Shown here: in pieces, positions 1 through 64,000 of the stretch | Numbering within the stretch: position 1 is the first letter of the stretch | Layout of the letters: the number at the start of each line of letters is the position of its first letter | Origin: Taiwanofungus camphoratus | Taxonomy: Eukaryota; Basidiomycota; Agaricomycetes; Polyporales; Taiwanofungaceae | Reading direction: 5' to 3' | Assembly: GCA_003999685.1 (NCBI GenBank) | Contig: CP021228.1 | Span: 1,240,001 to 1,304,000 of the forward strand | Length of the DNA stretch: 64,000 nucleotides | Position numbers and translations under genes: made by a program | The notes under the pieces: model-generated | What the model was told of the DNA's origin: nothing | The model's input: the letters and a program-made list of their open reading frames with translations, nothing else | Databases searched by the model: none

Positions 1-1
1 A

Positions 2-345
2 TACAGGCTGCAGCTACCGAAAACATGGAAGATACACCCAGTATTCCATGCATCGCTGTTGACACCATACCAGGAGACTAAGAAACATGGCCTGAACTTT
101 ACTAGGCCACCCCCAGAGTTAGTCGATGGGGATGAAGAATATGAAGTCGAGGGCATTCGTGGGCATCGTGTCCGACATGGGAACTGGCAGTTCCTGGTCA
201 AATGGGTTGGGTGGCTGAACTCCACTAACACATGGCAGTCGGAGGCAGACTTAATGAACTAGTCTGAGATCCTCGAACGGTATAAGAGGGTCAACAAGTT
301 ACCAGCAAGGCCCCAGATGAACGCCCGGTACACCCACATCTGCAG
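2..345 (+). pseudogene. gypsy-A integrase tail plus chromodomain
   Basis: The reading frame from base 2 gives the typical chromovirus linker with motif HPVFHASLLTPY, then a Tyr-Glu-Val-Glu entry into a chromodomain with FLVKWVGW and NTWQ. Chromodomains of this class steer integration toward marked chromatin. It is related to the gypsy-B chromodomain at about 55.45-55.65 kb. Part of a fossil element. Confidence 0.85.
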
Positions 346-575
346 ATACGCATACACCTGTGGCTCACCTGGAGAATGACACTACGATGTCCACTCATAC
401 AAACCCCCACTCTCAGTCCATGCACTTGAACCACAGTGCAGCAAACATATGGGCCCTCGCACCCTGGGTGCGGACAAGGCAGACTCGGGCCCATCCATAC
501 GACGCAGTGCAGGAGACAGTGCCCCCATATGCCGCATTGGATGATCCATACAATCACTGGAGGCTGGCACACCGG

Positions 576-2214
576 TGATGAGTCCCATAGCCTCCTGGGC
601 CCCAAATCGTGATTTTAGGAGCTTTCTAATCCCCCAACCGACCACTCTAAGACTCTTCTACAGCCTACGACAGGAGGGATAGGTCCCTATAATATTCCTA
701 ATGCCCCCTTTCCTTCCTAAACCCTCCTAACACCCTACGAAGTCTTGCAAAGTCACATGAGGTGCTACGAGGTTTCGAATGCTAGACACGAAGTCCCTAA
801 CTCCTGCTAAGTCCACTATCAGACACTGCCGGTCCTCCCATACTGTTCCATTGGATCTAGGTCCTATCTACTACGTCACTCATCCTGGGCTTAGCTAAGA
901 AGTCTTAGCTAAGTCTCTCCTAGCTCTTGTGATTGCAGCTACCTCCGATAGGCTCCGAAACGGTCTGAAGTTCCGGAAGTTGGACTTAGGAAGCCTTGCG
1001 CACCCCATGGGTCTCAATCCTATGCCATAAGGTCATCCTAGGGCGTATCCATATGGCCCTCCACCCAGTTAGGACACCTCCTACCCCGATTAGGCCAAGT
1101 CCCGCTGCTAAGAACTTCGTGCGCTCTTAGCCCACTAAGATAGGTGATCATGGTGCATGGCTGCTCTCAGATAGTCATCCCACCCTCGTGAATGAAGTTG
1201 GTCACCTTTCTACCGTACATAGTTCCCCTGTTTCAGTTCCTATTTAGTTCCTATCCTCCTCATATTCACTTCGGAGCCCATGTGCTTTAGTACACATTTT
1301 GGACTCGTAAGGATCACTTCGTGCAAGAATAGTTCACCTCACGCTCCCCTACTTAGTCAGAGGTAGTTTACTATATACGACAGAGACCCCTCAGTGCACG
1401 CTTCTCTCTTTGGAATACAAGTTCCCCTGTAGCTCCAATCTCAGGAAAGCGTCACGAGTACAACCTTAGGAACGGTCCTAAGGCCCCTAAGTCTCCACCC
1501 CAGCTCCGTTTCAGTACCTTTGAACTACGTCTACGCTCGTGATATATCTACGAACCACGTCTACGCTTCCCAAACTACGCACTACGATCTACGAAGTCGC
1601 CATGACTTCGCGCCCTTCAGCACCTCTTATAGCACCTATCCGGTAGGCCTCCGCCTTAGTTATACCTTTAGGCTCACATTGCGTCATTCCTACGTCCTAC
1701 GAATAACCCTACAACTCTCCCATAGCCTTCATCTCGGGCTATAGCACCTCCCTCTACGCCCTCGAACTCTCCGACCCACACCTCAAAGTCATCAGACACT
1801 TCAGAGCTTCCAGCAACCTCGTTCTCCAATTTCTATCCCAAGTATTAGCTCTCTGAACCCTCCGACCTCTCCTACAGGTCCCCTACCTAACTCTAGCTAA
1901 AAGGACTTTGCAGCTCCTACGAAGTCAGCTCATGCGATTTAGCTAAAACTTCGAAGGACTTCGCAGAATCTCGAAGGACTTCGCATACTTCGGAGGGCCT
2001 CACAAGGCCTTAGGGATCGTATAGCACTTAGGAACAAGATCCTGTTGTGCAGGACCCTTGACCCCTTACTCCCCCACTTACAAAACAAGACATACAGGTT
2101 TCCCGATATCATACAGGTTGTAGCTCCTACCCTCACATCCTCACAGTTATCACACTACCCCACAGCCACGTTGCGGAGCACTCCCTAGGTGCCAGGGTCC
2201 CCTAGGTCGTATCA
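576..2214 (-). repeat. R1 repeat, copy 1 (1.64 kb, inverted)
   Basis: This segment is the reverse complement of 3393..4959 and of the start of 63089..64000; for example the stretch near 970-1030 mirrors 4510-4590. It begins TGATGAG and ends GTATCA and is flanked by CCGG on both sides (572..575 and 2215..2218). That could be a 4 bp target duplication or the outer bases of a terminal inverted repeat. TG...CA ends and absence of coding suggest a solo LTR or a non-autonomous element. It lies in gypsy-A between the chromodomain and the 3' ORF. The many small ORFs inside are not convincing. Confidence 0.7.
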
Positions 2215-2770
2215 CCGGATAGCATGGACCTTGGTGGATGTGGACCTCTGGCCGGAGGTCGACATGAGGATACTAGCATGGCTGGACCTGTGGATGCTGG
2301 TCAACACCTATCAGACACTAGTGGGCATAGCTTGCGACGCTGGTGGGCTCACCGCAATAGAGTGTCAGCGGATGGGTCTTGGTGCAAATGGGGACAACCC
2401 AATGACATGGGAGCTGGCCCAACTCCACATTGATGTGGGCAGAGCGGCACGGGACCTGCTCACCTATCTCATGTGATCACCCCTGGTGGGACTCATCAAC
2501 AATGTGATCCCCTTCAGACACCAGGCCCGGGTGCAGGTGCCTACTATTAGCTACGCCCCCGGCTTATCATCAGGAGGGCCCTCGACTGCCGACTCCTCTA
2601 ACCCCTCAGCAACCAACTCCCCCTTTTGCATATGGTGCCTTCAAGTTGGGCATCGGGTGGAGGAATGCGTACATGATAGTGATGATGACCTGTTGTCTGA
2701 CCACTCTGACACCATCCAACCTTGCACGGCACCGGAGGAGAACACTGATGGCCCTGACGTTGAGGATTAG
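2215..2770 (+). pseudogene. gypsy-A extra 3' ORF with CCHC zinc knuckle
   Basis: A Gag-like C-terminal ORF with one knuckle of form C-x2-C-x4-H-x4-C (CIWCLQVGHRVEEC) near 2628..2670, followed by an acidic tail. It resembles the third ORF of gypsy-B (54471..55388), which has two such knuckles. It sits directly upstream of the purine tract and 3' LTR. Part of a fossil element. Confidence 0.7.
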
Positions 2771-2806
2771 ATCATCGGGGTGACAAATCTTTGAGAGGGG
2801 GGTAAT

Positions 2807-3392
2807 GTTACAAGGTGATACTGGTGCGGGCGTACATTTCATTTTCTCTTTACTCATTGGACTAGCGGGTCATGTACACTTACAATTACCACCATCATTC
2901 CAGACAGGCTGTCCATCACCCACTTAGTTATGGACCGTTACTCAGAGAGGGCCATCCGGGCCTCTGACACAGGGACACTTAGTAGATACAGATACCTGTG
3001 GGGGTGAGGGCTGGCTTGCCCTAGACCCACCATAGTACTTAAGGGGCTGACTCACTGTGGAGTACCCCAATCTTGTCCTCCTGTTTGTCACCATAGGTTA
3101 CACTTCAATAGCCTTAGTTTCACTATGTACTTGAACACTGTCATTGTCCTTGTACTTTGTATATACCTTCGTCTATTCAGCGGGTCTTCTCAGACCATCT
3201 ATTTTCTTGTGACTACACTCGGACTTAGACGACACAACTTAGCCCACAACTCTCTCGAGACCATTGGGCTAACGGTTGAAGACTTAGGCGCATACTCATC
3301 GTCAGCCAGACTGACTCCTCATATACATGCCCGACTACTCAATGACTCACCGTCACTAGTAGTCGCTTATGGGCATAGACACCCCCATAACA
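2807..3392 (+). repeat. LTR-A, 3' LTR of gypsy-A
   Basis: 586 bp, starts TGTTACAAGG and ends CCCATAACA. A purine-rich tract sits immediately upstream, which marks it as a true 3' LTR. It is the reference copy for four solo LTRs at 13368, 33229, 47553 and 58365. Confidence 0.85.
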
Positions 3393-4959
3393 AAGACCTA
3401 CAAAGTCTTGCGATGTGGTCCAAAGTGCTTCGAAGTTCTGCAATGTAGTGCAAAGTCTGTAGAAGGATTTGGAAGGGAGATAGAAGTGTAGGGCTGAGAT
3501 AGGAGGTGAGGAATAGTGTGTAAGGAAGTGAGATGGAGCACAAAGGGTAATGAAATGGACGGAAAGACTTCCTAAAGCCTTACAAGCTAGCCATAATTAG
3601 CTAAACTTTGAAGAACTTCGGATAATTGTAGAAGGGAATAGGGGAAATAGAAGGGAGATAGGGAGTATATAGGAGGGCTGGAAGGTGATATAGGGGGTGT
3701 GTAGACTGTTGTAGAAGGTTACAAGGTTACAAGGGATGATAAGGGAGCTGCTAAGCATAGTACATGTTTCAAAGGGTTTAGACATGTGGTGGAGAGATAG
3801 GGATAAGATCAGAGATTATAGGGCAAGGGATAGAATGTAGGGGAATGTAGTAATGATGCAACATGAGCCTGTGGGGTATAACTAAGGTGGAGGCACATCA
3901 GATAGGGGAGTTGGATGAATATGTGTAGTGTATGAAGTCATGGCGACTTCACGGATCATAGGATGTAGTTTGAGAGCATAGATGTAGTTGTAGGGGTTTT
4001 TGCAAGCATAGTCATAGTTATCTGAGCTGAGGCGAAATGTAGATGAGGGACTTAGAGGCTTAGAAGGTTCCTAAGGCTTCTATTCTCAGTGCACTATGAG
4101 ATTGTAGCTGTAAAGAGACTAGTATTCTCAAGTGGGGGAATAGTGTGTCCCAAGGGGTCTCTGTTATACATAGTAGGATACATCTGACTAAATAGGAGAA
4201 GGTGAGATGAACTATCTTATGCAAAGTGGTATCTACAAGTCCAAAATGTGTACTAAACGCATGTGAACTCCAAAGTGACCATAAGGGGGATAGGAACTAA
4301 TTAGGTACTGAAACAGAGGAACTGTGTACAGTAGAAATGTTTCCAAGATCAAACATGAGGGCAGGATGATTATCAGAAAGCAGGCATGCACAGTGATCAG
4401 CTATCATAGTGTGCTAAGGGCATATGAAGTTTCTACCAGTGAGACTTGGCCAAATCAGGATAGGAGGTGTCCTAAATGGATAGGGGATCATATGGGCACA
4501 TCATAGAAGAACCTTATGGTGTGAAATCGAGACCCAGGGAGTGCACAAGGCTTCCTAAGTCCAGACTTCAGAACTTCAGACCACTTCAGAGACTATCAGA
4601 GATGTGTACAGCCACCAGAGGGATCAGAGGGACTTAGCTAACATTCCTAAGTTAGGAGGCTCTTGAATGATGCAGGATAAGTGGTCTGGGCTATTTGGGA
4701 CAGTGTAGGAGGTGCAGCAAGGTCTGATAGTGACTATAGCACAGTTTAGGGACATAGCAGCTGAGACTAGGAGCTTCAGAGATGTTTGCAGTGACTTTGG
4801 AGGACTTTGAAGACTTTGGAGGTGTTTAGAGGGTTCAGGATGCAATAGGAGGACTCTTCTAGATATCATAGGCTTCGAGAGGGTCATAGGTAGCTCTGTA
4901 GATGATTAAGAAGCTTCTAAAATCACAATTTGGGGCTCAGGAGGCTTCGGGACTCATCA
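3393..4959 (+). repeat. R1 repeat, copy 2 (right part)
   Basis: Forward-oriented R1, closely similar to 63309..64000 and inverted relative to 576..2214. It starts abruptly at the gypsy-A LTR border and ends at CTCATCA (4959). About 0.2 kb of the R1 start is missing here and presumably lies on the far left side of gypsy-A, as expected if gypsy-A inserted into this R1. No gene is seen; the sequence has many short AAGGACTT/GAAGTC-type motifs. Confidence 0.7.
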
Positions 4960-4978
4960 ACACATCATCGGTGGCCAG

Positions 4979-5914
4979 TAATAAGTGCCAGACCCTTCTA
5001 GGCCCTGCACAGTGCTCTAGCTCACCACTGACAGACTCAGTCACACTTTTGATGTCACTTGAGACCACTTGATGCAGTTGTCATGACCAGTACTCCTCTG
5101 TGAAATCCTCCGATGTCTTCAACATGTGCTACAGCCACTTCAATAGAATGGCCTGAGCTCCTGGCATGCCACTGCCACTCCCCACAAATGACACAACAGC
5201 TCTAAGTTACTATTCTCACACATGACTGGTGTCACACCACTCCAATACTCTTTGATTGTTTATGACGAGCCACTTGATGACCTTGGCCACACTGTGGCAG
5301 AAGTCTTGCCACAAACTAACCCTTGTATGCTTGCATTGTCTTAACCTGCTCTATGACATTACTATAGTAGATTTCTGCAATAAGAGCCACTTAGTAGATT
5401 ATAGTCTCAATATAGTTAGGATGCCACTCATACTATGCCACTCCATACAAGTCTTGCTTTCTTCTAGTGGTAGTATAAACATAGTGCCCTAACTTCAAAA
5501 AATGGAAGTTCCTTTCCCCTCAAGAAGAGCACTTTGACTAAGCCCTCTACTACAATCTACTGTGTTCTATCCATCTTCGATTATGCTCAAAGAGTTGCAT
5601 TATCTTCTGCCTTCTACAGTTCTTGAAGGGTTGCATTCTTGTCCACCTTCGACTCTGTCGAAGGGTTGCATTACAAGCTAAGTTCTCATTCCTAGTCTAT
5701 CCTACCACAGTACAGTATAGTAGTGCTTTGAAGCTACATTGAGCAGTCACAACACATGTCATAGGACATCAAACACCTTAGAAGGCATTTCTCAAGTAGT
5801 TTGATCTCAGGAACCCCTGCCACTGACTCCTCCTTGCACTTAACACAGTTCTATAGCCCCTCTAGCTTCTCTAGGTCGTACCCAGTAGGGGTTGGAGTGT
5901 TATAGTTTATATCA
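4979..5914 (-). repeat. R2 repeat, copy 1
   Basis: Inverted relative to the R2 copies at 22852..23896 and 46644..48282; the shared end is GAGTGTTATAGT. About 936 bp. The right end coincides with the point where the transcription factor ORF at 5915..7209 stops, so R2 truncates that gene. Internal direct repeats contain short hairpins of the form CTTCGA...TCGAAG. Probably a solo LTR or non-autonomous element (TGAT...ATCA ends in the better copies). Confidence 0.65.
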
Positions 5915-7209
5915 CTGGCCAAAGTGCGAGCATGCCTGCTTATCCCAGAGGTAAACGCACCAGAATGTGCACTTGCACACTTCATCCTTGATTGTGTTGA
6001 ACACATCACAGTTGTCCACAGACTGGTGCAGCCCCATATCCAGTGACAGTGTGACTGCCTCCACCAGCAGCACAAATGCCTGTGAGAGCTCCCTGAGCCT
6101 GATGGCATACACACCCATGAGCAGCACAGACTGCAAGGTGTATATTGTGGGCCGATGGGCACTCAGTAGTGTGCACAGGTGCCCAAATAGCTCAAACCAC
6201 TGCATCCTCATGCTGTTCCCATCATTTGGGTTGGCATGCACCTGCAGGTCGCTCTGGCTGGTCCATGGCTGCAGTGGGGATGGCAGCAGGTGCTCAACAA
6301 GCAGGTCAAGCAGAGGGAGGCCAGACATCTCACCCTGCCAGTGGGTGTAGCCCTCATCATCAAAGTACAGGTATAAGAATGCAGGGGTGATGCAGGCAGT
6401 GTCCTCTGAGAGGAGGTTGGTGGAGGAGTGGTGGGTAGGGGGAAAGCCTGGGGTGGGACTTGCTATGGGAGAGGACAGTTTGACAGGCCTGAAGAACATC
6501 GAGAGGTTCATGAGGGGGTAGGTGTTGAGTGATGGTGGGGGTATGGCAGTGGGGAAAGTATGTGTTGACAAGGCAAAGGATACATGAGGGTTGGAGAAGG
6601 GATTGATGGGGGACTGGGGGATGCTGCTGCCCATGTGCCAGTGGTGAAGATGGTGAGGGGGATGGCTTGTATGAGGGTTTCTAGATGGTGCATGTGGTCC
6701 TTGAGGGTGGTGGCACATCTGGTAAGGGACATCAGCATTGAACATATGAGCAGGATGGGCATGAAGATGGTACTGTGTCCATCCTAGTGCTTACTTTGAC
6801 TTGTGTGGATGCATGCACTTGCCAGGCTCCTCAAAGGTGCACACTGAGTTGGATGTCAGACATGACTGGCATGGGTGGCCCTCATTGCACTTGATCTGCC
6901 ACCACCTACATAAAACACACAACATGCATCAGCCCCTTGCTCCAGCTTGCACACACAATAACACTGCAATGCTCACTGAGAATGGTCACAGGCCCTGTAG
7001 CAGCCCAGGTCAGATCAGTGCAATTGCTGAGAACAGCTGCAAGAAGGGGAGCATGTGCACCTGCTCAGCTTGAACCATTGCTCCTTCAGCATCAAGGTGC
7101 TACTCCCCCCAACACCTTCACCTCCACCTGCTCCCACACTTGCACTCACACTCACACTTGCACTTATTGAGGGCTTCACCTCAGCCAACACATTGTCTGT
7201 GCTTGCCAT
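5915..7209 (-). pseudogene. Zn2Cys6 fungal transcription factor, truncated
   Basis: Read on the minus strand, 7209 to about 7060 gives a Ser/Ala/Gly-rich N-terminus beginning MASTDN. At about 6790-6925 a Zn2Cys6 binuclear cluster follows, with spacing C-x2-C-x6-C-x5-C-x2-C-x6-C (CVLC ... KC ... CQSC ... C). The long ORF 5912..6745 carries the fungal-specific transcription factor domain (Pfam PF04082 type), with the QSVLLMGVYAIRLRELSQAF segment and a later CVYLWDKQ. The protein ends exactly at the R2 border and its C-terminus is not found elsewhere in the window. The cluster exon lacks a clean splice connection upstream. CpG is depleted as in nearby mobile DNA. A hAT terminus at 7461 lies just upstream, so this copy may have been captured by a hAT element. 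Likely a dead copy; target genes unknown. Confidence 0.7.
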
Positions 7210-7261
7210 GGTTGGTGGGTGATCAATGGTACTATTTTGGCTGACAACATTGTGAGAAATG

Positions 7262-7461
7262 TTCTGGACAGTGAGCGTGTTAAGGTGCCATCACATGATC
7301 TTGGCTCTACTGGCTACAGTCGACTGCAAAGTTGCAGCTACAACTTTAGTTGGCACAGGCAGAGCTGGTTATTGACATAGCTGAAGCAAGCCGAGTCATG
7401 ACTTTCATTGGCTCAGCTTGCAGCTATCAGCCAACTTCAAGCCAGAGCTGTGGCAACACTA
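7262..7461 (-). mobile_element. hAT element end fragment
   Basis: About 200 bp matching, in reverse, the left subterminal region of the large hAT at 39284..39480. It ends GGCAACACTA, the hAT terminus used by all four elements of this family here. The interior to its left does not match the large hAT. No 8 bp target duplication was found, so this is one end of a rearranged or truncated element. Confidence 0.65.
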
Positions 7462-8100
7462 CTTCCATTCACCACCAGAGTGGACAGGTGCCACTGGGCA
7501 GGTCTACAAGTGCTTCTGCAACAGGAGATGGATCTCAGAAAAGGTCAGGCCAATAATGCCCTTCATCAGATCTGGATCACCATCAGACAAAAGTCTTTCT
7601 TGTTCTGCACCAAGGTGTACAATGCCAAGTCCCAGCAGAGGAAGACCAGGGCATGGCAGGATGTCAACACCATAGACAAAACCCTGCAGCATCATGCCAG
7701 GGTGTACAGCAAGGCCCAGAAGGCCCTGGTGTTTCTTGAGGCCCCAGCTGACCTCCTGGCCAAGTATCAGGTTCTGCACAAAGAGCACCTGAAGGTGAGC
7801 ACTGCAGTGGCAGATTCCAATAAGAGGGGAGAAAGGGGGGCATCTCTTCCATGGTTCTGGACCATGGATATTTAAGGGGAAAGTGACACAGACTCATATA
7901 TGCAGGAATGTGAGTGCCATCACCCCTTAAACTGTGTCTCATAAATGGCTGACATTGGGGGTGACAGTTTATAAGGTAAATTGGTTTAGGGCAAAGTCCA
8001 GGTATGACAGAGTGGTGGAAGAAGAGAAGCAGCTGAGATATGAGATGAGGTTTGCTGCCAACTACTTTGCCCACCAGAGTGAGATGTGGGTGAGGCTCAT
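7462..8100 (+). pseudogene. KDZ transposase C-terminal fragment (copy A)
   Basis: The frame through 7470..7875 encodes the same charged helical region as 44060..44460 in copy B (motifs QQRKTRAWQDVNTIDKTLQ and LLAKYQVLH). A stop follows WTMDI at 7873, where copy B continues. The next piece (about 7934..8098) matches the final transposase residues (RAKSRYDRVVEEEKQLRYEM) and then runs into unrelated low-complexity sequence because of the deletion. No catalytic residues remain in this copy. Confidence 0.75.
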
Positions 8101-8307
8101 CTTTTCTGCCAGCACTGCACCTTTTACTGCCAGCACTGTTACTTCAACCATTGGAACTGCATCTTGGACTGCTGGCACTGCTACTTTGACTGCACTGCAA
8201 CTTTGACTGCTGGGACTGTCACTGTGACATCTGCACAACAGTTCAAGCTTTCAGAAAGGAAATTGATATCATTTTGTGTACAAGCTACAGATAAATTCAC
8301 ATGACAA

Positions 8308-9263
8308 CTACAGAAGCACAGGCTCCTTCTCCAGGTCCCATATCTTGGCAATGATGTCAATCTTCCTGAGCATATTGACCCTCACCCCAATCTCATACTC
8401 CAGCTGCTGATTCACATGCAGCATGTGGGCCTGCACTCCCTCCAAGTACTTCACAATGGACCTATCCATCTGGGCAGGCAACTTCTCTGCCAACTCCTCC
8501 AGATTGGGCCCCTCATATGCTGGAACAGCCAAGACAGCAGGATGTTGCTGCTCCTCCACATGGGCTCTCCATTCATTGATCTGTGTGGTCTGGTTCAAGA
8601 TGGAAGGGGACAAGAGGTGTTTAGAGAGTACTCACCTTTCTCTTCATGCCCCTCACATTAGCCTCAGCATCCATCTTGTGCTTGAGGGCAAACACCATCT
8701 CTTGCCTCAGATACCTGTCATTGCCCTGAAAGATCTGCTGGGACCTGGGGCATTGCACAGCTCAAGGTTGGGATGTGACCTGGATTTTTCAAGAGCAGGA
8801 GGCTGGAGATCCTCTGATGAGGTCTGGATCTCAGTGGGCCCTGTGTCCACCACACTCTCAGACTCTCTGGGCAGTGGTGGAGCCAGCTGGGTCTATGGAG
8901 GATCAGATCATGAACTGCAGGCAATGAAAGAATTTAGGATGACACTCACCTGATAGAGAAGCCCCTGCATATCACTCTTCACCAAGTCCTCAAGGCTGGG
9001 GGGGATGTGGAGGTCCAAGCCTGCAATGGCCCTCAGGCCAATGGTCATGGCAGCCTGGATCTGCAAATGGGGAAGTGGGCTTCTTAGTACCCCCTGGAAA
9101 TGGCACCAAGGGTCCATCATGTACTCACCACTCCCTTGGCCATGACCATCTGCACCTCTGCATCCTCAGAAAAGGTGTTGGCCCTCATGATTTGCAGATG
9201 AACAGGAAGGACCAGGTGTGCCTCCATAGAGTCAAGCAGAGAAATGGTAGCAGCAGAGGCCAT
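8308..9263 (-). CDS. KDZ-associated accessory protein (copy A), unknown function
   Basis: Minus-strand gene with short introns. The start is taken at 9263 (MASAATISLL). Exons follow at about 9128-9263, 8953-9063, about 8728-8894, a short one near 8630-8700, and the last at 8308-8598, ending WDLEKEPVLL. The last exon is a helical, acidic region with heptad-like spacing. The paralogue at 45211..46268 has an identical final 101 residues. It sits between the transposase and the TET/JBP gene, on the TET strand, in both copies. I recognise no family. A DNA-binding or structural role in the element is only a guess. Confidence 0.55.
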
Positions 9264-9469
9264 TGAGGTTGCAGAGATATTATAAACAGGAAGGTGAATG
9301 AGATGGAGGTGGAGAGGCTGATATCAGATGCATCATCTCAACCTTAGAGGTCACATGACATGCCACTGATGGACTAAAGATCAGCATCTCTACCCATGGG
9401 CATGGCAATCACAGATGCTGGACAAGTCACAAAATTTCACATTTATGAGGTCTATCAAACTCATTGATT

Positions 9470-9860
9470 GATTGCAGCACTGGCAGCAAGAGGTGCACCA
9501 ATAGAGACAAGTGCAGTGCTGGTGGGCAGAGGTCTGGCACTGGAAGGAAAAGGTATGGCACCATTGGGTCAGATCCAATGCCAGTTGACAGTGGGCAGAG
9601 GAATGGTGCTATCAGGTCAGGTCTGGCACCAGTTGGCAGAGGAATGGTGCTGTCGAGCAGAGGAATGGCACCATCAGGCAGAGGAATGGCACTGTCAGGT
9701 GCAGCATCAGAAGGAAGAGGTCTGGCACCAGTGGGCAGATGTCCAGTGTCATCAGGTTTGGTGCAGCACCAGTAGGAAGAGGTATGGTGTTGTCAGGTCA
9801 GATCTGGCACCATCAGGTCAGGTCCAATGCTGGTGGGCAGAAGGGTGGTGGATGGAGTCC
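9470..9860. repeat. GCACCA/GGCAGAGG minisatellite (copy A)
   Basis: Imperfect tandem units of about 18-36 bp built from GGTCAGGTCTGGCACCAG and TTGGCAGAGGAATGG. It separates the accessory gene from the TET/JBP gene. Related arrays lie at 46502..46643 and 48283..48650 in copy B, and a looser one inside the gene at 29500..29760. Confidence 0.7.
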
Positions 9861-9930
9861 ATTGATGTCTCAAAGCTTGGTCATTTGATCAATGCCTGAG
9901 AGTGTGTGCATGTCAAGTTATATAGCCCAA

Positions 9931-11296
9931 TCAGTCATATGTATCTACACTCATCCAACCAGCCAATGGCACCTCTGCTCTCTCATGTATCTTGGTCCTC
10001 ATATAGTAGGCTAGACATATCCTCTCCTTCTCCTTCCTCACCACCCTGTGCAAAATGGTCTTCTCAGACAGGGCCATGATGGTCTCACTAGGATAGGCCA
10101 GTCTCATCCCCACCCCCTTCAGATTCAAGGTCAAATCTTGGGAGTTCCCAATAGTCATCAAGATATCATACCAGCATGCCATGGCCTTCCAGTCCCTGTG
10201 ACTAGGATTTTCCCTGTTGGCAATGAAGCTCATGGCATTGAAGGGGGAATGCTGTTTCTTCAGCACCTAATCCACCCCTGAAAGCCATTGCATCCCTCTC
10301 AATGAGGCCATGCCAGACCTGTAAAGCTCAGGGTGAATGATGCTCATTATTCCCCCTATCAACGCAGAGGTCTCCCTCATCCTCTGCAGTCATACCCTGC
10401 TCACAGAGTCTGGCTTCTTCAGCACACTGCAAACCTCTGGATTGAAATTCATGCTCTGGATGTTGACCTCATGTCAGAACTGGTGTGAGCATGAAATCCC
10501 TTGTCACTCACCTCATGTCCTTGTTGAAACCATGCTAGGGACAGGTTGATGCATTCAGGGAGGAACTGCTCACACTGTTCTCCATCCATGTAATACTCAG
10601 ACTTGATCCTCCAGTTGCCTTCCGTCTTGGGATGATGGGATTTCAACACCTGATTCAGCATCACTGAATCATCCCATATCTGGTGCTGATCATCTCAAAC
10701 ATCATGCTCATCATCACAAACAAAAATTAGGTCAAACTCACCTGATGCTCTGGGCTCAACACATCAGGTAAATGCCATACCAGAATCTTTTCATGCTGAT
10801 CCACCACAGTCACTGGGGTTTTGATGACTGGCATGGGATCATCAAACAATGGAGAGAACTGTTCAGAGATTCTGGCCTCCTGAGCCTTGTTGAACCCAGA
10901 GATTTGAGGGGTCAGCTGTTCAACATAGACTCTAATGTCCCAGGGCACTGTCACTGCTCAATCATGCAAGATCAGCAATGGGGACATCAAAACAATTGTC
11001 TCTGGCTCACAGTGGGTCATATAGGCTTCTGCCATCTTGACAGATATCTGATAGGCATTTTGAACAAACTTCAATAAGAAGCTCAAGCTGGGGTATATAG
11101 AAGAGGAAGGTGGAGAAGGATCAGGGGACATTTGAGACAGGTGATGCAAGAAAAGTTGGTGAAGGTAAGATGCCACATTCTCAGTATATTCAAAATGATT
11201 GGCCATAGGTGTGCTTATGACAGTTTCATTCAAAACCAAAGGTAATGAGTCTGGGGTAGAGTTGGGATTGGCAAGTGGAAAAAAAATGAATAACAT
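9931..11296 (-). pseudogene. TET/JBP-family dioxygenase, copy A (inactivated)
   Basis: Same four-exon structure as the intact copy B at 48718..50101, with the same GTGAGC...GAGCAG first intron. The catalytic exon keeps the iron-binding SHRDW (H-x-D) and the distal ILHRVV histidine. A TAG at 10267..10269 interrupts the frame just before the catalytic motifs where copy B has GAG, and a conserved Gly of YPSGT is Glu here. Copy A also ends earlier (VDTYD). Together with its truncated KDZ host this reads as a dead paralogue. Confidence 0.75.
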
Positions 11297-11414
11297 GGAC
11301 CAAATGCATGTATACAGTGACAAACAATGACAATGACTGTGAATGGAAGCCAATATGAAATATATGTATGTAATATACAAAATCAGCAAAACATGGGCAG
11401 AAACAGGTTAAACC

Positions 11415-11578
11415 CAGTTCAGCTGACCCACTCTTGTCTGACCCATTGCACCAGGTTGGGCCTATTGCCGACCAACCCATTGCAGCATACTGGTTCCATT
11501 GTCAGCCAACCCATTACCACAGACTGATATCCTGCCAGGCTGACCTGTTGCAACAGGGCTTTCTTACTGGATTGTGTG
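11415..11578. repeat. Terminal minisatellite and TIR of KDZ copy A
   Basis: About four to five degenerate 34 bp units with the palindrome CCTGTTGCAACAGG, followed by the terminal sequence that reads CACACAATCCAGTAAGAAA on the minus strand. Copy B has about twelve units at the equivalent place. Confidence 0.8.
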
Positions 11579-11762
11579 CATTCCAAACCTCTTTCCTTTC
11601 AAGCAGTGAGCCCAATGACATGTGCAATATGCAGTTGAACTTCTGGAGGCATGATTATGCCATTGTAGCCCATCTCCTTTGCCCTGTCAACATAGAACTG
11701 GAGAGTAAAGAAAGCTCCAAACAACATGCAAACTGCCCCTATGGAGTATTTTCTGCATAGAT

Positions 11763-12149
11763 TAGTGTTGCCACAGCTTAGCTGCAGCTAAAAAACAGAA
11801 ATGTTTATAGCTTTATTGATCTAGAAGCTTAGAATATAAAATTAACATGCAATTATAATATTTTTTACCTGAGAAGTCCATTGGTAACATCCTCATATCA
11901 TAACTCTCAATAATTCTTTCACAATATGAGAATTTTGTGTATGACTAGTCAGCTTATCAGTCATGACTTGACAATCAGCTAAATTCAGATATCTCAAGAA
12001 CTTTTGCAGCTATTAACATGATTGTTGGCTCAAAATGAAGCTATAAATAAGGGCTATTAAAACATAGCAACATGTGTTCAGGTATATCATAAGCTGCACA
12101 AGCTAGAGACAACATTCTGAAATGAGCAGTTAAAGCTGCAGCAACACTA
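11763..12149. mobile_element. hAT MITE, copy 1 (387 bp)
   Basis: Begins TAGTGTTGCCACAGCTTAGC and ends with the inverted equivalent GCTGCAGCAACACTA. A perfect 8 bp target duplication GCATAGAT flanks it (11755..11762 and 12150..12157). TIR and duplication length are those of the hAT superfamily. No transposase. The second copy is at 28691..29075, about 97 percent identical by eye. Confidence 0.92.
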
Positions 12150-12287
12150 GCATAGATGAAGTGACTGATTTCCACATTGCTAGACCCATTAGTATGGAAT
12201 TTATCTGTCACAAAACTTGGATGGCTGCATACCAAAAACAATCATAATCTCAAGATCAATATATATACCCCTTGACAGGGTGCCCAT

Positions 12288-12422
12288 TTAGACTTGAGCT
12301 TCACACTTGTCTTTATGGCCACAGGAAGGATCATCAGGCTGACAGCTGGGTGGGTACTGTGCAGACATGAAGCCAGCAAGTGTGATAACTGCAAGTACGA
12401 TTGTATTGATGATGAAATGCAT
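12288..12422 (-). CDS. Putative small secreted Cys-containing protein
   Basis: A 44-codon ORF missed by length filters. It starts MHFIINTIVLAVITLAGF, a good signal peptide with likely cleavage after MSAQ, and continues with a short mature part holding CQPDDPSC and KDKC. The stop overlaps a possible intron (GTCTAA donor, acceptor GTATGCAG near 12230); splicing would add a few residues with a fourth Cys. The hAT MITE lies 140 bp downstream. Small secreted proteins are common in basidiomycetes; no family is recognised. Confidence 0.4.
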   Translation of the reverse strand: MHFIINTIVLAVITLAGFMSAQYPPSCQPDDPSCGHKDKCEAQV

Positions 12423-13307
12423 GGTACAGGAAAGATGGGCAGAGGAGAATTCAAGGGCTTTGAACAGTGATTTATTATAGCCACTATTGAGATAAGCGAG
12501 CAGAGAGCAATCATTCTCCTGTCAACTCTGCCTCCTATATCACATCAACCCATATATGTGCAAATGATTCAGCTGGCCACAGAGTCAGATGATACTTATG
12601 GTCACTGTGTTGAAAGCCTGATTGGGTGCTGAGTACCAGTCTAAGATGAGCAAACATGTCCAGTGATCCTCTTGAAAGTGACATATGTTTGTGAAAGACT
12701 CGATAGAGCTGCAGTGGCACCTCATTGTTCTGATGAAAGATGGTCTAGCTTTAAGTTTTCAAGTAGAACAAGGTTGTGGGCACAGTGGACCAACTTCAAC
12801 TTTTCAAGTGTTTAAGTGCTTGAGCTCAAGTCGATTTGGGCACCAAGTCCTAGTATAGTTGCGATGGCAACCAGCGCTAACTACTATGATGGAACAGGAT
12901 GTAGCAAGTTACTGGCACCACCATATACGCTGTCAGAGCAGATGATAGAGACCTATACTACTGACTCAGGTTTGACCATCTTTCAAGCTCACCATCTGAC
13001 TGCCCATGCTCTTGGATAGTTGAACATAGTTCACCCTGTTCTGTCTAATTTTCTTCATCAAGCTGTGTTGCGTGAAGAATGCATGTCAATGATCGCTGCA
13101 TGCAAATGCTGACAAAAGGAAATGTACTGATAAGATATGGAAATTTGGCACAACATGGTTGTTAAATGCATGAAAACCACCTTGTTCATCACTGGTATGA
13201 ATGCATGGTAGGCTTTGCCCTTGACTCTGTGTCCACACTCTTTTTGCAGGGCTCTCCTCCATGACCCCTCTCTACAACACTCTTTTACCCTTTCATTCTT
13301 TGTCAAG
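12423..13307. other. Intergenic, upstream of ferric reductase
   Basis: No convincing gene: the ORFs here are short and lack family features. A TGATAAGATA element at 13128..13137 fits the GATA-type core used by fungal iron regulators and lies 170 bp upstream of the ferric reductase start. One such site is weak evidence on its own. Confidence 0.35.
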
Positions 13308-16137
13308 ATGTCTCAAGATAGCAATCTTCTCTTCAGTATTGATGTTTTCTTACTCTGCATTGCTGCCTGTTACGGGGGTGTCTACGCCTGTAAGCGACTA
13401 CTAGTGACAGTGAGTCGTTGAGTAGTCGAGTGTGTATGCGAGGAGTCAGCCTGGCTGACGATGAGTATACACCTAAGTCTTCAACCGCTAGCCCAACGGT
13501 CTTGAGAGAGTTGTGGACTATGTCGTGTCGTCTAAGTCCAAGTGTAGTCACAAGGAAGTAGATGGTCTAAGAAGACCTTGTTGAATAGGTAAAGGTATAT
13601 ACAAAGTACAAGGACAACGGCGGTGTCCAAGTATGTGACGAGACTAAGGTTACCGAGGTGTAACCTATGTGACTAAGTAATAAACAAGAGGACAAGATTG
13701 GCGTACTCTGCAGTGAGTCAACCCCCTTAAGTACTATGGTGGTTTAGGGCAAGTTGGCCCCCGCTCCACAGGTATCAGTACCTACTAAGTGTCTCTGAAT
13801 CAGAGGCCCAAATGGCCCCCTCTGAGTAACGGTCCATAAGTAAGCGGGGACAGACAGCCCATCTGGAAAGATGGTGGTAATCGTAAGTGTACACGACCTG
13901 CTAGTCCATGAAGTAAAGAGAAAATGAAATGTACGCCCACACCTGTGTCACCTTGTAACACTGCCCTCTTTATATTACTTGCACTGCCGAAGGCTGTGGT
14001 GCACTTTTCACATCTCTCTGAATGGAGTGAAGGACACATCTTCTGTTCTATTGAGATCAGAGGTCCGAGGTGCAACGTACACCCTTCTCAAACCTATGAC
14101 AGAAAGGTTGTGCCGTTCAGCCCCAACTCGGCCTCTCCTATTCATGTCAAGCTGGGAAATGCAGAGAAAGTGGCTCATGGCTCTGATGACACACACACAT
14201 ACTCCTCTCATGCTGACTTAATGTGTAACTACTCGACCTTCAGCAGGAGTGTGCACACTCGACATTTGAACCTTCCTATGCACATGCCTGCATGGTTGTC
14301 GATACTTCCACATCTGAGTTTGCTGCTTGAAGTTACCATCTGGCTGGGCTACACACTGAGCAAACTGCTGTTGCTGCTCACATACCTAATCATCATGCTT
14401 TATGCTGGTCTGGTCAATTCAGATCCTTTCACAGACCCTGGTAGGGCCAGCTTTGTAGCCACAAGTCAGATCCCAGTGATCATTGTTTTGGCAACAAAGA
14501 ATAATGTACTTGGTGCGCTTGTTGGCCAGGGGTACCAGAAGGTATGCTGTATTACCCCCATGCAAAATTAGATATGCCCAGTTCAAATTTCTTGTGCAGC
14601 TCAACTACCTACATCGTTTCACTGGATGCCTTTTTATTCTCGCTGTCAACGTTCACGCAATTGGATATTGTACACCACATTATCTCTTTGTGCATTCAGA
14701 CTAATGGACAGTAACTTAAGTCTACTCATGGTCCATCAATGGAACCTTCCGTAAACATCTTCAGCCCAGCATCATCTGGGGCTTTGTCAGCCTCGTAGCT
14801 GTCGACCTTCTCTTCCTGCTGTCCCTCAGTGTCTTCTGGCAGATGTTTTTCCATGTCTTCTATGCAACCCACATTTTTACCGCTGGCGCCATCTTGGTCG
14901 CTGTACGTATAGTCGTGTAATTTCGAAATCGTTTGCTTATAAAAATGGTTCCGCACAGACCTGCATGCACAAGCCTGTGACGGTTCCATATGTAGCAACG
15001 GCGCTTGCGCTTTATGACGTCGACCGGCTACTGCATATCATCAAGACGTGCTATGCAACCGCACACCTTCGACCTCTACCCGAGCTGAACATGATGCGCA
15101 TCGAGGTCCCCCAGCTCAACGCTGGCTGGCGCGCGGAACAGCATCTGCGCATCAAGGTGCTGTCCCGAGGCATGGGGCGGCTCGGCTGGTCCAAGAGCCA
15201 CCCGTTCACGATTGCTAGTGTCAGCAAGGTGCGCTACATGTGTGGAATACGTGCGGTCAAACTTAATCAGTGTTCGCAGGATCATGGTGCGGAAGGCTTG
15301 GTCCTGATGTGTAAGAAGGCTGGTGACTGGACTGGCAAGCTTGCCAAGCGTGCTGAGTATGGTGAGGCTGGCGGTGTGGGCAGGGATGTTAAGGTCCTCA
15401 TTGAAGGCCCTTACGGTACACTTTCCCAACTCGGCTTGGTCAAGTTCTGTAGAAGTTAATCTTTCTGTCTCGTAATGCAGGCGGACCTGGGCATTCCATT
15501 CCATCTAGTTTCTCCGGTGCCATGGTTGTCGCTGGTGGAAGCGGGATTACATATGCTCTATCGACCATGCAGGAGCTGATGAAGAAAGATGCACAGTGCT
15601 CAAGTCGCGTCAAAATCGTCGAGTTCGTGTGGAGCGTCCCGAATCCTTGTACGCAGTCATCTAGCTCACATTACCTGTCACTGATTCCGTGCGTGACCAG
15701 CAAACCTTGTGCCCCTTCTGCCCCTCTTCTCCAGCTTGCTGGCCCAATCCCATTTGTCATATATGTCCTTGCGCATAGCAGTGTTTTACACGCGCGCTCC
15801 AACTTCGGGCGACGTCTTCAAACCTTTCCGCACCCTTCCGTCGGGCCTCACTCTCTCTCTGAGCCATCCGCACCTGTCAAAGATCCTCGAGGCCATTGTG
15901 GATCGTACCTGTGCGCTATATAGCGAGGGCAGGAGATGTCCGCACCGCGGTTCTCTGACTGGCGTGCTGATTGGAGTTTGTGGTCCGCTTGCGCTTGCAG
16001 AGGATGCACGTAAAGCGGTGAGAACGTTCAGGCAGGACAGGCACAAGAGGGTCAGTGGAATAGAACTGCACGAAGAGTACGTGTTACTCCTGGTCCTTGG
16101 CTCCGCTTTGTTGACCACGTTCTTTCATAGTGGATAG
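13308..16137 (+). CDS. Ferric/cupric reductase (FRE family), split by a solo LTR
   Basis: Exons: 13308..13367 continuing in frame at 13966 after LTR-A and its duplicated CTGCC, to 14541; then 14600..14669, 14721..14902, 14959..15228, 15280..15415, 15481..15648, 15701..16076 and a tiny last exon near 16131..16137. All junction phases agree and total about 614 residues, normal for the family. Visible features: several membrane helices, two bis-haem pairs each spaced H-x13-H (LNYLHRFTG...NVH and YATH...CMHK), the FAD motif HPFT, the NADPH loop IEGPYGG, VVAGGSGIT and a late GVCGPLA. The enzyme moves electrons from cytosolic NADPH across the plasma membrane to reduce Fe(III) for uptake. Apart from the 593 bp LTR in exon 1 no break is seen, so the allele was functional until recently. 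The exact C-terminus is uncertain. Confidence 0.9.
13368..13960 (-). mobile_element. Solo LTR-A in ferric reductase exon 1
   Basis: 593 bp, reversed relative to 2807..3392, with TGTTAC...GTAACA ends and a perfect 5 bp target duplication CTGCC (13363..13367 and 13961..13965). No internal element sequence remains, so it is a recombined solo LTR. It lies after codon 20 of the ferric reductase. Confidence 0.95.
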
Positions 16138-16140
16138 GGT

Positions 16141-16637
16141 CTTCGGCTGTTGACTTTCCATACGCCCCTATCCTCTCCACCAGCCGTTCCTATGTCAGAC
16201 ATGTTTCATTAGACTTGTACGGTGCCTGGTCAGGACCAGGGCGGTACAGCGCTGTCAGCTTGCTACAGGTAACTTATTAATTGCGCACCTGAGTGTGCAC
16301 GTTACGTTTACGATCTGGAATTGACAATGTATCCTGTATCAATATTATTTCAATTATATGGCTGCAACGCAGATGTTGCTTGATGTATCATCATATATCG
16401 TGGCGGAGTTTCCACATGTCTCTAGAACGGATGTTTGCTATATAAGATTTGATATTTCTTGAGTGGGTGACCGGGTGAGTCACCGCCTATACCTTGAGTA
16501 ATCATGCAAGTACAAAAATGACTGAGCCTTATTCCGTGCTTTAAATAAGTCTTTTCATGCTGATAGTCATAAGCAGGCTAAGAGGCAAGGGAATAATTCA
16601 ACACTTGCTAATACCATAGCTGGCAGTGTCTCAGAAC
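16141..16637. other. Intergenic between ferric reductase and RPC6
   Basis: Convergent 3' ends: the ferric reductase stops near 16137 (+) and RPC6 ends near 16638 (-). AT-rich tracts at about 16330-16370 would serve as 3' UTR or polyadenylation sequence. No gene seen. Confidence 0.4.
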
Positions 16638-18538
16638 CTACTCAACGCTGATCTCCACCGTACCATGCGCCATCCACTCCGAGTAATATACACATCCTTG
16701 AGGAAACACCGGCCCACCATCCTTGCAGAATGTAAGAGTCGGTCAATGTACACATGGCGCGTATGAGAAGCTGAAAGTGAACCTTTCCTCCCGGATAGCA
16801 CGGTACACATACGTTCCAACATCTCCTAGTGCGGTGCCATGCAGGAAATGCTCACTCTGAGCTCGATGTCTCTTCGGTGACTGCATGCATTCTATCTCCC
16901 AGATACAGCTGGACAGCTCATCATCATCATCGCTCAAGCTCATGCTTGCGTTGATATCCTGTGATGTGGTCTTGTCCGCCTGCTGATCAAGCTCAGAATC
17001 GACTGCACAGGGCCACGTTGTAGCATCACTGGTTCCTGCATCTTGAATATCACTGCCCAAGTATGAGCTACCACTGCAGATTGTAGCTTTGGAACGTCTG
17101 CGCTTTCTCAGGGTTTTGGCATTCAGTGAACTGCTACCTCCTGCAGCGCTGCAGTCATCTTCATTGTTTTCACATTTTCTCTTGCTTCTTCGGTGCCCGC
17201 CTGCTTCACCTGCCTGGTAAGCATTGTTCGTTTCATCATCCTCATCTTCAGCTATACTGGGATTCCAGAAAGCTGCACCAAAGGCAGGTATCTGCATCCC
17301 AACAATGAGGACAGGCTTTCTGATATACAAATAGTTGAGAATGAAGGAAGCTGGCTCACCCTCTCAATGACTCCATCCAGGATGAGCCTGTTCAGAAGCA
17401 TCTCAACATGTTCGATGGACAAGTCCATCTTAGTGATCCAACTTTTCTTCAAAAAGTCGCTCACATCTTGTGCAGTAGTATAGAGTGGGGACTCTGAAAT
17501 TGGATATACTGGCTGTTAGGCTAGGAAAAGGTGGTTTTGGCACTTCAGATAAGTCTGATCGGTTTTGAATGCGGAAGTTCAGGTAAGCCAGAGCTGACAG
17601 ACAAGAGGAAAATTGATAAAACCTTGTTTCTTATGAACATTAGACATGCATCACTTAACAGTCTAATGAACTCGGTATCAAGCTCATGATCGGAGTACCG
17701 CAGACCGCCCATCAGCGTGATGGACGGCTCTAATTGCACAAGCATATAAATTCTGCGGTGCTTGTGCTGAAAAGACACACAATCAGTGAATGGCCAAGAC
17801 TATAAAGGTATTATTGTACCGACTTGAACTGAAGGAACACGCTTGATGAGATATTTTTGTTCAAGGACTTTGAGGCAGCGGTCAAGGACGAACTGATGAA
17901 GATTGGTCTGGATCTTGAGGTGTTTTGTCCAAATCCCTGTTATGATACAATCAGGATTGTGACATCCACCTGAGAGTTAAGAAGAACAATGCAACACACA
18001 CCGTCATTTGCGGAAGCCTTGATGCAACCAAGTACTATCTTTTCATCTTCACCCAAGCCTTCCATCCTGAGAATGAGAGGGATGTCCCACAATGAGTTCA
18101 ACAAGTTATAGACACAAATGATGAAAACTAGTTTCTACATGACCCAGACTCAGGCTGAAATAAGCGGACAGAGAAGAATGCAAAGTCGAAACTAAAGAGA
18201 ATTGTCATGCAGGTATGTACTGTTGCATTTCGTCTTTTGCAACTGCGCGAAATGATCGAAGACTGCCATTTACATTGAGTGCTTTGAATAGCCCGATGCC
18301 GAGTAAGAAGTTGAGGGCATTGAGCCTGACACTTGCATCTGCAACAATTGTCTGACACTCTTCGATGGTGATTTCCTGATGACATGCAAAGTTTTGTCAC
18401 TTTGACTGTCAAAGGACGGCAGGCAGAGCCCCAGCAAGTACTCACCTTTGCTGTGTTTGAAAGTGGCACTTGAAGTAGCATCTTCTCTACGGTGTTGGGA
18501 GGTCTATTGCCTATACCTTGCTGGCTCCGTGATGACAT
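16638..18538 (-). CDS. RPC34: RNA polymerase III subunit RPC6/RPC34 (TGA inside Fe-S motif)
   Basis: Exons on the minus strand: 18446..18538, 18221..18375, 18002..18066, 17824..17936, 17623..17766, 17360..17491 and 16743..17291. Phases agree throughout except that the long intron before 17491 may hide a small exon. Family hallmarks are GIWTKHLK, HKHRRIYMLVQLEP, ELDTEFI, SIEHVEMLLNRLILDG and IPAFGAAFW. An acidic, basic-patched insert precedes the C-terminus. RPC34 recruits TFIIIB and helps open promoters for tRNA and 5S genes. The C-terminal cysteine cluster reads APC-V-H-stop-P-TLTFC-KDGGPVFPQGC-VYY: a TGA (16743..16745) stands where the second cluster Cys is expected. The frame stays open past it to TAG at 16638..16640. 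If TGA terminates, the protein loses three cluster cysteines. A small inverted-repeat element has landed at the start codon. Confidence 0.85.
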
Positions 18539-18541
18539 GAT

Positions 18542-18650
18542 TACTGTTTCAGGTAAAACTACTTAGTTTTTGGCAAGGTAGTTATTGACATAGTTCAAAA
18601 CATGTTTTAAACTGTCAATAACCTCGCCATGAGTTTTACCCGGAACAGTA
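18542..18650. mobile_element. 109 bp foldback MITE at the RPC34 start
   Basis: Nearly the whole element is an inverted repeat: it starts TACTGTTTCAGGTAAAACT and ends AGTTTTACCCGGAACAGTA, with the centre near AAAACATGTTTT. A perfect 8 bp target duplication GACATGAT flanks it (18534..18541 and 18651..18658). The left duplicate contains the RPC34 ATG (complement of 18536..18538), so the insertion is directly upstream of the start codon. The 8 bp duplication suggests hAT; the TIR differs from the TAGTGTTGC family. Confidence 0.88.
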
Positions 18651-18658
18651 GACATGAT

Positions 18659-19760
18659 ATATAATTTATGAGAATTTCAACTGTTTCACATTTATGAGTG
18701 TATACACAGGTGATATAGCCTAGCATAATATTGGTTCCGCTTCCAGCTTGCTATACCGTGACCTACTGCTGCTAAGACCTAACCTTGAGAACTTATGTAA
18801 TGACACTGTTCACAACAGGTCAGGTAAGGTACACCACAGACCCAAATCAATAACAATTTGAGATTGAAGAGGCCACTCAATGAGGATATGGTGTTCGGCT
18901 CAAATCTGCATCAGCTAATGTCACACAGATGTCCTATTCTACAATCAATTTATTCTGATTTGAGTCGTTGTCTTGCCAACATGTACATGGCACATCTGAG
19001 AGAGATAGTAAACTGACAATTGTTAAACATTTAGGGTGAGATCCTGGAGATGCCAATAACCCTCAGGCACGAAATAAAATATTGATTCGCATTCATTATT
19101 ACCATCTACCATTTAGCAGTCATTGGTTTATCACTTAATAATGACTGTTACTAGTTGCCGGATTACTGTTACTATATTAGTTCTTAATCTAATTGATTAC
19201 TTTATCAGTATAGAGAAACACACTGACTTGGATTCGAACTAAGGCCTTCATTGACCCTACCTATGTTCATTTACAAATAAGGGACATGATACTACTAGAC
19301 TACGTAACCAACAAATCTGTTTGGCTCTAAATCTTGTTGGGTGACGAACTGCCTCAGGTATGGCTGAGACAAACCAGAATAGATCAGATGTCGTGCTGAG
19401 GCTGGAGTTGCGACATCATTCTAGAGGCCCCACACCTTGACAACAAAGAGAGATCCCTCCCAATAATATCTCAGAGTCAACAGACTAAGGTCAGAACAAG
19501 CATCTCATGATGCATCTTGTTAGCCTGCGAAAACTAACTTCGGCAAATGTCGGTATCCACGTTTGAAAGACTGTTGAACGTTCATATTCATTTGAGATTC
19601 TTTGAGTCTCAGTGAGACACTGTAGCTAACAAAACTCAGACATGCAGGCTCGAATATTTTACAAATATTTTATTGGGTTGACAGTGTAGGTCTTGTCCAG
19701 ATTCTATCACATCACGTGGTCTGTGACCAGCTGTGATCACTGTTACTCTGTGAGCTTCTA
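18659..19760. other. Intergenic, no gene seen
   Basis: AT-rich sequence upstream of RPC34 with no ORF of note. It contains the tRNA-like segment at 19226..19310. Otherwise nothing recognisable. Confidence 0.4.
19226..19310 (-). other. tRNA-like segment (degenerate tRNA or SINE head)
   Basis: The minus strand reads a box-A-like TAGTCTAGTAGT and, about 50 bp on, a box-B-like TAGTTCGAATCC: pol III internal promoter elements in tRNA order and spacing. The T-arm pairs imperfectly and no good acceptor stem was found, so this is not a clean tRNA gene. Confidence 0.4.
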
Positions 19761-22383
19761 TTGGCTAGTTTCTTTGTCTGTGCCTCCCTTGCAGTGGAGA
19801 GAGGCTGTGGATATGAGTGCACAGATTTGGGTGTCAACAAGGCTTACATGTTGAGGTCTAAGGTGCACATGCCAGCCACCCTGGAAAGGGGGCAGATGTG
19901 GGCCAGTGAATGGGAGCCTCGAAGAGCCAGAGGATTGGAAAAGGTGGAAAGTGAATGCACCCAAGAGGGACAGGATTCAGTGAAGAACTGAGATGGGCCA
20001 AGAGACAAAGGGAAGGGGAATGTGGTTGAGGCAGAAATGCTTGGGAGAGGGTTTCCAACACAGATATGGGGTGAGATCAAAAAGGTGTTGATACTGAAAT
20101 TGTGAGGCAGCATTGGCAAGGGAGTTTGTAGTATCAGGAGTCCAGTGTGACTCAAAGGTGAAGTCAAACTGACAGACCAGACCAAGAAACTGCCACAGCA
20201 GCTCTATCATGGGTTCAGAACAGATTGTGAGATTGGATAATGCAGCATTGACATCAGTATTAGTATGAAAGATGATATGGTGCCCACAAAATTCTTCACC
20301 CCAGCACAGAACAGCATGAATGATTGCAAAAAAACTCCTTAAACTTGATATCCCTCACTGCATATCAGTGTGAGATGGGAATGGCAAACCATTGGGCAGT
20401 GAAGATGCCTCCAGCCCCTTTGCAGCCACTAGCATCAGTGTAGATGGTGATGGATTTGTGAATGGGATTCAGGAGTTGCACACCATTTCAAGAGGAAGCC
20501 AGATGTAACCACCATGCAATATCATGCTGGGCAGGCTTGCTAATGTGCCAGTGAGAATATGGTGATGAGAAGGAAGATGAGAAGTCAAACAGGGACTGAA
20601 AGAAAGCATGAGAGAAGGGAATAACTTGAGAGCAGAATTGCAGATACCCTGTCAGCTCCTGTAACTCAAGGAGAGTACAGTGAGAGCAGCAGTGCCAGGA
20701 CTGAAGCAGATTCAATAAGTGGAGCATCTTGTCAGTGGGCAATCAGGCCTCCATAGCTCTGGAATCAAGGGTGATGTCAAGAAAGTCCAGTGAAGTAGCA
20801 GGGCCCTCAGTCTTTGAAGGCTGAAACTGTAAACCAAGTGCAGAGCCCAAGGCAACAGTCCATTCAAGAGCATGCTGGACAGTGGTTGCTGAGAAGGTAG
20901 GAGGAAATATCTGGAGAAAGTCATCCAGAAGATGGCAGACCAGGGCAGGCAGGTGATGATCAAGAATCCAGTGCAGGCCTTCAGAAAAGAGATTGAAGAT
21001 GTATGGGGCAGAATGAAGACCAAATGTCAAGACAACATGATAGTAGAAGTGGTCCAGCCAGGTGAAACCAAGGAGTGGCCAGTCCTCAGCTTGAACTGGG
21101 ATTTGATAAAAGGCTTGCTCCAGATCAAGCTTGATCATGATTGACCCAGGGCCTGACTGGCAGAGAGTGTCGACAGCTGACTGAAAGGTTTCATAGACAA
21201 TGGTGGCTTCCAAATTGGGGATGCCATCATTGACTGAGGTGTGGTGAGGCCAGGACAGATGGTGAATAATGCAAAGCTTGGAGGACCGTTTCTATGTAGT
21301 AGTGCCAAGGGGAGAGGAGCAGAAATTGCTGAAGGGTATGCTGGTGAAGGGCCCATGCATGTGGTTTTTGACAAGCTGGAGCTGTAGATCAGCAGCCATG
21401 ACATCATTGTGCAGGGCAGCTGAGGCAAGATTGCATGAGGCTTGTGGGGAGGTGTGATCACCGGTAAAGCCAATGTTAGCACCATGGTCAATAATTTGAA
21501 GGAGGGTATGGATGAAAGTGGGATCAGGGTAGTCACATAGATAATAGGCCCAGGCAGTGCACCAGAGATTAGAGAAGACTGGTGTCAAAGAGATGTGATC
21601 CTGTGGGCCATTAGCCCATGGGTCAGTATTTGGATGTGGTGGAGGGTAAAATGTTGAGGGGAACTCAGCAGCATGGGGCAGCAGAGTAAGCAAGGGGTGG
21701 CCTGGGGTGCAAGCACTGTGTGGAGCAGCCAGAGGTGACAATGTGTGTTGGGGTGCAGCAGACTCAGCAGGGAGGAGTGGGGGCTCAGCATGTGTGTGAG
21801 ATGGGAAGACCAGCAGAGGGCCAGTTTGAGAAGGTGAAGGGATGGCCTGAGGTGGCAGTATCGTGGAGGGTGCATTGGACTTGTTGGAGAGGAGCAGCCA
21901 CAGAGGGCCTAGCTCAGCATGAAGGTTGGGCAAGCCTTGTAGGCAATGGGGTCAGAATCACTTGGATTGTTGCCAATGCCACCAAGGGTTAGTGCCTGAG
22001 GAGTAGCATGTGAAGGAATGGGGAACATATGTCAGGGCCACTTTGAGGGCAAGTGGTGCCAGAGGATCTGATGTGGGGGTGATCCTAGTGTGAAGATTCT
22101 GACAGGAGGAACTTGGAGCACTGACACAACCTGGGCAGGATGCAGGTGAAAAATGAGGGAGGCTGCTGCCAGGGCACAGCATTGCTTGAGGTTGCATGCC
22201 CAACTTCTGGTAGGATGTCAGTAGTTGTTGACATGGTGGGCCACCTCGTGAAAATTGCAATGAAAATGTGTGCATGATAGTTGTGCTGTGAGCAGAGCAT
22301 GAGACAATGCTATATACATAAGATATGAAGAGAATGTACCTGTGAGCAGAGCATGAGACAATGGTGTCTTGGCCTGCCTGCAA
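19761..22383 (-). mobile_element. DIRS-like retroelement fossil (RT and RNase H)
   Basis: The minus strand carries a reverse transcriptase of the DIRS type: KLDLEQAFYQIPV, LTFGLHSAPYIFN and a LLDDF catalytic box within 20743..21213. The RT thumb and RNase H region follow toward 20380, including an ITIYTDA motif. The upstream part to about 22383 is Pro/Ser-rich with a Cys cluster. No tyrosine recombinase and no terminal repeats were recognised. The element is broken, with several breaks between the recognisable blocks. CpG is scarce. Confidence 0.7.
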
Positions 22384-22851
22384 GTCCTATATATACTGAA
22401 ACATTTCTTTCTTATCTAATGGCCACTGTCTCATGACTGATTACATAGTGGCTACTTACTGTACGGGCCTCAGATCAGCCCTGTTTACTTCATGAACTCT
22501 GACTCATATTGGGCCCACTCACCACATTCCCATTACGCATACACATTGCTAATACAGCCTGATAACTCATATTGCCTTTGTACCTTTAGTTGTACCACTT
22601 TGTGGACCTTCTGCCCTAGAGTAGTTCTTGGTCCATGCACACAGTAGGTATTAGTATTTATAGGCATGTATTCTGTAGCTCAAACCTTAAGTTCGATCTT
22701 GTTACCATATCATTCATGTCTTGCATCCTCTCACTCATACCTGGGGGTACTCACTTGATGTCTACAGACTTCACAACACTTGGACTATATTGTCCATAAG
22801 TCCTTGCCACCTTCTATTGTGGTCAGGCCCTCATATGTGAGGCACACATGG
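22384..22851. other. Unassigned stretch between DIRS fossil and R2
   Basis: No coding capacity and no repeat shared with the rest of the window. It could be the leader of the DIRS-like element or older intergenic DNA. Confidence 0.3.
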
Positions 22852-23896
22852 TGATATGCACTATAACACTCCAACCCCTACTGGGTACGACCTAGAGAAG
22901 CTGGAAGGCTATAGAACTGTTAGTGTGCAAGGGGAGAGTCAGCAGCAAAGGGTTCCTGATCTCAAATTGGTTGAGAGACATCTACAAAGGTCTTCAATGA
23001 CCTACAACGTGTGTCGTGACTGCTCAACATAGCTTCGATGCACTACTATGCTGTACTGTACTAGGGAGAGACTAAATGTGAGGACTTAGCTGATACACAA
23101 CCCTTCAACTACTGTAGAAGGCAGACTTGGGTTAGAGATGAGATACTAGTGCAACCCTTTGATGTGACTCAAAGGTGGATGTAAGACTGAAAAGCTAAAT
23201 GCAACCCTTCAATGGATGTTAAAGATGGACTAGACGCAACCCTTCAAGATACTGTAGAAGGTGGATAAGAGACACAACTCTTCAAATGTAATCAAAGATG
23301 GAGAGATGCAGTAAAACATGGTAGAAGACTGGATCAAAGGGGCTCTTCTTGTGCTCTGCAGGATGGGGAAAACTTCTCTGTTGTTCTGAGACACCATACA
23401 TCTCGTTTATACTACTGTACTACAATGTAAGGCACATCAGGAGTGGTGTAGTACAAGTGGCATTCTAACTACTTGCATACTATGAACTACGGAGTGGCCC
23501 ATAGGGGGAGTGGCTACTGTACTGATGTCACTAGAAAGGCTGAAACAAAGAAATGTACATGAAATAGACTAAAACAAAACCTGGGGCCATAGTGTTATTG
23601 AGTGCATTGAGTGGCACGTCGAAGCTGATTGAGTGATATCAGAGTGGCAAGACCGGTCATGTGTGAGGACATTTGAGTGGTGCTGCATGTGGCATCTTGC
23701 ACGTAGAGGGAATGGTGTGCCAGAACATCAGACTGGAACTGGTGGAGTGGCTGTGGCATGATTTGAAGCTATTGGAGAGTCTTGCAGTGGCTTTTTGGGT
23801 TGTATCAGATGTGTTGAGTGGTGTCGAAGACATGACTAAGGTCCTAGGGTCGAGTGAGGGCACTCTATGGGGCCTAGAAGGGCCTGGTGCCTATCA
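22852..23896 (+). repeat. R2 repeat, copy 2 (most complete)
   Basis: 1,045 bp, starts TGATATGCACTATAACACTC and ends GCCTATCA. Uninterrupted reference copy. Between about 23090 and 23330 it holds five to six imperfect units of about 45 bp that contain CAACCCTTC followed by a GAAGG complement, each able to form a short hairpin. TG...CA ends fit a solo LTR. No clear target duplication. Confidence 0.7.
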
Positions 23897-24190
23897 ACAG
23901 TCCAAGATACCAATTTGTATCAAAAGATCACACTTACACTAAGTCACCCCTAGTACTATCTAGTGGGCACACCATCAGACACCACGTCTTACCTCAGGGC
24001 AGTTGACCTCACATACTGGGGCCTACCAACCCAATCTGACAATGAGCCACTTCTTTATGACATCAAACAGCGAGTCTTCATTGATCATAACTGAAACTCG
24101 ATTTACCTGCACTCCCCACTTCAGTGGAGAGGGACAACTTCAAGGTGACCCATCCAACAGACACAAGTTAACCTTGCCAACTACTTCAGA
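23897..24190. other. Unassigned, leads into gypsy-C
   Basis: No gene seen and no LTR recognised. It may be decayed 5' sequence of the gypsy-C element. Confidence 0.3.
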
Positions 24191-27100
24191 TGTTACCCAC
24201 CACCAGAGGACAGAGACCCATCCATTCTCTTTCTTGAATCAAACCCAGTGACCCCAGTGGCCACCTCTCCCCCCACAACTTTCCCTCCAACTACCAGATC
24301 CTTTACACCTACCCCTTCCACACCAATGGCCACTATCACTAACATGACCCAGGCAGAGCTTGAGGTGCTCATTGTGTGTCTCAACACACAGCAACAGGGC
24401 AGTTGACCCCTTAAGCTCAACATTCCTGCACCAGATCTGTTCACTGGGCAAGAAGAAGATCTGGAGCATTTCCTCCAGTGGGTGGAACACTATTTCACCA
24501 CCACCAACAATAACAACCTAAGCAATGAGGCCAAAATCGCTTTTGCTGTTGCTCTCATGAAAGAAGGGCAGGATGCATGTATCTGGCATGATACATTCTA
24601 TGAACAGGCCATGGGAGGGCATGCTCTCTACAGGACTTGGGACCTTTTCAAGGCTTCCCTCAGAGTCGCATTCCCTGAGCATGAGGGGGTGCAGTGGGCA
24701 CACCAGGTGCTAATGGAGTTGCCAGCCAAGCAACTCAACAAGACAAGGGCCACAACAAAGATGTATGTGGAGAGATTCTGACTCTTGGCAGAAAAAGCCA
24801 AGCTGAAGGACATGATGGTGGACCTCCAGGGCCATCATATAGAGAATGACTACCCTATCCTCAGGGCAATCTTCATCAAAGGTCTGGACCACCAGATCTA
24901 CACTACTCTTGCAGGTTGCACAGCAGCTGAATGACCTAACACAATGGAGAAATGGTACTCAGATGTCCTTCAGCTGGATGCCATCTACAAAGGGATCAAC
25001 CAGATTTCTGCTGCCATAGTTGACTATGGAGACCCCATGGATGTCGACACAGTCATCACACCCCACCCCACCTCAGGCAAGAAACAGTGGATGGATGGAT
25101 GCTCCTTAAGCAAAAGTGAGAGGAAGTATCACTGCGATAACAACCTCTGTTTCTATTGCCATAACAAAGGACACTCTGCACGAGAATGCCAAAAGAAAGC
25201 GGCCAAGCAAGGCCAATGGAGCACCATGAAGGCTCAAAAAACACACCCCACAGGAGATTATCACTTCTACATCAAAACCCTCTCGGCTGATGAAAAGAGA
25301 GCCATGCTGGAGGAGTTGGTGACTGAGGATTTTTGAAGGGGCAGGGTGAGCTGACACAACCACTGCCCATTTCTGTTTCACTGTCCTGCATTGTATTAGT
25401 AGTCAGGAATGAACAAGCCCTTCATATTCTGATTACTGTGAGATGAAAAGACATTGAAGCTCATGCCTTCATCAATAGTGGCACATCAGGAATATTTGTG
25501 CACCCACATTTTGTCAAAGAACACAATATTCGCACAGAGGCACTTCTGTGCCCTATGCCAGTGTTCAACGTGGATGGCACAGCAATTAAGCAAGCACTCA
25601 TTATCAAGTGAGCCTTGCTCTCTTACAAAATTGGTGGGGAACCCTGATTTGTCAAAGCCTATGTGGCCAGCATAGGAAATGAAGACATCATCTTTGGGCA
25701 TACCTGGCTCAAATTGGAGAATCCCAGCATCGACTGGAAGACTGGTCATGTGGAATTAAAACACTGCATGACCCTGGAGGAATCTAGAGAATGGAAGAAG
25801 GGACTCATTGCTGCATGAAATGCACACCTTGAGTTGAAGAGGCTGTCACTGGAAACCTCTCCGGGAGTCCCTCCCAAACCCACAACGACACCTATCATGG
25901 TCAAGGCTCCTCAACCCATGATCGAGGAAGTAGAAGACAAAGGAGATGGGGAGGTAATTGATACCAGTCTTACCCACAATGAAAACACTCAGACAAACAG
26001 TATTCTGAGACTCACTAGTCTCAACCCCAGAACAAGAAGAAGCAGTCAATGGCATCACTCTGGAACAGGCCATGGAAACGATTGATGATGATGAACTGGT
26101 CATAGCATTCATCAAAGGAGACAATTGTATCACGACTTACAGTTGAGACTCACATCTGGCATATAGAGATGCACCTCTGACAGAAGCTAGGTACCCTCTC
26201 AGCAAGGTGTACCAATGCTTGAATAATGGTTTAATTTGGAAGGTTGTCCATGACATCAAATGACTAACCACAGCAACAGAACTAGCAGTCAAGGAGCATG
26301 CAAAGAAGGAGGAAAAGCCAGTCAAGAAGCTTGTTCCATCCTATCTTCATGATCTACTACCAGTTTTCAACAAGAACACTGCAGCACAGCTTCCCCAGCA
26401 CATGGAACACGACCATGAGATCAATTTGAAGGAGGACTTCAAGGACTTTAAGCAATCCACCTATCCTCTCAATTGCGATCAAAGAGCTGAGCTGGAAAAA
26501 TTCTTGGAGGAAAACTTACAGAAAGGGTATATTTGACCATCAAGGTCTCCACTCACCAGCCCCTTCTTTTTCATTGAAAAGAAGGATGGTGGTTACTGAC
26601 CTTGTCAGGATTATAGGGAACTTAATGAAAGAACAATTAAGGACCAATATCCTCTCCCTCTCATCTTGGAACTCCTCGAATGGTTAAATAAGGTGACAAT
26701 CTTCACAAAAATGGACCTGTGACAAGGCTACAACAACATTTGAATCAAGGAAGGAGACAAATGGATGGCGGCCTTTGGTGTCCCAGCAGCAGGAGAAGGC
26801 CCTCCCTCATTTTATGAGCCACTGGTGATATTCTTCAAAATGTGTAATTCTCCCACCACCTTTCAAAGGATGATGAATACGGTTTTTGCAGATATGCTCA
26901 AAAAAGGGTGATTAGCCATTTACATGGATGACATCCTCATATATTCATCGGATTCTGCAGAACACAAGAGGCAAACATGACAGGTTATAGAATGACTTTG
27001 TGAACATGACCTTTACCTCAAACCAGAAAAGTGCAAATTCAATGTACAAGAAGTTGAATTCCTTGGAATGATCCTTTGCCCTGGACAACTCACTATGGAC

Positions 27101-27245
27101 CCTGTCAAGGTAGCAGGCATCAAGGACTGGCCTGTCCCTAAGAACCTCAGGGAAGTTAGATCGTTCATCAGTTTTGGGAACTTCTACTGCCAGTTCATTT
27201 ACAGGTTCTTGCATCTGGCACAACCCCTGGTTTCACTAACTCAGA
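24191..27245 (+). mobile_element. gypsy-C: old Ty3/gypsy fossil, truncated
   Basis: Blocks in order on the plus strand: Gag core (about 24430-24960), a CCHC knuckle CFYCHNKGHSAREC (about 25150), protease region (about 25450-25760), reverse transcriptase with FTKMDL and AIYMDDILIY (about 26700-26950), then the start of the RT/RNase H connection. It stops at 27245 where the KDZ terminal repeat begins. No LTR is visible. The element is heavily broken, with well over ten breaks, and CpG-poor; it is the oldest-looking retroelement here. Confidence 0.85.
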
Positions 27246-27960
27246 CACACAATCCAGTAAGAAAACCCCATTGCAACAGGCCAATAAATGCTGAGTTTGG
27301 CCTGTTGTGAATGGGCCGTCCAATGTTGGCTGACCATTGAAACAAGCCCCATTGCAATGGGTTGGCTGGGCATGAATGTATTCCCATTGCAACAGGTCGG
27401 CCGAGGATGGTACCAGCCCATTGCAACAGGTTGGCCGGTGATGAGACCTGCCTGTTGCAATGGGTCAGCCAGGGATGGGATCTGCCCATTGCAATGGGTT
27501 GGCCAGGGATGGACCCATCCCATTGCAATGGGTTGGTCGGGGATGGACCCATCCTGTTGCAACAGGTTGGCCGGGCATGGGACTTGCCTGTTGGAATGGG
27601 TCAGCCGATAATGAGACCTACCTGCTGCAATGGGTCAGCCAGGGATGGGACCAGCCTGCTGCAATGGGTCAGCTGGCAATGGTACCATCCTGTTGCAATG
27701 GGTCAGCTGGCCATGGGACCTACCCATTGCAATGGGTTGGCCAGGGATGGAAGTATCCTGTTGCAATGGGTCAGCCAAGGATGGTACCAGCCCACTGCAA
27801 TGAGTCAGCCAGACATAGGACCTACCCATTGCAACAGGTTGGCTGGAAATGATACCAGCCTGTTGCAACAGGTCAGCCAGGGATGGACCCATCCCATTGC
27901 AATAGGTTGGCTGGTGATGGGATCCACCCATTGCAATGGGTCGGCCAGCCATTCCTTATT
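27246..27960. repeat. Left KDZ terminus: TIR plus 34 bp palindromic minisatellite
   Basis: About nineteen 34 bp units of the type CCATTGCAATGGGTTGGCCA followed by GGGATGGACC-like spacer. Each unit has a TTGCAA-centred palindrome (CCCATTGCAATGGG or CCTGTTGCAACAGG). The unit is not a multiple of three, yet no frame shows stops over long stretches, which creates spurious ORFs of up to 216 codons. Orientation is opposite to the arrays at 11.4 and 50.2 kb. Confidence 0.9.
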
Positions 27961-28100
27961 TTCAGAGATGCCTTCTGGCCCTTGCAGCAGCCAGGCCCAA
28001 TTTGATGCCTAAATAAAGGCCTCACTATTGGGTAAAGCCTTGATAAATTACAGCCATGTTCTGATATACAAAGAGTTTGAGAACAGGAATGTAGATACAG

Positions 28101-30830
28101 TTACATTTTGTATCTGTCTAGTACATGTGCTACAGAATCCATCCCCAAGGCATTGAAGTCCCTCATGTCAGTCAGCCTTTGCAAAGAATCAGCAGATTTG
28201 ACCTGCTCCACCCTGAGATGCTGATAAGCATATACCAACTGAGCAGCAGCTTGGGTCTCAGTGTGCTCATCAGCCCATCTCAGCAAGTCTGCCGAAAAAA
28301 CAGATTCTACATAAATAATGAGTGAATGCAAATGCAGGAGTTGGATGAGAGAACCATGATTGAGAACTCACCATTATCACTGGGGTCTGGCCCTTGAGCT
28401 TGTCCCCCTGCTGAGAATTGTGCCTGTGCATGCCCATGTACTATTAGAACCATGGAAAAGGGGAAAAAGGACTTACCTACCTGAGCCTGGCCCTCATCTA
28501 CCTCCATCTGATCTCCATGCTGCCCAGCATCAGAGCTGAGCTCTATGACATCCCCCTGCCCCTGCTCCTGCCCCTCCTCATCCTCCTCATCCTCATCCTC
28601 CTCATCATCATCATCATCCTCATCACTATCTGTCTCATACTGCAACCCCCCTCCAGAGCTCTGTCTCTCACTGCCAGATCCATCCCCAGATAGTGTTGCC
28701 ACAGCTTAGCTGCAGCTAAAAACAGAAATGTTTATAGCTTTATTGATCTAGAAGCTTAGAATATAAAACTAACATGCAATTATAATTTTTTTTTCTGAGA
28801 AGTCCATTGGTAACATCCTCATATCATAACTCTCAATAATTCTTTCACAATATGAGAATTTTGTGTATGACTAGTCAGCTTATCAGTCATGACTTGACAA
28901 TCAGCTAAATTCAGATATCTCAAGAACTTTTGCAGCTATTAACATGATTGTTGGCTCAAAATGAAGCTATAAATAAGGGCTATTAAAACATAGCAACATG
29001 TGTTCAGGTATATCATAAGCTGCACAAGCTAGAGGCAACATTCTGAAATGAGCAGCTAAAGCTGCAGCAACACTATCCTCAGAAGAGCCACTACTAGAAG
29101 AGGAGGATGAAGGAGGAGGGAGAGGTAGCCTCCTCTGGCTGGGACTCAATCCCACTGCCACAAACTCCTCATCAGCAAAAAACTCCCTATGCTTGATGGT
29201 CATCAACTCCATGTAGCCTGTGGAGGTCATGGTGGGATGTCTGAGGCTGAAGAGATCATGCCTCCACTTCTCAAATGGGGTGAGGTCAGGGTGAGGCTTG
29301 GTGGGCCTTTTGATGTCAATGATGGTGCCATAGATGGTGGACATCAAGCACCCAGGAGGAATGAGGTGGGACTCATGATACTTCTTCACATTTTCAGTCA
29401 GAGGGGTGACCTCCACATCATTGTCATGCATGAAGGGGGGGAGGGGGAAAGTGGACAGAAGGTGGGTTTTCTTGCCCTTCTTCTTCTTCAGCACCGGGGT
29501 TGTCCCACTCCCTGACAGCACCATGATGGGACCTGACAGCGCTGGTCCACAACCTGACAGTGACATGCTTGAACCCAACAGCACCAACCCATGACCCAAC
29601 GGCACCATGCTTGAACCTGACAGCACCGGTCCTTGATCTGATGGTGCTGGTCCTTGACCTGACAGCGCTGACCCACAAGCTGACAGTGCCATGCTTGATG
29701 CTGATGGCACCATTGCATGACCCACCAGTACCACACCTGCCCCTGACAGCCCTGCCACTCCTGAGATCTCTTCATGCCCCTCCTGGGCATCTTGTTGCAA
29801 CCTCTCTGCAAACTGAGGCCTGGGTCTTGGCCTTCCAGATGGCTCCTGCACCTGGCCTGGTGCTGGTGCTGGTGCTGGTGCTGGTGCTGGTGTAGGACAG
29901 ATGGGGGCAGACACCACTGTTGATCTGGCCTCCTTTCCTTTTGCAGAAGAGGGTGGGAAGGTCAGCCTGTTCAGGAATCCTTGATCTGGATGCTGATGGC
30001 TGTCTTGCTGATGCTGCAGGGGGGGTGGAAGCTGGGTCCACTCAGGTACTTGAGATAGAGCCTGGGGAGATGGAACTGACTGCAATGGGGGTGATGGTGG
30101 TAGAGTTGTCCACTCAGGCTGTTCAAAGGGGAGAGACCAGGATTGACTGGCAGATGATGCTGGCAGTGGTGGCAGCATGGTCCAGTCCAGTTGTTGGGAT
30201 GGCAGCTGGCCTGACTGGCCAAACAATTTTGGAGGTCCAGTGCTTGCCAGAGAAGAGTGGGATATATCCTGTGATTGATGGCTTGCTGATGATGGAGGTG
30301 GGGGAGGAAGTCATGTCCAGTTGGGCTGTCCAGATGTGTCCTGGGATGAATGCTGGGTGACTGGTGATGGAGGAGGAGGAAGCAAAGTCCACTCCAGAGG
30401 TTGGGAAGAGGTTCTGGAGGACTGTCCCTAAGATGAACAATGTGAAGCCACTGACTGTGAGGGGCCCCTGCTGCTCCCTTCCCTTCCTCCCTGGCCTCTC
30501 CCTCCTTCTGTCCCTTCTCTGGCCATCTCTGGGGCCACCCTTCTGGGGGTGGTGGAGGCAAACTCCACATGGTGGGATCCTGTCCTGTCCCCTGGTGCTC
30601 ACTGGGCTGATCAGATGAGGAGGGAGAGATGGTGGGTGCCTGCAGGGGCTGAGAAGGCCTGGTGGTGCCCTTGCCCTTGGATTGAGTGTCTGAAACAGGG
30701 CCATTGGTATCAGAAACAGGGAATTATTGAGAGCACTCACTCTTGAATGTGTTGGACATGTTGGATTGCTCAGAGAAATGATGAATTTCAAGCTCAAGAT
30801 CAGTGCAAAAACAGAGCTGGGATTGAACAT
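28101..30830 (-). CDS. KDZ cargo gene 1: WT-LPPP repeat protein with acidic tail, unknown
   Basis: Minus-strand gene with short introns. The long ORF 28967..30226 shows repeated W-T-x-L-P-P-P units (DWTMLPP, EWTTLPP, EWTQLPP), a Pro-Ala run, a Gly/Ser-Leu minisatellite-encoded region, then a compact domain with KKKKGKK, a YGTIIDIKRP stretch and FEKWRHDLFSLRHPTM. Downstream exons (28481 to about 28690, 28372..28410, 28101..28306) add a long Asp/Glu run and a helical end DRYKM. A hAT MITE sits between the two halves, and the long ORF now reads into it for about 30 residues. Upstream of 30226 the frame shows one stop. I recognise no domain. The acidic and proline-rich make-up suggests a chromatin or transcription partner, but this is inference. 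Confidence 0.5.
28691..29075. mobile_element. hAT MITE, copy 2 (385 bp)
   Basis: Same element as 11763..12149, with TAGTGTTGCCACAG and GCAGCAACACTA ends. Flanking octamers TCCCCAGA (28683..28690) and TCCTCAGA (29076..29083) match at 7 of 8 positions, a slightly decayed target duplication. It lies inside cargo gene 1. Confidence 0.9.
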
Positions 30831-31008
30831 GAGGAATCAGGCAGGCATCAGTAAGTTTCAGTCATGTGATCTATCTGAATGCGCCCATCACATGATCATC
30901 CCACGATCTTTTTTGCCATCATTCATCCATTGGTCATTGACACCACTGCATTCACTGTCCCATTTCATGCATCATCACACTTGCTTTTGAAGCCAATTCT
31001 AGCTTTCA

Positions 31009-34000
31009 ATATGTCTACCACCTCCTCAGTGCAAAACAGCCTTTATCTCATGGCCAACTGGGTGCATCTTGCCCTCTCTCACTTGCCTGGCCCCAACCAC
31101 TTACACCATATCTGGTTTGAGGAGAGGTTAGAGCAAGAGCTGGTACGTTTGTCACTTCTTCTGTTCATACTCACTCTATATACATCCATTCCAGCACCCC
31201 TTCCACAACCTCCTCATGATGGCCTCCACTGCTGGTGAGTGGCCATATGTGCCTGCAATCATCCTAAGCAGTGCAGGTGAATTTGTGCATGCTGCTCAGC
31301 ATGGTGTGCCAGTGCATCTGGAGGTCATTGTGGTGGATGATCTGGATGTCAAGGCCAACCCCTGGTACTCGGAGCCACCAGAGGGTGCCATGGCAGAGAT
31401 GGGGGAGGACAGCATGGAGGACACTTTGTGGCAGGCAGAAGGTGAGTAGCTGCATTATGATACTAGGACTTGGACTTACTGATTTCAATTATCCAGCAGT
31501 TTCAGGTGCCAAAAGGACCCAGGAGAAAGTTGTGGAGGATGAGGTTGAGAAGGGGCAGAGGAGGAAGAAGGTAAGGATGGGGCCAGATGTCACAGTGGTG
31601 CACAACACCAGTACACCTGCGGTGGTGCTGGTGGGGATGGACTCGAGTGCCATGCAGGCACTGGGTAGGGTGGAGGAGGATGTGGAGATGGAAGACATGA
31701 GTCCTGATGAGAGGGCACAGCACTGCAAGGAGAAGTGACCAGCACAGCGACCACCCACTCCCTCTCCACCACCATGCCAACCGCCCTGGATGCCCTGCAA
31801 GCCCAAGGGGATTTTGAAGCAGATGATGCTGGGACCTTCAGAGAATGAGTGGGGCTGGCCATTGAGGAGGAGCAGCCAGGCACAGTCATGATCCTGGTCG
31901 ATGTCTGCAGTGCTGAGTGAGCAGGGGAAGCTATCCTGGAGGCTGGAGGCAATGTGCTTAGAGGAATGGGCAAGGCCTATGGTGAGTCATGTGTCTTTTC
32001 CTCCCTCAATGGCACCTCACATATCCATAGGACCCACCATGCACTCGGTGTGAGCCAGGCAAATGTATCATTTCAACACACCCTGACCACCCGCTGACAG
32101 GCAAGATCACCACATGCAACTGGTGCCATTTTGCCAAAGCCAAGTGCACCCAGCCTCCACCCACAATGCGACACTGACAAGCCACTTTCAAAGTGGCCCA
32201 TATCACTCCCTCTTCCAGCCAGCCAGCACCAGACAAGAGGACCAGGAAGTTGGGGCAAGCCGATGGGGCAGAGCAGTGCACTCTGACATTGAAGAAGGTG
32301 AAGATGGCAGCCTCAAGGAGGAGATCACCCTCTCCTTCTGACAGGCAATCCAGTTCTGGTGGGGAGGAGCCTATGCCATCAAAGTGACCAAGTAAGCGAT
32401 TTTACCACCTTTCTTGATGTCTGCTCACTGATTTCCAGATCGTGCTTATGTAGATATCATGGTACCATGGGCACCAACACTCTGGGTACCATGGCTCGGT
32501 GACATGCTGGTGTGGCCACATCAGGTGCCAGCTGGAGACCTGGGAGAGCAGATGGAAATGTTGGAGCATGAGAACTTGGTCTTGCACTGATGGCTCACTG
32601 TGATGGAGTTGATGGTGGAGACACTGAGGGCAGCAGTGGAGGGGTTGGTGGGACCAGGGGTGTTGAACCTCCCAGGTAAGTTCCTATTTCCCCATCAACA
32701 GTCTGGCTGACCTACATGTTGCTCTAACAATAGGGCAATCCCCAAAGCCTGAGCAAGGGATTCCAAGAGACCTGGACACTGGTCTCATGGATTGAGAGGT
32801 CAGTGGAGGTGACCCAGCACCTCCACTAGACAACCTGGCACCACCACAAGATGACCCAGCACAACCACAGGAGGTCCCAGAACCACTCCAGGAGGTCCTG
32901 GCTCCTCCTGAAGACAACCCAGTACCTTCTCTGGGCAACCTGGCATCTCCATCAGATCCCCCAGCACTGTCTCACTACATTGTGATGCTGGATGCAAGTG
33001 ACCTGGTGATGGTGCACAACCACACCAGCTTGGATGAGCAGGAAGAAGAACAAGTCATATGGTTCTCCCTGCCAGATATGGAGAGGAGGGTAAGCCATAT
33101 TTTTACCCCTCCAATCATCAATCCAGCACCCCCGGTGTCTGCCACTGCCTCCCCTGCCTTGCCAGATCATGACCACAACAGCCTGGCACTGTGTGTGCAG
33201 GATCCAGTGCTGGTCTACCATTCAGCGGTGTTACAAGGCGATACAGGTGTGGGCATACATTTCATTTTCTCTTTACTTCATGGACCAGCGGGTCGTGTAC
33301 ACTTACGATTACCACCACCATTCCAGACAGGCTGTCCGTCCCCGCTTAGTTATGGACCGTTACTCAGAGGGGGCCGTTCAGGCCTCTGACTCAGAGACAC
33401 TTAGTAGGTACTGATATCTGTGGGGCGAGGGCCGACTTGCCCTAAACCCACTGTAGTACTTAAGGGGGTTGACTCACTACAGAGTACCCCAATCTTGTCC
33501 TCTTGTTTCTTACCTCCGTTACACTCTGGTAACCGTTCTGTTACCTTGTTTGTTACCTTGTCGTAGGTTACACTTTGGTAGCCTTAGTCTCACTACGTAC
33601 TTGGACACCGTCATTGTCCCTGTACTTTGTATATACCTTCATCTATTCAACGGGTCTTCTCAGACCATCTACTCTCTTGTGACTACACTTGGAGCTAGAC
33701 AACGCAACATAGCCTGCAACTCTCTCGAGACCGTTGGGCTAGCGGTTGAAGACTTAGACGTATACTCGTCATCAGCAAGGCTGACTCCTCACATACACGC
33801 TCGACTACTCAACGACTCACCGTCACTAGTAGTCGCTTACGGGCGTAGACACCCCCATAACAAGCGGTGCCAATCATTTATTATCCAGTGCCAGTCAGCA
33901 GCGGGATGGTGCTGGTCATCTACCCTGCAGTCTCAAGCCTGCATTCCCCTCCTCCTAAGTCCCTGGTGATGGGCAGTATGCTGAGTGGATATGGAGATGA

Positions 34001-34037
34001 TGAGGATGATAGTGATAAGATGGACATGGGGGAGTAG
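31009..34037 (+). CDS. KDZ cargo gene 2: Cys-pair protein with acidic/Pro-rich tail, unknown
   Basis: Plus-strand gene starting MSTTSSVQNSL at 31009. Exon 1 ends at GTACGT near 31144; the next starts at 31193 (HPFHNLLMMAS); a further intron lies at about 31442-31498. Near 32030-32140 are closely spaced Cys pairs (CTRCEPGKC ... CNWCHFAKAKC), a zinc-knuckle-like motif frequent in mushroom transposon cargo proteins. Pro/Ala/Asp repeats follow (about 32810-32970). The end is MGSMLSGYGDDEDDSDKMDM with stop at 34037 and AATAAA at 34144. LTR-A (33229..33862) interrupts it; reading frames on both sides suggest the gene was continuous before. Several stops lie between the blocks, so it may be dead. 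Confidence 0.5.
33229..33862 (+). mobile_element. Solo LTR-A in cargo gene 2
   Basis: 634 bp with TGTTACAAGG...CCATAACA ends and a perfect 5 bp target duplication AGCGG (33224..33228 and 33863..33867). Slightly longer than the other copies because of extra sequence near 33530-33570. Confidence 0.95.
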
Positions 34038-34154
34038 TGTACCATTTCATGTAAAACCATTGTATTTAGCAGTTTTTATGTCATTTCATTTGTATGTATT
34101 GAAATCTAATTTGTATATCTCAGTGTGCATTGCCGCTGGAAACAATAAAACAGT

Positions 34155-34365
34155 AATACTAGTCTTTCCAGCATCAGCTCCAGCACAACACACATTGTTG
34201 GTGCTGCACCCATCATTGTCAGCACTGTAGACATTGTTGCCAGTGCTGCAGTCATCACTGTCGGCACCATAGACATCACTGCCAGTGCTGCAGTCATCAT
34301 CATTGGCACCACACTCATCGCTGCCAGTGTAGCAACCATTGCTGCCAGTACAGCAACCCTCAACT
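34155..34365. repeat. GCCAGTGCTGCAGTCATCA minisatellite
   Basis: About seven imperfect units of roughly 27-33 bp with core GCCAGTGCTGCAG, placed between convergent cargo genes 2 and 3. Similar cores recur at 38130..38345 and 44876..45115. Confidence 0.65.
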
Positions 34366-34431
34366 TCCTCCTCTCAATGCACTCTAAGCCACAGTCCTCC
34401 TTCCACCCCTATTGGCTGGCCTGGGTTTGGG

Positions 34432-37035
34432 TCATCCAGGCACCCCCTTCCCCTTCTTCCTAGATGATGATTCCATCTCATCCTCCTCCTCCACAGGCTC
34501 CAACTCATTCTTTTTCCTCTTCCAGCTCTCCTCCTTTTGACTGGCACCGTCCCTTTTGGGCACAGGTAGGACATTATTTTCAGCAGACTTGCCAGGCTGC
34601 ATCTGGGGATGCTTCAAAGCTGATCTGGTCAGTCTGGAGCTGTCCCCCATCACCTCAGTGCCTTCTGCCACCACCTCTATGCCTACCCTCATCTCATCAC
34701 ATGCAGGCAGCAGGACATCCTCCACCATGTCCTCACTGAGCACTGAGTTGAGAACATAGTTGGGCAGGTCAGTGGGCTCACCCTCCACTTCATTGGCCAC
34801 CTGGGCCTCTTCCAAGTCCCTGAGCATGAGCCCAATCACCAGCACCATGTTCTGGGTCTTCCCATATCCAGCTTAAAATTGTCCCCCCTGCTGGTGTAAT
34901 AGGGCTTTGAGGACAGCCACTGAGTGAACTTGGAGCCTGTGGCCATATTGCTGTGGACGGCTCTAGTACAGTGGGGGGGGGGTGTACTTCCACTCCCCTC
35001 AGGCCCATTGATGAGACTGATTGCCAGAAACAATAATGTGAGCCTGGGCAAGGAATGTTTAGGCTGCCATGATGAATATGGAAAGAACAACCACACACCA
35101 ATTTGGAGATGGCCTTGATGAAGTTGCAATATGGCATCTGTCAGGACAGACTAAGCAGATAGGTCTGTCTTGCCTCAGGACTGTTTTGGACCATTGCCAG
35201 TGACTTGAACTTGCTCCTGGGTATGGCCAGCACAAGAGTCCTTGATGCACTTCCTTCATCCTCCACATGACCAGCTACTGGCTGTCCTCCACCATGTCCC
35301 AGTGATGGCAATTGGGTATGTTGAGATACAGGTTTACCAGTGGGCTGACCACTGCCTGCCAGTGCTGTACTTGCACCCACCAGCACCATACTTGCACCTG
35401 CCAGCCCTGCATCTGTCCCTGCCACTGCTGCACCTCCTGTGAGTGGTGCTCTACCTCTGCCCACCACTCTGGGTGTTTGTATGTGACCTGACTGACCTGG
35501 TTCACTAGGTCCTGGCTCATTCCCATTCTCTATGTCACTTGGCTCATTGTGATGGCTACTGTCTTTGTCTGATTCAGCTGTACTCTCCTCATCTTGGGTG
35601 TGAGGTGGTGTCACCACCTTCCCCTTGCCCTTGTCCTTGCAGCCTGCCCACTTGGGATGATTGGGCTGAGATGGGACCCTCTTCACCAGCAGCTGAGGTT
35701 CCTTGTCCCTGCCCTTCCATGCCTCGAATTTGAAGGTGTGGTCCACCTCCAGGTCGTCCTGCTGATCAGACCAGAAGTTCAGAAGCCAGTCCACATCTGC
35801 CTGGATCATCTTGGTGCAGTCCTTCAGAGTGATGTCCTCTGGCATGTACACTGCTGAGATGTATTTGTCCTGCTCTGACTGCAACACCCCCCAAGGCACC
35901 TTCACCTCTGGCTTCCCACAGCACTTGACTATAGGACATCCCAGACAATTGGTCAGTCAGCCTGGCAGCTTGGCCACAGGGATGGGGACATACCATAATG
36001 CATCTGCACAAACTGTGCTATCAACTGCTTCTTTTGATTGAGGCTTGCTGCCGAGATGACTTCCTGAGATGAAAGAAGGGGCTCCCCATCCTCTGTGGTG
36101 TCCAGCTCCAGTGCCAGCTCCATATTCCTCTTCCTCTTCTTTGGCTCCTCCTCCCCATCAACCTCTTGCTCCAGTGCTGTCCTGGTGTCAATGGCTACCA
36201 GGATGGTGAACAACATGGGCTCTGGCACTCACCAAACTGGGTGTTTGCATATCTCTTGAACAACCTCAGATACTCCTCTAAGTTCCAGTTCACCACCTTG
36301 TCCTCCACCTTGTCCCCACCATCCAACTGGTCATTGAAATCAAAACTGGGGCTTGGAGGTGAGAGAGGAGAGGATGATTGGGGACTGCACACTCACTCTG
36401 TGGTGTAGATCTTGGCATTCTTTCCCCTGTACGCGCCCAGCACATACACCCTCATGCCCATCATCTTGAAGACATACTGGGCAAACTCCTTGACTGCCTT
36501 CTCCCCATGCTTCTCCACCCTGGCCATCTGGACATCTGCTGGAGCTCCCTCTGTGTTCCATATCTCAGCTTCCCTCACATAGGCAGTCTTCTGCTCTTCT
36601 GACACAGCAGCACACAACTGTGCTTTCACGGTCTGGTAATGGATGATCCACTGAGGGCTGCCTGGTTTGGCACCCTCAGTCGGAATGGCCATCCTGTGCA
36701 TCAGTTCCTCCTTGCAATGGGTCACCACCACACTCCTCCAGGTGTATGATGATTTGGGATCAAACTCTTTCCTCTCTGCCTTTTTCTCCTGCTTGTTCCT
36801 GGCATACTTCTTCAATGCCTGCATGGAGATGATCATGAGCACATCCTCTGTCATGTAGAGCAGAACCTCTCACCTCTTTCTCCTCATCTGTCAGCTTCCT
36901 GTTCTCCAATTCCTCCAGATCCTCGTACACATCCTGCAAGAACTGCGCTCGGGCTGCTCTGTCTGCCTGGTTCCACTCAGGGAACAGAGCATTGATGGCA
37001 TCCTTGTGAGTCTGAGGGATAGAGTTCCCAGGCAT
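34432..37035 (-). CDS. KDZ cargo gene 3: conserved mushroom hypothetical protein
   Basis: Minus-strand multi-exon gene starting MPGNSIPQTHK at 37035. Exon 2 (to 36393) has WRSVVVTHCKEEL, EAEIWNTEGAPADVQ and MMGMRVYVLGAYRG, a pattern I know from large families of mushroom hypothetical proteins that begin with a WN-x-PP-x-Q block. Then come a small exon with NWNLEEYLRLFKRYANTQ (about 36.2-36.35 kb), a Lys/Arg-rich nuclear-signal region KKRKRN (about 36.13 kb), a block with DVDWLLNFWSDQQDDLEVD (about 35.75 kb), low-complexity Ala/Gly and Ser/Asp stretches, and a C-terminal part ending near 34432 with two basic clusters. It is divergent from the transposase at 37254 with about 220 bp between starts, suggesting a shared promoter. 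Function unknown. Confidence 0.55.
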
Positions 37036-37253
37036 GGCTTAAGTGAGTGAGCAGCAGAGCAGTGAGGCAAGGCAGATCCCTAGTTTGATGCACTTCAGCT
37101 GTTGTACACTTTTGCTAAAGTCACTCCAACCCAATGGGTCACACCTGTTGTCACACAAATGTGCACTCACATGCATCTGCACTCAAGCTTCACAACACAT
37201 ATTTGAGTGCATTTCCTGTGTTTCTGCTCTTCACCACAAAACAGGTGAACCTG
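37036..37253. promoter_or_regulatory. Divergent promoter region, cargo gene 3 / KDZ transposase
   Basis: The 218 bp between the start codons of cargo gene 3 (minus) and the transposase (plus). No defined TATA box is seen. Divergence itself is the only evidence. Confidence 0.35.
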
Positions 37254-38129
37254 ATGGGAAAAAGAAAAAGAAGATTGAGCTCCCCCATCATCCAGGAGGC
37301 CAAATGGAAGCAGAAAAAGACTTCCAGAGGCATGATTTCTCAGTTGGTGCAGATCAAAGATAAGCCTGGCTCATCCTTGTCCAGCACTCCTACCAGAAGC
37401 ACCCCTCTCCAAACTCCAAGAACAAGCAGGCATGCCAATGCAGGATATGATCTACCTGTCTATGAGGATCATATTTCTCAGCCTGTGTTTCCATCCACTC
37501 AGGTGGGCATCGTCTGAGCCAATGGGACTGGAATGGCATCACAGCTCACATTTTTCATACAGTCTCAACCTGATCTCATGAGGGAGTGGCTAGAGAGCAA
37601 AGAGCATTATTTAAATAGACTGTACATGTATGAGGGTGCCCCCCACCACACAGAACCCTCTCCATGATCACACTCTTCTTCCAGTCATTCTTGCATCTGG
37701 TGCAGCATGAAGGGGGCGCTCTGGCGCTGTCTGGACTGCCTGGCCAAACCCATGTTTTGTATGGAGTGCTGCAAACTGGAACATGCCAGGCTACTATTCC
37801 ACAGGATCCAGAAATGGACCCATAACACCTTCTTCACCCTGGCTTGATTGTGGGATGTGGGAGCATGTATCCAGCTTGGCCACAAGGGGAGTGCCTGCCT
37901 TATGACCCTGGATGGACAGGATGGGATGTTCTCTGATGAGGAAGAGGCTGAGGATGACTGGGTATTGGAAGAGGGTGCCAGATGACATTCCAGTCTTCAC
38001 AAACCCAGAGCCAGATGATGTGCTGGGTGAGTGGTGCCCTCAGGGATGTGCTCAAGGACAGGATCTTGTGTGTGCTCATTCCAAGCTCAGATAATTGGAA
38101 ATTACCACAAAATGATACCAACAGTGCTG

Positions 38130-38345
38130 TCAGGAATGAACACAGTACTGTCAGGAATAGTCACAGCACCAGCAGCAATGGTTGTGGTGCTGGCAGCAAT
38201 GGTTGCAGTGCTGACAGCAATGGTTGCAGCACTGACAGGAATAGTCATGGCACTGTTGGCTATGGGTGCAGTGCTGGCAGTGATAAGTGTGGTGCCATCG
38301 GTATGGTCTTGGTGCCACCAGTAAAGATAGCAGTGCCATCAGTGA
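38130..38345. repeat. GCAGCAATGGTTG minisatellite in KDZ transposase
   Basis: About eight imperfect units of 24-27 bp (ACTGTCAGGAATAGTCACAG, GCTGGCAGCAATGGTTG) interrupt the transposase coding region between its Cys cluster and the catalytic core. It may sit in an intron or be a later expansion. It shares the GCTGGCA/CACTG core with the other arrays of the element. Confidence 0.65.
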
Positions 38346-39739
38346 GACACAGGGCATACCTCATGCAACATTGGGACTGCCTTCAGAGTATTGACAGGCA
38401 TCATGCCCTTGTGGCATTTGACACCAGAAGCATCCATCAAATGATGGTCATGGTCAATACCTCTGGCATTCACCAACTTCCCATTCACTGGTGTGGGTGT
38501 GTGAATGCCCCCAGTCATGAAGACCAGCTGCTGGACATGGGCCTCTACTCTGCCAGCCACAGGCACATCAAAACTTGTTTCACTTTCAAGGTCCTTGATG
38601 ACTTCCTGCTGGAGAACCTCAAATGCAAGACCTCCACCCTCAACTTCTACAGCCAGCTCAGAAGGGTGACCAATCCCATTCTCTCTCAAGCCGTGCTGGT
38701 GAGTGATTCCGTGGCCACCCATCAGGAGGTTGCCAATGCTCATGGGGTACCCCATCATCAAGGACCGGTATCAGCAATTCCTCAGGGTCACCAGACAGTG
38801 GTCTCATCTCAAGGACCTCATGTGACATGGGTTTGGATACCCATCCAGACAGCAGCCTGGAGATGGTGACCTTTCCTTTTTCTGTGCTGCCTGCCCACAA
38901 CCTGGAGTCAATTTGGACCCAGATTGGAAGGAACATTCTGACCAGTAAGTGATCTGAGCCCAGTCTGGCTGTGCCCGGTCTGACCATGTCCAGATTGGTG
39001 TACACCCGAGGGTTTATGATGGATGGCAACTTCTCTGTGGAGCATCTCAAGATGAGGAGGCCCAAGAATGATGTGGAGATCACCGATGGCACCAGCTTCT
39101 TTGTGGCCGATGGCAGGTACAAGGCCCATCTCCAGGTCACCAAGGAGCTCAAGGGGGTAGGTTCCCATCTCACTGGTCCCCATGCCATGATCCCATGTGT
39201 CTTTCTTCCCATTGCACAGTCAGGCACCTGTCACAACCACAAGGCCATCAATCTGGCCAATGCTGACTGGCACAAGCTGGAGTTAGTGTTGCTGCAACTT
39301 CAGCTCAAAGCTGGCTGATAGCTGCAAGTTGAGCCATGACTTTCAGCAACTCAGCTTGATGCAGCTATGCCAATAGCCGGCTCTGCCTGTGCTGACTAAA
39401 GTTGTAGCTGTGACTTTGCAGTCAACCATAGCCGGTAGAGCTGAGATCACATGATGACACCTTACACACTCACTGTCCAGTGTCCCCTGACAACCACTCC
39501 CACTGCCAGAGGAGCTCAACAGCAAGTTCCCATTCATGCTTACAACACCACATGACTTCTACCTGCTCCACCATGAGCCATCCATGCTTGTTGAGATGTT
39601 CCACCACTTTGGCCTGTGCCTCAATGTCTGTGTGCCACTCATCATGCAGGGCATGAAGCTGCTCTACATGATGCTCTCTGACATCTCCTTCAGCATTGAC
39701 CCTGGCCTCCCCATTCACCATGTGCACACACTCCAGCTC

Positions 39740-41035
39740 AGCTGCACATGTGAGCCTGATGCAGGTGGACCTCCATGAGGTGAATGTGCACAAGAGCATT
39801 CAGCTTGTCAAGTGTGGTGAGTGGGACTGGCAGTGAGGACAAAAAGATATACAGCTTCTGCGGCCTTACCATCAATGTATGTTCTACTCACTACTTACTA
39901 AGACCCCCACATGCTCACCCACACCACTGCCCACAGCTCAAGTTCAAGTCTGGCTCCCTCACCCAGTACCTCAGCATCAGCCACACAGACTGCCTCCCCT
40001 CCACCAGCACCATCAACAACATTGAGGCCACTCTCTGCAGCTTTATTTCCACCAGTGCATCCTCTGCCTGTGCATGGCCCATGTTGCTGACACCATGTGC
40101 CACATGCAGACTACTACACAGATGAGGTGGCATTTCTTGCATGCATCAAGGTGAATGTGCTCACGTTCACCCTGATTGGCATGTGCATCTTCGTGTACAC
40201 CCACCCTGCCAGCACACTCAGCCACAAGGGCAAGCACATCACCATCCCCCAGGTGCTCTCCCCCAAGAATGAGGAGACAGTTGACTTTGAGGTCTACCAT
40301 GCACGTCCCCCACTCAGAGTGCAGGGCATGGATGGCAGATGCTGACCCACCCCACAGAGCACATGGGTGACACCTGGGTTCTGTGAGTACCACTGGCACA
40401 TGCAGCTGTTCATTCTGCTATACATTGAGGCCAGCTCATATATCCACAAGGATGAGGAGACATGGGAGTTTGTCATCCTGTGTGTGTGCACTTTCTTGCT
40501 CTGTCTGCGACCAGTGCACACTGACATGTTGTTGTGTTTGCTCCTGCTGCTGTTCCATGCAGCCACTATTCCTGGTTGGCCATTATCACCCACCACCTGA
40601 TGCCTGCACATCTCAACTGGGCATTGCACACCAGGCCCACAGATACAAAAAATGCAAGCACCAGAGCAATCCGAGCATCACAACATATCACTTTGTTGGG
40701 TACACAACACTGTTCCTGTTCTACTGCTTCCTGGAGAAGGTGTGCATGTGCATTAGATGAGCCGCCTCCCCATTTGCACACATGATGCCAATGTCCAGGC
40801 TGATGCACCTTTCCTCTGCTCCCCTTCACACAGCCAATTTGTGATCCTGCCACCATATCAGCAGGAGGGGCATGGGTCAGCAGTGTACCAGCATGTGCTC
40901 AGGGTGGCACACATCACAGAGCTAATGGTTGAGGACCCCGCAGAGGCATTCAAGAACCTGTGTGACTGCAACAACCTGAAGATGCTCCTGGCCAACGAGC
41001 ACTTCATGTGCAAGGCCCTTGGTGAGGGGAGGTGC
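39740..41035 (+). pseudogene. HAT1: HAT1 (type B histone acetyltransferase) copy inside the hAT
   Basis: Successive exons match the HAT1 order: DKKIYSFCGLTIN, a GT-AG intron at 39877..39936, LKFKSGSLTQYLSISHTD with TINNIEATLCSFI, then VDFEVYHA, FCEYHWHMQLFILLYIEASS, YHFVGYTTLFLFYC, and after an intron ending at 40833 the acetyl-CoA site SQFVILPPYQQEGHGSAVY and ELMVEDPAEAFKNLCDCNNL. HAT1 acetylates new histone H4. Family members have RDRND where this copy has CDCNN: Arg codons lost a CpG. In-frame stops are present, and the usual C-terminal region is not found after 41035. Introns are retained, so capture was at DNA level. Confidence 0.85.
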
Positions 41036-41082
41036 AGTGCGGTCAGTGAGAGGATGAATTTCTCAGAGCAAATCCCCACCCC

Positions 41083-42260
41083 ATGTACATGTGCCTGCAC
41101 AAGTACTACTGCATCAACCTGCAGCTCCTCATGCTTTCCAGCAGTGAGCTGGATGAGTTTGACAACAGGATATGCAACGCATGGTTCCCCACAATCCAGT
41201 GCCCACCCCCTGGCACTTGCATCCATGTGGGCAGCTTTGCATCCATGTCTACATCAGCTCCAGACTTGCTGCAGCAGATCTCAGTGGCTGCATTCTGGGA
41301 GATGGCAGCGTGGCACAGTGCTGCAAACTTGCTGTCACCATCCTTGGCAGACCTGGCACACAAGGGCACATCCCTCTTCAGCCAGTCCACATGCACATCC
41401 TCACCTGTACCTCACCTGCCCACCCATGTGCCCCCACATAGAACTGGGCACCATCATGTGGTGGCATCAATGCACTCAATGTCTTCTGAGCCAGACTCAG
41501 ACTCAGACTCAGACTTGGACTTGGACTCAGACTCTGAAGACTCGGCAGGTCATCAACATCAGGCCTGAGGTACAATGGCACAATCACACTGTGGTCTGCT
41601 GCAAAGGCACGCTTGGAGCTTGGGCACCATGCATGCTCATTGCTGTCCACATCACCTGCATTGCTCACCTTCACAACTGTGCCTGTGTTGCCCACCCTGC
41701 TGGTGTCACCCACATCAGCATCACCTCCTGTACTGCCATCACCAACTGCCTTGCAGAAGCTGAATGGTCACTTTCTCTCAATGCTGGACACTGATGCACT
41801 CACAGACAAGGGCGTCAAGGTTCTCTTGGACCCCACACTGATTGTGCCCATGCCAATCCACAAGTGCTCACCCCTGCTTGCATTCAGCATCACTTCATGC
41901 CCTGTGTCGCACATGCAGTCTGCCAGTGCACAGGGGCACTCACCACAATAGCATCAGCACCAGCTGCAGACACAACAGCAGCAGCAACAACAACCACAAC
42001 AACCACAACAGCAAATGCAGCAGTCCATCATGCACATTATCAGCTCCCCTCCCCAGCCCCTGCCCTCACCACCAACTCTGCCCCCCATGACTGCATGGGC
42101 AGGCAGGCAGCCACTCATCTCTGATGGTGGCATGCCTCCCTTGAAGGGTTCCACAGGCAACAGGCTCCTCATGGGCACCATGGGGAACCCTATGACACCA
42201 AGCAGCCCACCTGTGCCTGCACTGCACGCTGTGCACCACCACTCTGTGACAGTGAGCTAG
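41083..42260 (+). pseudogene. Second gene-like cargo of the hAT, unidentified, Gln-rich
   Basis: Plus-strand coding-like sequence with a Ser/Asp run (SDSDSDSDLDLDSDSEDS near 41490-41545), a block ALQKLNGHFLSMLDTDALTD near 41750-41810, a poly-Gln tract near 41955-42020 and a Pro-rich end with GMPPLKGSTGNRLLMGTMGN near 42125-42190. No family recognised. Features suit a transcription regulator, but this is a guess. Several frames are used, so it is probably an exon series or decayed. Confidence 0.4.
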
Positions 42261-44875
42261 GCATCAGATGCCCCGTGTGAGGACCAACTACAGATGCTTT
42301 GCCCATTCATGTGGCTGCTCAGATGTATGGGCAGCCCTGCACACCAGACCAACATGGGCCTGGGCTCAGGCTTGGGATCTGGATTGGGTGCAACATTGTC
42401 CTCTGCATCATCACTGTCACTCATGGTGCCTGTGCAGCCAGCACTGAAGACTCTCATGAGGCCATGCCAGCAGTCCAGTACAGTTGTGTCACCTGGTGCT
42501 GATGTCAGCTTGGGCCAGGGAGCTGGAAGTGGGACAGGTGCAGACACTGGGTGCACTGCTGAAGCCATTCACAGGTGGTACATTGTAGATCATTATATCT
42601 ATATACATCAATATAACTAAATACATTAGAGGTTGTTTAGTCACCATGCATTGACTAGAGTTGACTATAAGTTGCAGCTTATAGCCAGCTGATCACTAGT
42701 CATGACAAGCCAAGTCATGGTCGAGTTGCAGTATGCAAAAGTCACAGCTATTGTAGTCGGTTTGTGACTAGCCAAGCCATGGCAACACTAGCTGGAGTTC
42801 ACTGGGATTGGAGCCACTGCCTGTCCTTGGCATGGCTGCTTTGTGCCACACTCCATCATGGACTTTTAAAAGGGGGAGAGACAAATGAACATGGACTACT
42901 CCCTGTCCAATGCCATTAGATACAACACAAAGGACATTGACAGGATGCTCCTGCTTTATGACATCAACTGCCAGTATGGTCAGTATCTGCTGAAGCAGTT
43001 CCAGCAAAATCCCTATCTTCAGATGCCCAAAGGTCTGAAAATTGTCAAGGGCATCAGCCTGTTCCATGTGCATGGGCACCAGGATGCCTGCTTCATTTGA
43101 TACTCACCCAGCTTCATCCCTGGTGCCAGCCTGGTGGATGGGGAGATCCTCAAGACCCTTTGGTCTTCCCTGAACAAGGTGTCTGGCAGCACCAGAGGCA
43201 TGGCTACCTCTCACCAGAAGGAGGTTCTTAACCAGCACATGAATGACTCCAACTGGAAGAAGATCATCAACACTGGTATGATGGTCCTGTCCCGGCGATG
43301 AGTGGATTCGACTGACCCAGGGCATCCCACACAGTGTCTTCCTTGCAGAGGAAGTACAAGAACATCAAGCCCATACTGACAGACATCAAAAGGTCATATC
43401 AGGCCATGGAGGCCAGCATCGATCCCACTTTGCTGGTCCAGTGGAAACAGCAGATGAGAAAGGCTCAACAACACAGGCTGAAGGATGAAAAAGGCATGGA
43501 CATCTTTGACATGGAGCTCAGGAAAGGTAAGTGCATTGGCATGCAGCCAGAACCATCCCTTTTCAACATCAGCCTTCATTCTTCAGCACCAAGCCAAGCC
43601 AACATCCAACTGAGGCTGGCCAAGAAGGAGCCCCACCTGGGTTTGTCCCAAGAGGCTGTTGGATGGTTGACTCAGGGCCTGAAGGTTCAGGAGACACAGT
43701 GAGTGGCCCTGTGCATCATGACATTTTCATCCTCTCATGATGAGCACAGAATCTCATTGGCTGCTGAGGTCAGATCCATGGGCCAGAATTTGACCACCCA
43801 GCAGAAGATCCAGTTGATGGAGAAAAGGAAGAAGCTGCAAATGAGGATCAACAGCTTTGAGTCCCAAAGATCAAGGTACATGGCCGGCCTGATGGATGAC
43901 AATGGGGAGGAGTGGGAAGATGAGGTTTTACCATCAGACAAGGATCTGGGCCAGGAGTGGGATGTCACTGAGATGGACAATCCCTTTGAGGTGCCAAGTT
44001 CTCAAGGGGTCAACCCTGAGGTGAAGGCTGAATACTCATCCCTCTCCCTTCCATCCACCACCAGAGTGGACAGGTGCCACCAGGCAGGCCTACAAGTGCT
44101 TCTGCAACAGGAGATGGATCTCAGGGAAGGTCAGGCCAACAATGCCCTTCATCAGATCTGGATTGCCATCAGGCAAAAGTCATTCTTGTTCCACACCAAG
44201 GTGTGCAATGCCAAGTCCCAGCAGAGGAAGACCAGGGCATGGCAGGATGTCAACACCATAGACAAAACCCTGCAGCATCATGCCAGGGTGTACAGCAAGA
44301 CCCAGAAGGCTCTGGTGCTTCTTGAGGCCCCAGCAGACCTCCTGGCCAAGTATCAGGTTCTGCACAGAGAGCACCTGAAGGTGAGCACTGCAGTGGCAGA
44401 TCCCAATGAAAGGGGAGAAAGGGGGGCATCTCTTCCATGGTTCTGGACCATGGATATTCAAGGGGAAAGCGACACAGACTCATATATGCAGGAGTACCAT
44501 CACCCCTTGGACTGTGTCTCATGAATGGCTGATGTTGAGGGTGACAGTTTATAAGGTGAATTGGTTTAGGGCAAAGTCCAGGTATGACAGGGTGGTGGAA
44601 GAAGAGAAGCAGCTGAGGTATGAGATGAGGTTTGCTGCCCACTACTTTGCCCACCAGAGCAAGATGTGGGTGAGGCTCATGCAGGAATCCACAGACAGGG
44701 ACCAGATGGGTCATAGGGCATATGATGCTCAACAGGCATTCTTGTACTTGGCATTGGCAAGAGATGCAGAGAGGCTATGTCAATGGGTAGAGAAAGTAGC
44801 CCATGTATTGTAGGATGTTTGTATACATGCATGACCACAGCCTATGTCAACATCACATAAATACCATGGAGTGAC

Positions 44876-45115
44876 TCTTGGGCTGCTGGCACCACTACTC
44901 CACTTGCTGGCACTGCAACTTCACCTGCTGGTACTGCTACTTCACCCACCAGTACCACAACTGCACCCACCGGCACTGCAACTTCACCAGCTGGCCTGGT
45001 CACCTTTTCTGCTGATGCTGCACCTTTCACTGCTGGCACTGTTACTTTGACTGCCAGAACTGCATCTTGGACTGCTGGCACTGCTACTTTGACTGCACTG
45101 CAACTTTGACTGCTG
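44876..45115. repeat. GCTGGCACTGCTACTTC minisatellite
   Basis: About nine imperfect units of 24-27 bp with core GCTGGCACTGC between the KDZ transposase stop and the accessory gene. Copy A keeps only the last few units (8100..8215), because of the deletion there. Confidence 0.7.
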
Positions 45116-45210
45116 AGACCATTACTGTGACATCTGCACAACAGTTCAAGCTTTCAGGAAGAAAATTGATATCATTTTGTGTACAAGCTACAGATAAATT
45201 CACATGACAA

Positions 45211-46268
45211 CTACAGAAGCACAGGCTCCTTCTCCAGGTCCCATATCTTGGCAATGATGTCAATCTTCCTGAGCATATTGACCCTCACCCCAATCTCATA
45301 CTCCAGCTGCTGATTCACATGCAGCATGTGGGCCTGCACTCCCTCCAAGTACTTCACAATGGACCTATCCATCTGGGCAGGCAACTTCTCTGCCAACTCC
45401 TCCAGATTGGGCCCCTCATATGCTGGAACAGCCAAGACAGCAGGATGTTGCTGCTCCTCCACATGGGCTCTCCATTCATTGATCTGTGTGGTCTGGTTCA
45501 AGATGGAAGGGGACAAGAGGTGTTTAGAGAGTACTCACCTTTCTCTTCATGCCCCTCACATTAGCCTCAGCATCCATCTTGCACTTGAGGGCAAACACCA
45601 TCTCTTGCCTCAGATACCTGTCATTGCCCTGAAAGATCTGCTGGACAGACTGCAAGAGATCCAGGATCTCTGGAGGACAGGGAGGAGGGGCATCACCCAT
45701 CTGGGCCTTTCACCAGTTGCCCATCCTGATGGCATGATCTTGGGAGATGCTGGGACCTGGGGCACTGCACAACTTGAGGTTGGGATGTGACCTGGATTTC
45801 TCAACAGCAGGGTGCTGGAGATCCTCTGATGGGGTCTGGATCTCAGTGGGCCCTGTGTCCACCACACTCTCAGACTCCCTGGGCAGTGGTGAAGCCAGCT
45901 GGGCCTATAGAGGATCATGAACTGCAGGCAATGAAAGAGTTCAGGATGACACTCACCTGATGGAGAAACTCCTGCATATCACTCTTCACCAAGTCCTCAA
46001 GGCTGGGAGGGATGTGAAGATCCAAGCCTGCAATGGCCCTCAGGCCAATGGTCATGGCAGCCTGGAGCTGCAACAGGGGATGTGAATGTGTGAGTCCTTC
46101 AGACAATGGCACCAAGGGTCCATCATGTACTCACCACTCCCTTGGCCATGACCTCTGCACCTCTGCATCCTCAAGGAAGGTGTTGGCCCTCATGATCACC
46201 AGATGGACAGGGAGGATCAGATGTGCCTCCATAGAGTCAAGCAGGGAAATGGTAGCAGCAGAGGCCAT
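45211..46268 (-). CDS. KDZ-associated accessory protein (copy B), unknown function
   Basis: Minus-strand gene parallel to 8308..9263. Start MASAATISLL at 46268; second exon at about 45958-46068 (AMTIGLRAIAGLDLHIPPSL), a Ser/Pro/Glu-rich exon at about 45640-45906 longer than in copy A, a short exon near 45535-45605 and the last at 45211-45501. The final 101 residues (45211..45516) are identical to copy A although surrounding DNA differs by several percent. The extra part of the middle exon holds one in-frame stop or an unrecognised intron. No domain recognised. Confidence 0.55.
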
Positions 46269-46501
46269 TGAGGTCACAGAGGTATTATGGACAGGGAGGT
46301 GAATGGGATGGAGGTGGGAAGGCTGATATCAGATGCATCATCTGAACCTTAAAGGTCACATGACATGCCGCTGATGGACTAAAGATCAGCACCTCTACCC
46401 ATGGGCATGGTAATTACAGATGCTGAGCAAGTCACAAAATTTCACATTCATGAGGTCTATCAAACTCATTGATGGATTGCAGCACTGGCAGCAAGAGGTG
46501 C

Positions 46502-46643
46502 ACCAGTGGAGACAGGTGCAGTGCTGGTGGGCAGAGGTGAAAGAAGGAGGTATGGCACCATCAGGTCAGGTCCAGCACCAGTTGGCAGAGAAATGGTGCC
46601 ATTGGGCAGATGTCTGATGCTGTCAGGGTTGGTGTGGCACCGG
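46502..46643. repeat. GCACCA/GGCAGAGG minisatellite, left part (copy B)
   Basis: Continuation of the copy A array at 9470..9860. Here it is split by R2; the right part is at 48283..48650. Confidence 0.65.
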
Positions 46644-48282
46644 TGATGCACACTATAACACTCCAACCCCAACCGACCTAGAGAAGCTGGATGGCTATAG
46701 TACTAGTTAGTGTGCTAGGGGAGAGTCAGCAGCAAAGGGTTCCCGATCTCAAGTGGGTCAAGAGACGTCTATGAAGGTCTTTGATGACCTATGACGTGTG
46801 TCACGACTGCTTGAAGTAGCTTCGATGCGCTACTATGCTGTACTGTACTAAGGAGAGACTAAACATGAAGACTTAGCTGATACGCAGCCCTTCTTACTGT
46901 AGAAGGTGGACTTGGGTTAGAGATGAGATGCTAGCGCAACCCTTCAATGTGACTCGAAGGTGGACGTAAGACTGAATGCAACCCTTTGATGGATGTCGAA
47001 GACGGACGAGATGCAACCCTTCAAGATACTGTAGAAGGCAGATGATAGATGCAACTCTTCGAACGTAATCGAAGATGGAAAGATGCAGTGGAACGCAGTA
47101 GGAGACTGACTCGAAGGTGCTCTTCTTGAGCTCTGCAGGATGGGGGAAAACTTTCCTGTCGTTTCGAGACACCATACATCACGTTTATACTACTGTACTA
47201 TAATGTAAGGCACATCAGGAGTGGCGTAGTACCAGTGGCATCCTAACTACTTGCGTACTATGAACTACGGAGTGGTCTGTAGAGGGAGTGGCTACTGTAC
47301 TTGACATCACTATGAAGGCTGAAACAAAGGAACATACATGAAATATACTAAGACAAAACCTGGGGCTGTAGTGTTATCAAGTGCATCGAGTGGCACGTCA
47401 TAGTAGATTGAGCGATATCGGAGTGGTGAGACCGATCACGTGCGAGGACCTTGAGTGGCCACTGCGTGTGGCGTATTGTGCATAGAGAGAATGGTACACC
47501 AGAATGTCAGACCGGAACTGGCTGAGTGGCTGTGGCGTGATTCAAAGCTATCTGTTATGGGGGTGTCTACGCTTGTAAGCAACTACTAGTGACGGTGAGT
47601 TGTTGAGTAGTCAAGCATGTATGCGAGGAGTCAGCCTAGCTGACAACGAGTATACACCTAAGTCTTCAACCGCTAGCCCAATGGTCGAGAGAGAGTTGCG
47701 GGCTATGTCGCGTCATCTAGCTCCAAGTGTAGTCACAAGAGAGTAGATGGTCTGAGAAGACCCGTTGAATAATCAAAGGTATATACAAAGTACAAGGACA
47801 ACGACGGTGTCCGAGTATGTAGTGAGACTAAGGCTACCAAAGTGTAACCTATGGTGACTGGTAACGAAGGTAACAAACAAGAGGACAAGATTGGGGTACT
47901 CCGCAGTGAGTCAGCCCCTTAAGTACTATGATGGGTTTAGGGCAAGTCAGCCCTCACCCCCACAGGTATCTGTACCTACTAAGTGTCCTTGAGTCAGAGG
48001 CCCGGACGGCCTCCTCTGAGTAACAGTCCATAAGTAAGCAGGGACGGACAGCCCATCTGGAATGGTGGTGGTAATCGTAAGTGTACACGACCCGCTAGTC
48101 CGTGAAATAAAGAGAAAATGAAATGTATGCCCACACCTGTATCACCTTGTAACACTATCAGAGAGTCTCATGGTGGCTTTTCAGGCTGTATCAGATGCGT
48201 CGAGTGGCGTCGAAGCCATGACTAAGGTCCTAGGGTCAAGTGAGGGCGCTCCATGGGGCCTAGAAGGGCCTGGCACCTATCA
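46644..48282 (+). repeat. R2 repeat, copy 3, containing LTR-A
   Basis: Starts TGATGCACACTATAACACTC and ends ACCTATCA; without the LTR and its duplicated CTATC it is about 1.03 kb and collinear with 22852..23896. It is inserted in the GCACCA minisatellite of the KDZ element; copy A has no R2 there. Flanks CCGGT and CCTGT may be a decayed 5 bp target duplication. Confidence 0.75.
47553..48154 (-). mobile_element. Solo LTR-A inside R2 copy 3
   Basis: 602 bp, TGTTATGG...CTTGTAACA, with a perfect 5 bp target duplication CTATC (47548..47552 and 48155..48159). It gives a relative order: KDZ, then R2, then this LTR. Confidence 0.95.
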
Positions 48283-48650
48283 CCTGTGGAAAGAGATACA
48301 GCATCATTGGGTCAGGTATGGCACCAGTTGGCAGAGGAATGGCGCTGTCAGGTCAGGTACGGTGCTGATTGGCAGAGGAATGGTGCCATCAGACAGAGGC
48401 ACAGTGCCAGTTGACAGAGGAACAGCACCATTGGGCAGAGGCATGGCACCAGAAGTAGGAGGTCTGATGCTGGTGAGAAGATGTACAGCACCATTGGGTC
48501 AGGTACAGCACCAGTTGACAGAGGAATGGCACCATCGGGCAAAGACACGACACTGGAAGTAGGAGGTCCAGTGCTGGTGGGAAGATGTATGATGCCATCG
48601 GGTCAGGACTGGTGCCATTAGATAAGGTCCAGTGCCTGTGGGCAGAGGGG
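48283..48650. repeat. GCACCA/GGCAGAGG minisatellite, right part (copy B)
   Basis: Units such as GGCAGAGGAATGGCGCTGTC and GGGCAGAGGCATGGCACCAG, about a dozen imperfect repeats, directly downstream of the TET/JBP stop codon. Confidence 0.7.
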
Positions 48651-48717
48651 TGGTGGATGGAGTCCTTTGATGTCTCGAAGCTTGATCATTGGATCAATGT
48701 CTGAGAGTGTGGGCATG

Positions 48718-50101
48718 TCAAGTTGTATATAACACTCCATCATATGTATCTACACTCATCCAACCAGCCAAGGACACCTCTGCTCTCTCATGTATCTTGG
48801 TCCTCATATAGCAGGCTAGACATATCCTCTCCTCCTCCTTTCCCACCACCCTGTGCAAAATGGTCCTCCTAGACAGGGCTGTGATGGTCCCACTAGGATA
48901 GGCCAGTCTCACCCCCACCCCCTCCAGATCCAAGGTCAAATCTTGAGAGTTCCCAATGGTCACCAAGATGTCATACCAGCATGCCATGGCCTTCCAGTCC
49001 CTGTGACTGGGACTTTCCCTGTTGGCAATGAAGCTCATGGCATTGAAGGGGGAATGCCATTCCTTCAGCACCTCATCCACCCCTGGAAGCCATTGCATCC
49101 CTCTCAATGAGGCCATGCCAGACCTGTAAAGCTCAGGGTGAATGATGCTCAATATTCCCCCTATCAAAGCAGAGGTCTCTCTCATCCTCTGCAGCCATAT
49201 CCTGCTCACAGAGTCTGGCTTCTTCAGCACACTGCAAACCTCTGGATTGAAACTCATGCTCTGGGTGTTGGCCTCATGTCAGAGCTGGTGTGAGCATAAA
49301 ATTCCTTGTCACTCACCTCATGTCCTTGTTGAAACCATGATGGGGACAGGTTGATGCATCCAGGGAGGAACTGCTCACACTGGTCTTCATCCATGTAATA
49401 CTCAGACTTGATCCTCCAGTTGCCTTCTGACATGGGATGATGGGATTTCAACACCTGGTTCAGCATTGCTGAATCATCCCATATCTGGTGCTGACCATCT
49501 CAGACATCATGCTCATCATCACAAGCAAAAATCAGGTCAAACTCACCTGATGCTCTGGGCTCAATACATCAGGTAAATGCCATACCAGAATCTTTCCATA
49601 CTGATCCACCACAGTCACTGGAGTTTTGATGACTGGCATGAGATCATCAAACAATGGAGGGAACTGTTCAGAGATCCTGGTCTCCTGAGTCTTGTTAAAC
49701 CCAGAGATTTGAGGGGTCAGCTGTTCAACATAGGCTTCAATGTCCCAGGGCACTGTCACTGCTCAATTATACAAGATCAGCAATGGGGACATCAGAACAA
49801 TTGTCTCTGGCTCACAGCAGGTCATATAGGCTTCTGCCAACTTGGCAGATATCTGATAGGCATTTTGAACAAATGTCAATGAGAAGCTCAAGCTGGGGTA
49901 TACAGAAAAGGGAGGTGGAGAGGGATCAGGGGACATTTGAGACAGGTGATGCAAGAAAAGTTGGTGAAGGTAAGATGCCACATTCTCAGTATATTCAAAA
50001 TGATTGGTCATAGGTGTGCTCATGACAGTTTCATTCAAAACCAAAGGTAATGAGTCTGAGGTAGAGTTGGAATTGGCAAGTGGAAAAAAAATGAATGACA
50101 T
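48718..50101 (-). CDS. TET/JBP-family 2-oxoglutarate/Fe(II) dioxygenase, apparently intact
   Basis: Four exons on the minus strand: 49816..50101, 49547..49758, 49317..49490 and 48718..49272. All introns are 44-57 bp with GTGAG donors and AG acceptors, phases agree, and the total is 409 codons with stop. Catalytic exon: NRESPSHRDW gives the Fe(II) H-x-D pair (about His313 and Asp315), then WYDILVTIGN, LAYPSGTITALS and ILHRVV with the distal histidine (about His363), followed by RICLACYMR. That order is the double-stranded beta-helix core of TET/JBP enzymes, which oxidise 5-methylcytosine (or thymine) in DNA. No CXXC or HMG domain is seen; the first 220 residues are helical and unassigned. It is the last gene of the KDZ element, just inside its right terminal array. 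It shows no break, unlike its paralogue at 9931..11296. The start at 50101 is the first in-frame ATG compatible with splicing. Confidence 0.85.
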
Positions 50102-50224
50102 GGACCAAATGCATGTATACAGTGACAAACAATATAACAATGACTGTAAATGGAAGCCAATAAAAAATATATGTATGTAATAGACAAAATCAGCAAAACA
50201 TGGGCAGAAACAGGTTGAACCCAG

Positions 50225-50657
50225 TTTAGCTGACCCATCCTTGCCTGACCCATTGCACCAGATTGGGTTCATTGCTGATCAACCCATTACAGCTGGCTGG
50301 TTCCATTGCTGGCCAACCCATTACCACAGGCTGGTATCCTGCCTGGCCAACCCATGGCAACAGGATGGGTCCATCCCTGGCTGACCTGTTGCAACAGGCT
50401 AGTCTCATGCCTGGCTGACCCATTGCAACAGGATGGGTTCATCCTCAGCTGACCCATTGCAACAGAATAGGTCCATCCCCAGCTGACCCATTGCAACAGG
50501 CAGGTCTCATCCCTGGCCAACCTGTTGCAACAGGTAGGTCTCATGCCCAGCTGACCTGTTGCAATGGGCTGGTCTTATGCCCAGCTGACCCATTTCAACA
50601 GGTTGGTACCCTGCCTGGCCAACCCGTTGCAACAGGGTTCTTTTACTGGATTGTGTG
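50225..50657. repeat. Right KDZ terminus: palindromic minisatellite plus TIR
   Basis: About twelve 34 bp units (GACCTGTTGCAACAGG, then spacer like CATCCCTGGCT), reversed relative to the left array, ending in TTTTACTGGATTGTGTG. The array starts about 120 bp upstream of the TET/JBP start codon, so it could also form part of its promoter. Confidence 0.9.
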
Positions 50658-51401
50658 GTCAGTACTTGTCCTAATAAGTACACTGATCCTGTCTCCAAAC
50701 CAGTGTGGGTTGGATGTTCTGTTTCTCCTGAACTGGTGCGGGTTCAGTGTTCAGATTATAGGAGCTTTATCCTAGTGTTACCAGGGATACACCCATTAGA
50801 GTGCTGCAAACAGTGGGTACAAAGTGCAGCGAGGGTGACAAGGAGAAACAGCAGTGACAATGAGTCATGATCCTCTAAGTCTTCAACTACAAGCCCTATG
50901 TAGTCTCAGAAGGCTTTATGGGCTTCTTGCTATACAAGGTGACAAGTAAAGCAAGGTATATTCTTGATACTAAGGTGTAGTACAAGAGGGTGTGAATAAA
51001 GAGGATAAAGCTAAGGAACTCCCCTTAGCAGAAGGATCCTATATATATACTGCTGCTGCTGGACCTGAGACACTACTATGTCCCCCCCTGGGGACAGCAT
51101 AAGATGGGAGGGGTCAGCAGTCCAAATGAGTAACTACCATGGCATAAGCGGGGACAGTCAGCCCATCAGACAGACAATGTGTGAGCAATCAGGAAGTGGA
51201 GCCACACATTCATAGTGTAAGATAGAAAGAAAAAGTATATACATCCATACTCTACCAGCTGGTAACACCAAGACTACATAGGGCTTGTAGTTGAAGACTT
51301 ACAGAATCATGACTTGTCATCACCACTGTTCCTTCTTGTCACCCTCACTGCATTCTGTTCTCACTGCTTACAGCACTCTAACAGGTGTACCCCTGGTAAC
51401 A
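50658..51401 (-). mobile_element. gypsy-B fragments: LTR with leader, plus inverted LTR piece
   Basis: 50658..50775 matches the 5' internal edge of gypsy-B (compare 61630..61717). 50776..51267 is a complete 492 bp LTR-B (TGTTACC...GGTAACA). 51268..51401 is the first part of another LTR-B in opposite orientation, also ending GGTAACA. Broken; only remnants remain. The right KDZ end abuts this fragment. Confidence 0.85.
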
Positions 51402-51850
51402 GTTCCTGAAGCTGGTTGGAGCCTATCAAGTGAAATCCAGAGGATAGGTGCTGTAAGTGTTCATAAAAAAAGAAAACAGAGAAAAACACATACACTTGTG
51501 CTTTTTGATTGGGGCACTGGTAGTGTGATCAGCCAGTTTTTGCAGCTCCTGTACAATGGTTTTGTCCTTTGAGTCTAACCTCTCTAAACCTCTCTCATAG
51601 TCCAATGCATTCCCCAATGTCTTGATAACATGCTCTTCATCCACTACATTTGCTCTACCATCCAACCATTCCTCATCACTCTCTGTAATCACCTTTTGGG
51701 CCTTCAAAGCAGCTTCAGTCTTTGCTTTACGTTCTTGAATCTGATTTCTCAGGGTTCATAGACCCTTCTTTAGGATGTCAACAGGCTTCATTGATGATGG
51801 TGCTGACTTGCCGGGTCTTCTTTACCTCATCAGACACATAAAAGTCATGA
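51402..51850 (-). CDS. Unidentified ORF, charged helical fragment
   Basis: The minus ORF 51426..51707 (about 93 codons) has ESDEEWLDG, VDEEHVIKTLGNALDYERGL and KTIVQELQKLAD, a charged coiled-coil-like stretch that may continue upstream toward 51770. It resembles linker regions of fungal transposases, but I cannot name a family. Probably a fragment. Confidence 0.35.
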
Positions 51851-51889
51851 TTATATAATCATAATTTCCTAATTTAGTTACAATTCCAG

Positions 51890-52400
51890 AGCTACCCATG
51901 CTAATATATGGGTTTTACCCCCTCAAAAAAGGTATGGGTTATTGGGTATCAGAGAGTATGGGTTATGGGTACCAAATCCCCACAGACCAACTTGGTGGAT
52001 TGAAAAACCTATGGGTTATAAGGGAGTATGGGTTTTGAGAGGTATGGATCAAGAGAGAGTTGACTGTAGCATCAGGAAAACCTACCAATGTCTTTTTGTG
52101 TCTTGTGTGCTCTTATTGTCTTGTCACAAGCACACAAGACAAAAAGAACGACAAGGTAAAGGTGTCTTGCAAGGCTTGTGATGTCAGAATTGTGCTTGTC
52201 ACAAGGAGTGACAAGACAATCCTCTGGCTTTTTAAACACTTTTTATGCTTGCAGCTGTGTAAGATCCTTGTATGTGCTTGTCACAAGGAGTGACAAGACA
52301 ATCCTCTGTCTTGTTATACTTTTTTCTGTGCTTGGGATTCTTGTGTGACTTTCAAAATCTTAGTCTGACACACAGATTACTTCTGATATACTTGTATGAC
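51890..52400. repeat. Palindromic TTGTCACAAG / TATGGGTT repeats
   Basis: 51900..52060 has several TATGGGTTAT-type repeats. 52100..52310 has repeated CTTGTCACAAGGAGTGACAA hairpin motifs, including an 83 bp direct duplication (about 52190 and 52273, each followed by GACAATCCTCTG). An almost palindromic GTGTGCTCTTATTGTCTTGT stretch precedes them. Likely a foldback or non-autonomous element. Confidence 0.6.
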
Positions 52401-52639
52401 TTGTAACAGCTTAAATTCATCTTCATATTGCTTGAAATGTCACTTTCTTGTGCTTTCTGTCCTTCTTGAAATCAACAAGCACTTAAAAAGCCCTACAAGC
52501 AAAATTCCTTGCATACAGGCCCTCACTAGAAATCACAAAAGCACAGCAAGACATGAAAGCAAGACAATCACATTTTTTCATAAATCACTACAATACACAA
52601 AATACATGTTCAAGCCAAAAAAGTAGTAAAAGCAACTAC

Positions 52640-53945
52640 AAGCAAATCAACAACCCACACAGCAGTTGCACAGGTGAATGGGTGGGATAGTGAGCACAAG
52701 AGGAAAGCAAGACAGAGAGGGGCAATGCACAGTAAGACAACGCACTTTGAGCCCACCCATATAGTGGTGGTACCCCTTGTGCATCTTAGACACTGGTGGG
52801 GTTAAGTGAAGTGAGGTGCAGAGGGCAGGCATGCAGGGGAGGAGGGCATGAGAGAGGAGGGTGTGGAGAAGAAGGGTGCACAGATATGATGGGCAGGATA
52901 GTGAGCATGTCAGAGAGAGAAAGAAGAGAGAAAAATAGGTGGTGACACATGGTCCCAATCCCAGTAAATGAGCACACCATGAATGTCCCACCTTGTTTGT
53001 ACCCACATTGCACACCTCTGCCACCTGGATCTCCTCTGTGAGCACACGCACATGGCGTATGCACCTGCACACAAATGTGTGGTCATGCACGTTAACAGTC
53101 AACACAAGCAGGTGCATGGACTTGGCATCCATGCACATGAGCAGCAGCATCAGGTGCTGCAGCAGGTCAAGCTGGAAGTGCACCATGATGAGCTGTGAGA
53201 CATGCATTGACATGGGCACAAGCATCTTTTCTGCAAGGTGGTCACACTGCAGGTGGGTGGCAGGTGGTCAGGGCAGAGATACAGGGGAAGAGGGAGAAGT
53301 GGAGAGGGGAGTGGGGAGGGGAGAGGGAAGGGGAGAGGAGGGAGGGGCATGCACACATCTTCTTTCTGCCAATGAGCTGGTCCTCAAGGTGGACCACCAT
53401 GGTGCCCTGCAAGCAAGAGTGCCTCAGCTGAGTGTGCAGCCCAACGTGCATGCATGCTCACCACCTCCACAAACAGCTTCATGAGCTTCATCACCATCAA
53501 AAGCCCACCATGCCTGTGTGGGGGGCAGGGGGCAGGAGTCAGTGCCAGATGCACACAGGCAGGCAGAGAGAGATGTACCCCATGTCCATGTCCACAATGG
53601 TCAGGTGCAGGTAGTCAATGTACAGCATGAGCACACACACATCGGGTGGCATGGCAGCATGCTCATCAAAGTGCTTGCAGTCATTCAGGGACTGCACACA
53701 GAAGAGGTGCTCAACCTGGTTCAGGATGGTCATGTACAGATAGTCACTGTGGGTGAAGAGGGAGAAGAGAAAGACAGGTGAGCATGAGGGCAGGTAACAG
53801 GGGGGACATACCTGAGGTCTGGGCTGACCTCATTGTGAGCATGCTGCTCATGGCCCAGTCACTCACATACACCACCTTGATGCTGCACATGCAGAGCTGG
53901 CTCATCTGCATGGGGTCAACTATGCTGAGCATTGTGCACAGGCAC
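52640..53945 (-). pseudogene. Unidentified host-like gene, left part, split by gypsy-B
   Basis: Minus-strand exon-like blocks: MLSIVDPMQMSQLCMCSIKV (53.9 kb), YLYMTILNQVEHLFCVQSLN (53.7 kb), HLEDQLIGRKK (53.37 kb) and KMLVPMSMHVSQLIMVHFQL with LTVNVHDHTFVCRCIRHVRV (53.0-53.2 kb). They are separated by intron-like, partly polypurine DNA (53275..53345). The upstream part resumes at 62202 beyond gypsy-B, since GGCAC is duplicated at the junctions. Many Cys positions look like former Arg (CGN to TGN). I cannot assign a family. Probably dead. Confidence 0.45.
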
Positions 53946-54429
53946 TGTTACCGGGGGTGCACCCGTTAACGTGCTGTCTAATAGTGGGACTATATGCAGC
54001 TGGGTGACGAGAAGGAACACTAGCGACGACGAGTCACTTGTTCCTTAGGCGTCTTCAACCACAAGCCCTATGTGGTCTCGAAGATCTGCGGGCTTCTTGC
54101 AATATGAGACAACGAGTAAAGCAAGGTATATTCGAGTACAGAGGCGTAGTATTCTATGGTATGAACAAAGAGGATAAAGCTGGAGACCCTCTGCTGTCTG
54201 AGGGTCGCATATATACTACTGCTACTGCCCCCCAGGCACTTCTGTCACGACCCTGGGGACAGCGTAAGGAAAGAAAGGTAAGCAGCCTGCATGAGTAACT
54301 ACAGATGGCGTAAGCGGAGACGGTCAGCCCATCGGATAGATGTGGGATGAGTAATTGGAAGTGAGCCGCACGTCCGTGATGTACAGTAAGAAAAGTAAAC
54401 TCATCCGTTGTCCCTACCAGCCAGTAACA
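53946..54429 (-). repeat. gypsy-B 3' LTR
   Basis: 484 bp, TGTTACCGGG...CCAGTAACA, adjoining a polypyrimidine stretch on the plus strand that is the element's purine tract. Confidence 0.95.
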
Positions 54430-54470
54430 TTACCCCCATCTCCTCCTAGATGTCGTCCCGACATCTGTTA

Positions 54471-55388
54471 TCAGACAATGGTGGCGTCCTTGGCGGGGTC
54501 ATCAATTTCTGACCAGGCGGCCCCCGCGGTGGGGCAGTGGTCAGTGTCATGGTCATTGGCAAAGCAGTCAAGGCAGCGAGGGGGGATGACGACTTCTGCG
54601 GCCGGTGCCATCGGTGCCGAGGGGGCGTTGGTTCTGGCAGGTTCAGCCCCCTGGATTGGGTGCTGATAACATGACGACGAGCCATGGTCTTTACTCCCGC
54701 AGAACTGACAGGAGTACTCCCAGGTGGCCGTTGGAGTTTGGCGGCATTCGGGGTGGAGACAAACCGTCCATTCATCTTGGATGGTGGGGGCAGGGTGTGT
54801 GATGATGAAGGATGGGGGAAGGAGGTGCTGGAGGGCGGTGACGATATCTGTGTGGAGTAGGAAGTTGAGGAGGGACCGGGTACTGTTACATGCCTGCCAG
54901 TACGCTACCCCCACCTCCCGGATTGGGCTGGCCCACCACTTTGTTGCATCGTGGCCCCCTGTCTCTGTCTCCCCCTTGTACCCACAAATGACCTGGTCGA
55001 GGTGGAGGATGACCTCGGCCTCGTGCCGGAAGATGGCAACCTGACATGCGAGGTCGGGCCAGATGATGAGGGCAGTGTCTACTGCCGGACGGAGCTGTTC
55101 GTTGGCCAGTACCCACCCTAGGCGGTTGGTCGGGGTCATGAAGTTGGCGGTGAGGCCGGACGTCGCTTGGTGAGGGAGGGCGACTGTAATCCCCTCGTCC
55201 CAGTTGGGGAGATTCTGCTGCCCCTGAAGAAAGAGGTTGAGGGCATGGGCGTTGGCAGCGGTGAGAATGGAGGTGGCGAGGCGGGCCCTGGTGATGTTGT
55301 TCTGGTGGGACATGGTGGAGGTCGATGTCTGGGGCGGAGATGAATGCGATGCGTGTTGCGATTGAGTGGCTGGGTTCTGGATTGACAC
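54471..55388 (-). pseudogene. gypsy-B extra 3' ORF with two zinc knuckles
   Basis: A 305-codon ORF downstream of the chromodomain with two CCHC knuckles, CQFCGSKDHGSSSC and CLDCFANDHDTDHC, and an N-terminal helical part. Gypsy-A has a related ORF at the same place. Typical Ty3/gypsy elements end soon after the chromodomain, so this is an unusual third product, Gag-like in make-up. Confidence 0.75.
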
Positions 55389-58300
55389 TAAGGTGGTTCA
55401 CCCTTTTATACTGTCTTAGCAGTTCAGGAGCATGACACAGATCCTCCTCCTTCTGCCACGTGTTGGCGGAGGCTGGCCATCCCTTCCATTTGATGAGGAA
55501 CTCCCACCTCCCATGGCGGGCACGATGCCCACGGATGCCTTCGACTTCATATTCTTCTTCCCCTTCGACCAGGTCTGGTGGGGGCTTAGCGAAGTTTGGT
55601 CCGTGTTCTGCTGTTTTCTTGTATGGGGTGAGTAGCGATGTGTGGAACACTGGGTGGACTTTTCAGGTTTTCGGGAGTTGCAGCTTGTAGGTCAGGGGAC
55701 CCTTGACTTCGATGATCCTAAATGGCCCAAGTCGCTTGAGATCAAACTTCCGACTTATTGTCTTCAGGTGGAGGTTCATGGCTTCTAGCCAAACCTTGTC
55801 ATTCTTCTGGAACGGTTTCCAGGGGAAGGGGGTCCTGTCCTCCATCAGCTTCCATGCCAGTTCTTGTGTCGCAAGGGCCTCCTTGTGGGATTCGGAGATC
55901 TGGGTCAGGCAGTCCTGAAGCATGGGGTACTTCTCAGAGGGGCGAGGAGAGCCAATGGCCTTTGGATCATATCCCATGATCAGCTTGAATGGGGAGTCCT
56001 TTCTTCCAGCATGCGGCACCTGGTTATGTGTGAATTCGAATTCTGGAATGTGTTGGACCCACATATGAGGGTCATTTGCACACAGGATCCTCCAGGCTGC
56101 TTCTAACTTCTGGTTGACCCGCTCTGTGCTTCCATCAGACTGGGGGTGATAAGCCGTAGACATCACCGCCTTGACTCCAGTTAGCTTACACCATTCCCGA
56201 AATGCAGCGGCCGCAAACTGTGGGCCCCGGTCTGATATCATCCTGTCAGGTAAACCATATCATCTATAGACATTGAGGTGGAGGGCCTCTGCTGTTCCGA
56301 CAGCGTCTATGTTCTTAGTGCAGGGTACTAATACAATACCCTTGGTGAGCTCTCTGTTGACTACCACCATGAGTGTGTCGTATCCCTGTGACTCCGGTAG
56401 GTCAGTGATGAAGTCGACCGATATGTGTGAGAATGGTCGGGAATTTGGTTCCATTGGGATGGCCATTAGCAGGGGGTTCATTGGGTGTGTGTTGATCTTG
56501 TTTTCCTGACATTTGGCGCATCCCTCAACGTATTTTTCGATGAACGTAGTCATCCCATATCAGAACCAATCCCTTCTGGCAATGGTGAGGGTGCCTTGAG
56601 CACCAGGGTGTGCCATGGCAGGTGTGTCGTGGCAGAGTCGGATGACTTCTTGGTGCAGGTCATCATCAGGAGGTACGTAGACCCGGTTTTTGTACAAAAT
56701 TAAACCTTCCTGAATGTCTCAGTCTGCCAGTTTTGTGTGCGCGAACCCTGTGCCCTTGAATGGTGGTACCTTCCCCCGTTTTAAAGTGTCAATCGTCTCG
56801 ATGACCATCCTATCACGGCTACAACATTCACATATCTTTTCAATGATGGCTGTGTTAGTGGCATTGAGGAAGAGTTCATCAGGGAGCAGGATGACGTTCT
56901 CATTGTCATGTTCATCACCCAGATGGTCTGGGCATTGGGACAGGGCATCGGTGACGATGAGTCGGCTGCCTTTTTTATTGAGCAGCTGGATGTCGAAAAG
57001 GGAGAGAAACAGCTGCCAGTGGGCCTGCCGGTGATTTAGTCGTTGGGCCTCCCGGAAGTAGGTCAGGTTCTTGTGATCAGTGATCACGGTGGTAATATGT
57101 CCATTGCCCTCGAGGTGGTGATGCCACTCTTCGAGGGCCCATACGATGGCCAGGAGTTCTTGATTGTAGATTTGGTAATTGCGCTCGGCCTCCTTCAGAC
57201 CTTTCGAGAGGAATGCAATGGGATGAAGCCTCCCCTCCTCATCAGCTTGCTGCAGCACTGCTCCGGTCACTATGAGTGAGGCGTCTGCTTCGATTGTGAA
57301 CGGTTTTGAGGGGTCCGGCATGTGGAGGATGGGCATGCTGGAGAAACATCGCTTGAGTTCCTCAAAGGTGTTTTTGCAAGCGGGTGTCCAATTCCACTCA
57401 GTGCGCTTCTTCTTCATCGCATTTAACGGGTGCCCGATGTGGGAGAAGTTGTGGATGAAGTGTCGATAGTAGTTGGCGAGTCCCAGGAACTGTTCGACAT
57501 CTTTCACCCTGGTGGGGTGGGGCCAGTCTGTGATTCCACACAATTTGTCCTTGTCCATGTGCACCTGCCCAGGGGAGATCGTCATACCCAGGAAGTCCAC
57601 TTCGACGACATCGAAAGCGCATTTCTCCGGTTTTATGAACAGATCCAACTCTTGTAACCGTTGCAGGACCTGTCGCGTTCGCTCCCAGTGCACTGCGGCA
57701 TCATCTGAGAAGATAAGGATGTCATCCATGTAGATTGCTATTCATCCTTCTGCCAGCATGTCCTCAAAGCCGTCATTCATCATGCACTGAAAGGTAGCGG
57801 GGGCATTGCACATTCCAAAAAACATGACAGTGGGCTCAACGAGCTTGTCCTTGTTGCCATGTTTTACCATAAACGCGCCTTTCCACTGGTCACCCTCCCT
57901 GATCCAGACGTTGTTGTATCCATTTCAAAGGTCCAACTTGGTGAACACTGTGGCTTTCTGGAGTCGATCAATGAGCTCCCCTATCAGAGGCAATGGGTAA
58001 GCGTCCTTGACTGTGGCATCATTCAGATATCGGTAGTCTTGGCATGGCCACAGCGTCCCATCCTTCTTTTTGACAAAGAAGGCGGGCGATGCCATAGGGG
58101 AGTTTGACTTTTGCAGATACCCCTTTTCCAGGTTCTCCGATATGAACTTGTCCATCTCGGCTTGTTCTTTTATGGATAGCGGGATCACTCCGCATTTCTT
58201 TGGGATGAAGTTTGATTTCAGCTCAACTGTATGGTCCCATGGCTTTGATTCGGGGAAGCGGTCTGCAGCAGCCTTTTCGAACACTTGTTTGTAGTCCCAC

Positions 58301-58935
58301 AAGTATTCCAGAACAAGATCCTCCAGTGAGGGGGGTGGTTCTGGTGGTGTTTCTAGATCTATAGTGTTACAAGGCAGTAATGGTGCGAACATACATTTTC
58401 ATTTCTCTTCACTATACCGGACTAGCGGGTCGTGTACACTTACAATCATCACCATTATTCCTGGCGGGCTGACCGTCCCCCGCTTAGTTATGGACAGTTC
58501 CTCAGAGGGGGCCACTCGGGCCTCTGACTTATGGATGCTTAGGTGCTGGTACCCATGGGGGTGAGGGCTGGCTTGCCCTAAACCCATCATAGTACTTAAG
58601 GGGTTGGCTCACTGCGGAGCACCCCAATCTTGTCCTCCTTAGTTACACTGTGTACTTTGGTGCCATCATTACCATTTGTACTTTACGACTGGGCTTAGGC
58701 CCCTATACCTTTGTCTATTCAATGGGTCGCCTTAGACCATCTATATCCTTGTGACTACACTAGGACTTAGGCTGTGACTTAGCCCGCAACTCTCTCGAGA
58801 CTGTTGGGCTAGCGATTGAAGACTTAGACGTGTACTCATCATCAGCCAGGCTGACTCCTCGTTTACACTTCACGCCTGACTACTCAACGACCCCCTGTCA
58901 CAGTAGTCACCTACGGGCGTAGACCCCCCATAACA
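54886..58935 (-). pseudogene. gypsy-B RT, RNase H, integrase and chromodomain region
   Basis: Recognisable blocks on the minus strand: RT start [19 protein letters not shown] (about 58.05 kb), the FTKLDL box near 57.93 kb, YMDDILIFSDD-type box near 57.72 kb, RNase H with VITDHKNLTYFR (about 57.08 kb), integrase with MISDRGPQFAA (about 56.23 kb) and STAYHPQSDGSTERVNQ (about 56.15 kb), then a chromodomain with FLIKWKGWP (about 55.5 kb). LTR-A sits at the protease/RT junction. Part of a fossil element. Confidence 0.9.
58365..58935 (+). mobile_element. Solo LTR-A inside gypsy-B
   Basis: 571 bp, TGTTACAAGG...CCATAACA, with a perfect 5 bp target duplication TATAG (58360..58364 and 58936..58940). 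It shows that LTR-A elements were active after gypsy-B landed. Confidence 0.95.
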
Positions 58936-59571
58936 TATAGCTTCCCTAGCATTTAGCACCAGCAGCTTTGAGTTCGGGAAACGGGTGACCCTGTTCAGCG
59001 TTGCTTTCTTCGGGATTGGTGGTTGCAACAGCCCTTCTTCATTGGTGAGTGGCTGTTCTTTGTGCTGGAAAACCCCAAGCACCCCTTCCCCATGCGTGTA
59101 TGCGCATACTATCTCTTCCAACTCATCGTCATCCTCGTGCATCGAGGCATGGCAGAGGGGGATCCCATTTGAAGTTGGTTGAGACATAATCCAGGCGTAA
59201 TACCCCTGCCATTCAGCAAGCCTGGCTTGGTCAATATCGAGTGTCCCCTTCACCCAGTCGATCCGGGGATTGACTTGTGCGAGCCAGGGGTTGCCAAGTA
59301 CAACGTCAAGTGGCCCAATGTCTGAGACGTAGAAGTTGGTGGGAACATCGTTTCCTTGTAGTCGAATGCTTCCTTCGACCCTATGGGTGATGGGCCCCCC
59401 CTTGTTTTCACTCCCATCAATGGTGGTAGAGGTCACTGTCCGTGGTAGTGGCCTGGTAGGGAGTCCCCATTGCTTCACGAAGTTTGGGTGGATTAGGTTG
59501 GCATCGGCCCCGCTGTCTAATAGGGGGCATACTGTGACGGCTTTCTCTCCCACAACAATGTATCCAGGCAA
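58936..59571 (-). pseudogene. gypsy-B protease region
   Basis: Aspartic protease signature PLLDSGADANLIHP near 59.52 kb, in an ORF that begins MPGYIVVGEK and continues until the LTR-A insertion. Retropepsin fold by family knowledge. Part of a fossil element. Confidence 0.85.
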
Positions 59572-59654
59572 ATAAAGTGTATTGCATTTGTGAAGTCCGG
59601 TAATTACATTTCATACAGAGGGTTCAGGCAACTCGTGCATCGAGTTGGGTTGCC

Positions 59655-60872
59655 CTAGAGAAAATCTGCGAAGTTGTCGTATCTGGCATAGTGGGGGAAG
59701 AGATGATCTGTCATTCCTTGGTCCATTACATTCTCCTGCTCTGAGGCCCCATCGTCGGCCTCTGCCATCTCTCCTACCGTATTCTTTCTGATAGGGGGTT
59801 TCCTTCCTTCACCTCCTCCTGAGCTCATTGCCTTGTCTGGGCAGTCTTTAGCAAGGTGTCCCTTTTTGTGACACCTGTAGCATGACCCCGACTTTCGGTC
59901 CGTCAGACGCTGCTGATTATCAGGCTGGTTGTAGTTTCCTGCCCGGTTGGAGATGCGAGGGGGTGCCTTGGCCTTCTTAATTGCTGCGTCAATGGCCTTA
60001 TTGTTCCTGTAGGCCCTGTCTCTATGGGCTCCAGCTTCCTTCCATCCTGCTAAGGTTGTGGGGGGAACATCACGTTCCATGATATGCCCCTGGATGACGC
60101 TGGGCAGCTTTTCTCTGTACCAGGCTATAAGGGCACTTTCCTCTGTGATTTCTGCCAAGGAAGCCAGCCTGTCAAACTGTTCGTTGAAGTCCTCGATGGT
60201 CTTGTCGAAGGTATAGACCAAGTTTCGCAGGTCGATGGAGGCCGACACTTCTTCCTCAATTACCCCGAAGCGTTGGAGGAACTGCAAGACAACATTTGGG
60301 AAGGTGTCGTACCCCCTTGTTGCTCCATAAAGAGTGGGGTGCGGCATGAAGGCTGTCTCCGTGAGGGTGTCCACCCATTTTCCAGGGATCCCTTCCAGGT
60401 GTCCAAGGAAGTTGCTGACCTTTTCTCGATCAGGAGCGAGGGCCCAGCAGACTGTGTCGAAGCGGCGAGCAAACTGGATGACAAAGTGATGGGCATTCTC
60501 TCTTTTTCCAGAGAACTTTTCAATTTTGGGTTCCTTTCGATCCGGTGGGCAGTTGTACCCCTGGGGTGTGGGTGTCCCTCCAAGTGGGCCTCCTCTAGGT
60601 GGTCCTCCTCCTGGTGGGCCTCCTCCCGGTGGTCCTCCTCCCGGTGGGCCTCTTCCAGGTGGTCCTCCTCCCGGTGGTCCTCCTCCTAGTGGTCCTCCTT
60701 CAGGTGGACCTCCTCCAGGTGGGCCTCCCCTGTCATCGGAAGAGTCTCCTTCGGGTGGCCCTCCTCCTCCAACCGGCCCTCCTTGTGGAGCTCCTTCAGA
60801 GCGGAAGATGCCTATGCCTCGTGGCGTGTCAGGGGTGTGTGGGGATGTCTTTCCTTGCATTTCAGCTTCCAT
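59655..60872 (-). pseudogene. gypsy-B Gag
   Basis: A 405-codon ORF with a collagen-like Gly-Gly-Pro-Pro repeat region (about 60590-60730), a retrotransposon Gag core (FVIQFARRFDTV ... WVDTLTETAF ... EDFNEQFDRLASL) and a CCHC knuckle CYRCHKKGHLAKDC near 59.87 kb. The repeated GGPP units also make the antisense strand open. Confidence 0.9.
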
Positions 60873-61717
60873 CTGACGCTCTGATGGGTCTGCCTCAGGG
60901 TCAGTTACTTCCGAGCTGGCGGTGTCAAAGGGGCGATCTTCCTTGTCGAAGGTAATGAAGCGGGCCTGTATAAGTGCGCAATTGGTTGGGGTGCAGGGTT
61001 CAAGGTCACTGCCTCGATAAGGGGCAGGATCGTATCAATGGGGACAAGGTTGATTTGAGCAGACCCTCCAATTAGAGGTCCTCGTGTAGTGTCGGTGAAC
61101 GTCCCGATTGTTCTCCTGTTGATAGCGATAAGCCTTCCCTGCGCACGTCAGACTCAGAGTCCTCCTCGTTCTGAAGGATGGATCCAGCTTGCCAGCGACG
61201 GTAGAATTCCCTGGCACTGAGTAGCCTCTGATAGAGGGCTATGATTCTGGGGACGGCTAGTTGGAAGGTGAAGCGTGGATTGGAGAGCACTCCTTGTGTG
61301 ACACGAATGCGGTGTTCGAGAACGTCGTCGAAATTGCCAGAGGGTGTGGGGGAAGAGGTCGACTTCCTCTACTTAGTTGTGCGTGATTTTCTAGTACTGC
61401 TTGCCAAGCGTCGGCTGCTCTAGAAATGCGGGAGCGAATGTACTGTATTAGTTCTCTTTGTTCCTGAGCGAGGAAACTGGTGGAGCTGTCGGCGTGGAGA
61501 ATGGCTCTGAGGTTACACTCTGCCTGGTCCAACACTTCTTCCAACGTTGGAAGATTCTGATCATATTCCGCACAGTCCAGCTCTTCTTCTTGCTGGTAGT
61601 TCAAATCGAAAGGTCGTCGATAGTCCGTGGTGACCAGTACTAGTCCTAATGAGTACGCTGGTCCTTGTTTGTGAACCGGCACAGGTTCGTTTCAGGTGAG
61701 TAGGAGCTTTATCCTAG
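60873..61717 (-). pseudogene. gypsy-B leader ORF(s)
   Basis: Between the 5' LTR and Gag, the minus strand has an ORF (61257..61682, about 141 codons) with acidic and Arg-rich helices (YIRSRISRAADAWQAVL) and further coding-like sequence toward 61035. Its role is unknown. Part of a fossil element. Confidence 0.5.
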
Positions 61718-62201
61718 TGTTACCAGGGGTGTGCCCGTTAACGTGCTGCCTAATAGTGGGACTATACGCAGCTGGGTGACGAGGAGGAACACTAGCGACG
61801 TCGAGTCACTTGTTCCTTAGACGTCTTCAACCACAAGCCCTATGTGGTCTCGAAGATCTGCGGGCTTCTTGCAATATGAGACAACGAGTAAAGCAAGGTA
61901 TATTCGAGTACAGAGGCGTAGTATTTTATGGTATGAACAAAGAGGATAAAGCTGGAGACCCTCTGCTGTCTGAGGGTCGCATATATACTACTGCTACTGT
62001 CCCCCAGGCACTTCTGTCATGACCCTGGGGACAGCGTAAGGAAAGAAAGGTAAGCGGCCCGCATGAGTAACTACAGATGGTGTAAGCGGAGACGGTCAGC
62101 CCGTCGGATAGATGTGGGATGAGTAATTGGAAGTGAGCCGCATGTCCGTGATGTACAGTAAGAAAAGTAAACTCATCCGTTGTCCCTACCAGCTGGTAAC
62201 A
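61718..62201 (-). repeat. gypsy-B 5' LTR
   Basis: 484 bp, TGTTACCAGG...GCTGGTAACA, the partner of 53946..54429. Confidence 0.95.
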
Positions 62202-62470
62202 GGCACATGTGAGCAGACAAAAGAGCTGGTCCATGAGGAGCACACCCTGCTTAGAGGTGATGGCAGCAGCAGGGTATGGGTGTGCAAGATCAGCAAAGCA
62301 CAAGGACACAAAGAAGGCATCAAGGGTGGTGATGTGTGTGGTGAGGATGCTCTCGACAGATGTGGGCAAGTCAAGGGGAGTGTGAGAACAGAAAGTGGGT
62401 CAGACAACAGCAATGCAGCACTGCTCATGGTGAGTGTGCAGGCGTGAGGGAGCTTGTTGCCAGAGGGGTC
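62202..62470 (-). pseudogene. Unidentified host-like gene, right part of the gypsy-B target
   Basis: The minus strand reads CPTSVESILTTHITTLDAFF and then LADLAHPYPAAAITSKQGVL toward the LTR, where the frame would continue at 53945. It is the upstream end of the decayed gene at 52640..53945. Function not recognised. Confidence 0.45.
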
Positions 62471-63088
62471 CAAGAACTTGGATGGCTTGCTGTCAGAGGG
62501 AAGAGGTATGTATGGACTTCATTGCCAAACAATGTTTTCAACCATGGGAGGAAATTCTTGGACACACCCAAGCCACCAGGATTGGACTTGAAAGTTCCTG
62601 CAATAATGCTCCTCTCTCTCAGTCATAACTCAACACTCACAAACATGAACAGGAATGCAGTGCTCACCCAACAGCATGCACCACAGCAGCGCCAAGGTTC
62701 CCATGGTTGATGAGCATGATGTCAACCCACAGGAGAAGGGTAATGGGTGTGTCAAGGACCCCCACATGCTGGATGAGCAGGAGACCAGCCAGTTTGTGAT
62801 GGTCAAGCTGATGCTCACAGGACAGCATGGACATTGAGTGCCATGAGAGAGCCACCACCACAGCATCATGGTGGGCCTGTGCCCCAGCATGGGTGTGCTC
62901 AGCATGCTGCTCTCACTGTATGACCCTGACATGCATGGCCACAGCAGTGTTGCATCTGCATGCTCATTGCTTGACTGCAATGTGGGCAGCCTCACACCAC
63001 TTAACCCCACACTGTTGCACCAGTCAGGCTTCTTCATGTGCCCCACTGGTGGTGAGGACAAAAGCACAATGAGCACACTCACAAATGC
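62471..63088 (+). pseudogene. Unidentified gene-like sequence, cut by R1
   Basis: Plus-strand blocks near 62740-62830 (DEQETSQFVMVKLML) and 62868-63088 (LCPSMGVLSMLLSLYDPDMH ... GSLTPLNPTLLHQSGFFMCP ... GGEDKSTMSTLTNA) look like real coding with CpG loss. The sequence stops at the R1 start. It is divergent from the gene to its left. No family recognised. Confidence 0.35.
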
Positions 63089-64000
63089 TGATATCACCTA
63101 GAAAACCCTGGTACCTAGGGAGTGCTCTGCAATGGCTAGGACAGTGAGTGGGAGGTGCTATGTAGCTATAGGGGAAGGGAGCAACTGCCTGTATGGTACC
63201 AAGTAGCCTGTATGTCTTGTTGTAATTGATTGAGGAAGTAAGGGGCCAAGGGTCTTGCTCTTCAGGATCTTGCTCCTGCATGCTAAGGGTTCCTAAAAGG
63301 TTCAAAGTCCTTTGAAGACTTGCAAAGTCTCACGAAGTGGTTCAAAGTGCTTCGAGGTTCTGCAATGTGGTGCAAAGTCTTTAGAAGGACTTAGCAGGAA
63401 GATAGAGGTGTAGGGATGAGATAGAAGGTGAGATAGGATGTGTGAGGAAGCGAGATGGAGTACAAAGGATAATGAAGTGGGCAGAAAAGCTTTCTAAGTC
63501 CTTGTGAGCTAGCCAGAGTTTAGCTAAACTTCATAAGACTTCAGATGATTTTAGAACTAGATAGAGAGAATAGGAAGGGAATAGGGAGTATACTGAAGCA
63601 CTTGAGTGTGATATAGGGGAAGTATAGGCTGTCGTAGAAGGCTATGAGGTTATGACAGACAATGAAGGAACTGCTAAACATAATACATGGTTCAAAGGTT
63701 TTAGAAGCATAGCAGGGAGATGGGGATGAAATCAGAGATTGTAGGACAAAAGGTAGGATGCAGTGGGATGTGATCATGACATAATGTGAGCCTTTAGGGT
63801 ATAACTAAGACAGAGGCCCATCAGATAGGGGAGTTAGAGGAATATGTATAGTGTATGAAGTCATGCCAACTTCATAGATTGTAGTGCATAGTTCGAGAGC
63901 GTAGGTGTAGTCATAGAGGTTATCACAGACATAGATGTAGTTAGATGAGCTGAGATGAAGCATAGGTGAGAGACTTAGAGGCTTAGAAGGGTTCCTAAGG
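63089..64000 (+). repeat. R1 repeat, copy 3 (left part; runs off the window)
   Basis: Starts TGATATCACCTAG and follows the reverse complement of 2214 downward (GGTACCTAGGGAGTGCT), then from about 63309 parallels 3393 onward. About 0.9 kb of the 1.6 kb repeat is in the window. Confidence 0.7.

Follow-up and report, generated by a model that had tools for sequence, protein, structure and literature searches.

The window analysed here, a stretch of 64,000 nucleotides of Taiwanofungus camphoratus DNA, holds at positions 27246-50657 (23.4 kb) a decayed, insertion-riddled dead copy of a TET-carrying KDZ transposon, together with the right part of a second element, hereafter copy A (Table 1). In line with the original prediction, a KDZ transposase and a TET/JBP dioxygenase lie between inverted 35-bp termini, and arrays of one 34-bp unit run inward from both tips in opposite orientation. 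The predicted dimensions of 23 kb and at least five genes are inflated: the termini do span 23.4 kb, but approximately 6.2 kb of this consists of later nested insertions, the subtraction of which leaves ~17 kb with KDZ, TET, the intervening short-ORF stretch and two left-half ORF clusters. Four further gene-like stretches are indeed present, but only HAT1 has a family match, and it lies in a nested insertion, the rest being ORFs with no family match above cut-off.

Table 1. Features of the KDZ element and of copy A (positions in the window)
Feature	Position	Strand	Evidence and remarks
Copy A, right part of second element	7462..11578	+	transposase C-terminus, accessory ORF, TET with 3 stops, short array, shared tip
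Left terminal inverted repeat	27246..27280	+	CACACAATCC tip; inverted match 30/35 to right tip, 32/35 to copy A
Left array	27267..27961	+	19 units read, spacing mostly 34 bp, palindromic core
Left-half ORF cluster	28100..30836	-	ORFs of up to 447 aa with acidic and low-complexity stretches, split by MITE; no Pfam match above cut-off
hAT-like MITE	28691..29075	.	TAGTGTTGC ends; TSD TCCCCAGA/TCCTCAGA, 7/8
Solo LTR	33229..33862	+	5-bp TSD AGCGG
Left-half ORF cluster	34432..36869	-	ORFs of 146, 271 and 158 aa; no Pfam match above cut-off
CxC2 cysteine cluster of KDZ transposase	38426..38674	+	PF18803, E 4e-21
KDZ domain part 1, profile 3-65	39007..39264	+	PF18758, E 1.6e-5, 25.1 bits (cut-off 26.6)
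hAT-like element with HAT1 remnants	39284..42790	+	interrupts transposase gene; TAGTGTTGC...GCAACACTA ends; 8-bp TSD GCTGGAGT
KDZ domain part 2, profile 71-217	42789..43253	+	in-frame stops; PF18758, E 9.3e-34, 117.5 bits
Transposase C-terminal region	43316..44810	+	ORFs; homology to copy A, dN/dS 0.35
Short-ORF stretch between KDZ and TET	45214..46570	-	candidate accessory gene, shared with copy A (ORF 45214-45534 identical there); no Pfam match above cut-off
Dispersed repeat, approximate ends	46642..48282	.	other copy 22850-23896; missing from copy A
Solo LTR inside dispersed repeat	47553..48154	-	TSD CTATC
TET/JBP dioxygenase domain	48721..49278	-	186-aa open frame; Tet_JBP E 3e-18; CcTET 8jkk/7vpn E 1.8e-18
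Region upstream of TET domain	49279..50130	-	likely N-terminal TET coding pieces, several frames; ORFs; copy A homology; no family match
Right array	50230..50636	-	11 units read, inverted relative to left array
Right terminal inverted repeat	50623..50657	-	tip GGATTGTGTG, last base 50657

The transposase gene is broken, the second part of the KDZ domain having one internal stop within 42792-43100 and a TGA read at 43098-43100. The element belongs to the KDZ superfamily by virtue of a PF18758 domain combined with the KDZ-associated cysteine cluster (CxC2), and it is closest in features to Kyakuja, a likeness that does not imply placement in that clade; the 5'-CA..TG-3' tips of the Kyakuja lineage are present, with CACACAATCC at three ends. 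The nested insertions comprise a hAT-like element with HAT1 (histone acetyltransferase) remnants, a hAT-like MITE, two solo LTRs and another dispersed repeat. The first of these has the 8-bp TSD (GCTGGAGT on both sides) and short TIRs of hAT elements, its TAGTGTTGC-type ends being presumably hAT-like; no transposase domain was matched inside it by Pfam in six frames of 39200-43341. Its HAT1 remnants resemble yeast HAT1 (4psw, E 7.7e-11) and, under the cut-off, Hat1_N (E 7e-4). Given the inverted TAGTGTTGC ends and the perfect 8-bp TSD, both a single 3.5-kb intron in the transposase and HAT1 as KDZ cargo were rejected. The MITE has a second copy at 11763-12149, with 98% identity and the TSD GCATAGAT (8/8).

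When aligned to CcTET, the TET of the element retains HxD, the distal His and the Asp that corresponds to position 337 of CcTET, features of the AG type, and carries Ala in place of Gly331; position 331 is Gly or Ser in the available text of Kojima 2025 (PMC12730594), from which the residue roles and the numbering of Asp337 are taken. The dN/dS between the main copy and copy A is 0.73 for TET, and copy A TET has three stops, so that there is no sign of present selection. In six frames of 27950-32901, 34350-39301, 39200-43341 and 45100-50051, Pfam yielded only KDZ, CxC2 and Tet_JBP above cut-off, with Hat1_N, AF-4 and EIIA-man below it; ORFs 43316-43699 and 43703-44521 were searched separately. 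For the 158-aa ORF (36396-36869), structure prediction from the single sequence gave a model of unusable quality (mean pLDDT 44.6). No relative was confirmed with the TET query among viral contigs or with the KDZ query among viral and prokaryote genome contigs, and the sole locus with the tip pattern in the viral contigs was judged a chance match from an estimate of collection size.

The extent of the element is defined by its tips. Used as a query against the minus strand of the window, the left 35-mer has its two best matches at 11578 (32/35) and 50657 (30/35), the third-ranked match reaching only 22/35 and lying within the right array. The right boundary is backed twice, as had been claimed, in that copy A stops at 11578 with the same terminus (32/35 to the left tip, 31/35 to the right) and different flanking DNA beyond. 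The 14-mer ACACAATCCAGTAA, with at most two mismatches, has three matches in the window, all exact and all at the three ends, against 0.72 expected. The left boundary has support of its own, from gypsy reverse-transcriptase homology that extends to 27244, adjoining the left tip; within the window the left end of the family is known from this one example. The 7-8 bp target-site duplication (TSD) of the KDZ superfamily was not found at 27246/50657, where the best agreement is 4/7, the most frequent outcome by chance, or 4/8, and it was possibly lost through rearrangement. TCAG, which sits one base outside each tip, was rejected as a 4-bp TSD, as 17.5% of random site pairs give 4/4.

All 29 matches of CCYRTTGCAAYRGG in the window (one mismatch allowed; 0.15 expected) lie within the three arrays, and each of the three ends has its first palindrome starting 22 bp in from the tip. 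Of the 28 steps between successive units, 25 measure exactly 34 bp and the remaining three 81, 35 and 68. TRF reports the 34-bp unit over 27383-27946 on the left and, from overlapping rows taken together, over 50266-50636 on the right. Deviations amount to 23/420 in a 22-bp core and 111/360 in a 12-bp spacer (p 1e-21, with the border set only after the units had been inspected). The element has the inverted ends built of tandem units that mark the foldback type.

Among 33 adjacent column pairs of the unit, seven passed a filter requiring at least 70% CG, TG, CA or TA, and four of these contain both TG and CA. Across 30 units, these four dinucleotides (120 cells) read TG 58, CA 52, CG 8, TA 1 and AA 1, and the TG/CA pattern (110/120 cells) is, as far as sequence can tell, the signature of decayed CpGs. 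The one-sided Fisher p per CpG-like site ranges from 1e-8 to 2e-4, and the 30 units comprise 19 haplotypes and 29 distinct units. Two haplotypes account for 10/30 units, however; the units are thus not independent, some were perhaps copied after the decay, and the p-values overstate the significance. In a control array at 60577-60728 (period 15, 10 units), which is a weak control, 9 of 14 adjacent pairs vary and none has both TG and CA, one pair reading CG 3, TG 1 and TA 1 among others. The ancestral core of the unit, conserved and adjoining the variable spacer, was probably CCCGTTGCAACGGG-TCGGCCGG, and two of the four CpGs would have fallen inside a formerly perfect 14-bp palindrome of the ancestral form CCCGTTGCAACGGGTCGGCCGG. 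The observed/expected ratio of CpG is 0.12 for the element, 0.25 for the window and 0.59 for a nearby LTR element; this loss is general across the window, so that the arrays do not stand out as methylation targets, and what is special about them is how their CpGs are arranged. Among 3,833 sites aligned between copy A and the main copy there are 27 TG/CA exchanges, where the null gave 3.0 on average and at most 8 in 1000 draws, an excess that points to methylation having acted after the two copies split.

The absence of a TSD and the apparently opposite sense of the flanks, both pieces of retroelements, leave room for a chimera, in which the ends would come from two copies of one family joined by recombination, with arrays or internal repeats as substrate, rather than from one insertion. 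The left flank holds a plus-strand gypsy reverse transcriptase, and the LTR and adjoining stretch on the right run in the opposite sense, provided that the minus-strand reverse transcriptase at 57.4-58.1 kb belongs to the surrounding LTR element. Moreover, the ~440 bp of 45200-45644 are ~100% identical to copy A amid surroundings of ~93%, which suggests exchange between copies, and foldback ends are described as apparent hotspots of ectopic recombination in the available text of PMC3169594. Nonetheless, we consider a chimera rather unlikely: the transposase homology resumes without a gap beyond the hAT insertion (profile 3-65 before it and 71-217 after it), making the middle of the element one piece, the left and right tips belong to one family, and a missing TSD has a precedent in Zisupton of Pristionchus, where none was detected according to the accessible part of PMC9297572. 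It is more improbable still that the left 10 kb are a separate element or host DNA flanking a smaller KDZ/TET transposon proper; this half has no second copy in the window, the nested MITE and solo LTR excepted, and its ORFs have no Pfam family above cut-off, but no further family tip occurs between 27246 and 50657, and the left end agrees with the right one in its tip, its array and the offset of 22 bp.

The arrays themselves might be neutral minisatellites that arose from the TIR through slippage and are bound by nothing, with a CpG pattern that records the general methylation of silenced repeats. The CpG depletion of window and element alike fits such an origin, as does the difference in array size between the 11 right units of the main copy and the 2-4 of copy A. 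We regard it as unlikely, if deserving serious thought, because neutral units would not be expected to combine a conserved core of 22 bp with a variable spacer of 12 bp, and in view of the regular 34-bp spacing, the inverted arrays and the constant offset from every tip. Minisatellites are common in general and the window contains others, but it is hardly conceivable that ordinary host arrays flank the KDZ locus by chance, given that every palindrome match falls at element ends, those of copy A included.

What is new here is the element ends, inverted arrays with presumed decayed-CpG palindromes, the anatomy of which is directly visible and from which we infer a function. Our preferred reading, which we hold to be probable, is that of a dead TET-carrying KDZ element whose arrays are putative dimer-binding sites, blocked by methylation and kept usable by its own TET. 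The arrays would serve as clustered sites for the transposase or an accessory protein, enabling the bound protein to locate the two ends and bring them together as a pair. At the array CpGs, host 5-methylcytosine would block or silence these sites, the TET dioxygenase of the element would oxidise it away so that ends and promoters stay usable, and, once the enzyme is lost from copies, methylation and deamination would erode the sites. A more speculative version, on which we would not rely, takes the ends as a self-targeted epigenetic switch, in which the arrays would be methylation-sensitive sites where the KDZ transposase complex docks, their methylation would gate transposition competence, and demethylation by the cargo TET would reset it. 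To the question of why some fungal transposons carry TET, these ends contribute a short and concrete target for methylation: with its four likely former CpGs, the 34-bp unit makes the idea of TET-mediated escape testable by bisulfite data and gel-shift assay. In addition, the TG/CA signature offers a sequence-only means of spotting other decayed methylatable arrays in fungal transposons.

KDZ elements with TET in basidiomycetes were already known, as the original prediction stated, having been published for Agaricomycetes (Kojima 2025, PMC12730594). In the available text of that work, TET+ Kyakuja elements likewise combine a KDZ transposase with an AG-type TET/JBP and have 5'-CA..TG-3' tips, and the TET cargo is considered a likely means of escaping methylation silencing, a function described as lacking experimental validation. 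In contrast to the present element with its 35-bp TIR and arrays and no TSD, Kyakuja-1_LB and -2_LB of Laccaria are given 7-bp TSDs and 'no TIRs'; 'minisatellite' does not occur in the main text, supplements aside, and 'tandem' occurs once, in a reference title. Cryptococcus KDZ1-3 (PMC12810828, available text) also have TIRs and a KDZ transposase that includes a CxC domain but differ in their length of 9-11 kb, TIRs of 139-241 bp, TSDs of 4-8 bp and CxC1 instead of CxC2, with neither TET nor arrays mentioned. The foldback-type Tm1 of root-knot nematodes (PMC3169594) has similarly composite inverted ends, with a tip and a variable number of tandem units; Tm1 and Galileo have Mutator- or P-type transposases, and CpG palindromes and TET are not mentioned in the text available. 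The soybean CACTA element Tgmt* (PMC2613891) is comparable in its 20.5 kb and in subterminal repeated motifs able to form palindromes, the presumed targets of a TNPA-like protein encoded by the element, whereas it differs in transposase superfamily, 13-bp CACTA TIRs and 3-bp TSD, TET again being unmentioned in the accessible portion. In its mode of action the proposed model resembles the VANDAL/VANC system (PMC5735166), in which, according to the portion available, an element protein brings about loss of methylation on its own copies by binding to motifs clustered in tandem repeats; these are plant elements, however, VANC is described as a motif-binding anti-silencing protein and not a TET, and the motifs occupy introns and non-coding upstream sequence, not arrays at both tips. 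If the switch reading were true, the foldback-like ends of the present element would incorporate an equivalent of the plant VANC system that is based on TET.

The element at 27246-50657, a decayed KDZ transposon with a TET/JBP gene, is delimited exactly by its tips: CACACAATCC starts at 27246, and its inverse finishes at 50657. The first 35 bp of the left tip and the inverted right tip are identical at 30 of 35 positions, as the original prediction had estimated. Copy A, the right part of a second such element (7462-11578, plus strand), ends in a tip matching the left one at 32/35 and the right one at 31/35 positions; when the window was scanned with the left 35-mer, the top inverted matches were the ends at 11578 and 50657, the third best reaching 22/35. 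Since the flanks of the two copies differ past this common tip, the right boundary is seen twice, in agreement with the earlier claim.

Inside the tips lie tandem arrays of a 34-bp unit, which do run in opposite orientation as predicted, with 19 units read on the left and 11 on the right, and 25 of 28 unit-to-unit steps measuring exactly 34 bp. The offset from the tip to the inverted arrays of the palindromic core is fixed at 22 bp at both ends. The palindrome CCYRTTGCAAYRGG, with at most one mismatch, has 29 matches in the window against 0.15 expected, all of them inside the left, right and copy A arrays.

Four column pairs of the unit each vary as a whole dinucleotide; pooled, TG or CA fills 110 of 120 cells, the others being CG (8), TA (1) and AA (1). 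Independent change at both bases would leave many TA, and deamination of a CpG on one strand leaves TG or CA. Judged from sequence, the arrays appear to be a record of methylation, the dinucleotide pattern being exactly what one-strand CpG deamination gives. The occurrence of 19 site-haplotypes and 29 distinct units among 30 speaks for much separate decay, although two haplotypes make up 10/30 units and some units may be post-decay copies.

Dinucleotides at four sites of the 34-bp unit (30 units; one-sided Fisher test)
Columns	CG	TG	CA	TA	AA	p
3-4	0	18	12	0		1e-8
11-12	1	19	9	1		7e-6
16-17	2	12	16	0		1e-6
20-21	5	9	15	0	1	2e-4

The ancestral core would have been CCCGTTGCAACGGG and then TCGGCCGG, the former a perfect palindrome. 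This 22-bp core looks to have been under selection, given that, without the CpG columns, 23/420 of its cells deviate versus 111/360 in the 12-bp spacer (p 1e-21, the border having been set after the units were seen and the units not being independent).

Outside the arrays, comparison of copy A with the main copy shows 27 whole TG/CA exchanges in 3,833 aligned sites (null mean 3.0, maximum 8 in 1000 draws), the eight other adjacent double transitions counted numbering 0-6 each. Methylation and decay thus seem to have gone on in both copies once they had separated. The CpG observed/expected ratio stands at 0.12 for the element and 0.25 for the window, so the arrays are unusual only in CpG layout, not in CpG loss. 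The ratio is 0.59 in the 8.2 kb LTR element at 53.9-62.2 kb, which, with LTRs (53946-54429 and 61718-62201) 96% identical, is probably younger than its surroundings. Between the copies, dN/dS is 0.73 for the TET domain, whose 186-aa frame is open in the main copy while copy A has three stops; the transposase C-terminus gives 0.35. About 440 bp (45200-45644 and 8300-8741) are nearly 100% identical between copies that elsewhere share ~93%, which suggests recent gene conversion or exchange.

Genes and nested insertions of the element
Feature	Position	Strand	Size	Evidence
MITE	28691-29075		385 bp	duplication 7/8
Solo LTR	33229-33862		634 bp	duplication 5/5
CxC2 cluster of transposase	38426-38674	+		E 4e-21
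hAT-like/HAT1 element	39284-42790		3,507 bp	duplication 8/8, GCTGGAGT
Dispersed repeat	within 46642-48282		~1.0 kb	
Solo LTR inside dispersed repeat	47553-48154		602 bp	duplication 5/5
TET/JBP domain	48721-49278	-		Pfam E 3e-18; CcTET E 1.8e-18

Both predicted enzymes lie between the tips. The KDZ profile is matched at positions 3-65 and, after a 3.5 kb gap, at 71-217 (plus strand, E 9.3e-34), the second part containing in-frame stops. Aligned to the TET structure CcTET (8jkk/7vpn), the dioxygenase retains the HxD and distal His metal ligands and the Asp on which CcTET depends for 5mC (residue roles from PMC12730594), with Gly331 replaced by Ala. A short-ORF stretch between KDZ and TET is common to copy A, and two minus-strand ORF clusters in the left half gave no Pfam matches above cut-off. 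The likely upstream TET coding region has a stop in both copies (49763-49765 and, at the corresponding place in copy A, ~10958-10960; both read by eye), either inherited or produced by two separate decays.

The gap in the transposase gene is filled by the hAT-like element, which has the ends TAGTGTTGC...GCAACACTA and contains remnants of the type B histone acetyltransferase HAT1 (Hat1_N E 7e-4, sub-cut-off; yeast structure 4psw E 7.7e-11). Lying within an element bounded by a perfect 8-bp duplication, HAT1 belongs to a nested passenger, and the predicted cargo is reduced accordingly, KDZ and TET being retained. This hAT-like element had captured a HAT1 gene and landed in the transposase gene, placing an epigenetic-enzyme gene on a second transposon family. 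The predicted span of 23 kb is inflated by nested insertions, which account for ~6.2 kb of it and leave ~17.2 kb; the insertion at 46.6-48.5 kb is lacking in copy A, and more could be missed in the left half, which has no second copy for comparison.

A relative of the HAT1-carrying hAT borders directly on copy A with its right end (7264-7461); no left end was found for it. Given that a Zn2Cys6/Fungal_trans transcription factor gene (minus strand, ~5.9-6.9 kb) lies just beyond, gene capture is possible. FAD- and NAD-binding domains resembling those of ferric reductases lie at ~15.1-15.6 kb (NAD part sub-cut-off) and are probably from a host gene. An LTR-like repeat of ~600 bp occurs five times (2803-3392, 13367-13962, 33229-33862, 47553-48154 and 58362-58943), 5-bp duplications having been recomputed for two copies.

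Is 27246-50657 a chimera rather than one insertion? No target-site duplication was found at 27246/50657, the best 7-bp agreement being 4/7, which is also what random site pairs give most often (50% of 3,000 pairs, with 35% better). The flanking retroelement pieces are apparently in opposite sense: plus-strand gypsy reverse transcriptase (RT) homology extends on the left to 27244, adjoining the tip, and the right flank is an LTR with its adjoining stretch, which, compared with the element at 53946-62201, would lie in the other sense if the minus-strand gypsy RT at 57.4-58.1 kb belongs to that element. A missing duplication nevertheless has a precedent in Zisupton of Pristionchus, where it was likewise not detected (PMC9297572). 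On account of the absent duplication and the flanks, one clean insertion is not claimed.

The observation is real and well built, and it is partly known. All claims rest on a single window with one and a half copies, in which a KDZ transposase and a TET-type dioxygenase share an element with inverted arrays of a conserved palindromic core; the decay pattern indicates that this core once bore CpGs. An element protein may bind the palindromes as a dimer, host methylation would inhibit this binding, and the element's own TET could relieve the inhibition. The KDZ-TET association was, as anticipated, already known in basidiomycetes: TET-bearing Kyakuja occur in five orders of Agaricomycotina, and TET has been proposed as an escape from methylation silencing (Kojima 2025, PMC12730594). 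As far as searches reach, CpG-palindrome foldback-like ends are undescribed in the open-licence literature, which yielded nothing linking KDZ transposons with minisatellites, or KDZ with subterminal; the term minisatellite is absent from the main text of PMC12730594. Laccaria Kyakuja families have CA..TG tips and 7-bp target-site duplications without terminal inverted repeats (PMC12730594), in contrast to the inverted tips and undetected duplication here, and Cryptococcus KDZ1-3 have inverted repeats of 139-241 bp and duplications of 4-8 bp (PMC12810828). Single parts of the proposed mechanism have precedents in the CACTA subterminal repeats bound by TNPA (PMC2613891), the composite tandem ends of foldback elements (PMC3169594), and the VANC proteins, which bind tandem motifs and hypomethylate their own elements (PMC5735166).
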